From: Bradyrhizobium sp. CCGB12
GTDB taxonomy: Bacteria; Pseudomonadota; Alphaproteobacteria; Rhizobiales; Xanthobacteraceae
Length of the DNA stretch: 64,000 nt
NCBI RefSeq assembly: GCF_024199845.1
Contig: NZ_JANADO010000001.1
Span: 6,386,001 to 6,450,000, forward strand
Direction of reading: 5' to 3'
Position 1 is the first letter of the stretch. Each line of letters begins with the position of its first letter. Under the pieces are notes generated by a model. The model was given only the letters and a program-made list of their open reading frames with translations. It had not been told where the DNA came from and searched no databases. The position numbers were made by a program, and so were the translations under genes. Shown one piece after another: positions 1-64,000 of the stretch.

Positions 1-1400
1 TCGAGGCGCCAGTTGTCGGCGAACTTTGTCGGCTCGGGATAGACGCCGGCCTGGAGCCCGGCGAGATAGGCGGCGCCGAGCGCGGTCGTCTCCTGGATCA
101 CGGGGCGATCGACAGGGGCATCGAGGAGGTCGGCGAGGCGCTGCATGGTCCAGTCGGATGCGGTCATGCCGCCGTCGACGCGGAGCACGACGCTGGCGGT
201 TTCCGAGCTCGGCCAGTCCGCGCGCATCGCTGCCCAGAGGTCGAAGGTCTGGTAGCAGACGCTTTCGAGTGCGGCATGCGCAAGCTCGGCCGGGCCGGTG
301 TTGCGGGTGAGGCCGAACAGGGCGCCGCGCACGCGCGGATTCCAGTAGGGCGCGCCCATGCCGACGAAGGCGGGGACGAGATAGACGCTCTGCATGGAGT
401 CCGACTGGTCGGCGAGAGGTCCGGTTTCGGCGGCGTGCTTGATGATGCCGAGGCCGTCGCGCAGCCATTGCACCGCGGAGCCTGCGACGAAGATCGAGCC
501 TTCCAGCGCGTAGGTGCGCTTACCCGCGAGCTGATAGGCGACGGTGGTGAGCAGCTTGTTTTTCGATACCACAGGCGTGGTGCCGGTGTTGAGCAGGGCA
601 AAGCAGCCGGTGCCGTAGGTCGACTTCATCATGCCCGGGCGGAAGCAGGCCTGGCCGATGGTGGCGGCCTGCTGGTCGCCGGCGATGCCGGAGATGACGA
701 TGGGGCCGCCGAACAGGTCGGGCGTGCTCTCGCCGAAGCGCGCGGAGGAGTCCTTCACCTCGGGCAGCATCGAGCGCGGCACGCCGATGATCTCCAAGAG
801 CTCGTCGTCCCACTCCCCTCGGTGGATGTTGAACAGCAGCGTGCGCGAGGCGTTGGTGGCGTCGGTGGCGTGCACGTTGCCGCCGGTGAGGCGCCAGAGC
901 AGGTAGCAGTCGATGGTGCCGAACATCAATTCGCCGCGTGCGGCGCGCGCCCGCGCGCCGGGGACGTGGTCGAGGATCCAGGCGACCTTGGTGCCGGAGA
1001 AATAGGGATCGATGATCAGGCCGGTCTTCTCAGAGATCACGGGCTCGCGGCCATCGGCTTTCAGTTTTGCGCAGATGTCGGCAGTGCGGCGGTCCTGCCA
1101 GACGATGGCGCGGTGCACGGCCTGCCCGGTGGCGCGATCCCACACCACGGTGGTCTCGCGCTGATTGGTGATGCCGATCGCGGCGATGTCCTTGGCGGTG
1201 ATGCCGGCCTGCTCGATCGCGTCGCGGCAGACCATCACGGTCGAGGTCCAGATATCCTCCGGCTCGTGCTCGACCCAGCCCGAGGCCGGGAAATGCTGCG
1301 GAAACTCCTGCTGCGCCTTCGCCGCAATGGAAATATCGCCGCGAAACACGATCGCGCGCGAGGAGGTGGTGCCCTGGTCGATGGCGAGGACGAAAGACAT
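1..1400 (-). CDS. glpK: Glycerol kinase, C-terminus cut by the window edge
   Basis: Phosphorylates glycerol to glycerol 3-phosphate with ATP in the cytoplasm. About 466 residues are visible of the roughly 500 usual for the family. The frame is open from the ATG at 1400 to base 1, so the stop lies outside the window. The N-terminus [16 protein letters not shown] carries the phosphate-binding DQGTTS loop of the FGGY kinase fold. Further family blocks are the [11 protein letters not shown] segment near residue 80, [13 protein letters not shown] near 240 and [14 protein letters not shown] near 265. No glycerol transporter or regulator is visible nearby. The upstream side holds an intergenic palindromic repeat. 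The family call is very secure. Confidence 0.96.
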
Positions 1401-1516
1401 GGCGGCTTACCTTGGTGTTTTCCTGGCGTTGTCCCCGAGGGGATCATTGTGTCGCGCCAAAGGGAGCGGATTGGAGGCGGAAGGTCAAGGTTGGATGATA
1501 GGGCGCCGATGGCCTC

Positions 1517-1665
1517 CCTTCTCCCCTTGTGGGAGAAGGTGGCGCGAAGCGCCGGATGAGGGGTTCTATCGGCGAGAGATACTGCGAGAGCGTCACATGT
1601 GGTGAGAACCCCTCACCCGCCCCGCCGCTACGCGGCGAGCCACCCTCTCCCACAAGGGGAGAGGG
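1517..1665. repeat. Intergenic palindromic repeat, family A copy 1
   Basis: A roughly 150-base imperfect inverted repeat. The left end is a hairpin around CTCCCCTTGTGGGAG, followed by a second small hairpin GGCGC-GAA-GCGCC. The right half mirrors this and ends with CTCTCCCACAAGGGGAGAG. It occupies most of the gap between glpK and the acyltransferase gene. Related copies lie at 37579-37716, 35508-35652 and 44364-44510. Its outer hairpins could act as bidirectional transcription barriers. That role is inferred, the repeat itself is seen. Confidence 0.85.
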
Positions 1666-1743
1666 TAAGAAGCAGCCCCCCGCGCAAGACTAGGACCGCT
1701 TCCGCAAAGATGGTACACGCCGGACCGGGTAAAACGGGGCGGC

Positions 1744-3102
1744 ATGACTTTCACCTCTTTTCAGTTTGGCGTCTTCGTCGCGGTCGTGTTCGGCGCCTAT
1801 TACCTGCCGCCCCTACGCCGCTTCCAGGTGCAACTGCTCGTCGCCGCGAGCGTGTTCTTCTACGGCTTCGGCCAGCCCGAGCTGCTGCCGCTGCTGCTGG
1901 TCGCGGTGCTTGGAACCCATGTCTGCCTGGTGCTCGCGTTCGAGAACCGAAGGGTCTGGATGCCGGCCGGCATCGTCTTCAACCTCGGCCTGCTGGCGTT
2001 CTTCAAGTACAAGTTCCTGTTCGTCGATGCTGCCGCGACCCATCTGACCGGCGTCGCGCCGGTCGATTTCCTGCTGCGGCTGCCGCTGCCGATCGGCATC
2101 TCGTTCTTCGTGTTCCACAACATCAGCCTGCTGGTCGACCTGACGCGCGAGAAACGCCCGGCACGCCTGAGCGAGGTGTTCCTCTACATCATCTTCTTCC
2201 CGCAGCTGGTGTCCGGACCGATCACGCGCGCGGCCCAGTTCATGCCACAGATCGTTCCCAAGCGGATCGGTGACGTCGCCTTCGTCGAGGCCGCGAAATG
2301 GATTCTCGTCGGCTATTTCTTCAAGCTGTATGTGGCGAACAATCTCAACGAGATGACGTCCTATATGGACTTTCCGCTCTACGAGACGCTGCGCACGCAG
2401 GACCGCTGGCTACTCGTATTCCTCTACAGCTACCAGATCTACGCCGACTTCTTCGGCTACTCCGCGATCGCGCTCGGCCTCGGCCTCTTGTTCGGCTATC
2501 GCCTGCCCGTGAACTTCAACCTGCCCTATATCTCGACATCGTTCTCGGAGTTCTGGACGCGCTGGCACATTTCGTTGTCGAGCTGGCTCAGGACCTATCT
2601 GTACATTCCTCTCGGCGGCAACCGGCATGGACGGGTGCGAACCTATCTCAACCTGATGATCGTGATGACGCTCGGCGGGCTCTGGCATGGCGCGAGCCTG
2701 AGCTACGCGCTGTGGGGCATGGCGCACGGGCTGCTGCTGGTCATCGAGCGGCCTTTCCTGAAACTTCTGGGCGATGGAAGTCCCGCGGTGCGGGTGATCC
2801 GGATGGGCTTCGTGTTCTTCTGCGTCACGATGCTCTGGATCTTCTTCAAGCTGCCGAACTTCGACCACGCGCTCGGCTACCTCAAGGGAATGTTCATCGC
2901 GACGGACGCGCCTAATCCGCCAAAACTGTTCACCAACCTCGCTTTGCTCTACGCCTTGCCGGTGATCATCCAGCATCTCGGCATCGGCGCGCTCATCGAA
3001 GGCCGGTTGCGGCGATGGGAGCCGTATCTCTACGGTGCGCTGGCGGCGCTTGCTTATCTCGAAGCCGGGCCCGACAGCGCCTTCATCTACTTCCAGTTCT
3101 GA
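1744..3102 (+). CDS. MBOAT-family membrane O-acyltransferase (AlgI/DltB-like)
   Basis: Polytopic inner-membrane acyltransferase of 452 residues, the usual length for AlgI-like proteins. Such enzymes pass acyl groups, usually acetyl, from a cytoplasmic donor across the membrane for transfer to exported polysaccharide or wall polymer. The MBOAT signature is visible: a WTRWHISLS block near residue 275, then GLWHGASLSYALWGMAHG near 312-330 with the invariant catalytic histidine and a second histidine. The FFPQLVSGPI segment near 155 is also typical. The stop is followed one base later by the ATG of an SGNH-like partner, so the two form an acylation pair. The acceptor polymer cannot be told from sequence; no alginate or Dlt genes are adjacent. 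Confidence 0.9.
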   Translation: MTFTSFQFGVFVAVVFGAYYLPPLRRFQVQLLVAASVFFYGFGQPELLPLLLVAVLGTHVCLVLAFENRRVWMPAGIVFNLGLLAFFKYKFLFVDAAATHLTGVAPVDFLLRLPLPIGISFFVFHNISLLVDLTREKRPARLSEVFLYIIFFPQLVSGPITRAAQFMPQIVPKRIGDVAFVEAAKWILVGYFFKLYVANNLNEMTSYMDFPLYETLRTQDRWLLVFLYSYQIYADFFGYSAIALGLGLLFGYRLPVNFNLPYISTSFSEFWTRWHISLSSWLRTYLYIPLGGNRHGRVRTYLNLMIVMTLGGLWHGASLSYALWGMAHGLLLVIERPFLKLLGDGSPAVRVIRMGFVFFCVTMLWIFFKLPNFDHALGYLKGMFIATDAPNPPKLFTNLALLYALPVIIQHLGIGALIEGRLRRWEPYLYGALAALAYLEAGPDSAFIYFQF

Positions 3103-3103
3103 C

Positions 3104-3997
3104 ATGCGGCAGGATGCAAGGTTTTCATGGCTGATCAAATGCGCTGTTGTCGCGGCGGCGCTGCTGCTCGCCTGCGGCCTCGCCACCGCACGCTTCGGCG
3201 CGGCCCTACAGCAACCGGCCGTCACCACCCGCGACGGCAGCCTCGTCACCCTCAACCGCTATGTGCGGGAGCCCACGCCTGATATCGTGCTGGTCGGCAG
3301 CTCGGTGACGTGGCGTCTGAAGGAGGAGTATTTCTCGCTTCCCCGCGTCCGCAACCTGGCACTGGCCGGCGGCTCGCCGGTGACCGGGCTCGAGATCGTC
3401 GCAGGGCAGGCAAGCCTGCCCAAGGTCGTCCTGATCGAGACGAACATCCTTTCGCGCGAGGCCGACAGCGCGCTGACCGAGAAATTCTCCGGCGGCGCGC
3501 GCGCGGACGTGCTGCTGCTGCGCCCGGTGCGAACGGCGGTCGCGGCATATGAGACCTGGAATCACGCGGCCCCCGATGCCGCCCGGGCGCGCGCCGAGCA
3601 CGATCGCCTGCTCAGCCAACCGCCTGCTACCTTCGATAACAAGGTCTATCTCGACCGCGCGCTGGAGCAGATGAACGAAGGCGACCCCACCGCGCCGGCA
3701 CGCGCGAATGTGGTCCGCATCCGGCAACTCATCGGCGATCTGCAACGGCGCGGCACCCGCGTCTTCCTCATCCACGTTCCGTTCGCACCGGAGATCGAGG
3801 GCTCACGTCTGATTCGGATGACGAAGCAGATTGTCAACGAAGCCTTCCCGGATCGCGGGCTTTGGCTGCCGATCGATCCGCCCTTGGGCGAACTGCGCTG
3901 GCAGGACGGCGTGCATCTCGATGAACGATCGGCCCTGATCGTCGTGCGCGCCATCGAAAGCGTCCTGGCCGCGCGAGACAATGCGCGCCGTCCATAG
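3104..3997 (+). CDS. SGNH/AlgX-like acylation partner, membrane-anchored
   Basis: A 297-residue protein with one N-terminal hydrophobic segment (about residues 10-30), so probably anchored with a periplasmic domain. The start ATG is one base after the MBOAT stop, which implies translational coupling. The fold looks SGNH-like: a nucleophile block VLVGSSVTWRL near residue 62-72, where GSS stands in place of the classic GDS, and a C-terminal DGVHLDERS block near 267 that supplies the Asp-x-x-His dyad. The MBOAT plus SGNH architecture is known from polysaccharide O-acetylation systems, where the SGNH partner completes transfer to the polymer. The pairing is seen; the substrate is unknown. Confidence 0.72.
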   Translation: MRQDARFSWLIKCAVVAAALLLACGLATARFGAALQQPAVTTRDGSLVTLNRYVREPTPDIVLVGSSVTWRLKEEYFSLPRVRNLALAGGSPVTGLEIVAGQASLPKVVLIETNILSREADSALTEKFSGGARADVLLLRPVRTAVAAYETWNHAAPDAARARAEHDRLLSQPPATFDNKVYLDRALEQMNEGDPTAPARANVVRIRQLIGDLQRRGTRVFLIHVPFAPEIEGSRLIRMTKQIVNEAFPDRGLWLPIDPPLGELRWQDGVHLDERSALIVVRAIESVLAARDNARRP

Positions 3998-4012
3998 TGA
4001 GGGACGCAGCGA

Positions 4013-4210
4013 CTACACCGCCGCCGTGGTGACGCCGCCGTCGATGACGATGGTCTGGCCGGTCATGAAGCTCGAGGCGTCGGAGGCGAGGTAGGCGACG
4101 GCGATCTCGTCGGGTTCGCCGATGCGGCGGAGCGGCGTGGTCGCGGTGCGGCGGCTGAAGCCCGTGACGACGGCCACCCTGGCGGTGAGGTCGAACGGGG
4201 TGTTTTTCAT
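4013..4210 (-). pseudogene. Short-chain dehydrogenase with an internal in-frame deletion
   Basis: A 65-codon open frame that joins the extreme N-terminus of an SDR ([17 protein letters not shown], the start of the Rossmann fold) directly to the C-terminal end ([19 protein letters not shown], then [16 protein letters not shown]). A normal SDR is about 250 residues, so roughly 180 residues are missing, including the glycine-rich completion, the NAG block and the catalytic Ser-Tyr-Lys. It cannot be an active oxidoreductase. It is last on the minus strand after pimD, with a palindromic repeat (4234-4320) directly upstream. It may mark a lost sixth gene of the operon. The frame being intact suggests a recent deletion or selection for a stub. 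Confidence 0.8.
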
Positions 4211-4233
4211 TGTTGTTGCCTCGATGCGACCTC

Positions 4234-4320
4234 CGTCATTGCGAGCGCAGCGAAGCAATCCAGAATCTTTCCGCGGAGAAAGTCTGGATTGCTTCGTCGC
4301 AAGGGCTCCTCGCAATGACG
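4234..4320. repeat. Intergenic palindromic repeat, family B copy 1
   Basis: Inverted repeat with ends CGTCATTGCGAG and CTCGCAATGACG and inner arms GAAGCAATCCAGA and TCTGGATTGCTTC around a loop of about 16 bases that includes TTTCCGCGGA. Other copies are at 22208-22288, 32087-32202 and 32831-32947. It sits between pimD and the SDR remnant. Confidence 0.88.
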
Positions 4321-4369
4321 ATGTGGCGAGATCCCGGGTTCATTTCGCGATGCCCCGGGATGACAGCCG

Positions 4370-5512
4370 TTAGATCAACCCGCCCGCATCGGCGACGCGG
4401 CGCTGGTGGTAGTCGGTGTCGCCGAACGAGTTCTCGATCATGGTGAGGCGCTTGAAGTAGTGGCCGATCTTCGCCTCCATGGTCATGCCGATGCCGCCAT
4501 GGAGCTGGATCGACTGCTGGCCGACGAATTTCAGCGACTTGCCGATCTGCACCTTGGCCGCGGCGATGGCGTTGGAGCGCCCCGTGGCGTCCTCGAAATC
4601 ACCGGCCATGGTCGCGAACATCGACATCGATCTCGCCTGCTCGGCCGCGACGAACATGTCGGAGGCGCGGTGCTGCAGCGACTGGAACGAGCCAATCGCG
4701 ACGCCGAACTGTTTTCGGGTCTTGATGTACTCGACCGTGGTCTTGAGCGATTCGTCCATCAGGCCGACCGCCTCGGCGCAGAGCGCGACGCGGGCCTCGT
4801 CGACCACGCGCTCGATCAGCGCGAGCGAATCCTCGGGGTTGCCGAGCACGGCATCCGGGCCGATCTCGACGCCGGTGAAGGTGATGTCGGCGGCGTGCAG
4901 TCCGTCCTGGGTCGGATAGCCCTTCTTGCCGACGCCCTTGGCGTTGGCCGGCACCAGGAACACGCCGATGCCGCCATGATCGCGGCGGTCGCCCTTGGTG
5001 CGCGCGGTGACGACGAGCGTGTCGGCGTTCTCGCCGTTGAGCACGACGAACTTTTCGCCGTCGATGACCCAGCCGTCGCCCTTCTTCTTCGCGGTCATGG
5101 TGACGTCGAACAGATCGTAGCGCGAGTTCTTCTCGAGCTGGGCGAAGGCCAGGGTCTTGCTGCCGTCGATGATGCCGGGCAGGTGCGCGGCCTTCTGCGC
5201 GTCGGTGCCGGCATGGCGCAGGAAGCCGCCGCCGATCACGACCGTCGCCAGATATGGCTCGAGCACCAGCGCCTTGCCGAGCGCTTCCATCACGATCATG
5301 GTCTCGACCCCGCCGCCGCCGAAGCCGCCATCGGCCTCGCTGAACGGCAGGCCGAGCAGGCCCTGCTCGGCGAGCTTGAGCCAGACCGCTTTGCTCCAGC
5401 CGCCCTTCTCCTTCATGTACTTCTTGCGCTGCTCGAAATCGTAGGAATCGGTCAGCAGGCCGTCGATGCTTTCCTTGAGAAGCCGCTGCTCCTCGTTCAG
5501 GTCAAAATCCAT
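4370..5512 (-). CDS. pimD: Acyl-CoA dehydrogenase, pimeloyl-CoA dehydrogenase small subunit-like
   Basis: FAD-dependent acyl-CoA dehydrogenase of 380 residues that would introduce the alpha,beta double bond into an acyl-CoA. The ATG at 5512 (MDFDLNEEQRLL) matches the family N-terminus and is preceded by a purine-rich GAACGAAAG stretch; the frame opens further upstream but only into repeat sequence. The ARVALCAEAVGLMDESLKTTVEYIKTR run and the QFGVAIGSFQSLQHRASDM block are typical of the family, as is QLHGGIGMT near the end. Gene order F-A-B-C-D matches the Rhodopseudomonas pim operon, where C and D are paired large and small dehydrogenase subunits. The subunit naming rests on that order. Confidence 0.85.
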   Translation of the reverse strand: MDFDLNEEQRLLKESIDGLLTDSYDFEQRKKYMKEKGGWSKAVWLKLAEQGLLGLPFSEADGGFGGGGVETMIVMEALGKALVLEPYLATVVIGGGFLRHAGTDAQKAAHLPGIIDGSKTLAFAQLEKNSRYDLFDVTMTAKKKGDGWVIDGEKFVVLNGENADTLVVTARTKGDRRDHGGIGVFLVPANAKGVGKKGYPTQDGLHAADITFTGVEIGPDAVLGNPEDSLALIERVVDEARVALCAEAVGLMDESLKTTVEYIKTRKQFGVAIGSFQSLQHRASDMFVAAEQARSMSMFATMAGDFEDATGRSNAIAAAKVQIGKSLKFVGQQSIQLHGGIGMTMEAKIGHYFKRLTMIENSFGDTDYHQRRVADAGGLI

Positions 5513-5545
5513 TTCTTTCGTTCCTCGTACCCGGAATTTTTGCTT

Positions 5546-5642
5546 CGTCATTCCGGGACACGCGCGACAGCGCGGGGACCCGGAATCCAGAGGTTGTGGC
5601 GCGAGATTCCGGGTTCGCGCTGATGCGCGCCCCGGAATGACG
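5546..5642. repeat. Intergenic palindromic repeat, family C copy 1
   Basis: Inverted repeat bounded by CGTCATTCCGGG and CCCCGGAATGACG, with inner arms CCCGGAATC and GATTCCGGG. It fills the gap between pimC and pimD. A second copy is at 9912-10018. It may form hairpins in the operon transcript. Confidence 0.85.
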
Positions 5643-5646
5643 ACGG

Positions 5647-6837
5647 TTAGAGCCCCAGCACCGCCTTGGCGATGATGTTGCGCTGGATCTCGTTGGAGCC
5701 GCCGTAGATCGAGACCTTGCGGTTGTTGAAGTAGCTCGGCGCGATCTGGGCGGTCCAGTCCATGGCTTCGTTGGAGCCGTCGTCGCCGTGCATATCGTAG
5801 GGCGCGGCGAACGGGCCGATCACTTCCATCAACAGCTCGGTGGTGGTCTGCTGGATCTCGGAGCCCTTGATCTTCAGCACCGAGGACGCCGGGTTCGGCT
5901 TGCCCTTGCCGTGTTTGCCTTCGTCGGCGACGACACGGAGCTGCGTGAGCTCGAGCGCCTTCAACTCGATCTCGCAGGCCGCCAGCTTCTCGCGGAAGGC
6001 GGGATCCTGGATGATCGGCTTGCCGCCGGACTCCACCTTGGAGGCGAGATCCCTGATGCGGCGGAGCCGCTCCTTGGAGACGCCGACGCGGGCGATGCCC
6101 GTGCGCTCATTGCCGAGCAGGAATTTCGCGTAATCCCAGCCCTTGTTCTCCTCGCCGATCAAATTCTCGACGGGCACCTCGACGTCGTCGAAGAAGACTT
6201 CGTTGACCTCGACGCCGCCGTCGATGGTCTGGATCGGGCGCACGGTGACGCCCTTCGACTTCATCGAAAAGACGATGAAAGAGATGCCCATCTGCTTCTT
6301 AGCGTTGTTGTCGGTGCGGCAGAGGCAGAAGATCATATCGGCGTGCTGGGCGAGCGTGGTCCAGGTCTTCTGGCCGTTGATGATCCACTTGTCGCCCTTG
6401 CGCTCGGCCTTGGTCTTGAGCGAGGCGAGGTCGGAGCCGGAGCCGGGCTCGGAGAAGCCCTGGCACCACCAATCGTCGACATTGGCGATGCGCGGCAGAT
6501 ACTGCTTCTTCTGCTCCTCGTTGCCGAAGGTGTAGATGACCGGGCCGACCATGCTGACGCCGAAGGCGAGCGGTTGCGGCGCCGGATAGGACTGCAGCTC
6601 CTCATTGAAGATGTAGTGCTGCACGCTGGTCCAGCCCGTTCCGCCATACTGCGTCGGCCAGTGGCTGACGCCCCAGCCCTTCTTGTTGAGGATGCGCCAC
6701 CACGTCACCATCTCGTCCTTCGAGAGGTGGCGGCCCTCGACCATCTTGCGCCGCGTATCCGGCGGCACGTTGTCGCGGAAGAATGACCGCACTTCCTCGC
6801 GAAACGCCTGCTCTTCTTTCGTGAATGCGAGATCCAT
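5647..6837 (-). CDS. pimC: Acyl-CoA dehydrogenase, pimeloyl-CoA dehydrogenase large subunit-like
   Basis: A 396-residue FAD-dependent acyl-CoA dehydrogenase, starting at ATG 6837 (MDLAFTKEEQAFREE) with AGGAGGATCC upstream as ribosome-binding site. Visible family blocks are CQGFSEPGSGSDLAS near residue 130 (FAD/substrate loop), KWIINGQKTWTT near 150, and YGGSNEIQRNIIAKAVLGL at the C-terminus. The preceding gene in the operon encodes the thiolase, and the next the smaller paralogue PimD. In the pim system the two dehydrogenases are thought to act together on dicarboxylyl-CoA or fatty acyl-CoA. The family is certain, the substrate is inferred from synteny. Confidence 0.88.
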   Translation of the reverse strand: MDLAFTKEEQAFREEVRSFFRDNVPPDTRRKMVEGRHLSKDEMVTWWRILNKKGWGVSHWPTQYGGTGWTSVQHYIFNEELQSYPAPQPLAFGVSMVGPVIYTFGNEEQKKQYLPRIANVDDWWCQGFSEPGSGSDLASLKTKAERKGDKWIINGQKTWTTLAQHADMIFCLCRTDNNAKKQMGISFIVFSMKSKGVTVRPIQTIDGGVEVNEVFFDDVEVPVENLIGEENKGWDYAKFLLGNERTGIARVGVSKERLRRIRDLASKVESGGKPIIQDPAFREKLAACEIELKALELTQLRVVADEGKHGKGKPNPASSVLKIKGSEIQQTTTELLMEVIGPFAAPYDMHGDDGSNEAMDWTAQIAPSYFNNRKVSIYGGSNEIQRNIIAKAVLGL

Positions 6838-6863
6838 CGGATCCTCCTGTGAGCTTCTTATCG

Positions 6864-7018
6864 TCGTCCCGGCCTAGTGCGCAAAGCGCACGGGAGCCGG
6901 GACCCATAACCACTGGCCTTCGTTTTGCGAAGGCCACCACTACGATTTACGTTCCACACTCCTGCTGCGGAGTATGGGTCCCGGCTCCCGTGCGCAATTG
7001 CGCACTAGGCCGGGACGA
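6864..7018. repeat. Long intergenic inverted repeat, family D
   Basis: Two arms of about 44-45 bases (6864-6907 and 6974-7018) are near-perfect inverse complements; they differ only in the loop of a nested hairpin built from GTGCGC and GCGCAC. The outer ends are TCGTCCCGGCC and GGCCGGGACGA. The 66-base centre has no obvious gene. It lies between the thiolase and pimC genes, so the operon transcript would contain a very stable stem unless it is bypassed or processed. Confidence 0.88.
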
Positions 7019-7025
7019 CAGAAAA

Positions 7026-8213
7026 TTACTGCAACACCTCAAAAAGTCCCGCCGCGCCCATGCCGCCGCCGACGCACATGGTGACGACCGCGTACTTCGC
7101 CTTGCGGCGGCGTCCCTCGATCAAAGCGTGGCCGGTCAGGCGCGCGCCGGACATGCCGTAGGGATGGCCGACCGAGATCGCGCCGCCGTTGACGTTGATC
7201 TTCTCGGGGTCGATGCCGAGCTTGTCGCGGCAATACAGCACCTGCACCGCGAAGGCTTCGTTGAGCTCCCAGAGCCCGATGTCGTCGACGGTGAGGCCAT
7301 GGCGCTTGAGCAGGCGCGGCACGGCAAAGACCGGGCCGATGCCCATCTCGTCCGGCTCGCAGCCGGCGGAGACGAAGCCGCGGAAGATGCCGAGCGGCGC
7401 AAGGCCGCGCTTGGCGGCTTCCTTGTCGCTCATGATGACGGAGGCGCTGGCGCCGTCCGAGAGCTGGCTGGCATTGCCGGCGGTGATCGAAAAACCTTCG
7501 CCGCGCACCGGCTTGAGGCCGGCGAGGCCTTCAGCGGTGGTTTCGGGGCGCGGACCTTCGTCCTGCGACAGCGTCACCTCCTTCATCGACACGGCACCGG
7601 TCGCCTTGTCGGTGACCGCCATCGTGGTGGTGATGGGCGCGAGCTCATCCCTAAACTTGCCGCCCTGCTGCGCGGCGGCGGTGCGGCGCTGGCTCTCCAG
7701 CGAATATTCGTCCTGCTTCTCGCGGGAGATGCCGTAGCGCTTGGCGACGACCTCGGCCGTGTCGATCATGGGCATGTAGACCTCGCCCTTGATCTTGAGC
7801 AGCGCCGGGTCCTGGGCATGGAAGCCGTTCATCTTGTCGTTCTGCACCAGCGAGATCGACTCGCCGCCGCCGCCGACCGCGATCTCGACACCGTCGAAGA
7901 TCACCGATCGCGCGGCCAGCGCGATCGCCTGCAGGCCCGAGGCGCATTGGCGGTCGATGGTGGTGCCGGCGACGGTGACGGGCAGGCCGGCGCGGAGCAG
8001 CGCCTTCCGCGCGATGTTGCCGCCGGTCGCGCCCTGCTGCAGCGCTGCGCCCATCACGACGTCCTCGATCTCCTTGGGATCGACCTTGGCGCGGGCGACG
8101 GCCTCGCCGATGGCGTGGCCGAGCAGGGTCGCGCCCTCGGTGGCGTTGAGCATGCCGCGATAGGCCTTGCCGATCGGGGTGCGGGCGGTGGAAACGATGA
8201 CGGCGTCGGTCAA
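7026..8213 (-). CDS. pimB: Acetyl-CoA acyltransferase (beta-ketothiolase) of the pim operon
   Basis: Thiolytic cleavage of 3-ketoacyl-CoA to acetyl-CoA and a shortened acyl-CoA. The 395-residue protein starts at TTG 8213: the start overlaps the acyl-CoA ligase stop as TTGA, and GGAGGT lies 6 bases upstream, both arguing for this codon. Catalytic residues of the thiolase family are visible: Cys90 in DRQCASG, the ELNEAFAV block, His in [14 protein letters not shown], and the second Cys in [11 protein letters not shown] near the end. Coupled translation with the ligase upstream fits the stepwise operon order. Confident on enzyme; substrate range inferred. Confidence 0.93.
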
Positions 8214-9892
8214 GAGCGACCTCCTGATGCGGTTGTAGTGGATTGTGACGGTTTCTGCTGCTGGCGCAACTCGTGGCGCGACAGCTTTCCGACCGGCGTG
8301 CGCGGCAGATCGTCGACGAATTCGACCGCGGCCGGCAATTCGTGCTTGCCGAGCTTGCCGGCGAGCTGCGTGCGCAGCTCGTCGAGCGAGAACGGCTTTG
8401 CGTCGGCCCTGAGCTTGATGAAGGCCTTTGCGGCCTCGCCGCGGTACTGGTCGGGAATGCCGAGCACGATCACCTCGTGCACGCCCGGAATGGTGTAGAT
8501 CGCCTGCTCGATCATCTGCGGATAGACGTTGAAGCCGCCGGAGATGATCATGTCCTTCTTGCGGTCGACCAGGAAGAAATAGCCGTCCGTATCCATGTAG
8601 CCGATGTCGCCGGTGAGGAAGCGGCCGTCGACGAAGGCATCCGCGGATCCTTCCGGCTTGTTCCAGTAGCCCTTGGTGACGTTCGGGCCCTTGATGCGGA
8701 TCTCGCCGACTTCGTCCGGCGGCAGCACCTTGGTGGGATCGTCGAGCGCGACGACGTCGAGCTCGATGCCGGGCAGCATCAGGCCGATCGAGCCGGGCTT
8801 GTCGGGGCCCGTTGGCGGATGGCCGGTGCCGGGCGAGCAGGTCTCGGTCATGCCCCAACCGCTGCGCAGCTTCTTGCCGACCTTGCGCTCGAAGAAATTC
8901 GCGACCTCCACCGGCAGCGGCGCGCCGCCTGAGCCGATGGTGGCGAGCGAGGAGAAGTCGCGCTTGTCGAGATCAGGCAGCGCCGCGATCGCGATCCACA
9001 TCGTCGGCACGCCCGGGAAATAGGTCGCGCGCTTGACCTCGATGTCGCGCATCACGGCTTCGACGTCGAAGCGCTGGTGCAGCGAGATCAGATTGCCGCG
9101 GCTGAGCGCGGATAACAGCACGACGGTGAGCGCATAGATGTGGAACAGCGGCAGCACGCAGATCACGCGTTCGATCACGTCGCCGCGCGCGGCCCGCGAC
9201 GGCTTGCCCCAGACGTCGTAGATCGACACCGCCGAAGTGAGATTGCCGTGTGTTAGCATGGCGCCCTTGGGCAGGCCGGTGGTGCCGCCGGTATATTGCA
9301 GCAGCGCGACATCGTCCGCCGCCACGTTCGGCCATTCCGCCGGCGCGGTCGCGCCCTCGACGAAGGTCTTGAAGGTGACGATGCGGGGATCGTCGGGGAT
9401 CGCCGCCTGCGGCGTGCCGACCTTGCCCCAATCGTCGTCCTCGCAGACGACGAGGCGATCGATCAGTCCCTTCTCCAGGAATTTCAGCGCGGTCGGCAGC
9501 AGCGCCTGGAGGTTCGAGGTGACGAGCAGGCGCGAGCCTGAGTCGGAGACCTTGTGCGTCAGCGCGATCTCGCCATCGAGCGGCGACAGATGCGCAACGC
9601 GGCTGCCTGCCTTCAGCACGCCGAAGAAATTGACGGGGTGGTCCGGCGTGTTGCCGAGGAACAGCGCGACGGAGGAATTCTTGCCGCAGCCGGCCCGAAG
9701 GAATGCCGCAGCGGCACGCTCGGCCATCGCGGCGAGCTCGGTGTAGGTGACCGGATGGTCGCGGAATTCCAGCGCGGTGCGCGGGCCGTAATTCGCCGCA
9801 GCATTCGACAGGAGATCAGGCAGCGAGCCCTGGGCGATCGGGTCGTCCCAACGCACGCCCTCGGGGTAAAACTGTTGGCCGGGATGGGTCAT
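8210..9892 (-). CDS. pimA: Acyl-CoA ligase (dicarboxylate/fatty acid--CoA ligase)
   Basis: ANL-superfamily ligase of about 560 residues that activates a carboxylic acid to its CoA thioester with ATP. Motifs include [19 protein letters not shown] near residue 205 (P-loop-like A3), the [13 protein letters not shown] block (A5), and the C-terminal [14 protein letters not shown] with the catalytic lysine (A10). Start ATG 9892 ([12 protein letters not shown]) was preferred; an in-frame GTG lies 12 bases upstream at 9904. The stop overlaps the thiolase TTG start. It follows pimF after a family C repeat. In the pim operon the ligase acts on medium to long dicarboxylic acids; that specificity is inferred here. 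Confidence 0.9.
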
Positions 9893-9911
9893 TCTCTGCA
9901 CCACAATCAGT

Positions 9912-10018
9912 CGTCATTCCGGGGCGCGACAACGTCGCGAGCCCGGAATCCATCAGGCAGCACACTCAGAGGCGAAATGGATTCCGGGTCTGGCCCTTCG
10001 GGCCATCCCGGAATGACG
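9912..10018. repeat. Intergenic palindromic repeat, family C copy 2
   Basis: Bounded by CGTCATTCCGGGGC and CCGGAATGACG, with inner arms CCCGGAATCCAT and ATGGATTCCGGG and a short terminal hairpin TGGCCC-TTC-GGGCCA in the right half. It occupies nearly the whole gap between pimF and pimA, directly upstream of the ligase start. Confidence 0.87.
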
Positions 10019-10037
10019 CCCAGAGCGGCAGCAACCA

Positions 10038-12134
<2,097 letters not shown>

Positions 12135-12178
12135 GGTGTCCCTCCTTGGTGGGGATTTACTTTTGTTCGATTTCGCGG

Positions 12179-12197
12179 TGCGGAATTTAATTCCGCA
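12179..12197. promoter_or_regulatory. Perfect 19-bp palindrome, candidate IclR operator
   Basis: Arms TGCGGAATT and AATTCCGCA flank a single T. It lies 45 bases upstream of the pimF start and 68 upstream of the IclR ATG, in the only promoter region of the divergent pair. IclR-family repressors bind short AT-centred dyads of this kind. On the minus strand a TTGACA (12232-12237) lies upstream of it with a weak -10, so the palindrome would sit just downstream of the pim promoter as a block. Confidence 0.72.
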
Positions 12198-12264
12198 TCT
12201 TGACGGCAGGGTTATTTTGAAGCACGGACGTTGTCAACGACTCCGCGCAAGAAGCAGATCTGGG

Positions 12265-13131
12265 ATGAAGCGTACAGGAAAGAAGACTGCGACCGATCGG
12301 AATTTCGTCGTCGCGCTCTCCCGCGGACTGGACGTATTGCGCGCATTCCAACCCAATGACGGCCTCCTCGGCAATCAAGAGATCGCGGCGCGGACAAATC
12401 TGCCCAAGCCGACCGTGTCGCGGCTGACCTATACGCTGACCAAGCTCGGCTATCTGACGCCGGTTCCCCGCTTCGAGAAGTACCAGCTCACGCCCGCCGC
12501 AATGTCGCTCGGCTACGCTGCGCTCGCCAATCTCGGTGTTCGGCATTTGTCCGAGCCGTTCCGCGAGGATGTGATGCGCGCGACCGGCGGCGCCGTCGCC
12601 GTCGGCGGCCGCGACCGTCACAGCATGATCTATTTCGGGCAGAGCCGCGGCACCGAGACGGTCGGAGTTCAACTTGACGTCGGCTCGCGCGTGCCGATTG
12701 CAACCAGCGCGATGGGTCGCGCCTATTTCTGGGCGCTCGACGCCGACGATCGCGCAGAGCTCTCGCGTCTGCTGCGCGAGCATTACGGCAGCCGCTGGCC
12801 GAAGATGCGCGATGGACTGGAACGTTCCGGCGAGACCGTGGCGAAATACGGCTTTGCGATCTCCGTCGGCGACTGGCACGACGACATCGGCGCCGCCGGC
12901 GTCGCGCTCAAGCTCAACGACGGAACCGGACCCTACGCATTCAATTGCGGCGCGCCCGCATTCCGTTTCACGGAAGAGCGTTTGATCAACGACATTGGAC
13001 CGCGTCTGCTCACGATGGTAAGGAACATCGAAGCGGCACTCGGGGGTCTGATGCCGCATTCCAAAAAAGAAGTCAGCAAAAAGCTGAAATCAGGAGGAAG
13101 AGTTGCACGTGTGGCCGAGGGGATCAGATAG
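12265..13131 (+). CDS. IclR-family transcriptional regulator of the pim/liv locus
   Basis: A 288-residue regulator: N-terminal winged helix (about 15-85, with RGLDVLRAFQPNDGLLGNQEIAARTNLPKPTVSRLTYTL split across wing and recognition helix) and a C-terminal IclR effector domain (about 95-265) that usually binds a small acid or its CoA ester. ATG 12265 (MKRTGKKTATDRNF) was chosen because the longer frame runs back into the promoter region. It is divergent from pimF and 66 bases upstream of livG, so it is placed to control both degradation and uptake. Whether it represses or activates is not visible. The last residues are lysine-rich. Confidence 0.9.
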   Translation: MKRTGKKTATDRNFVVALSRGLDVLRAFQPNDGLLGNQEIAARTNLPKPTVSRLTYTLTKLGYLTPVPRFEKYQLTPAAMSLGYAALANLGVRHLSEPFREDVMRATGGAVAVGGRDRHSMIYFGQSRGTETVGVQLDVGSRVPIATSAMGRAYFWALDADDRAELSRLLREHYGSRWPKMRDGLERSGETVAKYGFAISVGDWHDDIGAAGVALKLNDGTGPYAFNCGAPAFRFTEERLINDIGPRLLTMVRNIEAALGGLMPHSKKEVSKKLKSGGRVARVAEGIR

Positions 13132-13197
13132 CCTTTGTCATCACCGGGAGCGGTTCGCATCGCCCCTTCGCCCACTGAATCACGTGGGCGAGACGAG

Positions 13198-13991
<794 letters not shown>

Positions 13992-13995
<4 letters not shown>

Positions 13996-14705
13996 CGACG
14001 CTGCTCAACGTCAAGGACCTGCGCGCCTATTACGGCCAGGTCCAGGCGCTCCACGGCCTGTCCTTCTCGCTCAACGAGGGCTCGCTGACGACGCTGCTCG
14101 GGGCCAACGGCGCCGGCAAGACCACGACGCTGCGCGCGATCTGCAACATGGTGCGCTCGACCGGCGAGATCGAGTTCGACGGCAAGCCGCTGAACAACCG
14201 CTCGACCGAGAACATCGTGCGGTTCGGCATCGCCCATGTGCCGCAGGGCCGCGGCACCTTCACCACCATGACGGTAGAGGAGAACCTCCAGCTCGGCGCC
14301 ATCACCCGCAAGGACAGCGCCGGCATCGTCTCCGACATCGAGCGCATGTATGCGCATTTCCCGGTCTTGAAGCAACGCCACACGCAGCAGGCCGGCACGC
14401 TCTCCGGCGGCGAGCAGCAGATGCTCGCGGTCGCCCGCGCCCTGATGCTGCGGCCGCGACTGATGCTGCTCGACGAGCCGTCCTTCGGCCTTGCGCCGCT
14501 GGTGGTGCGCGACCTGTTCGGGATCCTCGGCAAGATCAACCGCGAGGACAAGGTGTCGATCCTGGTGGTCGAGCAGAATGCGCAGCTCGCGCTGGAGCTC
14601 GCCGACAAAGCCTATGTGATCGAAACCGGCCGCATCGTGATGTCGGGCGACGCCAAGGACATCGCGAACAACGAAGAAATCCGCAAATCCTATCTGGGTT
14701 ACTGA
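13992..14705 (+). CDS. livF: Branched-chain-type ABC transporter ATPase LivF
   Basis: Second ATPase of the importer, 237 residues, start overlapping the livG stop by four bases. Walker A GANGAGKTTTLRA, the GIAHVPQGRGTF segment typical of LivF, signature LSGGEQQMLAVARAL, and Walker B LMLLDEPSFGLAP are all present. It forms a heterodimer with LivG below the LivHM permease. The substrate is probably a dicarboxylic or fatty acid given the pim genes next door, not necessarily an amino acid; that is inference. Confidence 0.94.
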
Positions 14706-14718
14706 GGGAGCCGGGACA

Positions 14719-15597
14719 ATGGAGCTGTTCACCAACCAGGTCCTGGCCGGCATCGCCACGGGCGCGATCTACGCCTGCATGGCGCTCGCCGTGGTCATGA
14801 TCTACCAGGCCATCGACCATCTCAACTTCGCGCAAGGCGAGATGGCGATGTTCTCGACCTTCATCTCCTGGCAGCTGATGCAATGGGGCGTGCCCTATTG
14901 GGGCGCATTCTTCCTTACGTTGGCTTTCGCATTCGCAGGCGGCATCGCCATCGAGCGCATCCTGTTCAAGCCGCTTGCCAAGGCGCCGATTTTGACCAAC
15001 GTCGCCGGCTTCATCGCGCTGTTCGCGATCATCAACTCCTCGGCCGGTCTGATCTGGGACTTCACCATCAAGCAGTATCCGACGCCGTTCGGCTCCTCGC
15101 CGTTCCTTGGCAGTCAGCTGATCTCGACCCACCAGGCCGGCATGATCGGCGTCACCCTGCTGCTCCTGGTCGCGCTCTTCTTCTTCTTTCAGTACACGCG
15201 GATCGGGCTCGCAATGCGGGCAGCCGCCTCGCTACCTGAATCTGCGCGGCTCGTCGGTATCAATACCTCCTGGATGATCGCGCTCGGCTGGGGCATGGCT
15301 TCTGCCATCGGCGCGATTGCCGGCATGCTGATCGCGCCGGTCGTGTTCCTGGAGCCCAACATGATGGTCGGCGTCCTGCTCTATGGCTTTGCTGCGGCGG
15401 TGCTGGGCGGTCTGTCGAGCCCGTTCGGCGCCGTGGTCGGCGGCTTCCTGATGGGCATCTTCGAAAACCTCGTCGGCACCTACATTCCCGGCGTCGGCAA
15501 CGAGCTGAAACTCCCGATCGCGCTCGCGCTGATCATCTCCGTCCTGGTCGTCAAACCCGCTGGCCTGTTCGGCCGGCACATCGTCAAGCGAGTTTGA
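14719..15597 (+). CDS. livH: Branched-chain-type ABC permease LivH
   Basis: Inner-membrane permease of 292 residues with about eight hydrophobic segments. Start ATG 14719 follows GGGAG with good spacing. Family landmarks are VLAGIATGAIYACMALA at the N-terminus, HLNFAQGEMAMF near residue 33, the EAA-like loop AASLPESARLVGIN near 175, and GLSSPFGAVVGGFLMGI near 232. It pairs with LivM encoded two bases downstream. Confidence 0.94.
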   Translation: MELFTNQVLAGIATGAIYACMALAVVMIYQAIDHLNFAQGEMAMFSTFISWQLMQWGVPYWGAFFLTLAFAFAGGIAIERILFKPLAKAPILTNVAGFIALFAIINSSAGLIWDFTIKQYPTPFGSSPFLGSQLISTHQAGMIGVTLLLLVALFFFFQYTRIGLAMRAAASLPESARLVGINTSWMIALGWGMASAIGAIAGMLIAPVVFLEPNMMVGVLLYGFAAAVLGGLSSPFGAVVGGFLMGIFENLVGTYIPGVGNELKLPIALALIISVLVVKPAGLFGRHIVKRV

Positions 15598-15599
15598 TC

Positions 15600-16619
15600 A
15601 TGAGCGCAGCAGAAGAAGTCGTTGCCGAAGGCCACGAGGCGGTCGAAGCCGTTCCGAAGCGGGCCATGACGCTGAGCACGACCACCTCGCTGTTGGTGGT
15701 TGCGGCGCTGCTCATTACCCCGATTTTCGTCAAGAACTTCATCATCTTCCAGATGACGATGCTCCTGATCTACGGGCTTGCCGTGCTGGCGCTCAACATC
15801 CTCACGGGCGGCAGCGGGCAGTTCTCGCTCGGCCAGAGCGCGTTTTACGCCGTCGGCGCCTATACGGCGGCGGTCCTGATGGAGCATCTCAACATCAATT
15901 ATGCGCTGACGCTGCCGGTCGCCGGCGTGGTCTGCTTCGGCTTCGGCTTCCTGTTCGGCCAGCCGGCGCTGCGGCTGTCGGGCGTCTACCTGGCGCTTGC
16001 GACCTTTGCGCTCGCCACCGCTATGCCGCAGCTCTTGAAGCTCAATTTCCTCGAGCACTGGACCGGCGGCGTGCAGGGGCTCGTGGTGACCAAGCCGGAT
16101 GCGCCGTTCGGGCTGCCGATGTCGCAGGACATGTGGCTCTACTACTTCACGCTTGCGGTCACGCTCGCGATCTACGTCTTCTCGGTGAACCTGCTGCGCT
16201 CCCGCTCGGGGCGCGCCTTCATGGCGATCCGTGACAACGAGATCGCAGCGTCCTCGATGGGCGTCAACGTCGCGCTCTACAAGACGCTGGCGTTCGGCGT
16301 GTCCGCCGCCGTCACCGGCATCGCCGGTGCCTTGGGTGCGATCGCGGTGCAGTTCGTGGCGCCGGACAGCTTCACGATCAACCTCGCGATCTCGCTGTTC
16401 CTCGGCATGGTCGTTGGCGGCGTCGGCTGGCTGCCCGGCTCGTTCGTCGGCGCAGCCTTCATCATCTTCGTGCCGAACATCGCGGAAAGCGTCTCCAAGG
16501 GCCTCTCCGGCGCTGTGTTCGGCGTGCTCCTGTTCCTCGTCATCTACCTCGTGCCGCACGGCGCAAGGCAGATCGCAATCCTGGGCCAGCAACTCGCCGG
16601 CAAGCTCAGAAAAAACTGA
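15600..16619 (+). CDS. livM: Branched-chain-type ABC permease LivM
   Basis: Second permease subunit, 339 residues, with a hydrophilic N-terminal 20 residues and then about eight to nine membrane spans. LivM landmarks: LNILTGGSGQFSLGQSAFYAVGAYTAA near residue 65, the EAA loop RAFMAIRDNEIAASSMGVN near 208, and VVGGVGWLPGSFVGAAF near 270. ATG 15600 lies two bases after the livH stop; an overlapping TTG at 15594 is an alternative. The first of three binding-protein genes follows 39 bases later. Confidence 0.93.
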   Translation: MSAAEEVVAEGHEAVEAVPKRAMTLSTTTSLLVVAALLITPIFVKNFIIFQMTMLLIYGLAVLALNILTGGSGQFSLGQSAFYAVGAYTAAVLMEHLNINYALTLPVAGVVCFGFGFLFGQPALRLSGVYLALATFALATAMPQLLKLNFLEHWTGGVQGLVVTKPDAPFGLPMSQDMWLYYFTLAVTLAIYVFSVNLLRSRSGRAFMAIRDNEIAASSMGVNVALYKTLAFGVSAAVTGIAGALGAIAVQFVAPDSFTINLAISLFLGMVVGGVGWLPGSFVGAAFIIFVPNIAESVSKGLSGAVFGVLLFLVIYLVPHGARQIAILGQQLAGKLRKN

Positions 16620-16658
16620 AGACTCTCATCAAGGCGTTCATTGAAGAAGGAGACCCAA

Positions 16659-17894
16659 TTGATTTTCGGAAGAACACTGCGAGCCGCCGCGCTGGTCACG
16701 GCAACGGCGGCCATTACCCTCACCTCCGGCGCTGCACTCGCCCAAAAGAAATACGACACCGGCGCGTCCGATACCGAGATCAAGATCGGCAACATCATGC
16801 CGTACAGCGGTCCGGCGTCGGCCTATGGCATCATAGGCAAGACCGAGGAAGCCTATCTCAAGATGATCAACGACAAGGGCGGCATCAACGGCCGCAAGAT
16901 CAATTTCGTCACCTATGACGACGGCTATTCGCCGCCCAAGGCGGTCGAGCAGGTCCGCAAGCTCGTCGAAAGCGACGAGGTGCTGGCCGTCTTCAATCCG
17001 CTCGGCACGCCCTCGAACACCGCGATCCAGAAATACCTCAACGCCAAGAAGATCCCGCAACTCTTCGTCGCCACCGGCGCCACCAAGTGGAACGATCCGA
17101 AGAACTTCCCCTGGACCATAGGCTGGCAGCCCTCCTACCAGAGCGAAGCGCAGATCTACGCGAAATGGCTGATGAAGGAGAAGCCGGACGCCAAGATCGC
17201 GATCCTGTACCAGAACGACGACTTCGGCAAAGACTACCTCAAGGGCACCAAGGACGGCCTCGGCGCCAAGGCCTCGTCCATGATTATCATGGAGGAGAGC
17301 TACGAGGTGTCCGAGCCGTCGATCGACGGCCACATCGTCAAGATCAAGGCCGCCAATCCCGACGTGCTGCTGATCTACGCCACGCCGAAGTTCGCGGCCC
17401 AGACCATCAAGAAGACCGCCGAGCTGAGCTGGAAGCCGCTCCAGATTCTCACCAACGTGTCGATCTCCGTCGGCAGCGTGATGAAGCCGGCCGGCTTCGA
17501 GAACGCGCAGGGCGTGCTGTCGGCGGCCTATGCCAAGGACTCGACGGACCCGCAGTGGGCCAACGACCCCGGCATGAAGAAGTGGAACGAGTTCGTCGAC
17601 AAGTACATGCCGGGCGCCGACAAGTCCGACACCAGCATGGTCTATGGCTATGGCGCCGCGTCGACCCTGGCCAAGGTGCTGGAAATGTGCGGCGACGATC
17701 TGACCCGCGCCAACATCATGAAGCAGGCGGCGTCGTTGAAGGACTTCGTGCCAGATACTATGCTGCCCGGCGTCAAGCTCAACACCAGCGCCACCGATTT
17801 CGCCCCGATCGCCCAGCTCCAGATGCAGCGGTTCAAGGGCGAGAAGTGGGAACTGTTCGGCGAGATCATCAGCGGCGACGTCACCTCCGAGTGA
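16659..17894 (+). CDS. Periplasmic solute-binding protein 1 (Liv type)
   Basis: A 411-residue periplasmic binding protein. Start TTG 16659 was chosen because AAGGAG (16646-16651) lies seven bases upstream; a TTG further up would place the SD inside the gene. The signal peptide ends in SGAALAQ and the mature protein opens KKYDTGASDTEIKIGN. Peripla_BP_6 landmarks include NIMPYSGPASAYG, the GGINGRKI loop and NDDFGKDYLKG. It delivers ligand to the upstream LivHMGF. It is clearly paralogous along its length to the next two genes, which points to tandem duplication and likely ligand diversification. Confidence 0.92.
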   Translation: MIFGRTLRAAALVTATAAITLTSGAALAQKKYDTGASDTEIKIGNIMPYSGPASAYGIIGKTEEAYLKMINDKGGINGRKINFVTYDDGYSPPKAVEQVRKLVESDEVLAVFNPLGTPSNTAIQKYLNAKKIPQLFVATGATKWNDPKNFPWTIGWQPSYQSEAQIYAKWLMKEKPDAKIAILYQNDDFGKDYLKGTKDGLGAKASSMIIMEESYEVSEPSIDGHIVKIKAANPDVLLIYATPKFAAQTIKKTAELSWKPLQILTNVSISVGSVMKPAGFENAQGVLSAAYAKDSTDPQWANDPGMKKWNEFVDKYMPGADKSDTSMVYGYGAASTLAKVLEMCGDDLTRANIMKQAASLKDFVPDTMLPGVKLNTSATDFAPIAQLQMQRFKGEKWELFGEIISGDVTSE

Positions 17895-17924
17895 TCCGCT
17901 GACGCAATAGCTAAAAGTCGAAAT

Positions 17925-17953
17925 GCCCCCGCGGGCGACCGCGGGGGCTTTTT
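17925..17953 (+). terminator. Intrinsic terminator after binding protein 1
   Basis: Perfect 10-bp GC stem, arms GCCCCCGCGG and CCGCGGGGGC, loop GCGA, then five T. It lies 30 bases after the stop. Confidence 0.93.
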
Positions 17954-17954
17954 G

Positions 17955-17971
17955 TTGACGCCAAGCGTCAA
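17955..17971. promoter_or_regulatory. Inverted repeat in the leader of binding protein 2
   Basis: Arms TTGACGC and GCGTCAA with a CAA centre, directly after the terminator T-run. The TTGACG end can be read as a -35 element, but no good -10 follows at 17 bases. It is the only candidate initiation or operator site in the 60 bases between the terminator and the next start. Confidence 0.4.
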
Positions 17972-18014
17972 TCTTGTTCAATGCGGCGCCGATCCACCTC
18001 GGGGTAGGAGAACA

Positions 18015-19241
18015 ATGACTGCCGTTCGCTTTCAGGTTGCGGTCCTCTCGGCCGCGCTCGCGTTGTGCACTGCGATGAGCGGCGGGGCGCTGGCGCAAAA
18101 GGAATACGATACCGGCGCGACCGACACCGAGATCAAGATCGGCAACATCATGCCCTATAGCGGCCCCGCCTCCGCCTATGCCGCAATCGGCAGGACCGAG
18201 GAAGCCTATTTCAACAAGATCAATGCCGAGGGCGGCATCAACGGCCGCAAGATCAAGTTCATCTCCTATGACGACGCCTACTCGCCGCCGAAGACGGTGG
18301 AGCAGGCGCGCAAGCTGGTCGAGAGCGACGGCGTGCTCTTGATCTTCGGCTCGCTCGGCACCTCCACCAACGGCGCCATCCGCAAATACATGAACGAGAA
18401 GAAGGTGCCGCAATTGTTCGTGGCGAGCGGCGCCTCCAAGTGGAACGATCCCAAGCAATATCCCTGGACCATGGGTTGGCAGCCGAGCTACGTCAGCGAG
18501 GCGCGCATCTACGCCAAATACATCATGAAGGAGAAACCGGACGCGAAGATCGGCGTGCTCTACCAGAACGACGATTTCGGCAAGGACTACCTTAAAGGAC
18601 TGAAGGACGGCCTGGGGCCCAAGGCCTCGATGATCGTGCTGGAAGAACCCTACGACACGTCCGAGCCGGCGATCGACGAGCATGTCGTGAAGCTGAAAGC
18701 CACGGGCGCTGACGTCTTCATCAGCATCACCAGCCCGAAATTCGCGGCGCAGGGGATCAAGAAGGCGGCGGAGATCAATTGGCATCCGATGCAGATCATC
18801 TCCAACGTCTCGACCTCGGTTGGCGGCGTGATCGAGCCGGCGGGCTTGGAGATCTCGCAAGGCATCCTGTCGGCGAGCTACACCAAGGACGGCTCCGACC
18901 CGCAGTGGAACGCCGATGACGGCATGAAGAAGTTCTACAATTTCCTCGCGCAGTACGCGCCAAAGGCGAACAAGCTCGATGCCGGCGTCGTGTTCGGCTA
19001 TGCCGCCGCGCAGACCATGGTCAAGGTGCTGGAAATGTGCGGCGACGATCTCACCCGCGAGAACGTCATGAAGCAGGCCGCAAGCCTGAAGGATTTCGAA
19101 CCCGATACGCTGCTGCCCGGGATCAAGGTCAACACTGCGCCGGACGATTTCGCCCCGATCGAGCAGCTCCAGATGATGCGTTTCAAGGGCCGGAAATGGG
19201 AGCTGTTCGGCGACATCATCTCGAGCCAGCTCAGCCACTGA
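18015..19241 (+). CDS. Periplasmic solute-binding protein 2 (Liv type)
   Basis: A 408-residue paralogue of the preceding protein. ATG 18015 follows TAGGAG; the signal peptide ends MSGGALAQ and the mature start KEYDTGATDTEIK matches its neighbours. It differs in the binding-cleft region: GSLGTSTNGAIRKYMNE replaces the NPLGTPSNTAIQKYLNA seen in protein 1, which suggests altered ligand choice. It is preceded by a strong terminator, so it needs its own promoter or read-through. Confidence 0.92.
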   Translation: MTAVRFQVAVLSAALALCTAMSGGALAQKEYDTGATDTEIKIGNIMPYSGPASAYAAIGRTEEAYFNKINAEGGINGRKIKFISYDDAYSPPKTVEQARKLVESDGVLLIFGSLGTSTNGAIRKYMNEKKVPQLFVASGASKWNDPKQYPWTMGWQPSYVSEARIYAKYIMKEKPDAKIGVLYQNDDFGKDYLKGLKDGLGPKASMIVLEEPYDTSEPAIDEHVVKLKATGADVFISITSPKFAAQGIKKAAEINWHPMQIISNVSTSVGGVIEPAGLEISQGILSASYTKDGSDPQWNADDGMKKFYNFLAQYAPKANKLDAGVVFGYAAAQTMVKVLEMCGDDLTRENVMKQAASLKDFEPDTLLPGIKVNTAPDDFAPIEQLQMMRFKGRKWELFGDIISSQLSH

Positions 19242-19346
19242 AGTCGCACAACCCAAAATCGCCGGCCTTCTGTTAGGCAACTCAAGACAGCTGCGCCTTC
19301 TCGCAGTCGCACACGAGGACATCCCGTCCTTGACTACTAAAGACGC

Positions 19347-19377
19347 AGCCCCTGCGACGCCGCCGCAGGGGCTTTTT
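19347..19377 (+). terminator. Intrinsic terminator after binding protein 2
   Basis: Perfect 10-bp stem, arms AGCCCCTGCG and CGCAGGGGCT, seven-base loop, T-run overlapping the last stem base. It is about 105 bases downstream of the stop and 105 upstream of the next start. Confidence 0.9.
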
Positions 19378-19482
19378 GTTGAAGGCGCCGGCCAAATCGT
19401 ATTGAATTGCGGCAGCGTCACCAAAAAACAATCAAGCCAAGAAAAGGAACGCACACACACCAAAAAAAATAGGGAGATTGGA

Positions 19483-20712
19483 ATGCCCGCTGTCACCGGC
19501 AAGCTTGCGGTTGCATCACTGGCGCTCGCGCTCTTTGCGGCCACGACATCCACTGCATCGGCCCAGAAGAAATACGATACCGGCGCGACCGACACCGAGA
19601 TCAAGATCGGCAACATCATGCCCTACAGCGGACCGGCCTCCGCCTACGGCATCATCGGGCGGACCGAGGCCGCCTATTTCAAGAAGATCAACGAAGAGGG
19701 CGGCATCAACGGCCGCAAGATCAACTTCATCAGCTACGACGACGCCTATTCGCCGCCGAAGACGGTGGAGCAGGCGCGCAAGCTGGTCGAGAGCGACGAG
19801 GTGCTGTTCGTCTTCAACTCGCTCGGCACGCCGCCGAACTCGGCGATTCAGAAATACATGAACTCGAAGAAGGTGCCGCAGCTGTTCGTCGCCACCGGCG
19901 CCACCAAGTGGAACGATCCGCAGAACTTCCCGTGGACGATGGGCTGGCAGCCCAACTACCAGAGCGAGACGCAGATCTACGCGAAGTGGCTGCTCAAGAA
20001 CAAGCCGGACGCCAAGATCGCCGTGCTCTTCCAGAACGACGATTACGGCAAGGACTATCTCAAGGGCCTGAAGGACGGCCTAGGGGCGAAGGCTGCCTCG
20101 ATGATCGTGATCGAGGAAAGCTACGAGACCTCCGAGCCGACCATCGACAGCCACATCGTCAAGATGAAGTCAACCGGCGCCGACGTGTTCATGAACATCA
20201 CGACGCCGAAATTCGCAGCGCAGGCGATCAAGAAGAACGCCGAGATCGGCTGGAAGCCGCTGCACTTCCTCAACAACGTCTCCGCCAACGTCGGCAGCGT
20301 GATGAAGCCGGCCGGCTTCGAGAACGGCCAGGACATTATCTCCGCCGATTATCTCAAGGACGCCGCGGATCCGGCGTGGGCGAACGATCCCGGCATGAAG
20401 GAGTTCCTGGCCTTCATGAACAAGTACTTTCCCGAGGGCGACAAGCTCGACAAGGGCACGATCGTCGGCTACGGCGTCGCGCAGACCCTCGTCCAGGTCC
20501 TCAAGCAATGCGGTGACAATCTCACGCGTGAGAACGTCATAAAGCAGGCCGCGAGCCTGAAGAACTTCCGCACCGAGGTGCTGCTGCCGGGCGTCCAGAT
20601 CAACACCTCCGCGACCGACTTTGCGCCGATCAGCCAGCTCCAGCTGGAGAAGTTCAAGGGCGAGAAATGGGAGCTGTTCGGCGACGTAATCAGCGCCGAC
20701 GTGGGCGGCTAG
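19483..20712 (+). CDS. Periplasmic solute-binding protein 3 (Liv type)
   Basis: Third tandem paralogue, 409 residues. ATG 19483 (MPAVTGKLAVAS) follows AGGGAG; the longer open frame upstream runs through the terminator and is not real coding sequence. Signal peptide ends TSTASAQ, mature start KKYDTGATDTEIK. Cleft region reads NSLGTPPNSAIQKYMNS. The same fold landmarks as in the two upstream copies are present. Three binding proteins for one permease would widen the substrate range of the importer. Confidence 0.92.
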   Translation: MPAVTGKLAVASLALALFAATTSTASAQKKYDTGATDTEIKIGNIMPYSGPASAYGIIGRTEAAYFKKINEEGGINGRKINFISYDDAYSPPKTVEQARKLVESDEVLFVFNSLGTPPNSAIQKYMNSKKVPQLFVATGATKWNDPQNFPWTMGWQPNYQSETQIYAKWLLKNKPDAKIAVLFQNDDYGKDYLKGLKDGLGAKAASMIVIEESYETSEPTIDSHIVKMKSTGADVFMNITTPKFAAQAIKKNAEIGWKPLHFLNNVSANVGSVMKPAGFENGQDIISADYLKDAADPAWANDPGMKEFLAFMNKYFPEGDKLDKGTIVGYGVAQTLVQVLKQCGDNLTRENVIKQAASLKNFRTEVLLPGVQINTSATDFAPISQLQLEKFKGEKWELFGDVISADVGG

Positions 20713-20735
20713 CCGCCTCACCCGCGACGACGTCA

Positions 20736-20769
20736 AGCCCCCTGCGAGATGATCGCAGGGGGCTTTTTT
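20736..20769 (+). terminator. Intrinsic terminator after binding protein 3
   Basis: Stem of about 11 bp, arms GCCCCCTGCGA and TCGCAGGGGGC, loop GATGA, then six T. Closes the liv/binding-protein array. Confidence 0.93.
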
Positions 20770-20904
20770 CTTGCGTCCCGATCGTGATCACGCGATTGCA
20801 CAATCGAATGGTGGCAAAGCCTGCTTACGCTTTCGCGCGTGATGCGGTAGGCAGATGGAAGGCGATTTCGCCGCCACAGCTTTAGTCCCCCGAAGGCCAT
20901 CGTC

Positions 20905-22188
20905 ATGACCGACCGCCGTCCCCTGCTCCGCGCGCTCTACGACGCCGCCGTTGCCGCCGCCCATCCCAACGTCGTGCTGGCGCCGCATTTGCGCCCCGCA
21001 CCAAGAGGACGCGTGATCTGCCTCGCCGCCGGCAAGGGCGCGGGCGCGATGGCGGCGGCCGCGGAGCGGCACTATCTCGACACATTGAGGATCGCGCCGG
21101 AGCGCCTCGTCGGCATCGCCACCACGCGTCACGGCTACGGCGTGCCGACGCGCCGCATCCGCGTGGTCGAGGCCGGCCATCCCGTGCCTGACGAAGCCGG
21201 CCTCAAGGGCGCAGCCGACACGCTCGCACTCGCCGGCGAGGCCGGCCCTGACGATCTGCTGCTGGTGCTGCTCACCGGCGGCGGCTCGGCGAACTGGATC
21301 GCGCCGGTGGACGGCATCAGCTTCGCGCAGAAGCAGGCGGTCAACAAGGCGCTGCTCCGCTCGGGCGCGCCGATCGGCGAGATGAACGTCGTGCGCAAGC
21401 ACCTGTCGCGGATCAAGGGCGGCCGTCTCGCGCGCGCCGGAAAACATGCCGCCGAGATCGTGACGCTCGCGATCTCCGACGTGCCGCATGACGATCCCTC
21501 CGCGATCGCCTCCGGCCCCACCGTGCCGGATCCGACGACGCTTGCGGATGCGCGCGCGATCGTGGCGAAGTACAAGCTCGACATCGACGATGCGGTACGC
21601 CGCGCGCTTGACGATGCCGCCAACGAGAGCTGCAAGCCGGGTGACGCGGCCTTTGCGCGCGCGCATTTCGAGCTGATCGCGCGGCCCAAGCAGTCGCTCG
21701 ACGCCGCGGTGAAGCTCGCGCGCGAGTCCGGCTACGAGACCATCGACCTCGGCGCCGATCTCGAAGGCGAGGCGCGTGAGGTCGCCGCCGATCATGCGAG
21801 GCTCGCGCTTCAAGCACGCGCGCAAGGCAAGCGCGTCGCGATCCTCTCCGGCGGAGAGCTCACCGTCACCGTGCGCGGAAACGGGCGCGGCGGGCCGAAC
21901 CAGGAATATGCGCTCGCGCTCGCGGACCTGTTGAAGGACACGCCAAATATTTCGGCGCTCGCCGGCGACACTGACGGTGCCGACGGCGGCGCCGGCCACC
22001 CCACCGACCCCGCCGGCGCGCTGATCGACGCGGCGACGTTCGCCAAGATGAAGGCGCAGGGCCTCGCGCCGCAGGCCTATCTCGACAACAACGATGCGAC
22101 CACGTTCTTCGAGGCCACCGGCGATCTGCTACAGCCCGGTCCGACACTGACGAACGTGAACGATATTCGCGTGATCTTGGTGGATTGA
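20905..22188 (+). CDS. Glycerate kinase, DUF4147/MOFRL type
   Basis: A 427-residue kinase of the class II glycerate kinase family (also annotated as hydroxypyruvate reductase TtuD in older work), forming 2-phosphoglycerate from glycerate. Landmarks: ICLAAGKGAGAMAAAAE near residue 35, TGGGSANW near 120, NVVRKHLSRIKGGRLAR near 160, and the C-terminal MOFRL domain with SGGELTVTVRGNGRGGPNQE near 315 and AGDTDGADGG near 352. It stands alone between the transporter terminator and a repeat, so no pathway partner is visible. Confidence 0.9.
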   Translation: MTDRRPLLRALYDAAVAAAHPNVVLAPHLRPAPRGRVICLAAGKGAGAMAAAAERHYLDTLRIAPERLVGIATTRHGYGVPTRRIRVVEAGHPVPDEAGLKGAADTLALAGEAGPDDLLLVLLTGGGSANWIAPVDGISFAQKQAVNKALLRSGAPIGEMNVVRKHLSRIKGGRLARAGKHAAEIVTLAISDVPHDDPSAIASGPTVPDPTTLADARAIVAKYKLDIDDAVRRALDDAANESCKPGDAAFARAHFELIARPKQSLDAAVKLARESGYETIDLGADLEGEAREVAADHARLALQARAQGKRVAILSGGELTVTVRGNGRGGPNQEYALALADLLKDTPNISALAGDTDGADGGAGHPTDPAGALIDAATFAKMKAQGLAPQAYLDNNDATTFFEATGDLLQPGPTLTNVNDIRVILVD

Positions 22189-22207
22189 GGGGCGCCCGTT
22201 CCTCCAA

Positions 22208-22288
22208 CGTCATTGCGAGCGCAGCGGAAGCAATCCAGAATCCCTCCGCGGAGACACTCTGGATTGCTTCGCTGCGCTCGCAATGACG
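22208..22288. repeat. Intergenic palindromic repeat, family B copy 2
   Basis: Ends CGTCATTGCGAGCGCAGC and GCTGCGCTCGCAATGACG, inner arms GAAGCAATCCAGA and TCTGGATTGCTTC. It sits in the gap between the convergent glycerate kinase and marR genes and may serve as a bidirectional terminator. Confidence 0.88.
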
Positions 22289-22308
22289 GGCGGTGACAGC
22301 CGTCCCGC

Positions 22309-22830
22309 TCAAAACTCGTTGGCGATCTTCGACAGCATCGCGAGCAGGGCTTCGCGGTTGGCCTGGCCGAGCAGATCGTTCAGCCGCGCCTCGTGCTTGG
22401 TGGCGACGAGCTTCTTGGCGCGGGCCAGCACCGCCTTGCCCTTGTCGGTCAGCACCAGGATGTGCGAGCGGCGGTCGTTGGTGGAGCGGATCCGCGCGCA
22501 AAGGTCGCGGCTCTCGAGATTGTCGAGCATCGCCACGAAATTCGGCCTGAGGATGCCGAGCGTCGAGGCGATCTCGGTCTGGTTACGCCCCGGATTTTTC
22601 TCGACCAGCAGCAGCACGGAAAATTGTGCCGGCGTGAGCTGGAGCGAGGCCATGCAGCGCAGGAAGTTCTCGAATACCTTGAGCTGCGCCCGCTTCAGCA
22701 CATAGCCGAGCTGTTCGGAGAGTTCGCCGAGCTGGAGCGCCTCAGGCTGGGGGTCAGCCGCGTCCTTGCGGCCCTTGGCCAGGTCGGCCGGCTTTTCAGA
22801 GGACTTTTCAGCGGTTTTGGAAACGGTCAT
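22309..22830 (-). CDS. MarR-family regulator (CouR/hydroxycinnamate type suspected)
   Basis: A 173-residue winged-helix repressor. After a charged, lysine-rich 40-residue tail, the MarR core runs from about 50 to 170: LTPAQFSVLLLVEKNPGRNQTEIASTLG, the recognition helix LRPNFVAMLDNLESRDLCARI and the wing STNDRRSHILVLTDKG. MarR proteins of aromatic catabolism are usually released from DNA by an aromatic acid or its CoA ester; CouR of Rhodopseudomonas responds to p-coumaroyl-CoA. It is divergent from a Liv operon whose promoter carries an inverted repeat. The family is certain; the CouR assignment is inference from context and shared dyads. Confidence 0.88.
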   Translation of the reverse strand: MTVSKTAEKSSEKPADLAKGRKDAADPQPEALQLGELSEQLGYVLKRAQLKVFENFLRCMASLQLTPAQFSVLLLVEKNPGRNQTEIASTLGILRPNFVAMLDNLESRDLCARIRSTNDRRSHILVLTDKGKAVLARAKKLVATKHEARLNDLLGQANREALLAMLSKIANEF

Positions 22831-22881
22831 CGCCTCGTGCTCGTATTCCCGCTAAATTCGGGGCGGGTCGTTTGCCCGCCC

Positions 22882-22910
22882 TTGAAGTTATATTTGATAA
22901 TTGTTATGGA
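22882..22910 (+). promoter_or_regulatory. Candidate sigma-70 promoter of the second Liv operon
   Basis: TTGAAG (22882-22887), 17-base spacer, TATGGA (22905-22910). It reads towards the livH gene at 23010 and overlaps the inverted repeat described separately, so repressor binding there would occlude RNA polymerase. Confidence 0.55.
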
Positions 22911-22923
22911 CCATATCAAATAT
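22890..22923. promoter_or_regulatory. Inverted repeat, candidate MarR operator
   Basis: Arms ATATTTGATA (22890-22899) and TATCAAATAT (22914-22923) are perfect 10-bp inverse complements 14 bases apart. Inside is a second half-symmetric dyad GTTAT-GGACC-ATATC (22903-22917) that resembles dyads at 34207 and 39071. It lies between marR and the Liv operon. Confidence 0.7.
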
Positions 22924-23009
22924 CGTCAGCGTTTTTCAATGGCTGTGAGCGGACCGTCCACCGCAATCGGGAGGACCGGTCCCTGATCTTTTAGGGGGAG
23001 CGTCCGGTC

Positions 23010-24050
23010 TTGAATACCACCATCATGCTGTTCCTGGTGCAGGACGGCATCACCAATGGCGCGATCTATGCGCTGCTCGGCCTTGCGCTGGTGCTGGTGT
23101 TCGCCGTCACCCGGGTCATCCTCATTCCCCAGGGCGAATTCGTCACCTATGGCGCGCTGACCTATGCCTCTCTGGCCGCGGGCCAGATGCCGGGCACGGC
23201 AAAGCTGGCGCTTGCCCTCGGTGTCGGCGCCTTCGCCTTCGACCTGTTCGTGGCGCGCAAGGCGCTGCACGGGCGGCTGATCCTGCGCAGCTTCGTCACC
23301 AACATCGTGCTGCCGGCCATCGTGCTGGCGCTGACCCTGTACTTCGCCGCGCAGAAGCCGCCGGTTGCCATCTGCATCGCGCTGTCGCTGGTGATCGTGG
23401 CGATGATCGGTCTGTATCTCTACCGCATCGCGTTCCAGCCGCTGGCGCACACCTCCGTGCTGGTGCTGCTGATCGCATCGGTGGGCGTCCATCTCGCGCT
23501 GCAGGGACTTGGCCTGCTGTTCTTCGGTGCCGAAGGCCAGCGCGGACCGGCCGTGCTGTCCGGCGCCTTTACCGCCGGCGCGCTGCGCTTCACCGGCCAG
23601 AGCATCACCGTCTACGCCATCACCATCGCCTTCATCGTCGCCCTCTGGCTGTTCTTCGGGCTGACGCTCTACGGCAAGGCGCTGCGCGCGACCGCCGTAA
23701 ACCGGTTAGGGGCGCGGCTGGCCGGCATCCGCACCACACTGTCAGGGCAGATCGCCTTCCTGCTGGCGTCCGTGATCGGCGCGCTGTCGGGTATCCTGAT
23801 CGTGCCGATCACGACGCTCTATTACGACTCGGGCTTCCTGATCGGCCTGAAGGGCTTTGTCGCCGCGATCATCGGCGGCCTCGTCAGCTATCCCCTCACC
23901 GCCGTCGCAGCACTGGTCGTCGGCATCGTCGAGGCGTTCTCGTCCTTCTATGCCTCCAACTACAAGGAGGTGATCGTCTTCATGCTGCTGATCCCCGTGC
24001 TGCTGCTGCGCTCGCTCGCCGCGCCCGCGGTCGAGGAAGAGAAGGACTGA
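23010..24050 (+). CDS. Branched-chain-type ABC permease (LivH) of the orphan operon
   Basis: A 346-residue inner-membrane permease with about nine hydrophobic segments. The start is TTG 23010, with GGGGGAG nine bases upstream; an ATG at 23025 is possible. LivH traits include QDGITNGAIYALLGLALVLVFAVTRVILIPQGEFV at the N-terminus (no more than the GAIYALLGLA core is conserved), the EAA loop ALRATAVNRLGARLAGI near 230, and GLVSYPLTAVAALVVGIVEAF near 290. It is first in an operon regulated from the MarR promoter region. No binding protein gene follows. Confidence 0.9.
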   Translation: MNTTIMLFLVQDGITNGAIYALLGLALVLVFAVTRVILIPQGEFVTYGALTYASLAAGQMPGTAKLALALGVGAFAFDLFVARKALHGRLILRSFVTNIVLPAIVLALTLYFAAQKPPVAICIALSLVIVAMIGLYLYRIAFQPLAHTSVLVLLIASVGVHLALQGLGLLFFGAEGQRGPAVLSGAFTAGALRFTGQSITVYAITIAFIVALWLFFGLTLYGKALRATAVNRLGARLAGIRTTLSGQIAFLLASVIGALSGILIVPITTLYYDSGFLIGLKGFVAAIIGGLVSYPLTAVAALVVGIVEAFSSFYASNYKEVIVFMLLIPVLLLRSLAAPAVEEEKD

Positions 24051-24057
24051 CGCCAAG

Positions 24058-25827
24058 ATGCAGAGCCGGCTTCCCATCCTCGTCTTCGCGCTCGTCATGG
24101 CGGCGATCCCGTTCGTCCCGGGCATGCCTCCGTTCTGGATCGTGCTGCTCGACAATATCGGCCTTGCCGCCCTCGTCGCCATGGGCCTCGTGCTGCTCAC
24201 CGGCGTCGGCGGCCTGACCTCCTTCGGGCAGGCAGCCTTCGTCGGCTTCGGCGCCTATACCACCGCGGTGCTGTCGACGGCCTACGGCCTGTCGCCGTGG
24301 CTGACGCTGCCGTTGTCGCTCGTCGTCAGCGGATCGCTGGCGGTGCTGCTCGGCCTGATCACGGTCCGCCTGTCCGGCCACTATCTGCCGCTCGGCACGC
24401 TCGCCTGGGGGTTAGGGCTGTTCTACCTCTTCAGCAAGCTGGAATTCTTAGGGAGAAACGACGGCATCTCGGCAATCCCGCCGCTGTCGATCGGCACGTT
24501 CAAGATGCTCTCGCCCGGCTCGATCTACTACGCGATCTGGGTCGCCGTGATCCTGTCGGCCCTGCTCACGATGAACCTGCTGGACTCCCGCACGGGCCGC
24601 GCCATCCGCGCGCTGCGCCGCGGGCACGTCGCGGCCGAGGCGTTCGGCGTGCACACGCCGCGCGCAAAGCTGCTGGTGTTCATCCATGCCGCCGTGCTCG
24701 CCGGCCTCTCCGGCTGGCTCTACGCCCATCTGCAGCGCGCGGTGAACCCGACGCCGTTCGGCGCGCATATGGGCATCGAATATCTCTTCATCGCGGTGGT
24801 CGGCGGCGCCGGCTATGTCTGGGGCGGCGTGCTGGGCGCAGCCATCGTCGTGATCCTGAAAGAGGTGCTGCAGAGCTATCTGCCGCTGATCCTGCCCGGC
24901 TCCGGCCAGGTCGAGACCATCGTGTTCGGCATCATGCTGGTGGCGCTGCTGCAACTCGCGCCCGGCGGCCTCTGGCCGTGGCTGATGTCGTTCCTGCCGG
25001 AGCGCACCGGTGGAAGGAAGCCGGACACCTCGCTGAAGCTGGAGCATCGCCCCCGCGCGCCCGGCGAGGCCAGCATCCTGCTTCAGGTCGACAAGGCACG
25101 AAAGCAGTTCGGCGGCGTGGTCGCGGTCAACAACGTCTCTTTCGACGTCCAGGCCCGCGAGATCGTCGCGCTGATCGGCCCGAACGGCGCCGGCAAGAGC
25201 ACGACGTTCAACCTGATCACCGGTGTGCTGTCGGCGACTTCAGGCTCGATCTCGGTGCTCGGCAAGAAGGTCGACAAAGCGCCGCCGCAGGAGATCGTCA
25301 AGCTCGGCATCTCCCGCACCTTCCAGCACGTCAAGCTGGTGCCTGATATGACCGTGCTGGAGAACGTCGCGATCGGCGCGCATCTGCGCGGCCATTCGGG
25401 GCCGATCTCCTCGATGCTGCGGCTCGACCGCGCTGACGAGGCCAAGCTGCTCGCGGAAGCCGCGCGCCAGATCGAGCGCGTCGGACTTGCCGAGCAGATG
25501 CACCAGCTCGCAGGCAGCCTTTCGCTCGGCCAGCAGCGCATCGTCGAGATCGCCCGCGCGCTCTGCGTCGATCCGATGCTACTGTTGCTCGACGAGCCGG
25601 CCGCGGGCCTGCGCCACATGGAAAAGCAGCAGCTGGCGGCGCTGCTGCGCGAGTTGCGCGACGGCGGCATGAGCGTGCTGCTGGTCGAGCACGACATGGG
25701 CTTCGTCATGAACCTCGCCGACCGCATCGTGGTGCTCGATTTCGGCACCAAGATCGCGGAGGGCACCCCCGCCACGATCAAGACCAATCCCGAAGTCATC
25801 AAGGCCTATCTCGGAGTGGCGGCATGA
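24058..25827 (+). CDS. LivM-LivG fusion: permease joined to ATPase
   Basis: A 589-residue single chain. Residues 1-320 are a LivM-type permease ([24 protein letters not shown] near 43, EAA loop [16 protein letters not shown] near 183). A hydrophilic linker of about 20 residues leads to a complete LivG ATPase from about 340: Walker [11 protein letters not shown] near 376, [12 protein letters not shown], signature [15 protein letters not shown], Walker [13 protein letters not shown], and the LivG end VIKAYLG. Such fusions are known in Liv-type transporters. The stop overlaps the next ATPase start as ATGA. Confidence 0.93.
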
Positions 25828-26555
25828 GCGCGCTGTTGTCCGTCACCGACGCGCATGTCGCCTACGGCAAGGTCGAGGCCGTGCGTTCGGTCTCGCTCGA
25901 GGTCGGGGCCAACCAGATTGTCACCATCGTCGGCGCCAACGGCGCCGGCAAGACCACGCTGCTTTCGGCCATCATGGGCATTCTGCCGCTGAAGGGCCGC
26001 GTCACCTTCGCCGGCCAGGATCTCGCCCGACTCGACATCGAGGACCGCGTCGCGATGGGCCTCGGCCTCGTTCCCGAGCACCGCGAATTGTTCGTGACCA
26101 TGAACGTCGAGGACAATCTCGAGCTGGGCGCCTTCCGGATCGAGCGAAGCAAGGCGAAATCCTCGATGGAGCGGGTCTACACGCTGTTCCCGCGGCTGAA
26201 GGAGCGTCGCAAGCAGCTCGCCGGCACGCTCTCCGGCGGCGAGCAGCAGATGCTCGCGATGGGCCGCGCGCTGATGGGCGAGCCGAAGCTCCTGATGCTG
26301 GATGAGCCGAGCCTCGGCCTCGCCCCGATCATCGTCGCCGACATCTTCCGCATCGTCACCGAGCTGCGCGCCAGCGGCGTCTCCGTGCTACTGGTCGAGC
26401 AAAACGCACAGGCCGCGCTGAAGATCGCGGACCAGGCCTATGTGATGGAGCTCGGCGAGTTCGTGCTCAGCGGCAAGGCCAGCGACATCGCGGCGAACGA
26501 GCGCGTGGCGGCGAGCTATCTCGGCTTCCAGCACGAAGGTGAGAGTGTGATCTGA
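25824..26555 (+). CDS. Branched-chain-type ABC transporter ATPase (LivF)
   Basis: A 243-residue ATPase completing the permease/ATPase set. Walker A VGANGAGKTTLLSA, GLGLVPEHRELF (the LivF-type loop, with EHREL in place of QGRG), signature LSGGEQQMLAMGRAL and Walker B LLMLDEPSLGLAP are present. The start overlaps the fusion gene by four bases. The next gene is on the opposite strand, so the operon ends here without a periplasmic binding protein. Confidence 0.93.
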   Translation: MSALLSVTDAHVAYGKVEAVRSVSLEVGANQIVTIVGANGAGKTTLLSAIMGILPLKGRVTFAGQDLARLDIEDRVAMGLGLVPEHRELFVTMNVEDNLELGAFRIERSKAKSSMERVYTLFPRLKERRKQLAGTLSGGEQQMLAMGRALMGEPKLLMLDEPSLGLAPIIVADIFRIVTELRASGVSVLLVEQNAQAALKIADQAYVMELGEFVLSGKASDIAANERVAASYLGFQHEGESVI

Positions 26556-26599
26556 TTCGCTTACTCTCCCCTCCAGGGGAGGGCAAGCGAGCAAAAGCT

Positions 26600-28165
26600 T
26601 CATTCCCGGGGAAGTCCTGCCTTGCGCAAACCGTCGGCGATCCGTTCTCGCTGCATGAGGCACGTTGGATGATCCGTCGGCGAACTCTGGTGAAATTGAG
26701 CCACGCTGAAATTCGGGTCGAGAGCGAGCCCCGCCCGCACCGATGTCCGTGCGTCTTCGATGCGACCGAGATGGGCGAACGCTGCAGCGAGAAAGAAGTG
26801 GACGAACGGCGCAATATTCCGATTGGTCTCGATTGACCGCCTGAACCACTGAACGGCAGCTTCGTCGGCCCCGAGATATGATTGCGCGACGCCCGCCGTA
26901 TTCAACCAGGAGGAGGCCTTCTGATCGCGGGGAGAGAGTCGGAACGCTTCCGCGATGTGACCTTCGGTCTCCTCTGCGCGACCGAGATTACACTTCCCAA
27001 GTCCAATCCAGGCATGGGCGGTGGCCAGGTTCCGATCCAGCGTCAACGCTCGCTCGCATTCGGCAATGCCCTCGACGGCCCGTTTTGTGAAAATCTGGAC
27101 GACACCCATCAGGCAATGGGCCCGCGCGTGACTGGGCGTGCGAGCAATGATCCCGACCAAGAAAGTCTCGACCAACCGCAGAGGTTCTCTGCGGTCGATC
27201 AGCATGGACGTTGACCGCATTGTATCGACATCGGCCATGCCAACCATGGCCTCGATATTCCCGGCGTCCAGGCGAAGGGCCTGTTCGAAGAACGGGCGCG
27301 CCTGCGACAGGCTTGCCGGGTCCGTTCCGCGATTGAGATAGGCCATGCCCTGAAAATACAGGTCCATCGAATCCGGATGCGGCGCCCGCGCGGCACGCCG
27401 TGCCTCCGCCGTGACGAGCTCCGTTCCGAGTTGATTGGCAAGACGGGCGCCAATCTCGTCCTGCATGTCGAAGAGGTCGGCGATCTGCTTGTCGAAACGT
27501 TCTGCCCATACATGGTTGCCGGTTTCGGCATCGATGAGCTGGGCGTTGATGCGCATCCTGGTTTCGACCCGCTGCACCGAGCCCTCGAGCACGTAGCGAA
27601 CGCCGAGTTCGCGCCCGACCTGCTTCAGATCGACATGCCGTCCCCTGTAAGCGAAGGCCGTGTTGCGGCCGATCACGAAGACGCCGGCCAGCCGAGATAG
27701 ATCGGTCGTCAGGCTCTCGGTCACGCCATCGACGAAATAATCTTGCGCGGGGTCCGGGCTCAGATTGGCAAAGGGCAGAACGACAAGCGACGGCTTACCT
27801 GACATGAGCCCGGATGAGCCACTGACGTTGATCGTCGCCGGCGCCTCGCACACCAACGCGATGAAACGAACACCCTTGCGCGGAAACGTCTTGATGAGGC
27901 GCTGCTCGTCTCCGGAGTCGCCGATTGCCTTCCGCGCCGCGTTGAGGCACGTGGTCAGGGCGACGTCCGAGATGGCCCGGCCCTGCCAGATGACGTCAAC
28001 GAGATTTTCCTTGGTGATGACGCGCTCGCGATTGCAGATCAGATAGGCGATGAGATCGAACACCTGCGGCGCGATGGAAACGACCCCCGCCCCGCGGCAT
28101 AGCTCGCGTCGCTCGGTATCGAGTGAATAATCGTCAAAGATATAGCGCAAGTCACTTCCCCGCAC
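26600..28165 (-). CDS. CadC-like regulator: OmpR-type winged helix plus TPR region
   Basis: A 521-residue cytoplasmic-looking regulator. Residues 1-105 form an OmpR/PhoB-type DNA-binding domain (YSLDTERRELCRGAG, APQVFDLIAYLICNRERVITKENL, FPRKGVRFIA). No clear transmembrane span follows, unlike true CadC. Residues 125-265 match the TolB-like/FlgO-like region common in these proteins (LVVLPFANLSPDPAQDYFVDG, RVETRMRINAQLIDAETGNHVWAERFD). From about 270 a series of TPR-like helices runs to the end. Start GTG 28165 is tentative; a TTG at 28150 has GGGGAAG before it. It is divergent from the tctC-like gene and may control it. Confidence 0.82.
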   Translation of the reverse strand: MRGSDLRYIFDDYSLDTERRELCRGAGVVSIAPQVFDLIAYLICNRERVITKENLVDVIWQGRAISDVALTTCLNAARKAIGDSGDEQRLIKTFPRKGVRFIALVCEAPATINVSGSSGLMSGKPSLVVLPFANLSPDPAQDYFVDGVTESLTTDLSRLAGVFVIGRNTAFAYRGRHVDLKQVGRELGVRYVLEGSVQRVETRMRINAQLIDAETGNHVWAERFDKQIADLFDMQDEIGARLANQLGTELVTAEARRAARAPHPDSMDLYFQGMAYLNRGTDPASLSQARPFFEQALRLDAGNIEAMVGMADVDTMRSTSMLIDRREPLRLVETFLVGIIARTPSHARAHCLMGVVQIFTKRAVEGIAECERALTLDRNLATAHAWIGLGKCNLGRAEETEGHIAEAFRLSPRDQKASSWLNTAGVAQSYLGADEAAVQWFRRSIETNRNIAPFVHFFLAAAFAHLGRIEDARTSVRAGLALDPNFSVAQFHQSSPTDHPTCLMQRERIADGLRKAGLPRE

Positions 28166-28313
28166 GCGCGGTCGATCGTTGAAATCCGCCGACCGGAGAA
28201 TAAGCCGCCGCTAAGGAAAAAGTAAGCTGGCGACCAAGCCTGTTGGCCCCCGGGCATGATAAACCAGGGGTAGAACGCGCGCGAAAGCGCTGGGCCGCGC
28301 AGGGAGACAGCTC

Positions 28314-29291
28314 ATGATCACGCGCCGCGACATATTGACCGCGTCGGCCGGTCTCGCGATCTGCGCTACATCTGGCGTGCCGCCGATGCTCGCGCAGCCG
28401 CTCGCAAGAACCGCGCACATCCTGACGACCACCGCGCCGGGGCTGCTCGACGCGCTGGCGCGGCTCCTGGCTGAACAGATGGGCGACTATGCGTCGACCA
28501 TCGTGGTCGAGAGCCGGCCCGGAGCAGCAGGGCGTATCGCGGTAGAGGCGGTGAAGAGCGCCAACGCCGACGGATCGGTCATGTTGTTCGGGCCGCTCGG
28601 CTTCATGGTATTGTTCCCGCACATCTACAAGACGCTGAGATACCAGCCACGCGATTTCACACCGGTGTCGGCGGTAGCGTCGGCCCCTGCCTTTCTGACC
28701 GTAGGACCGAAGGTACCCGCTGAGGTCAGGACGGTTGCCGACTTTGTCGTCTGGTGTCGGGCCAATCCGCAGCTCGCCACCTATGGCACGCCCGGCGTCG
28801 GAACCACGCTGCATTTTCTCGGCATGATGCTGGGACGAAGCGCCGGTATCGAATTTCTTCACGTACCCTATCAGGGTGTTGGAGCGATTCACGATCTGAC
28901 CAAGGGCGTGATCGCGGCCGCCCTGATGCCGATCGGCAGCTCGCTTGGACTGGTTCAATCCGGCGATCTCCGTGCGCTGGCCACAACCGGGCCCCGCCGC
29001 TGCCAGTTCGTTCCGGCAGTGCCGACGGTGAGGGAAGCGGGATACCCGGCGCTCGAGGATCTCACATGGCTGGGCTTCTTCGTTCCAGCGAAGACGCCGC
29101 CCTCGATCGTCGCCAAGCTCAATGCCGCGATCCAGGCGGCGCAGTCCACCAACGAGGTCAAGGCCGGCATGGAAAAGCTGGCCGTCGATCCGCACGCAAT
29201 CGCCATGGGAGATTTCGCCCAGTTGATCGCATCCGAATCCCACCGGTGGAAGGCGATCGTGCAGGAAACGGGGTTCGTTCCCACCGACTGA
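28314..29291 (+). CDS. TctC/Bug-family tripartite tricarboxylate transporter receptor
   Basis: A 325-residue periplasmic receptor of the Bug family. N-terminal MITRRDILTASAG is a twin-arginine-like signal followed by a hydrophobic stretch and a PPMLAQ end. Family features: ESRPGAAGRIAVEAVKSANADG near residue 65, the YQPRDFTPVSAVA block near 107, and GTPGVGTTLHFLG near 150. No TctA or TctB permease genes are in the window, so it is an orphan receptor, which is common for Bug proteins. AGGGAGA precedes the start. The methyltransferase gene follows after 18 bases. Confidence 0.9.
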   Translation: MITRRDILTASAGLAICATSGVPPMLAQPLARTAHILTTTAPGLLDALARLLAEQMGDYASTIVVESRPGAAGRIAVEAVKSANADGSVMLFGPLGFMVLFPHIYKTLRYQPRDFTPVSAVASAPAFLTVGPKVPAEVRTVADFVVWCRANPQLATYGTPGVGTTLHFLGMMLGRSAGIEFLHVPYQGVGAIHDLTKGVIAAALMPIGSSLGLVQSGDLRALATTGPRRCQFVPAVPTVREAGYPALEDLTWLGFFVPAKTPPSIVAKLNAAIQAAQSTNEVKAGMEKLAVDPHAIAMGDFAQLIASESHRWKAIVQETGFVPTD

Positions 29292-29309
29292 ACAGACAGA
29301 GGGAAACAT

Positions 29310-30326
29310 ATGAGCTGGCCAGCATCCGTGCACGATCTCGTGCAATCCCATCGCATCACCGCGGTGATCTATGCTGCAGCGAAGCTCGATCTCGCCGAGG
29401 CTATCGGTGATGACGAGAAGCCGGTGGCCGAACTCGCCCGGCTCGTGTCCGCCGATGAAGGTGCGCTGCGCAGACTGCTTATCGGCATAGCAACGCTTGG
29501 GCTCTGCAAGCAGGTTGACGGCGACCGGTTCGCCATGACCGAGCTCGGCCGGCAGCTCGACGCGGCGGCCGAGCCATCCTTCAAGGACTGGGTTCTCTTC
29601 GAGGGCGAGATGCTCGCGCAATCCTGGAGCGGACTGGTGGATTCGGTTCGTACCGGAAGAACCGCGACGCAGCTGCGCGGCGACGGTGCAGACCGGTATG
29701 CCGCGACAGGCCAGGCGACTGAATGGACGCGCCGGTTCAACGCCGCGATGGTCAATCTCACGCGGACCATGGTTCCAAAGATCGTGGCGGCCCATGATTT
29801 TGCGGCCGCACGCGTCGTGATGGATGTCGGCGGCGGCATCGGCGAATTGATCGGCGGCGTGCTCCAGCGCGTCTCGCATCTCGAGGGCATCACCTTCGAT
29901 CTTGCGCGATGCGAGGCGGACGCGCACGCACATTTCGATCGGCTTGGTCTCGCCTCCCGCTGCAGGTTCGTCGCCGGCAGTTTCTTCGAGAAGATTCCCG
30001 GCGGCGTCGACACCATCCTGATGAAGAGCATCCTTCACAATTGGGACGACAACCGCTGCGCCCTCATTCTGCGCAACTGCCGGGACGCGCTGGCGCCCGG
30101 CGGAACGCTGATTGTCATCGAGAGGATCTTGCCCGAGCTCGCTACGACGGATCCCGAGCACCGCTCCTGCGTCATGAGCGACCTCAACATGCTGCGCGGC
30201 CCCGGCGGACGCGAGCGCACGTACTCCGAGTATCGCAGGCTTGTTATTCCGGCAGGCTTCATTTTCACGGGCATCACCGGCATCGGCCCTTTCAGCCTTG
30301 TCGAATTCAAGAGAGCTCGGCGTTGA
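29310..30326 (+). CDS. SAM-dependent O-methyltransferase (Methyltransf_2 family)
   Basis: A 338-residue methyltransferase of the plant-like/antibiotic O-methyltransferase family. The N-terminal 90 residues form a winged-helix dimerisation domain (RITAVIYAAAKLDLAEAIGD, LLIGIATLGL). The SAM site is VVMDVGGGIGEL near residue 168. MKSILHNWDDNRC near 238 holds the proposed catalytic histidine, and the end RERTYSEYRRLVIPAGF is typical. It is probably cotranscribed with the TctC-like receptor. The acceptor is unknown; small hydroxylated aromatics are usual for the family. Confidence 0.85.
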   Translation: MSWPASVHDLVQSHRITAVIYAAAKLDLAEAIGDDEKPVAELARLVSADEGALRRLLIGIATLGLCKQVDGDRFAMTELGRQLDAAAEPSFKDWVLFEGEMLAQSWSGLVDSVRTGRTATQLRGDGADRYAATGQATEWTRRFNAAMVNLTRTMVPKIVAAHDFAAARVVMDVGGGIGELIGGVLQRVSHLEGITFDLARCEADAHAHFDRLGLASRCRFVAGSFFEKIPGGVDTILMKSILHNWDDNRCALILRNCRDALAPGGTLIVIERILPELATTDPEHRSCVMSDLNMLRGPGGRERTYSEYRRLVIPAGFIFTGITGIGPFSLVEFKRARR

Positions 30327-30370
30327 GGGTTTCTTCTGTCTTTTGGGAGAAGACGAGCGCCAGCGGCGCG

Positions 30371-31003
30371 TTATGACGCTCCTCTCGCCTTCTCCCCCTT
30401 CAGCGCCGCAACCTCCGCCTCGAGCTCTGCGATCTTCGCATCCCTCTCCGCAAGCGCAGCCGCCACATCCGCCGCGTCGAACTTCTGCGGAATGTGCTGC
30501 GGGCAGTTGGTGTCCCACGCCGCGATCTTGAACAGGATCACCTGCTCGGGGCGGGCACGATATCCCCTGGGCATCAGCGACGTCGTCAGCGCCTCGTCGT
30601 CCTCGACCACGCGCGCCTCGCCCCAGATCTTCACCCGGCGGCGATGGGCGTAGTCCATTACGAAGATATAGGCCCTGGCATTCTCCGAGAGGTTGCCCTG
30701 GGTGATGAACTGCTGGTTGCCGGCATAGTCGGCGAAGGCGAGCGTCTGCTTGTCCAGCACCTTGAGAAAACCTTTTGGCCCACCGCGGTGCTGGATGTAG
30801 GGCTGGCCGTCCCCCGAAGCGGTCGCGAAATAGAAGCTATTGGCATCACCAAGGAAGGTCGCGAGGTTGTCGTCGACCTCGGTGCGCCAGCCGCGCTGCT
30901 CGCTGCGGGCATAGGCCTCGCGCGAGCCCTTGCGCGCCTGAATCGACTTCACCGCCGGCGAGAAGGCGACGTCGCTGGCATAGGTATCGGCTGCTGTCGT
31001 CAT
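30371..31003 (-). CDS. Pyridoxamine 5'-phosphate oxidase-like flavoprotein
   Basis: A 210-residue split-barrel protein of the PNPOx-like family. Start ATG 31003 has AGGAG eight bases upstream. The N-terminal part contains VKSIQARKGSREAYAR, then DNLATFLGDANSFYFATASGDGQPYIQHRGGPKGFL split between strands of the barrel, typical of FMN-binding relatives. The last 35 residues form a charged coiled-coil (AALAERDAKIAELEAEVAALKGE). The substrate is not predictable. It is divergent from a LysR regulator that may control it. Confidence 0.82.
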   Translation of the reverse strand: MTTAADTYASDVAFSPAVKSIQARKGSREAYARSEQRGWRTEVDDNLATFLGDANSFYFATASGDGQPYIQHRGGPKGFLKVLDKQTLAFADYAGNQQFITQGNLSENARAYIFVMDYAHRRRVKIWGEARVVEDDEALTTSLMPRGYRARPEQVILFKIAAWDTNCPQHIPQKFDAADVAAALAERDAKIAELEAEVAALKGEKARGAS

Positions 31004-31088
31004 CGGAACGTCTCCTGAAATTCCGGCGCATTCCTACGTCTTTCACTCCCCAAGATGGGCCTGCCGGATGCTAAAACAATCTCGCCAC

Positions 31089-31116
31089 TTGACACTTCAT
31101 CGTTGCAGTATATGCA
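31089..31116 (+). promoter_or_regulatory. Promoter and T-N11-A box before the LysR gene
   Basis: TTGACA (31089-31094), 16-base spacer, TATGCA (31111-31116). The spacer end and -10 hold a dyad TGCA-GTATA-TGCA (31104-31116), which fits the LysR T-N11-A rule. The -10 ends only eight bases before the ATG at 31125, so the mRNA would be leaderless or nearly so. Confidence 0.55.
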
Positions 31117-31124
31117 ATAATGGC

Positions 31125-32009
31125 ATGGACCGGCTCGAAGCCATGCACGTCTTCGTCACCGTCGCCGATCTGCGCGGCTTTGCGCCGGCGGCGCGCAAGC
31201 TGCGCCTGTCACCTTCGGCCGTGACGCGGCTGATCGCGGCGCTGGAAGAGCATCTCGGCGCGCGACTGTTGCAGCGGACCACGCGGCAGGTGACGCTGAC
31301 CGATGTCGGCACGCGCTATCTGGAGCGCGCGCGGCGAATCCTCGCTGATGTCGAGGAAGCCGACGGCTCGGCGCGGCAGGAGCGCAACCGGCCGAGCGGG
31401 CGCCTCGTGGTGTCGGCGCCGGTCGGCTTCGGCCGTCTGCATGTCGGGCCGGTCATGACCGCCTATCTCAAGCGTCATCCCGAGGTCGCCTGCGAATTGC
31501 GACTGACGGATCATCTGGTGAACCTCGTCGAGGACGCCGTCGATGCCGCGGTACGAATCGGCCATCTCGCCGATTCCTCGCTGGTCGCGCGCCAGGTCGG
31601 CGAGATGCGGCGGATCGTGGTGGCCGCACCCGGCTATCTCAAGCGTCACGGCGAACCCAAGACGCCGGAAGCGTTGCTCGCGCATCAGACCATCGCGTTC
31701 GGCGCATCCGCAAGCTGGCGCTTCGTGCAGGACGGCCGCGACGTCGATGTGTCGCCGAGCCCGCGCTTCACCAGCAACAGCGCCGACGCCGCCCTGCAAT
31801 ATGCCGAGGCCGGCGGCGGCGTGACACGCGTGCTGGCCTATCAGGCCGCCGAGGGACTGAAGCGCGGGCGACTGAAAATCGTGCTCGCAGAATATGAGCA
31901 GCCGGCGCTGCCGATCCACATTGTCTACCCGACCTCGCGCCTGCTCTCGGCCAAGGTGCGCGCGTTCATCGATCTCGTGGTGGAGACCACGGAGTGGAGG
32001 TTTGGGTAA
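31125..32009 (+). CDS. LysR-family transcriptional regulator
   Basis: A 294-residue LysR regulator. MDRLEAMHVFVTVADLRGF is a common start in this family, so ATG 31125 was chosen over the longer frame. The winged helix occupies about 1-60 (KLRLSPSAVTRLIAALEEHLG, then RLLQRTTRQVTLTDVG), and the effector domain about 88-290. The lone-neighbour arrangement, divergent from the PNPOx-like gene with a T-N11-A dyad between, suggests autoregulation and control of that gene. The ligand is unknown. Confidence 0.9.
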   Translation: MDRLEAMHVFVTVADLRGFAPAARKLRLSPSAVTRLIAALEEHLGARLLQRTTRQVTLTDVGTRYLERARRILADVEEADGSARQERNRPSGRLVVSAPVGFGRLHVGPVMTAYLKRHPEVACELRLTDHLVNLVEDAVDAAVRIGHLADSSLVARQVGEMRRIVVAAPGYLKRHGEPKTPEALLAHQTIAFGASASWRFVQDGRDVDVSPSPRFTSNSADAALQYAEAGGGVTRVLAYQAAEGLKRGRLKIVLAEYEQPALPIHIVYPTSRLLSAKVRAFIDLVVETTEWRFG

Positions 32010-32086
32010 CTCGTGTCCCGGACGCGGCGCGAAGCGTTGCATCCGGGGGCACAACAGCGAGGTGTGCCGCACCGCTATCCTCACAT

Positions 32087-32202
32087 CGTCATTGCGGGCG
32101 CAGCGAAGCAATCCAGAATCTTTCCGCGAAGGCAGTCTGGATTGCTTCGCGGAGCCTGTCATCGGGCCGCGCTTCGCGCGGACCCGTTGGCTCGCAATGA
32201 CG
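32087..32202. repeat. Intergenic palindromic repeat, family B copy 3
   Basis: Ends CGTCATTGCGGGCGCAGC and CTCGCAATGACG; inner arms GAAGCAATCCAGA and TCTGGATTGCTTC. It is longer than copies 1 and 2 because of an extra segment with CCGCGCTTCGCGCGG near the right end. Located between convergent lysR and paaI-like genes. Confidence 0.85.
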
Positions 32203-32296
32203 GAGCAAGGGGCGACATGGCGGCCTACTCACGTATCTCGGCTCTGCAGCGCACCGCTGAAGAAGCGTTGCACTGCGTCCGGGGCACGAGAGAGCG

Positions 32297-32716
32297 TCAC
32301 CCCTTCTTCGGCACCACGCGAAACGTCCCACTCGCGCGCGCGATCACGACGCCATCGGCCCACACCAGGCACTGGGCGAAGCAGATCGTCTTGCCGGTCT
32401 TGATCACATCGCTCTCGATCGAACACCACTGGCCGATCTCGGCGGAGCCGACGAAATCGACCGAGAGCGAGACCGTCACGAACGAGGTGGTCCAGTTCGT
32501 CGACAGCGCGCAGCTGTAGCCCATGGCATTGTCGGCGAGCGCCGTGATGAGGCCGCCATGGATCAGGCCGCGGCCGTTGGTGTGCGGCCTTGCCAGCCGC
32601 AGGCCGATGATCATGGCCTTGTCGGTCGTCTTGGAGTAAAGCGGCTCCCAGGGTTCGGTAAGAGGGCTCTTGCGGAACAGCGGTTCGAAGCCGTCGGGGA
32701 TGTCGGTGGAGGTCAT
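32297..32716 (-). CDS. PaaI-family hotdog thioesterase
   Basis: A 139-residue single hotdog domain protein. RGLIHGGLITALADNAMGYS near residue 50 contains the HGG motif and the downstream acidic residue (Asp) used for thioester hydrolysis in PaaI-type enzymes. It would hydrolyse aromatic or short acyl-CoA, possibly recycling CoA from dead-end intermediates. It lies just upstream, in the same direction, of no clear operon partner: a family B repeat separates it from pobA. The substrate is not predictable. Confidence 0.85.
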   Translation of the reverse strand: MTSTDIPDGFEPLFRKSPLTEPWEPLYSKTTDKAMIIGLRLARPHTNGRGLIHGGLITALADNAMGYSCALSTNWTTSFVTVSLSVDFVGSAEIGQWCSIESDVIKTGKTICFAQCLVWADGVVIARASGTFRVVPKKG

Positions 32717-32830
32717 GGGTGTCTCGCGCCTCGCTGGTGAGTTGCCGGCATTGAACGCGATGTGGATGACGGTTTCACCGCCTACAAAGTTTTAAACGGG
32801 ATTTGCGCGGGCGTTTGAAACGGGCACTCC

Positions 32831-32947
32831 CGTCATTGCGAGGAGCTCGCGACAAAATTGCGTAGCAATTTTGCGCTGATGCGACGAAGCAATCCAGAAT
32901 CTTTCTGCGGAGGCAGTCTGGATTGCTTCGCTACGCTCGCAATGACG
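32831..32947. repeat. Intergenic palindromic repeat, family B copy 4
   Basis: Ends CGTCATTGCGAGGAGC and CTACGCTCGCAATGACG; inner arms GAAGCAATCCAGA and TCTGGATTGCTTC; an extra internal hairpin AAAATTGC-GTA-GCAATTTT on the left side. It lies directly downstream of pobA. Confidence 0.85.
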
Positions 32948-32969
32948 GAGTATGTGGCAGCGGCGTGCC

Positions 32970-35421
<2,452 letters not shown>

Positions 35422-35507
35422 CCCTTCGTTGGAATGGATGTGGCGGCGGGAGACGTCTCGCCGCCATTCTTCTGCAAGTGCGCCGTTAGGAGCGCACGAC
35501 GCTTCCT

Positions 35508-35652
35508 CCCCCTCTCCCCGCTTGCGGGGAGAGGGTTGGGGTGAGGGGGAGTCTCCGCGGGGACGGTGACAGTCGGACTCGCGGAGAGTCCCCCTCACCC
35601 GGAATCCGCGCTTACGCGCGCATTCCGGCCTCTCCCCGCAGGCGGGGAGAGG
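35508..35652. repeat. Intergenic palindromic repeat, family A copy 3
   Basis: Ends with hairpins CTCTCCCCGCTTGCGGGGAGAG and CTCTCCCCGCAGGCGGGGAGAG in shortened form (CTCCCCG...CGGGGAG). Inner arms GGGGGAGTCTCCGCG and CGCGGAGAGTCCCCC are nearly inverse. It splits dctP from dctQ within one TRAP operon. Confidence 0.82.
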
Positions 35653-35682
35653 CGAAGGACCGACGCAGGATCGAGAGCGAGA

Positions 35683-36219
35683 ATGACATCACAGGACGAG
35701 ACACTTCCCACAAAGCGCGGCTGGATGGACCGCTTCATCGATGCGATCGAATGGATCGCGGCCGGCTTCGTCGGCATCGTCGCGCTCGACATTTTCCTGT
35801 CGGTGCTGCTCCGCAACACGCTGAACTATTCGATCCCCGACAGTTTCGACATCGGCCGCATGCTGCTCGGCATCCTGATTTTCTGGGGCATCGCGGCGAC
35901 CTCCTATCGCGGCACCCACATCACGGTCGACCTCGTCTGGGGCAATGTCGGACCGCGCTACCAGCGCTGGATCGACGTGTTCGCAACTTTGGTGCTGCTG
36001 TTCGTCGTCACCGTGCAGACCTGGACGCTGTTCGACAAGGTGCGCGGCACCTACAACGACAACGTCCAGACCTTCGACATGCACATGCCGACCTGGCCGT
36101 TCTTCGCGATCGCCTGGATCGGCGACGTCTCGGCCGTGCTGCTGATCGCGATCCGCACCTACCGGCTGATCTTCCATCCCGAAGAGATGCATGACCCCAA
36201 GCTGAAGGCGACCGAGTAA
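35683..36219 (+). CDS. dctQ: TRAP transporter small permease DctQ-type
   Basis: A 178-residue inner-membrane protein with four hydrophobic segments, the normal DctQ topology. ATG 35683 (MTSQDETLPTKRG) was chosen because the frame upstream runs through repeat DNA. GILIFWGIAATSYRGTHITVDLVW near residue 63-86 is the conserved core segment. It is followed two bases later by dctM. Confidence 0.9.
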   Translation: MTSQDETLPTKRGWMDRFIDAIEWIAAGFVGIVALDIFLSVLLRNTLNYSIPDSFDIGRMLLGILIFWGIAATSYRGTHITVDLVWGNVGPRYQRWIDVFATLVLLFVVTVQTWTLFDKVRGTYNDNVQTFDMHMPTWPFFAIAWIGDVSAVLLIAIRTYRLIFHPEEMHDPKLKATE

Positions 36220-36221
36220 TC

Positions 36222-37541
36222 ATGAGCACCGATGCCGTCGCCGTACTCGGCTTTGTTTCCCTCTTCGTCCTGATGCTGCTGCGCGTCCCCGTCGGCATGG
36301 CCATGGGCCTCGTCGGCGTCTCCGGCTTCGCCTATCTCGTCAATGGGACGGCGGCGCTGAAGCTGGTCGGGCAGACCTCGATGCGCACGGTCACCGACTA
36401 CACGTTCGGCGTCATCCCGATGTTCCTGCTGATGGGCGCCTTCGTCAGCAATAGCGGCATGAGCCGCGAGCTGTTCCGCGCCGCCAACGGCTTTGTCGGC
36501 CATCTGCGCGGCGGGCTCGGCATCGCCACCGTCGGCGCCTGCGGCGGCTTTGCCGCGATCTGCGGCTCCTCGGTCGCGACCGCCGCGACCTTCTCCGCCG
36601 TCGCCTATCCCGAGATGCGCCGCTTCGGCTATCCGCAATCCTTTGCCACCGGCGTGATCGCCGCCGGCGGCACGCTCGGCGCCATGCTGCCGCCCTCCAC
36701 CGTGCTCGCGGTCTATGGCATCATCACCGAGCAGGACATCGGAAAACTCTTCATCGCCGGCATCATTCCGGGCCTTTTGGCGATGACCATGTACATGATC
36801 ACGATCGGCCTGATCGGCTATTTCCGCCCCGATTTCCTGCCCAAGGGCAAGGTGCTGCCGTGGCGCGAGCGCATTGCCGGGCTGAAGGACATCTGGGCGC
36901 CGGTGCTGCTGTTCGTCTTCGTCATCGGCGGGCTCTACGGCCTGCCCTTCCTGCCGCGCTTCACGCCGACGGAAGCCGGCGGCGTCGGCGCCACCGGCGC
37001 CTTCATCATCGGCGTGCTGACGGGCCGGCTCGACCGCGAGAAGGTGCTGGCCTCGCTGCTTCAGGCAACGCGCACGGCGGCCGCGGTGTTCACCGTGCTG
37101 ATCGGCGCCCTGATCTTCGGCTATTTCCTGACGGTGACGCAGACGCCGCAGAAGGTCACGGAACTCCTGACCGGGCTCGGCCTCGGTCCCTATGGCGTGC
37201 TGGCGCTGATCATGGTGATGTATCTCGTGCTCGGCTGCCTGATGGACGCCATGGCGATGATCATCCTGACCGTGCCGATCATCTTCCCCGTGATCATGCA
37301 TCTCGGCTTCGACCCGATCTGGTTCGGCGTCATCATCGTGATGACCGTCGAGCTCGGCCTGATCCATCCGCCGGTCGGCATGAACGTCTTCGTCATCAAG
37401 AGCGTGGTGAAGGACGTCTCCTTCTCCACCATCTTCAAGGGCGTCATTCCGTTCGTGGCGACCGATCTCGTGCGGCTCTTGATCCTGATCGCCTTCCCGC
37501 TGCTGGCGACCTGGCTGCCGACGCGGATGATGGCGCACTAG
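36222..37541 (+). CDS. dctM: TRAP transporter large permease DctM-type
   Basis: A 439-residue sodium-coupled permease with about twelve hydrophobic segments. Family landmarks: VSGFAYLVNG near 28, IPMFLLMGAFVSNSG near 65, AICGSSVATAATFSAVAYPEM near 107, GGTLGAMLPPSTVLAVYG near 146, and VELGLIHPPVGMNVFVI near 380. It completes the DctPQM importer driven by the sodium gradient. Confidence 0.94.
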   Translation: MSTDAVAVLGFVSLFVLMLLRVPVGMAMGLVGVSGFAYLVNGTAALKLVGQTSMRTVTDYTFGVIPMFLLMGAFVSNSGMSRELFRAANGFVGHLRGGLGIATVGACGGFAAICGSSVATAATFSAVAYPEMRRFGYPQSFATGVIAAGGTLGAMLPPSTVLAVYGIITEQDIGKLFIAGIIPGLLAMTMYMITIGLIGYFRPDFLPKGKVLPWRERIAGLKDIWAPVLLFVFVIGGLYGLPFLPRFTPTEAGGVGATGAFIIGVLTGRLDREKVLASLLQATRTAAAVFTVLIGALIFGYFLTVTQTPQKVTELLTGLGLGPYGVLALIMVMYLVLGCLMDAMAMIILTVPIIFPVIMHLGFDPIWFGVIIVMTVELGLIHPPVGMNVFVIKSVVKDVSFSTIFKGVIPFVATDLVRLLILIAFPLLATWLPTRMMAH

Positions 37542-37578
37542 CCGTGATACGATTGAATGCTGCGCGGTGCGGTCGCTT

Positions 37579-37716
37579 CCCCTCTCCCCTTGTGGGAGAG
37601 GGTGGCTCGCCGCGATAGCGGCGAGCCGGGTGAGGGGTCTCTCTCCACGAGCTTGCTGGTGGAGAGAGACCCCTCATCCGGCGCTTCGCGCCACCTTCTC
37701 CCACAAGGGGAGAAGG
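37579..37716. repeat. Intergenic palindromic repeat, family A copy 2
   Basis: Same structure as copy 1 in mirror order: CCTCTCCCCTTGTGGGAGAGG at the left, GGCTCGCCGC-GATA-GCGGCGAGCC next, a central AGAGAGACCCCTCATCCGG mirror, and CCTTCTCCCACAAGGGGAGAAGG shortened at the right. It lies between dctM and the DUF3237 gene. Confidence 0.87.
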
Positions 37717-37754
37717 AAGGGCAGCGGCGCACTGCGATACATTAGAGGTGACTG

Positions 37755-38213
37755 ATGACCCCCACGCTCGAAACCAAATACGTCTTCACCATCACCGCTC
37801 ATATCGGCGACGTCGTTACCGCCGGCGAGACCGGGATTGGCGTCCGCCGCATCATTCCGATCATCGGCGGCGAGGTGACGGGCGCGGTCACCGGCAAGGT
37901 GCTTCCCTTCGGCGCCGATTTCCAGACCATCCGCCCCAACGAGCTGATCGATCTCGAAGCCAGATACGCCTTCGAGACCGACGATGGCGCGACCGTCTAT
38001 GTGGAGAACAAGGGCATGCGCTTCGGCCCGGTCGAGCTGCTGCAGAAGCTCAAGCGCGGCGAGGCTGTCGATCCGAAGCTGATCTATTTCCGCACCGTGC
38101 CGAAATTCGAGACCGGGCATGAAAAGTATCGCTGGCTGATGGACCACATCTTCGTGGGGTCAGCCGCGAGGCATGCGGACCGCGTGGTGATCGACGTGCA
38201 CCAGGTGATGTGA
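37755..38213 (+). CDS. DUF3237-family protein
   Basis: A 152-residue protein matching DUF3237 (UPF0311): TLETKYVFTITAHIGDVVTAG at the N-terminus, RRIIPIIGGEVTGAVTGKVLPFGADFQ near 32-58 and IYFRTVPKFETG near 115. The family is small beta-barrel proteins of unknown function found near catabolic genes. ATG 37755 follows GAGGTG. It lies in the same direction as the TRAP genes but is separated by a repeat. A role with the imported acid is possible but unproven. Confidence 0.85.
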   Translation: MTPTLETKYVFTITAHIGDVVTAGETGIGVRRIIPIIGGEVTGAVTGKVLPFGADFQTIRPNELIDLEARYAFETDDGATVYVENKGMRFGPVELLQKLKRGEAVDPKLIYFRTVPKFETGHEKYRWLMDHIFVGSAARHADRVVIDVHQVM

Positions 38214-38292
38214 GGATTCTGTCTTTGCCCGGGGACGGACCTGGTTCAGGATGTGATCTGCACAAAGTTGTGTAGACCACGGGAGTCCCACC

Positions 38293-38973
38293 ATGTCTCT
38301 TATGGCTTCCAGCGAACCAAGCTCCCAACATGCCTTCGATTCCGCCGAAATGGGCGCCATCGCTCATCTCTACCGCGGCGAGGTCTATCGCTCGACGATC
38401 TGGCGAACGCGGCTCGACAACACGACCAATTGGTCGATCGTCACGATGGGCATCGCGCTGTCGACGACCTTTTCGAGCCCGGAGGCTTCGCCTCTGCCAC
38501 TCGTACTTGTCGGACTGCTCCTTGCCGTTTTCCTCGGGATGGAAGCGCGGCGTTATCGCTATTTCAATGTCTGGCGTGCCCGGGCTCGTTGGCTGGAGAA
38601 GAATTTCTATGCGCCAATTTTCACCGGTGAAGCGCACGACGACAGTTGGAAGGCTATCCTGGCGCGCGACTACACGGCACCCCGCCACCACATCTCGCTT
38701 GTCCGCGCTGCGGGACGGCGGTTGCGTCGGAACTACGTTTGGATCCTCGCCATCCAGGCGACCGCCTATTACGGCAAGATTGCAATCCATCCTACGCCCG
38801 CGGTCACCTTGACGGAACTTATCGATCGCGCTGCGGTCGGACCGATTCCCGGCTGGGTCATCCTGATCATGGGCTTTGCCTACAATTTCGGGTGGCTGGC
38901 GTTCGCGCTCGGCACGATGTGGCTCGACCGACGCGAGCACGGAGCCAAGGACGACCAGGTCGCGATGGGCTGA
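38293..38973 (+). CDS. DUF2270 predicted integral membrane protein
   Basis: A 226-residue protein with four likely membrane segments: about 50-65 and 70-85 (LPLVLVGLLLAVFLGMEARR), then near 150 and near 200 (VILIMGFAYNFGWLAFALG). The HLYRGEVYRSTIWRTRLDNTTNWS segment near residue 20-45 and FNVWRARARWLEKNFYAP near 95 mark DUF2270. GGGAG lies seven bases before the start. Function unknown. It stands alone between the DUF3237 gene and the hydroxycinnamate operon. Confidence 0.85.
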   Translation: MSLMASSEPSSQHAFDSAEMGAIAHLYRGEVYRSTIWRTRLDNTTNWSIVTMGIALSTTFSSPEASPLPLVLVGLLLAVFLGMEARRYRYFNVWRARARWLEKNFYAPIFTGEAHDDSWKAILARDYTAPRHHISLVRAAGRRLRRNYVWILAIQATAYYGKIAIHPTPAVTLTELIDRAAVGPIPGWVILIMGFAYNFGWLAFALGTMWLDRREHGAKDDQVAMG

Positions 38974-39052
38974 TGACAGCGAGCGGTTACTCCCGTTCCT
39001 CGGGGAGCCGAGGCGAGCGCAGCCGCCCTGCCGCCTGGGAGGGCTCCCCGCC

Positions 39053-39085
39053 TTGACTCCCGCCAAAATCGTTATACAACATAAC
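39053..39085 (+). promoter_or_regulatory. Promoter with overlapping GTTAT-N5-ATAAC operator
   Basis: TTGACT (39053-39058), 16-base spacer, TACAAC (39075-39080). A perfect dyad GTTAT-ACAAC-ATAAC (39071-39085) covers the -10. Binding there would block the crotonase/feruloyl-CoA synthase operon that starts at 39105. Related dyads lie at 22903 and 34207. Confidence 0.68.
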
Positions 39086-39104
39086 TATTCTGACAAGGAC
39101 GCAA

Positions 39105-39914
39105 ATGACACAGGGAAACGCCGAGACCCCCAACGCGGGCGCCTCCGGGCTTTTGAGGATCGAGCGGGCGGACCGGGTTCTGACCGTGGGTCTTAACCGG
39201 CCGGCCAAGCGCAATGCGCTCAATGACGGCATCATCCTGGAAATCGGCGAGTGTTTTGCATCCCTGCCCGAGGACATCGGCGCGGTCGTCATCCACGGGA
39301 TCGGCGACCATTTCTCCAGTGGTCTCGACCTGTCGGAATTGACCGAACATGACGCGACCGGCGGCCTTCTCCATTCCCAGATGTGGCACCGGGTGTTCGA
39401 CCGCATCCAGTACAGCCGCGTGCCCGTCATCGCTGCGCTCAAGGGCGCCGTGATCGGCGGCGGCCTCGAACTTGCCTGCGCTGCGCATATTCGCGTCGCC
39501 GAGCCCTCGACCTATTTCGCGCTCCCGGAGGGCCAGCGCGGCATCTTCGTCGGCGGCGGCGGCTCGGTGCGGCTGCCGCGGCTGATCGGCGTCGCCAGGA
39601 TGATGGACATGATGCTGACCGGCCGCGTCTATAGCGCGACCGAAGGCGCCTCCTACGGCTTTGCGCAATATGTGACGGAAGCCGGCAACGGCCTCGGCAA
39701 GGCGCTGGAGCTCGCCACCAAGGTCGCCGCCAACGCGCCGCTGACGAATTTCGCCGTGCTTCAGGCGCTGCCGATGATCGCGGAGGCCAATCCGCAGACC
39801 GGCCTGCTGATGGAATCGCTGATGGCGACGGTCGCGCAGAGCGACAAGGAAGCCAAGCGCAGGATCCGCGAATTCCTCGAACACAAGACCGCAAAGGTGA
39901 AGCCGAAGTCATGA
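39105..39914 (+). CDS. Enoyl-CoA hydratase/crotonase of the hydroxycinnamate operon (CouA-like)
   Basis: A 269-residue crotonase. GAVIGGGLELACAAHIRVAE near residue 110 carries the oxyanion loop, and FALPEGQRGIFVGGGGSVRLPR near 140 carries the second conserved acidic site. It would hydrate the double bond of a hydroxycinnamoyl-CoA; some family members also cleave it to an aldehyde plus acetyl-CoA. Which applies cannot be read from these motifs alone. Its stop overlaps the feruloyl-CoA synthase start, a pairing like CouA-CouB of Rhodopseudomonas. First gene of the operon after the dyad-bearing promoter. Confidence 0.85.
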   Translation: MTQGNAETPNAGASGLLRIERADRVLTVGLNRPAKRNALNDGIILEIGECFASLPEDIGAVVIHGIGDHFSSGLDLSELTEHDATGGLLHSQMWHRVFDRIQYSRVPVIAALKGAVIGGGLELACAAHIRVAEPSTYFALPEGQRGIFVGGGGSVRLPRLIGVARMMDMMLTGRVYSATEGASYGFAQYVTEAGNGLGKALELATKVAANAPLTNFAVLQALPMIAEANPQTGLLMESLMATVAQSDKEAKRRIREFLEHKTAKVKPKS

Positions 39915-41794
39915 GCGCGCAGCCGTCCTCTTCCAGCATGGAACGCGGCGCGAGCACTTTCCCGCTGCGGCCCATCTCGTTCGGCGATCCCGTCGTCGAC
40001 ATCGAACGCCGCGACGATGGCACGATCTACCTGCGGCCAAAGCAGCCGCTCGGCGACTATCCCGTCCGCATCACCGACCGCCTGCATCATTGGGCGAACA
40101 CGACGCCCGACCGCGTCTTCATGGCCGAGCGCGAGGGCGGCCGCGGCTGGCGCAAGATCACCTACGCCGAGCTTCTCACCGCGAGCCGGCACATTGCTTC
40201 AAGCCTGATTGCGCGCGGCCTGTCGGCAGAGCGGCCGGTCGTCATCCTCTCCGGCAATTCGATCGACCACGCCTTGCTCGCCTTCGGCGCGTACTATGCC
40301 GGCATCCCGTTCTGCCCGGTGTCGCCGGCCTATTCACTGGTGTCGAAGGATTACGGCAAGCTCTCTTACCTGATGAAGCTGCTGACGCCCGGCCTCGTCT
40401 TCGCGGAGGATGGCGACAGGTTCGCCGATGCACTGGCCGCCAACGTCTCGCTCGGCACCGAGATCGCCGCGTCCTATGGCCAGGTGCCGGGCCGCGACGT
40501 CACCTTGCTCGCCGACCTCATGGCGACACCGATCCGGGGCGACCTCGACGCGGTGCACGAACAGATCGGCCCCGACACCATCGCAAAATTTCTGCTGACC
40601 TCGGGCTCGACCGGCAATCCCAAGGCCGTCATCAACACCCAGCGCATGATCTGCGCCAACCAGGTGATGCTGCGCGAGACGCTTGCCTTCCTCAAGGACG
40701 AGCCGCCTGTGATCATCGACTGGCTGCCCTGGAATCACACCTTTGGCGGCAACCACAATATCGGGCTGACGCTCTACAATGGCGGCTCGATGTATCTGGA
40801 CGCCGGCAAGCCGATGCCCGGCGGCATCGAGGAGACCGTGCGCAATCTCCAGGAGATTTCGCCGACGGTCTATTTCAACGTGCCCAAGGGCTACGAATCG
40901 CTGCTGCCCTATCTGCGCGACGACCAGGGCCTGCGCGCAAAGTTCTTCGACCGGCTGCATGCGATGTTCTTCTCGGGTGCGGCGCTGTCGCCGTTCGTCT
41001 GGGACAGCCTCGACGAGCTCGCAGTAAAGGAAAAGGGCTATCGGGTGCCGATGCTGACCGGTCTCGGCGCGACCGAGACCGCGCCGTTCTTCATGTCGGT
41101 CAATCCGCGCACCAGTCGCTCGGGCCATGTCGGCCTGCCCGTTTCGGGCAATGACGCAAAACTGGTGCCGAACAACGGCAAGATGGAGGTGCGCGCCAAA
41201 GGCCCAAACGTGATGCCCGGCTACTGGCGCCAGGCGGACATCACCGCAAAATCCTTCGACGAGGAGGGTTTTTACAAGATGGGCGACGCGCTCAAGCCGG
41301 CCGACCCCGACGATCTGAACGCCGGCTTCGATTTCGACGGCCGCGTCAGCGAGGATTTCAAGCTCGCCAGCGGCACCTGGGTCAGCGTCGGCCCCTTGCG
41401 CGCGCGCTTCGTTGCGGCCTGCGCACCGCTGGTGCGCGACGTCGTCATCGCCGGCATCAACCGCGACGAGATCTCCGCGATCGTGCTGCTCGATCTCGAC
41501 GGCTGCCGGCTGATCAACCCGACACTGCCGGCCGACAACCTCACCGTCACCGCCCGCGACCGACTGGTGCGCGAGGCGTTCCGTGAGCGGCTGACGGGCT
41601 TCCTCAGCCAAGCCACCGGTTCCTCGACGCGGGTCACGCGCGCGATCCTGCTGGATACGCCGCTCTCGATCGACAAGGGCGAAGTCACCGACAAGGGCTC
41701 GATCAATCAGCGCGCGGTGCTCGAGCATCGCGGCGAGCTGATCGAAGAGCTCTACGCTGCCAATCCATCGGACCGTGTGATATCGGTCGCGTAA
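39911..41794 (+). CDS. fcs: Feruloyl-CoA synthase-type ligase
   Basis: A 627-residue ANL ligase of the feruloyl-CoA synthase family, longer than typical acyl-CoA ligases as expected. It activates p-coumarate, ferulate or caffeate with ATP and CoA. Motifs: [17 protein letters not shown] near residue 225 (phosphate loop), [22 protein letters not shown] near 272, and the [10 protein letters not shown] block near 388. [22 protein letters not shown] near 475-497 is specific to this subfamily, and the C-terminal lysine lies in [18 protein letters not shown]. Start overlaps the crotonase stop by four bases. Confidence 0.92.
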
Positions 41795-41819
41795 GAAACC
41801 ATCGCTACAGGAGAACGCC

Positions 41820-42581
41820 ATGTTGTTGAAGGATCAGGCAGCCATCGTCACCGGCGGTGCATCGGGGCTCGGCGCGGCAACCGCGCGAAAGCTGGCGGCG
41901 CAGGGCGCAAAAGTCGCGGTGTGCGACCTCAATGCCAAGCTTGCGGAAACCGTTGCGGCCGAGATCAAGGGCGTTGCCGTGACCTGCGACGTGTCCGATG
42001 CCGCCTCGGCTGAGGCCGCGATTGCACAGGCGACCAAGGCTGTTGGCGCGCCGCGCGTGCTGGTCAATTGTGCCGGCATCGGCGTTGCCAAGCGCGTCGT
42101 CGGCCGCGACGGCCCGATGGCGCTCGCCGATTTCGACAAGGTGATCAAGGTCAACCTGATCGGCACCTTCAACATGCTGCGCCTCGCCGCCGCCGAGATG
42201 TCCAAGCTCGAGCCGCAGGCGACCGGCGAGCGCGGCGTCATCATCAACACCGCCTCCGTTGCCGCCTATGACGGCCAGATCGGGCAGTCGGCCTATTCGG
42301 CCTCGAAGGGCGGCATCGTCGGCATGACCTTGCCGATCGCACGCGAGCTGGCGCAGTTCGGCGTCCGCGTGCTGACGATCGCGCCCGGCCTGTTCCTGAC
42401 GCCGCTGCTCGCCAACCTGCCGCAGGAAGCCCAGGACTCGCTCGCCGCCGCGATCCCCTTCCCACGCCGGCTCGGCAACGCCGACGAATTCGCCGCGCTC
42501 GCGCTGCACATGGTCGAGAATCCGTACCTGAACGGCGAAGTGGTGCGCCTTGACGGCTCGCTGCGCATGGCGCCGAAGTAA
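41820..42581 (+). CDS. SDR-type 3-hydroxyacyl-CoA dehydrogenase (HSD10-like)
   Basis: A 253-residue classical [15 protein letters not shown] near 11-22 is the NAD loop, NCAG near 84, and the catalytic Ser-Tyr-Lys is in [22 protein letters not shown] near 145-165. The [23 protein letters not shown] run is close to type II 3-hydroxyacyl-CoA dehydrogenases. AGGAG precedes the start. In this operon it would oxidise the 3-hydroxy intermediate formed by the crotonase to the 3-keto ester, which argues for a beta-oxidative route. Confidence 0.88.
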
Positions 42582-42605
42582 GATCAGCAGAGCAAGGCGC
42601 GACGC

Positions 42606-43025
42606 ATGTTCGTGAACCGGCGCGACGTCCAGATCCAGTGGGGCGACTGCGACCCCGCCAACATCGTCTACTACCCGCGCTATTTCGCGATGTTCGACGA
42701 TTCGACGTCGACCCTGTTCGAGGTCGCCGGGTTTTCCAAGCAGGACCTGGTCCGCAAATACGGCCTGGTGGGGATTCCCATGGTCGACACGCGGGCCAAG
42801 TTCTACATCCCCTCGACCTATGGCGACTGGATCACCATCGAAACCAGCATCGAGAGCATCAAGCGCTCGAGCTTCGAGGTGAAGCACAACGTCTTCAAGG
42901 GCGAGGCGCTGGCGATCGAGGGGTTCGAGACCCGCGTCCTGGTCGGCCGCGATCCAGACAACCCCGACAAGCTGAAATCGGCACCGTTTCCGGCGGAAAT
43001 GGCCGCCAAATTCACGGGGAGTTAG
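42606..43025 (+). CDS. 4HBT-type acyl-CoA thioesterase (4-hydroxybenzoyl-CoA-like)
   Basis: A 139-residue hotdog protein with the 4-hydroxybenzoyl-CoA thioesterase signature QWGDCDPANIVYYPRYFAMFD near 11-31, including the catalytic aspartate of the DPA motif. It would release 4-hydroxybenzoate (or vanillate) and CoA at the end of the hydroxycinnamate route, feeding PobA. It lies 24 bases after the SDR. Substrate assignment is from motif and context. Confidence 0.87.
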   Translation: MFVNRRDVQIQWGDCDPANIVYYPRYFAMFDDSTSTLFEVAGFSKQDLVRKYGLVGIPMVDTRAKFYIPSTYGDWITIETSIESIKRSSFEVKHNVFKGEALAIEGFETRVLVGRDPDNPDKLKSAPFPAEMAAKFTGS

Positions 43026-43115
43026 GTCCGGAGCTAAATCGCCGCATCACCAAAAGAGGGGGCTGAATTACCCCCCGATTTCTGCTTTCAAGGAAACACG
43101 TCAAGGGAGGAATAG

Positions 43116-44267
43116 ATGAAACGCTTTTACCTGACCGCCGCCATCACAGCGGCCGCGCTGGCGCTGCCGGCATTGCCTGCGCTGGCCCAGACCAGCGAGA
43201 TCACCATCGGCATCACCACCACCACGACCGGTCCGGGCGCGGCCCTCGGCATTCCCGAGCGCAACGCGCTGGAATTCGTGCCGAAGGAAATCGGCGGCGT
43301 GCCACTGAAGGTGATCGTGCTCGACGACGGCGGCGATCCCACCACCGCCACCACCAACGCCCGCCGCTTCGTGACCGAGTCCAAGGCCGACATCATCATG
43401 GGCTCGGCGTTGACGCCGCCGACGATCGCGGTCTCCAACGTCGCCAACGAGGCCGGCATTCCGCATTTCGGCCTGGCGCCCTTCCCGATCACCCCGGAAC
43501 GCATGAAGTGGTCGGTGGCGATGCCGCAGCCGATCCCGATCGTGGGCAAGGTGCTGTACGACCACATGAAGTCCAAGGGCGTGAAGACCCTCGGCTATAT
43601 CGGCTATTCCGATTCCTACGGCGACCTCTGGTTCAACGATCTGAAGGCGCAGGCCGTGCCGATGGGCATGACCATCGTCGACGAGGAGCGCTTCGCCCGC
43701 CCCGACACCTCGGTGACCGGACAGGTGCTGAAGCTCGTCGCCGCCAATCCCGATGCGATCCTGGTCGGCGCCTCCGGCACCGCGGCCGCGCTGCCGCAGA
43801 CCGAGCTGCGCGAGCGCGGCTATCAGGGCCTGATCTACCAGACCCATGGCGCGGCCAGCATGGACTTCATCCGCATCGCCGGCAAAGCCGCCGAGGGCGT
43901 GCTGATGGCCTCCGGCCCCGTGATGGACCCCGAGGACCAGCCGGACGAAGCCGCCACCAAGAAGCCGGGTCTCGCGCTCAACGCCGCGTATGAGGCAAAG
44001 TACGGCCCGAACAGCCGCAGCCAGTTCGCCGGCCATTCCTACGACGCCTTTGAGATCCTCAAGCGCATCATCCCGACCGCGCTGAAGACGGCAAAACCCG
44101 GCACGCCGGAATTCCGCGAAGCGATCCGCCAGGCGCTACTGACGGAGAAGGAGCTTGCGGCGAGCCAGGGCGTCTACAACTTCACCGAAAAGGACCGCTA
44201 CGGCCTCGACGAGCGCTCGCGCATCCTGCTCACGGTGAAGAACGGCAAGTACTCGCTGGTGAAGTAG
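43116..44267 (+). CDS. Orphan Liv-type periplasmic binding protein, aromatic acid suspected
   Basis: A 383-residue binding protein with signal peptide ending LPALAQ. AAGGGAGG precedes the ATG. The mature start TSEITIGITTTTTGPGAALG and the IIMGSALTPPTIAVSNVANEAG core near residue 90 follow the Peripla_BP_6 fold. It lies 90 bases after the thioesterase gene and is followed by a strong terminator, so it closes the hydroxycinnamate operon. No permease or ATPase gene is adjacent. The orphan Liv operon at 23-26.5 kb is the natural partner. Confidence 0.9.
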   Translation: MKRFYLTAAITAAALALPALPALAQTSEITIGITTTTTGPGAALGIPERNALEFVPKEIGGVPLKVIVLDDGGDPTTATTNARRFVTESKADIIMGSALTPPTIAVSNVANEAGIPHFGLAPFPITPERMKWSVAMPQPIPIVGKVLYDHMKSKGVKTLGYIGYSDSYGDLWFNDLKAQAVPMGMTIVDEERFARPDTSVTGQVLKLVAANPDAILVGASGTAAALPQTELRERGYQGLIYQTHGAASMDFIRIAGKAAEGVLMASGPVMDPEDQPDEAATKKPGLALNAAYEAKYGPNSRSQFAGHSYDAFEILKRIIPTALKTAKPGTPEFREAIRQALLTEKELAASQGVYNFTEKDRYGLDERSRILLTVKNGKYSLVK

Positions 44268-44292
44268 GCGTAGCGAAAATTTCGAGACGACG

Positions 44293-44325
44293 AGAGCCGG
44301 CCCGATGGGCCGGCTCTTTTGTTTT
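44293..44325 (+). terminator. Intrinsic terminator of the hydroxycinnamate operon
   Basis: Perfect 11-bp stem, arms AGAGCCGGCCC and GGGCCGGCTCT, three-base loop GAT, then TTTTGTTTTT. Confidence 0.93.
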
Positions 44326-44363
44326 TGGCTGCAAGAACGAGCTGCCACCCCGGTGTCGCTGCG

Positions 44364-44510
44364 CCCCCTCTCCCGCCTGCGGGAGAGGGCTGGGGAGAGG
44401 GTGTCTCCGCAACGGGACCGGCTGAAGCATACGAAAAAATCCCCCAGAGGAGAGAGCTCTCACCCGCCACGCTCTGCGAGCGTGTCGACCTCTCCCGCAA
44501 GCGGGAGAGG
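44364..44510. repeat. Intergenic palindromic repeat, family A copy 4 (degenerate)
   Basis: Outer hairpins CTCTCCCGCCTGCGGGAGAG and CTCTCCCGCAAGCGGGAGAG remain; the middle has diverged from the other copies. Located between the binding-protein terminator and the GST gene. Confidence 0.75.
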
Positions 44511-44537
44511 TGCACGAGCTCGTGGCGAGGCCGATTG

Positions 44538-45266
44538 CTACGCCGCCTGCCGCAGCGGGATCCAGGCGAACTCCGGATAGTAATTGTCCATCATGCGATC
44601 GACATAGGCGGTGAGGTTCGGAAATCCCTCGGCGCGCTGGCGCAAGGGCGATTCGAAGAACGGCGTCAGGATGCCGGCGAGTGCGCCGAAGGCGGTGGCA
44701 TCGACGCCGCACGGCTTGTTACCCATCAGATAGGACTTGTCGCCGAGCTGCACCGAGAGTGCGAACAGCGAGCGCACCGCAAGATCGACGTCGTCATCGG
44801 GCGCGTGGCGCCCGAGCCCGGAGAGCAGATAATTCTCGGCGACGCGGAATTGCGCATCCTCGCGCAACTTCTCGCGGTTGTGCTCAGGCGCGCCGTCGAA
44901 GAAATGCGACGGGCCCTTGGCGAAATTGACCGGATCGACCCAGCGCGCGCCGACCAGCGCCCAATAGACATGATGCTCGATCATCCGCTCGAACGCCCAA
45001 GCCTGCGCGCGCTCGGCCAGCGACAGGCCGGCGTCGAAATCGAAGCCGTAGCGGCGTTCGATATGGGCGCGGATGAAGGTGGAATCGGCCACGGCCTCGC
45101 CGCCATCGTCGATGAACGGCAGCTGCCCCTTGGGGGAAGCGGGCGGCATCGCGCGCTCCTTCCGGTAAGGCAGTCCCGCCATCTTGAGCTGCACCTCGGT
45201 CTTGGTGACGAAGGGGCTGATTTCCGGCAGGCCGAAGCCGGTGCCAAAGCCGTAGAGCGTAATCAT
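44538..45266 (-). CDS. Glutathione S-transferase-like protein 1
   Basis: A 242-residue two-domain GST fold. The thioredoxin-like N-terminal domain (1-80) has MITLYGFGTGFGLPEISPFVTKTEV and the cis-proline/SNAIL-like block GQLPFIDDGGEAVADSTFI near 47-65. The all-helical C-terminal domain follows, with CGVDATAFGALAGIL near 190. AGGAGAGG precedes the start. It is close to a WYL regulator and a small ORF. Substrate unknown; the fold assignment is secure, activity is not. Confidence 0.85.
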   Translation of the reverse strand: MITLYGFGTGFGLPEISPFVTKTEVQLKMAGLPYRKERAMPPASPKGQLPFIDDGGEAVADSTFIRAHIERRYGFDFDAGLSLAERAQAWAFERMIEHHVYWALVGARWVDPVNFAKGPSHFFDGAPEHNREKLREDAQFRVAENYLLSGLGRHAPDDDVDLAVRSLFALSVQLGDKSYLMGNKPCGVDATAFGALAGILTPFFESPLRQRAEGFPNLTAYVDRMMDNYYPEFAWIPLRQAA

Positions 45267-45302
45267 GAAACCTCTCCTGAACCTGTCGAAAGCTGACGGA
45301 AC

Positions 45303-45563
45303 CTAGCGACCGGCTGCTGCCACCATGGTGGCAGCAGCCGTGATATCTTCTGCTAAGCGGGCCCCTCGCCAGGCGCGGCCCATGACATGACGGACCAGCG
45401 CGTCCGCGGCCTGGATCAGCGAGCGCGTCACAACGCGCGCCAGCGCAAAGCGGAGGTCGGCGGCCATGAGATCGAGCGAAATGAGGCGGCTGAACGCCCA
45501 GGCCTGCCACATCTGGGCGCGCCACATCGGAACGCCCGGGCCGAAATGGGTTGGAATGATCAT
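45303..45563 (-). CDS. Small hypothetical protein, divergent from a WYL regulator
   Basis: An 86-residue protein with start ATG 45563 and AGAGGA seven bases upstream, which argues it is translated. It begins MIIPTHFGPGVPMWRAQMWQAWAFSR and is rich in Ala, Arg and Met; no known domain is recognised. A weakly amphipathic helix with alternating Arg and hydrophobic residues runs from about 35 to 75. It lies between gst and the divergent WYL regulator and shares its promoter region with the operator-like dyad at 45610. Probably regulated by that protein and followed by the GST gene. The role is unknown. Confidence 0.6.
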   Translation of the reverse strand: MIIPTHFGPGVPMWRAQMWQAWAFSRLISLDLMAADLRFALARVVTRSLIQAADALVRHVMGRAWRGARLAEDITAAATMVAAAGR

Positions 45564-45609
45564 GGACAAATCCTCTTCAGTCGATGTGATGTCCCGGTAT
45601 AAAACTCCC

Positions 45610-45633
45610 CTGCTGCCAACATCCTGTCAGCAG
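45610..45633. promoter_or_regulatory. Dyad CTGCTG(C)CA / TG(T)CAGCAG, candidate WYL operator
   Basis: Arms CTGCTGCCA (45610-45618) and TGTCAGCAG (45625-45633), one mismatched position, six-base centre ACATCC. It lies between the small ORF and the WYL regulator. The central ACATCCTG recurs in the dyad before the second WYL gene at 53105-53135. Confidence 0.6.
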
Positions 45634-45676
45634 CCGCGCGCCCCCTTTTGAAAAGATCACCGACAAGAGACCCGTC

Positions 45677-46375
45677 ATGAGACGCGCCGACCGGCTGTTT
45701 CAGATCATCCAGGTGCTGAGGCGCACGCGTAAGCCGCTGACGGCGGACGCGATCGCGGCCGAGCTCGAGACCTCGAAGCGCACCATCTATCGCGACATCG
45801 CAACCCTGATCGGCCAGCGTGTCCCGATCCGCGGCGAAGCGGGCATGGGCTACATCCTGGAAAAGGGTTTTGACCTGCCACCACTCATGCTGACGCCTGA
45901 CGAGATCGAGGCGGCGGTGTTGGGCGCGCAATGGGTCGCGGGCCACGCCGACTCCGCACTGGCGCGCGCTGCCGAAGACCTGATGGCCAAGATCGCCGAC
46001 ACCGTCCCCGAGCGCCTGCGTCCCTTCGTGCTGGAGCCGGCGAGCCGGGCGCGGCCAAGCTGGAACAGCGAGCCGGACCGGCTGGACATGGCGCGCACGC
46101 GCACCCAGATCCACGAAGGCAAGAAGATCATGCTCCGCTATCGCGACGAGCAGGGCCGCCCCAGCGAGCGCATGATCTGGCCGATCTCGGTCGGCTATCT
46201 CGAAGCCGTGCGTCTCCTCGCCGCCTGGTGCGAGCTGCGCAGCGACTTCCGCAGCTTCCGTACCGACCGCGTGGTGGAGGCGACCTACCTCGACGATAAG
46301 TATCCGGAGCGGCGCGACGTGCTGCGCGCAAGATGGCGGCAGAGCCTCGTCTGGGGCCCGCCGAAGGACACGTGA
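45677..46375 (+). CDS. WYL-domain (YafY-type) transcriptional regulator 1
   Basis: A 232-residue regulator: N-terminal DeoR/HTH_11 helix-turn-helix (RRADRLFQIIQVLRR, LTADAIAAELETSKRTIYRDIATL) and a WYL domain from about 135 (IHEGKKIMLRYRDEQGRPSERMIWPISVGYLEAVRLLAAWCELRSDFRSF in pieces). WYL domains bind ligands or nucleic acid and often control genes next door. It is divergent from the small ORF and gst. The stop is followed five bases later by the YkgJ-like gene. Confidence 0.9.
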   Translation: MRRADRLFQIIQVLRRTRKPLTADAIAAELETSKRTIYRDIATLIGQRVPIRGEAGMGYILEKGFDLPPLMLTPDEIEAAVLGAQWVAGHADSALARAAEDLMAKIADTVPERLRPFVLEPASRARPSWNSEPDRLDMARTRTQIHEGKKIMLRYRDEQGRPSERMIWPISVGYLEAVRLLAAWCELRSDFRSFRTDRVVEATYLDDKYPERRDVLRARWRQSLVWGPPKDT

Positions 46376-46380
46376 CGAGG

Positions 46381-46704
46381 ATGGAAGAGAGCTCCCCCAT
46401 CGATCTCACGAGCTGTTGCCAGAGTTGCGGCGCCTGCTGTGGCTATTCGGCGAACTGGCCGCGCTTCTCGATCGAGAGCGACGAAGAGCTTGCGGCGATC
46501 CCGGAGGTGCTCGTCAACGCGCGTCAATCCGGCATGCGCTGCGAGGGCGATCGCTGCTCGGCGTTGCGTGGAGAGATCGGCAAGGAGACCGCGTGCGGCA
46601 TCTATGCGGTGCGGCCGGAAGTATGCCGCACCTGCATGCCCGGTGACGCCGAATGCGCGATGGCGCGGCGGAAGTTCGGGCTGCCAGCTCTAGCTATCGT
46701 TTAG
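46381..46704 (+). CDS. YkgJ-family cysteine cluster protein
   Basis: A 107-residue protein with the cysteine cluster SCCQSCGACCGYS near residue 9-20 plus CGIYAVRPEVCRTCMPGDAEC near 75-95, typical of the zinc- or iron-chelating YkgJ (UPF0153) family. ATG 46381 directly follows the WYL gene. Function unknown; a metal centre is likely. Its stop overlaps, by two bases, the stop of the convergent gene on the other strand. Confidence 0.85.
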   Translation: MEESSPIDLTSCCQSCGACCGYSANWPRFSIESDEELAAIPEVLVNARQSGMRCEGDRCSALRGEIGKETACGIYAVRPEVCRTCMPGDAECAMARRKFGLPALAIV

Positions 46705-47099
46705 GCCGGAATGGCCTCGCTGATCTCGTCGTCGATCTCGTCGTCCAGCGGTGCCAGCACCGAGAGCGGCTTGGTCGACAGCGTGATCGGCTTGCGGCCG
46801 CCCGGCAGCGACGGCGAGGATTTTGCCGTTCCTGCGCGCGACAGGGCGTAGAGCGTCGAGCCGACGCGGCCACCATTCTCGATCAGATCGCGCTCGCTAC
46901 AGCTCGCCGCGATCGCGACCGCCAGCGAATGCAGATGGCTGCGGCGATAGCAGAACAGCGCCAGCCTGGCGCGCGCGTCAGGGGAAACACTCTCAACCAA
47001 CCTCGGCAGGCCACTCTCGCTGGCGCGGTACATCTCGCCAAGGAGCTCGTCGCGGACCGGGCAGAAATCGCTTTCAAAGGAATCGCGGCTTGAAAACAT
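46701..47099 (-). CDS. Conserved-looking hypothetical protein
   Basis: A 132-residue protein starting at ATG 47099 with GGGAGA seven bases upstream. It begins MFSSRDSFESDFCPVRDELLG and has a helical core (SPDARARLALFCYRRSHLHSLAVAIAASC) followed by a variable tail rich in Pro, Ser and acidic residues (APLDDEIDDEISEA). No domain is recognised. It is convergent with the YkgJ-like gene. The good ribosome-binding site and coding bias support a real gene. Confidence 0.6.
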   Translation of the reverse strand: MFSSRDSFESDFCPVRDELLGEMYRASESGLPRLVESVSPDARARLALFCYRRSHLHSLAVAIAASCSERDLIENGGRVGSTLYALSRAGTAKSSPSLPGGRKPITLSTKPLSVLAPLDDEIDDEISEAIPA

Positions 47100-47232
47100 T
47101 GCAGTTCTCCCTCGTGTGGGGAAGATGCAGCGCAATTCTCTAACGAAAGGTTAACCACCCTGCCCGGTAGTCACCCGGGGTCCTTGCGCGCCGGCAGCGA
47201 ATCGGAGGGCTCGGCGGGAGCTTCCCAGAGGC

Positions 47233-47345
47233 CATCCTTCGAGACCCCCGCCTTCGGCGGCCCTCAGGATGAGGGCCTTAGTTCGCGGCGAAATCCCGGA
47301 CCCTCATGGTGAGGAGCGCCGCCTTAGGGCGCGTCTCGAACCATG
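47233..47345. repeat. Intergenic inverted repeat, family E
   Basis: Imperfect arms CATCCTTCGAGAC...CGCC and GGCGCGTCTCGAACCATG with inner arms CCTCAGGATGAGGG and CCCTCATGGTGAGG. Only one copy was seen in the window. It lies downstream of the hypothetical gene at 46701 and the DUF3307 gene. Confidence 0.7.
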
Positions 47346-47374
47346 AAGCCGAGCACCCCGAAGGGCCGCCGGCC

Positions 47375-47761
47375 TCAGTTCGCCGCCATGAAGATGGAGA
47401 GGCCGAAGCCGGTGAGATGGTGCAGCGCCTGGTCGACGCCGATCAGGGTCCAGAACCAGGGATGCGCGAGGTCGACACCAAAATTGGCCGAGACGAACCC
47501 CTTGGCGCGGTCGATCGTGATGTGGATCACGAAGTCGATGAACGCCACGAACCAGAATCTCGGCGCCACGATCAGGATCAGCGGCAGCGCAACCGCAAGG
47601 TGAATGAGGCAGTGCACCAGAAGCGGCAGCGCCCAGCCGTGCTTCTGGTCCTTGCCGTGCGCCATCCAGGCGGTCTGGAGGACGAAATCGGCGATGATGT
47701 GCTTGAAGGTGAGCAGCAGCATCCAGCCAATGAGCGCTTCAACCGGAACCGCCGATGCCAT
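47375..47761 (-). CDS. DUF3307-family membrane protein
   Basis: A 128-residue membrane protein with three or four hydrophobic segments. LLLTFKHIIADFVLQTAWMAHGK near the N-terminus and HCLIHLAVALPLIL carry the histidines and aspartate typical of DUF3307. Start ATG 47761 (MASAVPVEALIGW) is tentative; an ATG at 47791 is in frame but neither has a good Shine-Dalgarno. Function unknown; some relatives lie next to DNA-binding SatD-like genes, which is not the case here. Confidence 0.75.
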   Translation of the reverse strand: MASAVPVEALIGWMLLLTFKHIIADFVLQTAWMAHGKDQKHGWALPLLVHCLIHLAVALPLILIVAPRFWFVAFIDFVIHITIDRAKGFVSANFGVDLAHPWFWTLIGVDQALHHLTGFGLSIFMAAN

Positions 47762-47987
47762 GGGTGGAAACGACAAAGCTGACGCCCTCATTGACGTGAC
47801 AAGAAAAATTGGAGCGTTCAGCGCAGCTTCTTCTTGGACCGGTCAAATCGCCGGGATACGCGATTTATGACATCTCCCGCGGAGGAATGCAGCCGGGGGA
47901 ACCGGAAAATCGCCAACTGTGGCTAACTGGTGATAGGATGACCAATCGCCGCGGCGGCGTAGAGTAAGGTTACCTCCGGCTCGAAAT

Positions 47988-48015
47988 TTGCATTCCGCTG
48001 CCTTCGCGCTATCAT
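47988..48015 (+). promoter_or_regulatory. Candidate promoter of the TAXI gene
   Basis: TTGCAT (47988-47993), 16-base spacer, TATCAT (48010-48015), about 110 bases before the TAXI ATG. The 363-base gap 47762-48124 otherwise holds no convincing gene; a 26-codon frame at 47887-47967 has GGAGG too close to its ATG. Confidence 0.4.
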
Positions 48016-48124
48016 TGATGGCAGAGAATATCGTTCTTTTTTTCAGATGTTTACGAATTTCAGGGCGCCCGCTGCGCTTCCCATCCACGCGGCGCCACCC
48101 AAAGAATAAGGCCAGAGTGCTGCC

Positions 48125-49570
48125 ATGAGTACTGAAGGCCCCACCGCATCACTGACCGAGCCGCCGCCGCGGCGCCCCAAGGTGATCAAGACCAATCAGC
48201 AGCAGGTCTTTCTCTACATCGTGCTGACCCTGCTGCTGTCGCTCGCCACTGTCTGGGCCGGCCGCACGCTGGTGCACAATTCGGAAACGCTGACCTTTGC
48301 CGTCGGCGGCCCCAACAGCGACGAGGCGCTGTTCGCGGCCAAGTTCGCCGCTCTCCTGAAAAACAACGCCTCGCGCTTCCGGATCAAGATCGTCAACAAC
48401 GCGGACAACGCCAAGGCGATCGCGCAGTTCGACCGCAAGCAGGCCGACCTCGCCGTGCTGCGCACGGACGCCAAGGTCCCGCTGCGGGCACGCGCGCTCG
48501 CGATCCTCGAGCACGATCTCGTGCTCCTGCTAGGTCCCGGCAACAAGAAGATCAAGTCGCTCGCCGAGCTGAAGAAGAAGAAGGTCGCGGTCATCGCCGA
48601 GAACGAATCCTCGCTCGCCTTCGTCCGCAGCATCCTCGACATCCCCGACGGCCCCGAGGCCGCGAAGATCCAGCTGGCGCCGCAGGGCGCAACGCTCGAC
48701 AAGCTGTTTGCCCCGGCAAACGGCTTCAGCGCGGTGATCGCCATCGTCCACGCCTCGAAGGCGGTGCGCGACAAGTCTTATGAGCAAGTCGCCAAACGCG
48801 GGGGCTTCACGCTGAACGCGATCGACGAAGCCAAGACCCTGGCGCGTAAATTCCCCGGCATTTCCGACGAGACGCTGACGGCGGGCACGGTGTCGACGTC
48901 CCCGCAAATTCCCGACGACGATCTCGACACGATCGGGCTCGAATGGCTGCTGGTCGCGCAATCCAGGATGTCCCCGTCCACAGCAGGCGAGCTCGCGCGC
49001 ATCGTCTACGAGAACAAAGCCGCACTCGGGCTCGACAACGGCTTTGCCACCAGGATTGAGCCGGCCTCGGTCGAGAAGGACGCCTTCGTGGTCGCGCATC
49101 GAGGCGCCGCCGACTACATCAACGACGACACCAAGTCGTTCATGGATAAGTATAGCGACCTGATGTATCTGGGCGCCGCCGCGCTCAGCGTCATCGGCTC
49201 GATCTTCGCCGCGATCTACGCCAAGATCACAAGGATCGCGCCGGAGAAGGCCAGCGAGCTCTCCACCGCCATCCTCGACGTCGGCGAGCGGATCGAGCAC
49301 GCCCATTCGCTGGATCAGCTCGAATGCCTCCAGGACGAGCTGGAAGGCATTTTACGCGGGGCCGTTATTGGCTTGCGAGACGGCACGATCAGTACCGACG
49401 GGCTCGACACCTTCAAGCTCGGCTACGAATTCGTCCGCGACGAGATCGGCATGCGCCGCGATTATCTGAAACGTCATGCCGGCGAGAGCGAAAAGGCCGC
49501 CCGCGATACCGGCCCGCCCCAGCACGACGACAGCAATGTCGTGGTGGTCAAGACAGCGCAGAGCGCCTGA
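48125..49570 (+). CDS. Membrane-anchored TAXI-family solute receptor
   Basis: A 481-residue protein. After a hydrophilic, proline-rich 27 residues, one membrane segment (about 29-47) leads to a TAXI-type (TRAP-associated) receptor domain: LTFAVGGPNSDEALFAAKFAALL near 56, ADLAVLRTDAKVP near 105, IKSLAELKKKKVAVIAENESS near 140. A second hydrophobic segment (about 345-365, LMYLGAAALSVIGSIFAAIYA) is followed by a 115-residue helical, charged tail that should be cytoplasmic. Ordinary TAXI receptors have a cleavable signal and no second span. No TRAP permease is adjacent. It may be a sensor rather than a transport receptor. Confidence 0.8.
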   Translation: MSTEGPTASLTEPPPRRPKVIKTNQQQVFLYIVLTLLLSLATVWAGRTLVHNSETLTFAVGGPNSDEALFAAKFAALLKNNASRFRIKIVNNADNAKAIAQFDRKQADLAVLRTDAKVPLRARALAILEHDLVLLLGPGNKKIKSLAELKKKKVAVIAENESSLAFVRSILDIPDGPEAAKIQLAPQGATLDKLFAPANGFSAVIAIVHASKAVRDKSYEQVAKRGGFTLNAIDEAKTLARKFPGISDETLTAGTVSTSPQIPDDDLDTIGLEWLLVAQSRMSPSTAGELARIVYENKAALGLDNGFATRIEPASVEKDAFVVAHRGAADYINDDTKSFMDKYSDLMYLGAAALSVIGSIFAAIYAKITRIAPEKASELSTAILDVGERIEHAHSLDQLECLQDELEGILRGAVIGLRDGTISTDGLDTFKLGYEFVRDEIGMRRDYLKRHAGESEKAARDTGPPQHDDSNVVVVKTAQSA

Positions 49571-49694
49571 TCCGCTGATTTGATGCCCCTCGGGCCGGGT
49601 TGACGGACATGCTGGCGGTCGATCGGCCATCGGAACCCGGGAACCCGCTTCACTCGCAACCGTTGGTTTCCAGATACAACCCGGAGAACGCGGC

Positions 49695-49913
49695 ATGCGT
49701 ATACTCCTCATCATCATCCTTCTCGGAATCCTGGCGGCGGCCGGCTATTTCGCCTATTCCGCAATGGCGGTCGAGGGCGAGCCGATCCCGACAGAGGGTT
49801 ATGTGGCGCTGGCGCTGGGCGCGGGATTCTCCATTGTTGTCGGCGTCGGCCTGATGGTGCTGCTGTTCTTCAGCAGTCGCCGCGGCTACGACGAGCCGCC
49901 ACATTTCAGGTAG
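49695..49913 (+). CDS. Small two-span membrane protein
   Basis: A 72-residue protein with hydrophobic segments at about 2-22 and 38-60 separated by a short acidic loop (VEGEPIPTEG), ending in SSRRGYDEPPHFR. CGGAG lies upstream of the ATG. No family recognised. It lies 125 bases after the TAXI gene in the same direction and could be cotranscribed. Confidence 0.65.
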   Translation: MRILLIIILLGILAAAGYFAYSAMAVEGEPIPTEGYVALALGAGFSIVVGVGLMVLLFFSSRRGYDEPPHFR

Positions 49914-50054
49914 CGGCTTGGGCCGCCGCCCTTCGCCACAAATCTCCTCATTTGCTGCGGCCCGAGCCCGTCGTTGACGGCCCCGGCCAGGGCAGGCACT
50001 TTGGCGCCAAGGTCCAGCTGGGACCGCACGAGCCAAACTGAGCCACCCTTCCTC

Positions 50055-51164
50055 ATGTCCAACCCGCTGATCTCCGCTCTGGCCCAGTTCGCGGCCGCCA
50101 CGGCCGGCCGCAACATGACCAAGGCGGCCTATGTGGCAGTCGGCGTCGGATTGCTCAGCATGGTGCTGCTGACGGTCAACCCGGCCTATGAGGTGGCGCA
50201 CCGCTGGGTCGATATGCTGCTGTGGGCCTGCCTCGTCTATTTCGTGTTCGAATGGCTGGTCCGGCTGCGCCACATGTCGCGCCAGGGGCGGCTTTCGCTC
50301 TACATGTCCTCTTCTGCCGGCATCGTCGACGCGGTCGGTGCGCTGGCGGTGCCGGTCGCGCTGGTTTTCGGCGTCGAGCCGAAGACGGCGTGGCTGCTCA
50401 GCGTGCTCTGGGTGCTGAAGGTGGTGCCGGGCATTCCGGGCTTGCGGCAGCTTCGCCGCGTGCTGGTGCTGGAATCAGGACCGCTGGTCAGCGTGCTCGT
50501 GATCTTCCTGATGGTGGTCTTCCTCGCGTCCGTCGCCGAATATTTCCTGGAGCGGGACGTGCAGCCGCAGACGTTCGGCAGCGTCCCCGCGGCGCTGTGG
50601 TGGGCCGTCGTCACACTGACGACGACGGGCTATGGCGACGTCGTGCCGGTCACGCCGCTCGGCCGCATGGTGGCGGCGCTGGTGATGATCTCCGGCCTCG
50701 GGGTGTTCGGCCTCTGGACCGGCATCCTGGCCACCGGCTTTGCGGCCGAGACCCGGCGCGACAATTTCCTCAAGACCTGGGAATCCGTGAGCAGGGTGCC
50801 GTTCTTCGCGGCGCTGGGACCCGCGGCCATTGCTGACGTCACCCACATGCTGCGCACCATGGAGCTGCCGGCGCGCACCATGATCATCCGCAAGGGCGCG
50901 CAGGGCGACTGCATGTATTTCATTGCCGCCGGCGAGGTCGAGGTCGACCTGCCCGGCAAGAAGGTGCAGCTCGGCGAGGGCGCCTTCTTCGGCGAGATGG
51001 CGCTGCTCGGCAACAATTTGCGCGGCGCCAATGTCTCGACCACGAAAGTGTCGCGGCTGCTGGTGCTCGACCTCGTCGATTTCCGCGTGCTGATGGCGCG
51101 GCACCCCGATCTCGCCGAGACCATCGACGCGGAAGCCAAACGCCGCGCGCTCGAAAACAAGTAA
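50055..51164 (+). CDS. MloK1-like cyclic nucleotide-gated potassium channel
   Basis: A 369-residue six-span voltage-gated-type channel fused to a C-terminal cyclic nucleotide-binding domain, close in design and length to MloK1 of Mesorhizobium. The pore loop and filter WAVVTLTTTGYGDVVPVTP lie near residue 180-200. The fourth segment (LKVVPGIPGLRQLRRVLVLE) is poor in regularly spaced arginines, as in MloK1. The CNBD runs from about 250 to 369 and contains the phosphate-binding cassette FFGEMALLGNNLRGANVST with the conserved arginine. ATG 50055 gives a natural N-terminus. It should conduct potassium in response to cAMP or cGMP. Confidence 0.92.
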   Translation: MSNPLISALAQFAAATAGRNMTKAAYVAVGVGLLSMVLLTVNPAYEVAHRWVDMLLWACLVYFVFEWLVRLRHMSRQGRLSLYMSSSAGIVDAVGALAVPVALVFGVEPKTAWLLSVLWVLKVVPGIPGLRQLRRVLVLESGPLVSVLVIFLMVVFLASVAEYFLERDVQPQTFGSVPAALWWAVVTLTTTGYGDVVPVTPLGRMVAALVMISGLGVFGLWTGILATGFAAETRRDNFLKTWESVSRVPFFAALGPAAIADVTHMLRTMELPARTMIIRKGAQGDCMYFIAAGEVEVDLPGKKVQLGEGAFFGEMALLGNNLRGANVSTTKVSRLLVLDLVDFRVLMARHPDLAETIDAEAKRRALENK

Positions 51165-51175
51165 TGGAGACAAGA

Positions 51176-51961
51176 ATGTCGGACACAGCCGACGCAGCCT
51201 CTGGCCCCGTGCTCGAAATCACCGGCGCGCGCGCCACCATCCGCCTCAACAGGCCAAAGCATCTCAACCGGCTCCAGGCGGAGGATCTCGGCGAACTGGT
51301 CAAACTGTTCGACCGGATCGAGGCCGATCCCGCCATTCACGTGCTGGTGCTGACCGGCACCGGGCGCGCCTTCTCCGCGGGCTACGATCTCAATTCAGTG
51401 GCGGAGCGCGCCGTCAGCGCCCATGAGCAGCAGAGCGCAGGCTCGGCGTTCGAGGTGGTCGTCAACCGGCTCGAGGATCTCGGCGTGCCGACGATCTGCC
51501 GGCTCAACGGCGGCGTCTATGGCGGCTCGACCGACCTCGCGCTGGCCTGCGACTTCCGCATCGGCGTCGACACCGCCGAGATGTTCATGCCGGCGGCGCG
51601 GCTGGGCCTGCATTACTACACGAGCGGCATCAAGCGTTACGTGACCCGGCTCGGCGTCGACAACGCGAAGAAGCTGTTCCTCACGGCGTCGAGGATCAGC
51701 GCGCCGGAGATGCTGCGGATCGGCTATCTCACCGCGATGGTGCCGGAAGAGACCCTCGATGAAGAAGTCGACAAGCTCGCTGGCGTCCTCGCCGGCAACG
51801 CGCCGCAGGCGATGCGCGGCATGAAGCGCGCGATCAACGAATTCGCCCGCGGCGAGCTCGACGAGCGAGCTGCCGACCAGCGCCACCGCGACAGCATGCG
51901 CGGCGACGAGATCAAGGAAGGCATCAAAGCGTTCGCGGAGAAGCGGCCGCCAAAATTCTGA
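51176..51961 (+). CDS. Enoyl-CoA hydratase/isomerase family protein
   Basis: A 261-residue crotonase. ATG 51176 (MSDTADAAS) follows GGAG six bases upstream; an ATG overlapping the channel stop at 51164 has no such site. Landmarks: LTGTGRAFSAGYDLNSV near 60-76 and NGGVYGGSTDLALACDFRIG near 111-130. The first acidic site (Glu in canonical GGGxE) is replaced by STD, so catalysis may differ from classical hydratases. Overlaps the stop region of the DUF6157 gene end to end. Substrate unknown. Confidence 0.85.
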   Translation: MSDTADAASGPVLEITGARATIRLNRPKHLNRLQAEDLGELVKLFDRIEADPAIHVLVLTGTGRAFSAGYDLNSVAERAVSAHEQQSAGSAFEVVVNRLEDLGVPTICRLNGGVYGGSTDLALACDFRIGVDTAEMFMPAARLGLHYYTSGIKRYVTRLGVDNAKKLFLTASRISAPEMLRIGYLTAMVPEETLDEEVDKLAGVLAGNAPQAMRGMKRAINEFARGELDERAADQRHRDSMRGDEIKEGIKAFAEKRPPKF

Positions 51962-52396
51962 TCACGCCCGCTTCGACCGCATCGCGCGCACCTGCGTGAG
52001 CATGGGATCGCGGACGAGCGCCTGGTAGCGCTTGCTGTCGACGGCGTAAATCGCGATCCGGCCCTCACTGTCGGCATGAACGCCCCAGCCGAAGCGCTTG
52101 CCCAGCGTCGATGCTCTCATGCACGCCTGCCCCCGGGAGAAGAACGCGTCACGGACTGCTTGCTTCTCCGCTTTCGTCGCCTTCACATCGAGTTCGCGCC
52201 CCGGCGCAGACGTCGCGAAGATCACGTCGTCGGACGTGTATTTGTAGGGCGCCTTGGCGATCATCCCATATTGGAGGCACGCCACCGTCGGCTTTCCCGC
52301 GCGCAGCGGCGGCTCCTCGCCAGTACGCGCGGGACAGTCTTCAGCAACTCGGATGAAGGTGTTGAAGCAGTTGGTCGTGTGCATTGGCTTCGTCAT
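51962..52396 (-). CDS. DUF6157-family protein
   Basis: A 144-residue protein. MHTTNCFNTFIRVAEDCPARTGEEPP, then TVACLQYGMIAKAPYKYTSDDVIFAT, matches DUF6157, a small soluble family of unknown function. ATG 52396 is used; a TTG at 52417 that overlaps the GST stop as TTGA is possible, and ATG 52384 is the family-like start. The order suggests it is cotranscribed after the GST gene. Function unknown. Confidence 0.8.
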   Translation of the reverse strand: MTKPMHTTNCFNTFIRVAEDCPARTGEEPPLRAGKPTVACLQYGMIAKAPYKYTSDDVIFATSAPGRELDVKATKAEKQAVRDAFFSRGQACMRASTLGKRFGWGVHADSEGRIAIYAVDSKRYQALVRDPMLTQVRAMRSKRA

Positions 52397-52413
52397 CGGC
52401 AAACCTGGATCAT

Positions 52414-53058
52414 TCAACCACCAACCATCTTGGCATGCTGCGCGGCCATCTCATCATCCGCCGCATTGATGCTCCGGAACGCGGGCCGCGAGGTCATGCG
52501 CTCGGCATAGCGGACGAAGACGTCCTTCTTCGGAACGATGCCGAACATCATGGTCCAGCTGAACGCGACGCCCCACAACACGTCTGCCGCCGTCATGCGC
52601 TCGCCGAGCAGATACGGCCCCGTCGACAGCTGCGCCTCGAGGGCGCCCAGCATGGTGTCGTAATCGGCATAGGGCGACTGCGTGATCGGCGCCGGCTCGC
52701 GCTGCATGAACTTGTCGATCAGCGCAGGCTCGAACGATGCGCCGTAATAGGCGATCCAGCGCAAATATGGGCCGCGCAGCGGATCGTTCAGGGCCGGCGT
52801 CAGCCCCGCCTGCGGGAAGAGGTCGGCGAGATAGATCGTGATCGCGACCTGCTCGGTCACCAGCGCCTCGCCGTGACGAATCGCCGGCACCTTGCCGAGC
52901 GGATTGATGGCGAGGTAGGCGGGCTTGCGCTGCTCGCCCGCCTTCATGTTGAGGACATGGAGATCATAGGGCGCGCCAAGCTCCTCCAGCAGCACCCGCG
53001 TGCCGGTGGCGCGGCTTTGCGGCGAATAATACAGCGTGACGCGGTTCGGATCGGTCAT
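52414..53058 (-). CDS. Glutathione S-transferase-like protein 2
   Basis: A 214-residue GST. TLYYSPQSRATGTRVLLEELGAPYDL at the N-terminus holds the usual catalytic serine region, NPLGKVPAIRHGEALVTEQVAITIYLADLF near 50-80 the cis-proline and glutathione gamma-glutamyl site, and GERMTAADVLWG near 157 the N-capping box. ATG 53058 with GGGAGA upstream was chosen over the longer frame. It is divergent from a WYL regulator with a perfect 31-bp dyad between. Activity is likely but substrate unknown. Confidence 0.9.
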   Translation of the reverse strand: MTDPNRVTLYYSPQSRATGTRVLLEELGAPYDLHVLNMKAGEQRKPAYLAINPLGKVPAIRHGEALVTEQVAITIYLADLFPQAGLTPALNDPLRGPYLRWIAYYGASFEPALIDKFMQREPAPITQSPYADYDTMLGALEAQLSTGPYLLGERMTAADVLWGVAFSWTMMFGIVPKKDVFVRYAERMTSRPAFRSINAADDEMAAQHAKMVGG

Positions 53059-53104
53059 GGCGGGTCTCCCATCTGGCCTTTGGCGATGGCGCAGCTTGTA
53101 GCGG

Positions 53105-53135
53105 ACCATACCTGACATCCTGTGTCAGGTATGGT
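53105..53135. promoter_or_regulatory. Perfect 31-bp dyad, candidate WYL operator
   Basis: Arms ACCATACCTGACA (53105-53117) and TGTCAGGTATGGT (53123-53135) are exact inverse complements around TCCTG. The site lies midway between gst2 and the WYL regulator 2 starts, ten bases before the latter. Confidence 0.82.
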
Positions 53136-53145
53136 TTAAGGGATC

Positions 53146-54129
53146 ATGCGCGCGAGCCGGATGCTGTCGATCCTCACCACCCTCCAGGCCAGGGGGCAAG
53201 TCACCGCCCCCGAGCTTGCGGAAGCCTGCGAGGTCTCGGTGCGCACGATCTATCGCGACATCGACGCGCTCGCGGCGTCAGGCGTGCCCGTCTATGCCGA
53301 TCGCGGCGCGGAGGGCGGCTATCGCCTGCTCGACGGCTACCGCGTGCGGCTGAACGGCCTGTCGCAGAGCGAGGCGGGCGCGCTGTTCCTGGCGGGATTG
53401 CCGGGCCCCGCCGCGGCGCTCGGGCTCGACGCCGCGATGCTCGCCGCACAGAACAAGCTGATGGCGGCGCTGCCTGCGAATCTGCGCGAGGACGCCGGGC
53501 GGATGCAGGAATGCTTTCACCTGGACGCGCCGGGCTGGTTCGGCGAGGCCGAACAGCCAAAACATCTGCGCACCATCGCCGGCGCGGCTTTGCGCGGGAC
53601 GCTAATCAAGATCCGCTACCAGAGCTGGCGCGCGGAAAAGCAGCGCCGCGTCGCCCCGCTCGGCCTCGTGTTGAAGGGCGGCAGCTGGTATCTCGCAGGG
53701 CAAGTCGACGGCAGCGTGCGCACCTATCGCGTCGCGCGGGTACTCGATTGCACGGCGATGGACGATGGTTTCGATCGTCCCGCCGATTTCGATCTCGCCG
53801 GCTATTGGCGGGATGCGACGCTTCGTCTCGAAGCCGAGATGCATCCCAATGTCGCGCTCGTCCGGCTCTCGCCGTTCGGCGTCAAGCTGCTCGATGCGCT
53901 GAGCCAGCCTTTCGTCAAGGCGCGCACGCGGCTTGACGAAACCGTCGACGCGGATGGCTGGCGCCTCGCGAGAGTGCCGGTCGGCAAGACGTCGTGGCAT
54001 GCCGCGGCCGAATTGTTGCGACTGGGCCCCGAGGCCGAAGTGCTGGAGCCCGCCGATCTCCGCGACAAGATGGCCGAGCTGGCGCAGGCGATGGCCGCAC
54101 GCTATCGCGCGGCGGCTAGGAAAGCTTGA
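53146..54129 (+). CDS. WYL-domain (YafY-type) transcriptional regulator 2
   Basis: A 327-residue regulator: helix-turn-helix MRASRMLSILTTLQARGQVTAPELAEACEVSVRTIYRDIDAL at the N-terminus (in pieces), wing ASGVPVYADRGAEGGYRL, then a WYL domain from about 145 (GTLIKIRYQSWRAEKQRRVAPLGLVLKGGSWYLAGQ) and a WCX-type C-terminus. The start is ten bases after the perfect dyad, so autoregulation is likely. It is divergent from gst2 and DUF6157 and a longer paralogue of the WYL regulator at 45677. Confidence 0.92.
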   Translation: MRASRMLSILTTLQARGQVTAPELAEACEVSVRTIYRDIDALAASGVPVYADRGAEGGYRLLDGYRVRLNGLSQSEAGALFLAGLPGPAAALGLDAAMLAAQNKLMAALPANLREDAGRMQECFHLDAPGWFGEAEQPKHLRTIAGAALRGTLIKIRYQSWRAEKQRRVAPLGLVLKGGSWYLAGQVDGSVRTYRVARVLDCTAMDDGFDRPADFDLAGYWRDATLRLEAEMHPNVALVRLSPFGVKLLDALSQPFVKARTRLDETVDADGWRLARVPVGKTSWHAAAELLRLGPEAEVLEPADLRDKMAELAQAMAARYRAAARKA

Positions 54130-54265
54130 CGTCGGCACATTTTGCCGCAGCCCACGAAACAATCCTGAAACACGATTCTCAGCCGACGCCGTGAACGCAT
54201 TCCCGCTTCGACCCGACCGAGATGCAGGGACACAACAATGGCCCAGCGCCACATGGAGAATGAAG

Positions 54266-54508
54266 ATGTTTCGTAAGCTTGCACTTGGTCTGATCGCTGC
54301 CGGTTCGCTCGGCGCTGCCGCGCTCGCCCCCACCGCCGCTTCGGCCGGCGGCTTCCATCATCACCACTGGGGTCATGGCTGGGGTCCCGGCTTCGGCATT
54401 GGCGGCGTCTACCTCAACACCGGCGTCAGCAACTGCTACCAGGAGCGCCTCGTCCGCACTCGTCACGGCATGCGCGTCCGCGTCGTGAATGTCTGCGCGT
54501 ACTACTGA
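54266..54508 (+). CDS. Small secreted His/Gly-rich protein
   Basis: An 80-residue protein with signal peptide MFRKLALGLIAAGSLGAAAL ending near ASA, then a short mature part: GGFHHHHWGHGWGPGFGIGG, a two-cysteine segment (SNCYQERLV and NVCAYY) that could form a disulfide. ATG 54266 is eight bases after GGAG; an ATG at 54260 is too close. The histidine run suggests metal binding, but that is a guess. A strong terminator follows. Confidence 0.75.
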   Translation: MFRKLALGLIAAGSLGAAALAPTAASAGGFHHHHWGHGWGPGFGIGGVYLNTGVSNCYQERLVRTRHGMRVRVVNVCAYY

Positions 54509-54528
54509 TACTCGCACAATCGACAAAG

Positions 54529-54555
54529 CTCCGGTCGCACCGCGGCCGGAGTTTT
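54529..54555 (+). terminator. Intrinsic terminator after the small secreted protein
   Basis: Ten-base-pair stem with one T-G wobble, arms CTCCGGTCGC and GCGGCCGGAG, loop ACC, then four T. Confidence 0.88.
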
Positions 54556-54563
54556 GCGTTGAG

Positions 54564-55511
54564 CTAGCCGCCCTGCCGCTGCCGGCGAAACCAGGCCCAG
54601 GTCTCGCGCGTGGTTCTGAGGTAGCCGTGGCCGCGATGGACGATCTCGCCATCGACAAGCTCGTTGAGCTTGGGCAGCGCATGGAAGGGGATCGTGGGAT
54701 AGGCGTGATGCTCGACATGGTAGGGCATGTTCCACGCAAACCATTTGACGATCGCGCCGGTATAGGTGGTGCGGGTGTTCTGGAAGGCGCTACGGGTGCG
54801 GTCGCAGCCGGTATGCTCGGCGTAGAGGTAGGGCCGCAGGAAGAACTGCCCGATGACGAGCGGGACGATCCAGATCCAGAGCAGCAGCGCTGAGGCGAAC
54901 CATAGCGATAGCGCGAAGAGGAGCGCATAGAGCGCGACATAGGCGCGCGCCTCTCCCACGATGATGGCGCGCTTGGTCTCGGGGATCCAGGGTACGATGA
55001 CCCTGCCGGTGACGGCATGGCCGAGCATCAGCCGGAGACGGCCGGCGACCTGGAGCAAGCCGCTATAGGCGATCGCGAGCTGGGTGTCGGAGGTCGGCTT
55101 CACGCCGACGATCAGCTCCGGGTCCTTCTGAGGATCCTGGGTGTAGCGGTGATGGTCCCAGTGAAACAGGCAGTAATATTCATAAGGCAATCCGATGATG
55201 AAGGCCGAGAGATAGCCTACAGTGAGATTGAGGCTGCGGCTTTTGAACGCGGTCTTGTGCGCGGTCTCGTGCACCGCCATGAACAGAAAAGCGACGAGAT
55301 AGCCCTGTGTCGCCATCAGCGGCAGCGCCCAGAGCACGCCATGGCGCGAGCTAACGATCCAGATCAGCGTGCCCATCAGCACGATCGCGCCGTAATGGCC
55401 AAGGCTCTGCGCGGCCCCCCTGACGTTGGAGCGCACAGACAATTCGCGCAGCATGACCGGACTCAGCGGCTTCAATCGATGGCCGGGATCTGAAACGGTC
55501 GCGTCAGTCAT
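54564..55511 (-). CDS. Membrane fatty acid desaturase family protein
   Basis: A 315-residue integral membrane di-iron enzyme. The three histidine boxes are visible: HETAH near residue 82, HWDHHRYT near 118 and HVEHHAYP near 267, in the order expected for desaturases and hydroxylases. Four to six hydrophobic segments surround them. It is 15 bases downstream of the MetX-like gene and probably in one transcript. The lipid or carotenoid substrate cannot be chosen from sequence. Confidence 0.88.
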   Translation of the reverse strand: MTDATVSDPGHRLKPLSPVMLRELSVRSNVRGAAQSLGHYGAIVLMGTLIWIVSSRHGVLWALPLMATQGYLVAFLFMAVHETAHKTAFKSRSLNLTVGYLSAFIIGLPYEYYCLFHWDHHRYTQDPQKDPELIVGVKPTSDTQLAIAYSGLLQVAGRLRLMLGHAVTGRVIVPWIPETKRAIIVGEARAYVALYALLFALSLWFASALLLWIWIVPLVIGQFFLRPYLYAEHTGCDRTRSAFQNTRTTYTGAIVKWFAWNMPYHVEHHAYPTIPFHALPKLNELVDGEIVHRGHGYLRTTRETWAWFRRQRQGG

Positions 55512-55526
55512 GACCTGAGGCCTGCT

Positions 55527-56543
55527 CTACTTGCTGAGAAGCGCCGCGATCTCGTCCCTGATGAAGGCCTGATCGCGCGGATTGTTAACGGGATTGCCGG
55601 CGCGATGGCCATGCAGAGACGGGATCGGATGCAGCACGGCGGACTTCGCATTGACCAGCTTGGGAAGCTCGCCTTCGTTGTCGCGAGCGTCGAAATAGCG
55701 GTCGGTCGCGCCCGGCATCAGCAGCATATGCGCCTTGATCGCGGCGAGCGCGCGATCGAGATCACCGCCGAACGCCGCGCATGCGCTGATGTCGCCGCGC
55801 TGCCAGATGCCGGCCTGCGCCAGGAGATCGTTGGCGTCGCGGCGGGCAAAGGTCGAATCCCAGACGCCGACAAGATAATCCTCGAGGGACGTGAAGCCCG
55901 CCTCGCGCCAGAGCTCGTCGCGATAGAAGCCGTGCGACATCGCCCAGCCGGCATAGACGCGGCCCATGGCGCGGTAGCCGGCAACAGGCTTTTCGACGAA
56001 GCGGCCGTCGCGGAAGGCGGGGTCGCCAGTGAGCGCGGCCTTCACGCTTTCAAGGAAGACGTGATTATAGGGCGCGCAGCGCGCACTGCCGCAAACCACA
56101 GCGGCACGCGCGACCATGTCGGGATGCAGCGCGGCCCAGTGATAGGTCTGCATGCCGCCCATCGACCAGCCATAGACCAGCGCGAGTTTTGTGATGCCGA
56201 AGCGTTCGGTGAGCAGCCGATGCTGGATCGCAATGGCGTCGTGATAGCTGACTTGCGGGAATGGCACGCCCGAATTTGACGGCGAGGAGGACAGGCCGTT
56301 GCCGAACAGGTTCGGGATGATGATGAAGTAGCGCGTTGGGTCGAGCACGCCGTCGGGCCCGATCAGCCATTCGGTGTCGAAATGCTGCGCGCTGAACGAG
56401 GTCGGATAGAGGATGGCGTTGTCTTTCGCCGAGCTGAGCGTGCCGTAGGTCTTGTAGGCAAGCTTCATCGCGGGAAAGACGGAGCCCGATTGCAGCGTGA
56501 CGTCACCGGCCTCGAAGATCTCGTAGTCGCGCTGCCCGGTCAT
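55527..56543 (-). CDS. MetX-like alpha/beta hydrolase (homoserine acetyltransferase family)
   Basis: A 338-residue alpha/beta-fold protein. LAYKTYGTLSSAKDNAILYPTSFSA near 28-52 is typical of the MetX group, the nucleophile elbow is VYGWSMGGMQTYHWA near 123-137, and the acid and histidine would be MPGATDRYFDARDNE near 277 and SLHGHRAGNP near 308. True MetX proteins are usually longer and carry a different substrate loop, and the pairing with a desaturase does not suggest methionine synthesis. Better called MetX-like hydrolase. First gene of a two-gene minus-strand unit. Confidence 0.82.
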   Translation of the reverse strand: MTGQRDYEIFEAGDVTLQSGSVFPAMKLAYKTYGTLSSAKDNAILYPTSFSAQHFDTEWLIGPDGVLDPTRYFIIIPNLFGNGLSSSPSNSGVPFPQVSYHDAIAIQHRLLTERFGITKLALVYGWSMGGMQTYHWAALHPDMVARAAVVCGSARCAPYNHVFLESVKAALTGDPAFRDGRFVEKPVAGYRAMGRVYAGWAMSHGFYRDELWREAGFTSLEDYLVGVWDSTFARRDANDLLAQAGIWQRGDISACAAFGGDLDRALAAIKAHMLLMPGATDRYFDARDNEGELPKLVNAKSAVLHPIPSLHGHRAGNPVNNPRDQAFIRDEIAALLSK

Positions 56544-56642
56544 GCGTCCAACTCCAGCTCACGCGGCCGCAGCATGCGCCCGCCGCAACAAAGATGCATC
56601 GATCGTGCCGGACCGACAAATGCCCCGTTGCGCGCCAATAAC

Positions 56643-56657
56643 TGTACTAGTAGTACA
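56643..56657. promoter_or_regulatory. Perfect 15-bp palindrome upstream of the MetX-like gene
   Basis: Arms TGTACTA and TAGTACA around G. It lies 100 bases upstream of the MetX-like start and 40 bases after the end of the MBL gene. The geometry is like TetR-type operators. No TetR gene is in the window near it. Confidence 0.55.
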
Positions 56658-56696
56658 TTTATTTGGAAGGGGCAACGGGATTCTGGCCGACGCACA

Positions 56697-57500
56697 TCAG
56701 GCAATGGCTGCGATGTAGCGCTCCACCGAGGCCGCAAACGCAGCCTTGGCGCCCGCGGCAATGTTGCGGCCCCACCAGGCACCGTAGATGCGATCGAAGG
56801 CGAGCGGCTCGACTGCAGCAGCGATCCGCCGCACCGCGGCGGCGTTGAGCGGCATGTAGTTGGGGTAGGAATACATGAAGCTGACGAACCGGCGGTCCAT
56901 CGCCACCTGCGCGATATCCCCGGTGAGCAGCGCGCCCCAGCCGTCGGCACCGCGCGACCAATGCAGCACGGTGGCGCCCGCGAAATGGCCGCCGGTACGC
57001 AGGAGTAGCACGTCGTCGGAGATACGATGGCTCTCGCCGGTCCAGTGCACGATCGATGGATGCGGACGCGTCACCCACTGGCGGTCATCGGCATGTAGAA
57101 AGACCGGAATGCCGCCGAAGGCATCGCTCCAATCGGCCAACGCGCCATAATAGTGCGGATGCGAGATCGCGACCGCCTTCAGTCCGCCGAGTGAACGTAC
57201 ATGCGCGATCGCCTCCGGCGTCGCCAGCGGCACGCAGTCCCACATCACGCAACCATCCGCCAGCGGGACCAGCAGCGCGCGCTGGCCGATGGCAAAGCTC
57301 GGCTCGAGCGAAAGGCCGGTCAGGCCGAGATCGTCGCGCCAAGTCATGTGATGACGTTCCGCCAGCGCGTCCCGCGTGAGGAAGGCTTGGCCCTTCCAGT
57401 TCACGAACTGCCGTTCGTCCTCGCAGATCGGACACGATGTGGGCGGTTTCTCGCTGACCGGGAATTGCGCGCCGCAGGTTTCGCAGGTCCAGAGGGGCAT
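56697..57500 (-). CDS. MBL-fold protein with N-terminal zinc ribbon
   Basis: A 267-residue protein. It begins MPLWTCETCGAQF and has a CPIC near residue 22, forming a CxxC...CxxC rubredoxin-like ribbon. The metallo-beta-lactamase-type fold follows. The metal motif reads SHPHYYGAL instead of HxHxDH, so the metal-2 ligands are missing; GGHFAGATVLHW and LLTGDIAQVAM supply the next histidine and the bridging aspartate. A mono-metal or non-hydrolytic role is possible. The frame upstream of 57500 is not coding. The pair of oddities makes the substrate hard to guess. Confidence 0.8.
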   Translation of the reverse strand: MPLWTCETCGAQFPVSEKPPTSCPICEDERQFVNWKGQAFLTRDALAERHHMTWRDDLGLTGLSLEPSFAIGQRALLVPLADGCVMWDCVPLATPEAIAHVRSLGGLKAVAISHPHYYGALADWSDAFGGIPVFLHADDRQWVTRPHPSIVHWTGESHRISDDVLLLRTGGHFAGATVLHWSRGADGWGALLTGDIAQVAMDRRFVSFMYSYPNYMPLNAAAVRRIAAAVEPLAFDRIYGAWWGRNIAAGAKAAFAASVERYIAAIA

Positions 57501-57688
57501 GGCCGAAATCCATAGAATGAGACCGTCGCACAGATGAAATGAGATCGCGGTCCTGCAATCGCAAGTGCGGTCGGAACCATGCCGGTCAGCGCAGGTTAGG
57601 TTCTGGTCCACCTCGGGCACACACGGGCCCGCAGTCTCCGCCTCATGCGAGATCCCACCCGATCGGCAGCATCAAGTTCAGCGTCTCG

Positions 57689-58888
57689 ATGACATCGCGC
57701 CCTTCAACGTCTCGTATCTGGCCCCTGTTTGCGCTCAACTTCTTCATGGCCGACATGCAGTCGGGCATCGGACCGTTCATCGGCGTCTTCCTCCAGGAGC
57801 GCGGCTGGGCGACCGGCCTGATCGGCACCGCGATGACGATCGGCAATGTCGCGGGCATGCTGGTCACGACGCCGATCGGCGGCTTCATCGATTCCAGCCG
57901 CAACAAGCGGCTATGGGTCGTCATTCCCGGCATCTGCGTCGTCCTTGCCTCCGCGATCATCCTGATCTCGCAAAACTTCTGGGCGGTGACGTTCTCGCAA
58001 GTTGCGCAGTCGCTGGCGAGCGCCGCAATCGTGCCGGCGGTCACGGGCATCACGCTCGGCATCGCCAAGCAGAAGGGCTTCAATGCACTCAACGGCCGCA
58101 ACCAGGCGTACAATCACGCCGGCAACATGGTGGGCGCCGCGCTGTCGGGCTATCTCGGCTACAGGTTCGGCTATTTCGCCGTGTTCGTGCTGGCGGCCGT
58201 GTTCGGCGCCATCGCGATCGCCTGCGTGATGATGATCCCCGCCAAGGCGATCGACGACCGCGCCGCCCGCGGCTGCAAGGAGGATGATCCCGACAGCGCG
58301 CCGGATGCGCTCACGATCCTGGTCAAGCACCGGGCGCTGCTGGTCCTGGCGCTGGCGCTCGCACTATTCCATCTCGGCAACGCCGCCATCGTGCCGCTCT
58401 ACGGCCTTGCAGCGGTGGCCGAGGGACAGGCCAACGGCCCGAGCTTCGTCGCGACCACCGTGGTGATCGCGCAGGGTGTGATGATCGTGACCTCGCTGAT
58501 CGCGATGAAGGCGGCGAGCAAGCGCAACTACTGGCCGATAATCCTGGTATCCTTCATGTTCCTGCCCATCCGCGGCGTGCTTGCCTTCTTCGTCACGGGA
58601 TGGTGGGGCGTCGTGCCGATGCAGGTGCTCGACGGCATCGGCACCGGCCTCCAGACGGTTGCGGTCCCCGGCATGGTGGCCCGCTCGCTCAACGGCACCG
58701 GCCGCATCAATCTCGGCCAGGGCGCCGTCATCACGGTGCAGGGCGTCGGCGCCAGCCTCAGTCCCGCGCTCGGCGGCTGGATCGCGCAATGGATCGGTTA
58801 CGGCCCGACCTTCCTGCTGCTCGGCGGCTTCGGGCTCGCCTCTATGGCGCTCTGGCTGGCTTTCGGGGCGGCGGTGAAGAAGTATTGA
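57689..58888 (+). CDS. Major facilitator superfamily transporter
   Basis: A 399-residue membrane protein with about twelve hydrophobic segments and the MFS motif A-like loop GGFIDSSRNKRLW near residue 68. ATG 57689 (MTSRPSTSRIWPLF) matches the first span at 10-30; a Shine-Dalgarno is not obvious. Halves are joined by a charged loop (DDRAARGCKEDDPDSAPD) near 190-210. Substrate unknown. It is convergent with the outer-membrane protein gene. Confidence 0.87.
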   Translation: MTSRPSTSRIWPLFALNFFMADMQSGIGPFIGVFLQERGWATGLIGTAMTIGNVAGMLVTTPIGGFIDSSRNKRLWVVIPGICVVLASAIILISQNFWAVTFSQVAQSLASAAIVPAVTGITLGIAKQKGFNALNGRNQAYNHAGNMVGAALSGYLGYRFGYFAVFVLAAVFGAIAIACVMMIPAKAIDDRAARGCKEDDPDSAPDALTILVKHRALLVLALALALFHLGNAAIVPLYGLAAVAEGQANGPSFVATTVVIAQGVMIVTSLIAMKAASKRNYWPIILVSFMFLPIRGVLAFFVTGWWGVVPMQVLDGIGTGLQTVAVPGMVARSLNGTGRINLGQGAVITVQGVGASLSPALGGWIAQWIGYGPTFLLLGGFGLASMALWLAFGAAVKKY

Positions 58889-58908
58889 GACCGGCCGCCG
58901 CGCCGACG

Positions 58909-59733
58909 TCACGGCGCAAACTGCCGATTCAGACCAATCCGAAACGTATGAAGCTCGATGTCGCTGGCCGGCAGGCTGGTCCCGGGAATGGATAAGGAGA
59001 GCTGGCGCCCAAGGTTGAGATACAAATACTCTGCCTTGAGCGACCAGCGCGGCGCGAACGACCATTCTCCGCCGCCACCGACCGCATATCCGAGATTGAT
59101 GCCGCTTGCCGAAGCGTGACCATCCAACGCTCCGGGAAAGCCCGCGATCAGCAGATTGTTGGTCAGACGCGCATGGCTGCTGTCGAGGCTTGCCTTGACA
59201 TGCGCCCAGGCAAGACCGCCGGTCGCATAAAGCAGCCAATTGGTGCTGGCGTAACCCAGGCGACCGCGCAGCGTGCCGAGATAATCGATGTCCTGGGTCA
59301 CCGTCACCGTGCCGGTGTAATTGTCGAAATCGCCGACGAGGAAAACGGGTCGCAGCGTATAAGAGCCCGATGCCCGCCCGCCAATCCCGGAGACGCTGAC
59401 GTCGGCTTCGACACCAGCGACCAGATGGCCGGCCTGCCAATTGTAGCCGGCCTGCAATCCGCCCAGCCCACCGGACTGACCGACACCGAGTGTGAACGGC
59501 GTAGACGCTGTCGAGGTCAGATTGTTCACACCGGGAAACAGTGCCAGAAGTGCGCCGGGATCGACCGACGCAGCATTGCCATCGCCGGTGCCGTAACCGG
59601 CGTGAACGCCCGCATAGAAGCCGGTCCAGCTGACCACCGGAGCGATCTCGTCGGCTGTCGCAGCCGTGGCGGAAACCACACCACAGCCAAGCGCCAGAAG
59701 AACAGGCAGCAGTCCCCTCGCTAGACGTGTCAT
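58909..59733 (-). CDS. Outer-membrane beta-barrel porin-like protein (Omp25/RopB type)
   Basis: A 274-residue protein with a signal peptide (MTRLARGLLPVLLALGCG, end near ATA) followed by WTGFYAGVHAGYGTGDG, the usual start of the small eight-stranded barrel family in rhizobia. GGLQAGYNWQAGHLVAGVEADV near 92, the RGRLGYASTNWLLYATGGLAWAHV block near 157-180 and the C-terminal aromatic strand LHTFRIGLNRQFAP are typical. Located opposite an AraC regulator across a 294-base gap with no clear operator found. Confidence 0.9.
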   Translation of the reverse strand: MTRLARGLLPVLLALGCGVVSATAATADEIAPVVSWTGFYAGVHAGYGTGDGNAASVDPGALLALFPGVNNLTSTASTPFTLGVGQSGGLGGLQAGYNWQAGHLVAGVEADVSVSGIGGRASGSYTLRPVFLVGDFDNYTGTVTVTQDIDYLGTLRGRLGYASTNWLLYATGGLAWAHVKASLDSSHARLTNNLLIAGFPGALDGHASASGINLGYAVGGGGEWSFAPRWSLKAEYLYLNLGRQLSLSIPGTSLPASDIELHTFRIGLNRQFAP

Positions 59734-60027
59734 CGAGTCAATTCCCTTCCAATCGCCCAGTCATTGCGAGCGGGACAATAGGCGGGAGTGCGGCCCCGGT
59801 TCGTGGGGAGCAGCGAAGCGCTGGATGGACTGACGCGAAAGCCGGCAAATCGCGTATCGCCTGTTGCGATCCGGGCACACCTGGCTGCGGCACCTGGTCA
59901 CTGGCTCAGCGCGCAGTTGCGAGTGGCTTTTCGTGCAATCTCGGGGTTTTCTGGTTGCCGGTACCTTGGCCTGACGGCAAGGATGCAACCTCCAAGTGCC
60001 CGCCAACAAACGATTCCCGCTCCACTG

Positions 60028-60978
60028 ATGTCGCAGCCCCAACTCTCATTCGATGGCGACCCGAACGGTCCGGCCTACGAAAGATGGCGCGAGCAATTTT
60101 GTCGTCAGGTGGCGAATGTCGATTTCGTGCCGATCGGAGAAGGCCGCGTCCACCGGACCATTGCACCGGCCATTCTTCCCCGCATCAGGCTGTCGGCCTC
60201 GTTCGGCTCGCCGATGTCTTTCGTGTCATTGGGGACGAACGACGAATTGGTCATCACGATGTCACCCAATTCGGCGTTGCGCGGGGCCATGGGCAAGCGC
60301 CCGCTGGAGGTCGCCGCCGGCGACATCACGATCGGCGATCCCTCGATCAAGGGCGCCCAAATCACGCAAATGGAGTACGGCAATTTCCAGACCGCGCTGC
60401 TGCCGCGCAAGGCGCTGCTGCGCGCTTGTCCGAATGCCGAGGACCTCATTGCGCAGTCAATCCCCGGCGCCAATGCGATCACGTCGATGTTCCTGCGGTA
60501 CTATGACCTCGCGCATGCGCATGCCGACAAGCTCGCACCCGCGGAGCTCGACGCAGTCTCGCAGCACCTGTTCGACCTCTCCGTGCTGATGATTGGGGCA
60601 CGCGGCGATGTCGCCGAAGAAGCCCGAATGCGCGGCCTTGCGGCGGCGCGTTTCGAAACACTGAAATCAGACATTCTGGCGCAGCTGGGCAGCCCTGGAT
60701 TGTCACTGTCCGATCTGGCGGCCGCGCACAGGATCAGCGCGCGCACCATCCAGCTGCTGTTCGAGAAGGCCGGCATCACCTATAGCGGCTTCGTGCTGGA
60801 GCAGCGGTTGCTGCGCGCCGAGCGGCTGCTTCGAAATCCCGCCATGCGCACGCGCAAGATCATCGAGATCGCGCATCTCGCGGGATTCCACGACGTATCC
60901 TACTTCCATCGCGTGTTTCGCCGTCGCTTCGGGCAGACGCCAGACGACGTCAGGAAGCTGGCCGGCGACGCCGGCTAG
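60028..60978 (+). CDS. AraC-family transcriptional regulator
   Basis: A 316-residue regulator: N-terminal AraC-binding-like ligand domain (about 1-190, including EVAAGDITIGDPS) and two helix-turn-helix motifs at the C-terminus (LSDLAAAHRISARTIQLLFEKAG, then IIEIAHLAGFHDVSYFHRVFRRRFGQTPDDVR). ATG 60028 (MSQPQLSFDGDPNG) is preferred; ATG 59983 is an alternative and lacks a convincing start context as well. Divergent from the outer-membrane protein gene, convergent with the MDR gene, which it overlaps by four bases. Confidence 0.85.
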   Translation: MSQPQLSFDGDPNGPAYERWREQFCRQVANVDFVPIGEGRVHRTIAPAILPRIRLSASFGSPMSFVSLGTNDELVITMSPNSALRGAMGKRPLEVAAGDITIGDPSIKGAQITQMEYGNFQTALLPRKALLRACPNAEDLIAQSIPGANAITSMFLRYYDLAHAHADKLAPAELDAVSQHLFDLSVLMIGARGDVAEEARMRGLAAARFETLKSDILAQLGSPGLSLSDLAAAHRISARTIQLLFEKAGITYSGFVLEQRLLRAERLLRNPAMRTRKIIEIAHLAGFHDVSYFHRVFRRRFGQTPDDVRKLAGDAG

Positions 60979-61982
60979 GGGAATTCGACCACGATCTTGC
61001 CGAAGTGACCGCCCTGCTGCATCAACCGCAATGCATCCGGCACGGCATCGAAGCCAAACACGCGGTCGATCACCGGTTTCGTGCCATTGCGGCCCATCGC
61101 GGTCGTCATGCCCTCGAACATGCGTCGGCTGCCGACAGAGAGGCCGATGACGTGCAAATTCTTGGCGAACAGGCTCGGAATCGCGATCTGCTGTGAGAAG
61201 CCCGTGAGCACGCCGATCACGAGAATGGTCCCTCCGACGCGCGCCGCTTCAAGCGATTGCCCGAAGGTGTCCTTGCCGCCGACTTCGACGACGTGATCGA
61301 CGCCGGCACCGCTCCACTCCGCTGCGGCCTTGCCCCATTCCGGCACCGAACGATAGTTGATGGTGTGGTCGGCGCCGAGCACCCTGGCGCGTTCCAGCTT
61401 TTCGTCGCTTGAAGAGGTCACGATCACGCTCGCGCCTGCGAGCTTTGCAAACTGCAGCGCGAAGATTGACACGCCGCCGGTGCCTTGCACCAGCACGGTA
61501 TCACCAGGCTGCACATGAGCTTCTTCGAACAGTGCGCGCCAAGCCGTAAGTCCGGCGCAGGGCAGCGTCGCCGCTTGCTGAAAGGATAGGTGCGAGGGGA
61601 TTCGGCTGACACCCTCGGCGTCGAGCACCATCACCTCCTGCAGCACGCCCGGCCGCGTACCGCCGAGTGCGTAGCGGCGGCTGGTCGCCGAGATCTTGCC
61701 GTCGATCCAGGACTGGAAGAACATCGGGCAGACGCGATCGCCGACTGCGATGCGAGTCACGCCGTCGCCGACTGCAATCACCTCACCCGCCCCGTCCGAG
61801 AACGGGATCAGCGGCAATCGGGAGATGCCGCCCTTGCCCTGCACCGTCAGCAGGTCGCGATAGTTCAGCGACGCCGCCCGCATCCGCACCGCGACCTGGC
61901 CCGGGCCGGGCGACGGCTCAGGCAGATCGGCGAGCTCCATTCCCTCAATCGACCAGTCGCGCGCAATCTGCCAGGCTTTCAT
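60975..61982 (-). CDS. Zinc-less MDR dehydrogenase/quinone oxidoreductase
   Basis: A 335-residue medium-chain dehydrogenase/reductase. The GroES-like domain (1-130) holds MRAASLNYRDLLTVQGKGG, and the NADP loop QGTGGVSIFALQFAKLAGA lies near 165-183. The structural zinc-cysteine set is absent, as in quinone oxidoreductases and related enoyl reductases. It is 15 bases downstream of the acyl-CoA ligase gene, so it probably acts on the same CoA-linked or aldehyde intermediate. Confidence 0.88.
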   Translation of the reverse strand: MKAWQIARDWSIEGMELADLPEPSPGPGQVAVRMRAASLNYRDLLTVQGKGGISRLPLIPFSDGAGEVIAVGDGVTRIAVGDRVCPMFFQSWIDGKISATSRRYALGGTRPGVLQEVMVLDAEGVSRIPSHLSFQQAATLPCAGLTAWRALFEEAHVQPGDTVLVQGTGGVSIFALQFAKLAGASVIVTSSSDEKLERARVLGADHTINYRSVPEWGKAAAEWSGAGVDHVVEVGGKDTFGQSLEAARVGGTILVIGVLTGFSQQIAIPSLFAKNLHVIGLSVGSRRMFEGMTTAMGRNGTKPVIDRVFGFDAVPDALRLMQQGGHFGKIVVEFP

Positions 61983-61997
61983 GGCGACCGCTCCGTC

Positions 61998-63611
61998 TCA
62001 GGTGCCAAAATTCTTCTGGATCGCCTTGTCGAGCGTCTCGCCGCCGACGAAGCGCTGGCGCAGCTCTCGCTTGAGCAGCTTGCCGCTCGGGTTCTTCGGC
62101 AGGCTATCAACGAAGATGACGCGCTTGGGCACCTTGAAATGTGCCATCTGGCCGGCGCAATGCTTGATGACCGACTCTTCGTCCAGCTTCTCGCCGCTCT
62201 TGACCACGACGATCGCGGTTACCGCCTCGATCCAGCGCGGATCGGGCAGGCTGACGACGGCAACCTCGGAGACGGCGGGGATGCGGTAGACCATCTCCTC
62301 GACCTCCCGGCTCGCGACGTTCTCGCCGCCGGTCTTGATCATGTCCTTGACGCGGTCAACCACGGTGATGTGCCCCTCGTCGTCGACAGTGGCGAGATCG
62401 CCGGAGTGAAACCAGCCGCCCGAAAACGCCGCCGCGGTCTTCACGGGATCGTTGTAATAGCCGGACAAGAGATGCGGCGAGCGGTGCACGATCTCGCCGA
62501 CTTCGCCCACCCTGACGTCCTCCATCGCAGTGTTGACCACCCGGGTCTCGACGTTGAGCACCGGCTTGCCGGCCGAGCCGGCCTTGCGCAGCTGGTCCTC
62601 TGGTCGCAGCACGGTCGCGAGCGGCGCAATCTCGGTCTGGCCGTAGAAATTCCAGAATTTTACGGCGGGCAGGCGGCGCTGGAGCTCGAGCAGCACCTCC
62701 ACCGGCATGATCGAGGCGCCGTAATAGCCCTTCTGCAAGGTCGACAGGTCGGTCTTGTCGAAGTTCGGCGAGCGCAGCATCGCGATCCAGATCGTCGGCG
62801 GCGCGAAGAACGAGGTGATCCTGTGAGCTTGGATCAGCGCCAGGATGTTGTCGGCGGTCGGCTTGCCCGTGATGACGCCGGAGGCTCCGAGATAGATTTG
62901 CGGCCCGAGGAACACATCTAACTGGGCGCAGTGATAGAGCGGCAGCGCATGCAGGAATCTGTCCTCCACGCTCATGCCGCCGTCGATGATGCAGCTGACA
63001 TACTGCCACATCACGGCTTCATGGGTCAGCATCGCGCCCTTGGGCAGCGATTCCGTGCCGCTTGTGTAGACGATCTGCGCGAGATCTCGGCTGTCGACGG
63101 ATGCCTCCAGGAACGAGCCGTCGGGGCTGAGGAGATCGTCGAAGGTGGTGAGGCCCGGAGGTGCCGCGGCCGGATCCTCACCCGGCAGCCAGATCATCTT
63201 CTCGATCGCGCAATCCTTGGCGCTGGCCGCGCGCGCCGGCTCGACGAAATCCGGTCCCGTCGCCAGCAGCTTCGCGCCAGAACTCTTCAGGATGAAGTTG
63301 ATCTCGTCCGGATTGAGCATGAAGTTGATCGGCACCAGCACCGCACCGATCCGCGCCAATGCGAAGCGCAGCGCCGCGAAGGCGTGCGAGTTGCGCGAGA
63401 GCACCGCGATGCGATCGCCCTTCTTGACGCCGAGGCCCAGCAGGCCGCGGCCGAGCCGGTTGCAGATCGCGTCCATCTCGGCAAAGCTCCAGCTCACATC
63501 GCCGCAGCTCACCGCGAGCTTGTTCGGCTCGCGCCCCGCGGAGCGGCGCAGGAGATCACCGATGGAATGCTCGCGCGCTTTCGAGATGGTGGCTGCGGTG
63601 TCGCCGGTCAT
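61998..63611 (-). CDS. Acyl-CoA synthetase (ANL family)
   Basis: A 537-residue ligase. Motifs are [21 protein letters not shown] near residue 178 (note the E in place of T in GTT), NFYGQTEIAPLA near 318, GWFHSGDLATVD near 400 and the C-terminal lysine in LPKNPSGKLLKREL. It begins at ATG 63611 and its product pathway includes the MDR gene just downstream. The substrate could be fatty or aromatic acid. A GntR/FCD regulator gene lies upstream in the same direction. Confidence 0.9.
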   Translation of the reverse strand: MTGDTAATISKAREHSIGDLLRRSAGREPNKLAVSCGDVSWSFAEMDAICNRLGRGLLGLGVKKGDRIAVLSRNSHAFAALRFALARIGAVLVPINFMLNPDEINFILKSSGAKLLATGPDFVEPARAASAKDCAIEKMIWLPGEDPAAAPPGLTTFDDLLSPDGSFLEASVDSRDLAQIVYTSGTESLPKGAMLTHEAVMWQYVSCIIDGGMSVEDRFLHALPLYHCAQLDVFLGPQIYLGASGVITGKPTADNILALIQAHRITSFFAPPTIWIAMLRSPNFDKTDLSTLQKGYYGASIMPVEVLLELQRRLPAVKFWNFYGQTEIAPLATVLRPEDQLRKAGSAGKPVLNVETRVVNTAMEDVRVGEVGEIVHRSPHLLSGYYNDPVKTAAAFSGGWFHSGDLATVDDEGHITVVDRVKDMIKTGGENVASREVEEMVYRIPAVSEVAVVSLPDPRWIEAVTAIVVVKSGEKLDEESVIKHCAGQMAHFKVPKRVIFVDSLPKNPSGKLLKRELRQRFVGGETLDKAIQKNFGT

Positions 63612-63680
63612 GTGTTTCCTCCGTATGATGTCTTTATTGTCCGGATTTCTTGTTTGAAATCTTGCGTCTTGTTTTTGGCC

Positions 63681-64000
63681 CTACCTGCGCCGCGCCGCCT
63701 GCGCATGCTCCATGTACATGTGCTCGACCGACCGATCGAGCGAGGCGATCTTCTCAAAACCGCGGCGCCAATCCTGCAAGTGCCTGCGCGTCCACAGCAC
63801 GCCGGCCTCGCGGTCGCGGCGGCGGATCGCGTCGATCAGATGGCGGTGCGCGGCGACGAGGCGCGGGCCACCCTCGGCGACGCCGGTCACGATCATCTCG
63901 GTGGTCGGATAGAACAATTGCGCCGCCGGCTCGCGCGCGAGCTGGAGCACGCGGTTCTGCGAGGCTTTTGCGACGAGCACGTGGAATTCGGCATCGCATT
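63681..64000 (-). CDS. GntR-family regulator, FCD C-terminal domain only (5' part outside)
   Basis: The frame runs from the stop at 63681 to the window end, so only about 106 C-terminal residues are visible. They include CDAEFHVLVAKASQNRV, with the DxxFH and ASQN blocks of the FCD effector domain, and HRHLIDAIRRRDREAGVLWTRRHL with a metal-binding histidine of this domain. The DNA-binding part is off the window. It probably controls the ligase/MDR genes downstream. Confidence 0.8.
   Translation of the reverse strand, partial: CDAEFHVLVAKASQNRVLQLAREPAAQLFYPTTEMIVTGVAEGGPRLVAAHRHLIDAIRRRDREAGVLWTRRHLQDWRRGFEKIASLDRSVEHMYMEHAQAARRR

Follow-up and report, generated by a model that had tools for sequence, protein, structure and literature searches.

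In Rhodopseudomonas palustris, couAB and both transporters are reported to be under the control of CouR, which responds to p-coumaroyl-CoA (PMC3610893; PMC10458429); the preliminary description of the present DNA had already named CouR among the MarR-type repressors that control the hydroxycinnamate pathway in Rhodopseudomonas. A MarR repressor of the same name in Rhodococcus jostii RHA1 is likewise described as controlling hydroxycinnamate genes, with p-coumaroyl-CoA as ligand and a 5-bp-spaced inverted repeat, and the pathway there ends with the amidohydrolase CouO (PMC4737184). In Agrobacterium fabrum, HcaR is reported to be a MarR repressor of CoA-dependent hydroxycinnamate genes, whose pathway yields the aromatic acid by cleavage of its beta-keto intermediate (PMC7797058; PMC10458429).

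The window analysed here, a 64,000-nucleotide stretch of Bradyrhizobium sp. CCGB12, shares with the R. palustris CouR regulon (couAB, couPSTU, tarPQM and couR) an orthologous regulator, the transporters, the hydratase and the ligase, together with dyads of an equivalent type at the three corresponding promoters (Table 1). It is very probable that this dyad is the CouR operator and that the regulon spans the cluster as well as pcaHG and an amidohydrolase gene. The core of this regulon is already known. Its extension to pcaHG and the amidohydrolase is apparently new, and no tie of CouR to either in Bradyrhizobium was found among the literature titles and abstract openings that were listed.

Genes and dyads of the cou cluster

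Table 1. Genes, dyads and a putative promoter of the cou cluster in the window
Feature	Position	Strand	Evidence
couR, MarR-family repressor, R. palustris CouR ortholog	22309..22830	-	phmmer to PDB 6c28, E 1.1e-67
Predicted operator site 1, couR-livH promoter, GTTATATTTGATAAT	22887..22901	.	matrix 20.6 bits; absent from preliminary description
Predicted operator site 2, couR-livH promoter, GTTATGGACCATATC	22903..22917	.	matrix 28.9 bits
livH-type permease, cou ABC transporter	23010..24050	+	LivH/UrtB models below equivalog cutoffs; 79% to R. palustris-type cluster
Fused LivM-LivG permease/ATPase	24058..25827	+	LivG model below cutoff; 78% to R. palustris-type cluster
LivF ATPase	25824..26555	+	LivF model below cutoff; 81% to R. 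palustris-type cluster
pobA, 4-hydroxybenzoate 3-monooxygenase, TTG start	32970..34139	-	TIGR02360 706 bits, cutoff 539
Predicted operator between pobA and tarPQM, ATTATATCATATAAC	34207..34221	.	TATAAT on pobA strand; matrix 27.7 bits
tarP-like TRAP solute-binding protein	34405..35421	+	NF037995 above cutoff; 60% to R. palustris-type tarP
tarQ-like TRAP small permease, start codon uncertain	35566..36219	+	weak model match below cutoff; 61% to R. palustris-type cluster
tarM-like TRAP large permease	36222..37541	+	TIGR00786 above cutoff; 78% to R. palustris-type cluster
DUF3237 protein, kept within cluster	37755..38213	+	PF11578
Putative couA promoter, TTGACT-N16-TACAAC	39053..39080	+	predicted from sequence
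Predicted operator of couAB operon, GTTATACAACATAAC, perfect core	39071..39085	.	matrix 32.2 bits
couA-like enoyl-CoA hydratase (crotonase)	39105..39914	+	NF006013 above cutoff; 75% to R. palustris-type cluster
couB-like p-coumarate/ferulate-CoA ligase	39911..41794	+	PRK12582 type, 748 bits, below model cutoff 777; 72% to R. palustris-type cluster
SDR dehydrogenase, candidate for the 3-hydroxyacyl-CoA dehydrogenase step	41820..42581	+	SDR models, best below its cutoff
YbgC/FadM-type acyl-CoA thioesterase	42606..43025	+	TIGR00051 below cutoff; 76% to R. palustris-type cluster
couP-like periplasmic binding protein	43116..44267	+	81% to gene at couP position, R. palustris-type cluster; weak Liv model match

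The MarR protein is 72% identical to R. palustris CouR over its full length and qualifies as a full-length ortholog of the solved CouR (PDB 6c28); its score against NF053777 (Saro_0803 family regulator) was 90.2 bits, below the curated cutoff of 200. Within the stretch QTEIA-TLGILRPNFVAMLD-LE, which from the MarR fold we take to be the recognition-helix region, 2 positions differ from R. palustris CouR. The gene is divergent from the cou ABC transporter and lies near couAB and tarPQM, and a conserved inverted repeat is found at the predicted target promoters.

The preliminary description had treated the dyad-bearing loci as three physically separate ones. They are indeed split here, but they are not independent, being parts of one known cou cluster that has been inverted and rearranged. 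The TRAP operon tarPQM, which lies opposite pobA across the 34207 dyad, had gone unmentioned. The three dyads themselves were all recovered exactly at the stated coordinates, and a fourth, GTTATATTTGATAAT, lies 16 bp from GTTATGGACCATATC, giving the couR-livH promoter two dyads rather than one. The overlap proposed between dyads and -10 elements is plausible as promoter prediction: TACAAC (39075-39080), N16 downstream of TTGACT (39053-39058), falls within the couA dyad, TATGGA (22905), N17 from the TTGAAG at 22882, falls within site 2 before livH, and the third dyad ends in TATAAT on the pobA strand.

A scoring matrix trained on the clusters of 11 other genomes, with this genome held out, ranked these four sites first in the window (20.6-32.2 bits), with the next-best at 3.7 bits and a maximum of 9.4 bits over 20 mononucleotide shuffles. 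The loose core GTTAT-N5-ATAAC with up to 2 mismatches had 8 matches in the window against 2.65 expected, and at least 8 were reached in 0 of 100 shuffles. Four of the genome's 31 loose-core sites with up to 1 mismatch fall inside the 64-kb window (binomial P 5.8e-5, a value biased by the window having been flagged because of those very sites).

Relatives, among them R. palustris-type genomes, have the same dyads at these three promoters. At couR-livH, at least one site with no more than 1 mismatch is present in 80/80 relatives and tandem sites with a 16-bp period in 66/80; the couA dyad has a perfect core in 12/12 of the fetched clusters that contain a couA ortholog, and the pobA-tarPQM dyad was found in 11/11 fetched cluster loci holding both genes. 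It is possible, though not the reading we favour, that this last dyad serves tarPQM only, with pobA as a bystander, or the reverse. Its distance to tarP is about 50 bp in the R. palustris-type loci, as it is in L129 and L130, and tarPQM is reported to be CouR-controlled in R. palustris (PMC3610893). In the present window, however, it lies 67 bp from pobA, with its TATAAT on that strand, whereas tarP is 183 bp away; towards tarP, the TTGCAATG flank has been lost.

A stricter pattern and its unlinked matches

The preliminary description had put forward the loose core, with one mismatch allowed, for scanning the whole genome. The 31 sites obtained were not enriched against the 68 of a reversed control pattern, and the core was rejected as a genome-wide predictor; it is too weak, and the inner R and Y bases are needed for specificity. 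The lesson for method is that a ten-fixed-base core without enrichment gained specificity through its inner bases and cross-genome conservation. The strict pattern RTTATR-N3-YATAAY, fixed after the loose-hit list had already shown the pcaH and amidohydrolase sites, has 4 matches in 9.43 Mb. Every one of them is located upstream of pathway genes: pobA/tarP, couA, pcaHG (0.4 Mb away) and the amidohydrolase gene (1.9 Mb away). Among the 27 loose matches elsewhere in the genome, the held-out matrix gave the pcaH site 28.7 bits and the amidohydrolase site 25.3 bits. Another perfect-core match (C1:5916928) lies within an ORF, scores 11.9 bits and is taken as chance. A TetR/P450 gap (L151) scores 19.2 bits.

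The pcaHG products exceed the cutoffs of TIGR02422 (381.9 bits, cutoff 296.4) and TIGR02423 (269.5 bits, cutoff 126.25). The unlinked amidohydrolase belongs to the PF04909 family (204.5 bits), but no NCBIfam model matched it at E up to 1e-10; its nearest solved structure is the uncharacterised protein 3irs (E 1.7e-20). One homolog (P0056, 78% identical), among 120 listed of 8000 scored, is named 4-hydroxyphenyl-beta-ketoacyl-CoA hydrolase, and the enzyme is a candidate CouO-like beta-ketoacyl-CoA hydrolase. No dyad lies in the 160 bp upstream of a second amidohydrolase copy of this genome (C1:751327).

The amidohydrolase site is present in 27/27 Bradyrhizobium genomes of the family sample and in 14/14 of the Rhodopseudomonas-type genus g28, at 40-64 bp from the adopted start position; it is absent despite CouR in genera g26 (0/14) and g6 (0/2), and also in G043 and G114. 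The pcaH site was found in 30/30 of the closest Bradyrhizobium loci, 12/20 divergent ones (one of the other 8 has a 1-mismatch site) and 0/6 pcaH loci of other genera. Strict sites number 3.11 per genome in 92 genomes with CouR (reversed control 0.91) and 0.52 in 204 without an ortholog (reversed control 0.52), absence being defined as no ortholog of 200 bits or more and the 296 genomes being counted regardless of kinship. Among 22 further Bradyrhizobium genomes, the single one without CouR carries 0 strict sites. A close amidohydrolase ortholog occurs in 83/92 genomes with CouR versus 0/204 others. The CouR ortholog, the equivalent promoter dyads in relatives and the tracking of CouR by strict sites make the CouR-type hydroxycinnamate regulon, as originally suggested, the best reading.

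That the dyads are simply AT-rich -10 elements (TATAAT and its mirror), alike as promoters are alike and not as operators, is highly improbable. The right half does contain TATAAT at pobA, pcaH and the amidohydrolase gene in this genome, but so few strict matches in 9.43 Mb, the fall of strict counts to control level in genomes without CouR, and a two-armed symmetry that persists across genera despite varying spacer bases argue against it. It is also unlikely that CouR governs the cluster promoters only and that the pcaH and amidohydrolase dyads are read by another MarR paralog whose operator is similar. Since this genome has a MarR paralog with 36% identity to CouR next to a 29.8-bit site, related repressors may share such sites; yet at E up to 1e-50 this paralog was found in only 5/198 family genomes, far fewer than have the amidohydrolase site. 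The site beside it is a longer near-palindrome that is the same in all five, and strict-site number follows CouR. The CYP199A-like locus of this paralog (L143), which has a MarR gene and a longer palindrome of its own, was not counted as a CouR target.

Eleven of the 62 strict matches in 17 genomes with CouR lie outside known targets. Six of these have mixed neighbours: a fumarase-type gene (L173, L177), a carB-like gene (L183), an integrase (L185), an ABC-transporter ORF containing the match (L186) and no ORF passing the filter (L174); they were rejected as an aromatic set and kept as leads or noise. The remaining ones are G281 2208746, G289 2323778, G050 5520129, G093 C2:373832 and G155 5463536.

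Proposed regulon and comparison with known systems

A CouR dimer would bind sites of the GTTATR-N3-YATAAC type overlapping the -10/spacer region and so repress couR-livHMGF, couAB-SDR-thioesterase-couP, pobA and/or tarPQM, as well as the unlinked pcaHG and amidohydrolase genes. On entry of p-coumarate or ferulate, CouB would form the CoA thioester, this ligand would release CouR, and genes for import, the side chain and ring opening would be switched on together. Both the binding of this MarR to each site and its ligand are what we infer from sequence comparison. As a counterpoint, if repression of pobA and pcaHG depended on p-coumaroyl-CoA, cells supplied with nothing but 4-hydroxybenzoate or protocatechuate would apparently fail to grow, except where these genes have other promoters or ligands.

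We lean slightly towards CouR as a pathway-wide gate, at which the upper-pathway CoA thioester would release the genes from uptake to pcaHG in Bradyrhizobium and, in both Bradyrhizobium and R. palustris, the unlinked retro-Claisen amidohydrolase. If this is true, the side-chain route of R. palustris would be beta-oxidative deacetylation and not the literature-favoured non-beta-oxidative aldehyde route. The operator points to a candidate side-chain cleavage enzyme in both, which bears on the choice between the two p-coumarate routes discussed for R. palustris (PMC3610893). It also suggests that ring cleavage in Bradyrhizobium has become tied to a CoA signal derived from plant phenolics. Protocatechuate 3,4-dioxygenase activity is reported to vary over time in soybean bacteroids (PMC6320959), and the CouR-pcaHG wiring may therefore matter in nodules.

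Compared with R. palustris, the cluster here is inverted and interrupted by 4.5 kb, an SDR gene not found in g28 clusters follows couAB, and pcaHG would be an addition to the regulon in Bradyrhizobium; a pcaH ortholog was not found in 4/4 g28 genomes tested. For the RHA1 CouR, identity to R. palustris CouR is given as about 25% (PMC4737184) or, by another report, 36% (PMC9594313), and its Arg36/Arg38 are described as not conserved in the R. palustris protein (PMC4737184). On inspection the four window sites, which are of the GTTAT/ATAAC type, do not match the RHA1 CouR box cATTGA-N5-TCAATg (PMC4737184). The A. fabrum system differs in that its genes are reported to form a single compact island, in which the vanillate branch has a GntR regulator of its own, and its cleavage enzyme is described as a beta-keto-thiolase (PMC7797058; PMC10458429).

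The dyads and the regulator in the window

The three dyads that the preliminary description proposed as a shared operator were found exactly at their coordinates when the window sequence was re-read, with a fourth, GTTATATTTGATAAT, at a distance of 16 bp from the one at 22903. Allowing up to two mismatches, the loose core GTTAT-N5-ATAAC had eight matches in the window against 2.65 expected, a count reached in none of 100 shuffles. Genome-wide enrichment of this core did not hold up: with up to one mismatch, 31 sites were found in 9.43 Mb against 68 for the reversed control, and thus the loose core alone is not a specific signal. The concentration in the 64-kb window did stand (4/31 sites), although its P of 5.8e-5 is biased because the window had been flagged for those very sites.

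The likeness of the window MarR protein to CouR was borne out by its alignment with the solved CouR (E 1.1e-67; 72% identity, full length), and a protein 99% identical to the latter is encoded in one genome (G199) of the Rhodopseudomonas-type genus g28. PDB 6c28 is presumably R. palustris CouR, and one of the three CouR entries, we assume, is a DNA complex. Family models recognized MarR and LysR regulators, transport proteins (LivH, LivM-LivG, LivF, a Liv-type binding protein and TRAP DctP/Q/M), a DUF3237 protein and enzymes (glycerate kinase, PobA, crotonase, a PRK12582-type acyl-CoA ligase, an SDR and a thioesterase), several of the window gene matches falling below the models' equivalog cutoffs.

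Positions of the dyads and of associated genes (window coordinates unless a contig or locus is named)
Feature	Position	Strand	Remark
couR	22309-22830	-	MarR gene
Dyad, couR-livH gap	22887-22901
Dyad, couR-livH gap	22903-22917
CadC-like regulator and 788-aa ORF	26600-31003		between livF and lysR
Dyad, pobA/tarPQM	34207-34221		strict match
DUF3237 gene	37755-38213
Dyad, couA	39071-39085		strict match
pcaH site	C1:6846032		strict match, 54 bp upstream of pcaH
Amidohydrolase site	C1:8286725		strict match, upstream of PF04909 gene
MarR paralog locus (L143/L268)	G000:C1:408.3-411.3 kb
Second amidohydrolase copy (L248)	G000:C1:751327-752178		without dyad
Strict dyads, other Bradyrhizobium	L173:2931, L177:3044		directly downstream of fumarase-type gene, recurrent

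Specificity of the operator pattern

The strict pattern RTTATRNNNYATAAY, in which the inner bases are restricted to R and Y, has four exact matches in this genome, two of them outside the window. Across 17 CouR-bearing genomes it gave 62 matches, of which 42 were read and lie at promoters of cluster, pcaH or amidohydrolase targets, nine lie within 17 kb of couR by position and 11 are elsewhere (six read), so that the pattern is good, not perfect. Recurrent strict sites outside the known targets were also seen in G330, G369, G361 and G357 (GTTATGATCCATAAT in all four, ATTATGCTTCATAAC in three of these).

A 21-bp matrix (consensus ATTGTTATATAATATAACAAT) was built from 36 sites, 60 distinct including reverse complements, of 11 of the 16 fetched cluster loci, leaving out L134 and the four loci closest to this genome (L137-L140). 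It ranked the four window dyads first at 32.2, 28.9, 27.7 and 20.6 bits, the next position scoring 3.7, and its maximum over 20 mononucleotide shuffles was 9.4. Applied to the 27 loose sites elsewhere in the genome, it gave 29.8 at L143, 28.7 at pcaH, 25.3 at the amidohydrolase, 19.2 at a TetR/P450 gap (L151) and at most 18.5 at the other 23.

At least 200 bits were required of a CouR ortholog, which 92 of 296 family genomes have and 204 do not. With kinship ignored, genomes with CouR average 3.11 strict sites (control 0.91) and those without 0.52 (control 0.52), at least two strict sites occur in 81/92 against 22/204, at least two control sites in 19/92 against 17/204, and a close amidohydrolase ortholog in 83/92 against 0/204. 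When 22 further Bradyrhizobium were checked, the single CouR-less genome (4.3 Mb) had no strict site. Genomes G023, G063, G085, G104, G121, G137, G152 and G166 of genus g24 have at least two strict dyads each and no close CouR ortholog, the best homolog being 43-46% identical in the six listed; a divergent CouR using the same operator may be present there.

The MarR paralog at L143/L268 is 36% identical to CouR and divergent from genes for a Liv-type binding protein and a P450 close to CYP199A2/A4 (2fr7, which we take to be CYP199A2, E 1.6e-123; 4dnz, E 1.6e-122). A near-palindrome there, AATAGTTATATTTTATAGCTATT, is identical in all five genomes carrying this paralog.

Proposed targets unlinked to the cluster

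The pcaH site lies in a run comprising pcaF, an intradiol dioxygenase gene and pcaHG. A strict site is present 51-55 bp upstream of pcaH in all 30 of the closest Bradyrhizobium loci and upstream of it in 12 of 20 divergent ones, which were taken by rank order, blind to sites; one more has a 1-mismatch site. Of the eight divergent loci that lack a strict site, three represent a duplicate pcaH whose partner in the same genome does carry it (G336, G357 and, judged by coordinates, G358). The strict site was absent from six pcaH loci of other genera, and no pcaH ortholog was found in the four g28 and two g6 genomes searched.

Among the 120 amidohydrolase homologs listed (of 8000 scored), the name 4-hydroxyphenyl-beta-ketoacyl-CoA hydrolase appears once, on a protein with 78% identity, and all other names shown are general (amidohydrolase, TIM-barrel hydrolase); in R. 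jostii the amidohydrolase CouO performs the beta-ketoacyl-CoA hydrolysis step, according to an excerpt of PMC4737184. A strict site precedes the gene in 14/14 g28 genomes and in every one of the 27 Bradyrhizobium in the family sample, of which 25 were read in sequence and two (G024, G273) placed by coordinates. It was also present in loci examined from g20 (1/1), g25 (3/3), g40 (2/2) and g43 (1/3), those of g25 and g40 having been chosen for matches already seen there. It is missing from the 14 g26 and two g6 genomes read and from 13/13 more distant homologs in genomes lacking a 200-bit CouR ortholog; a 1-mismatch site accompanies one of these homologs, and a weaker MarR homolog is encoded in several of their genomes. 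The second copy in this genome is 89% identical.

Mechanism and relation to the cou cluster of Rhodopseudomonas palustris

The dyad overlaps putative promoter elements at couA (TTGACT-N16-TACAAC) and livH (TTGAAG-N17-TATGGA), and TATAAT lies inside it at pobA, pcaH and the amidohydrolase gene. This fits a model in which CouR bound at these dyads would repress sterically and p-coumaroyl-CoA would lift repression, the ligand described for R. palustris CouR in excerpts of PMC3610893 and PMC10458429. Taking 31 bp with the couA dyad of g28 at the centre gives 32% GC; an excerpt of PMC9594313 gives 31 bp and 32% GC for the R. palustris CouR site in a yeast sensor, a match on length and GC alone that is only suggestive of identity. 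If p-coumaroyl-CoA were needed to derepress pobA and pcaHG, growth on 4-hydroxybenzoate only would require a second promoter or ligand, and this is the chief biological doubt on the extension to new targets.

For p-coumarate in R. palustris, a non-beta-oxidative aldehyde route is favoured from expression data in the excerpted PMC3610893, and a beta-oxidative one is given in the review excerpt PMC10458429. In all 14 g28 genomes a gene resembling that of a beta-ketoacyl-CoA hydrolase is preceded by a CouR-type site, which favours the beta-oxidative route.

Among the 16 cluster loci fetched from CouR-bearing family genomes, the three of g28 (L126-L128) have a single run of pobA, tarPQM, DUF3237, couA, couB, thioesterase, couP, livFMH and couR. 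The DUF3237 gene lies between tarM and couA in 12/12 fetched loci holding both. A dyad with up to one mismatch occupies the couR-livH gap in 16/16 loci, a perfect-core dyad lies upstream of couA in all 12 having its ortholog (L137 and L138 have a 33% paralog only), and a dyad separates pobA from tarP in 11/11 with both genes; in L141, with tarP and no pobA in the stretch examined, the tarP side lacks one. A search with the MarR protein gave 80 loci, of which 79 are titled Bradyrhizobium and one Frankia. At least one dyad (up to one mismatch) lies within 250 bp upstream of couR in every one of them and two in 66, always spaced 16 bp; by inspection, g28 loci have a weaker second copy at the same spacing.

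The loci described as three are indeed split in the window, yet gene order and dyads common to relatives identify them as the known R. palustris cou cluster. Compared with loci such as L130 and L132, the lysR-to-couP block of the window is inverted, and 4.5 kb separates it from livF, holding the CadC-like regulator and the unassigned ORF, possibly not a gene, which had no match in Pfam or NCBIfam; in the close relative L140 the arrangement is the same, the gap being much shorter at about 1 kb. The shared dyads are thus confirmed and conserved, and they place the proposed hydroxycinnamate regulon within the known CouR system of the R. palustris type; what is apparently new is the proposed extension to pcaHG in Bradyrhizobium and to the unlinked hydrolase in both genera.
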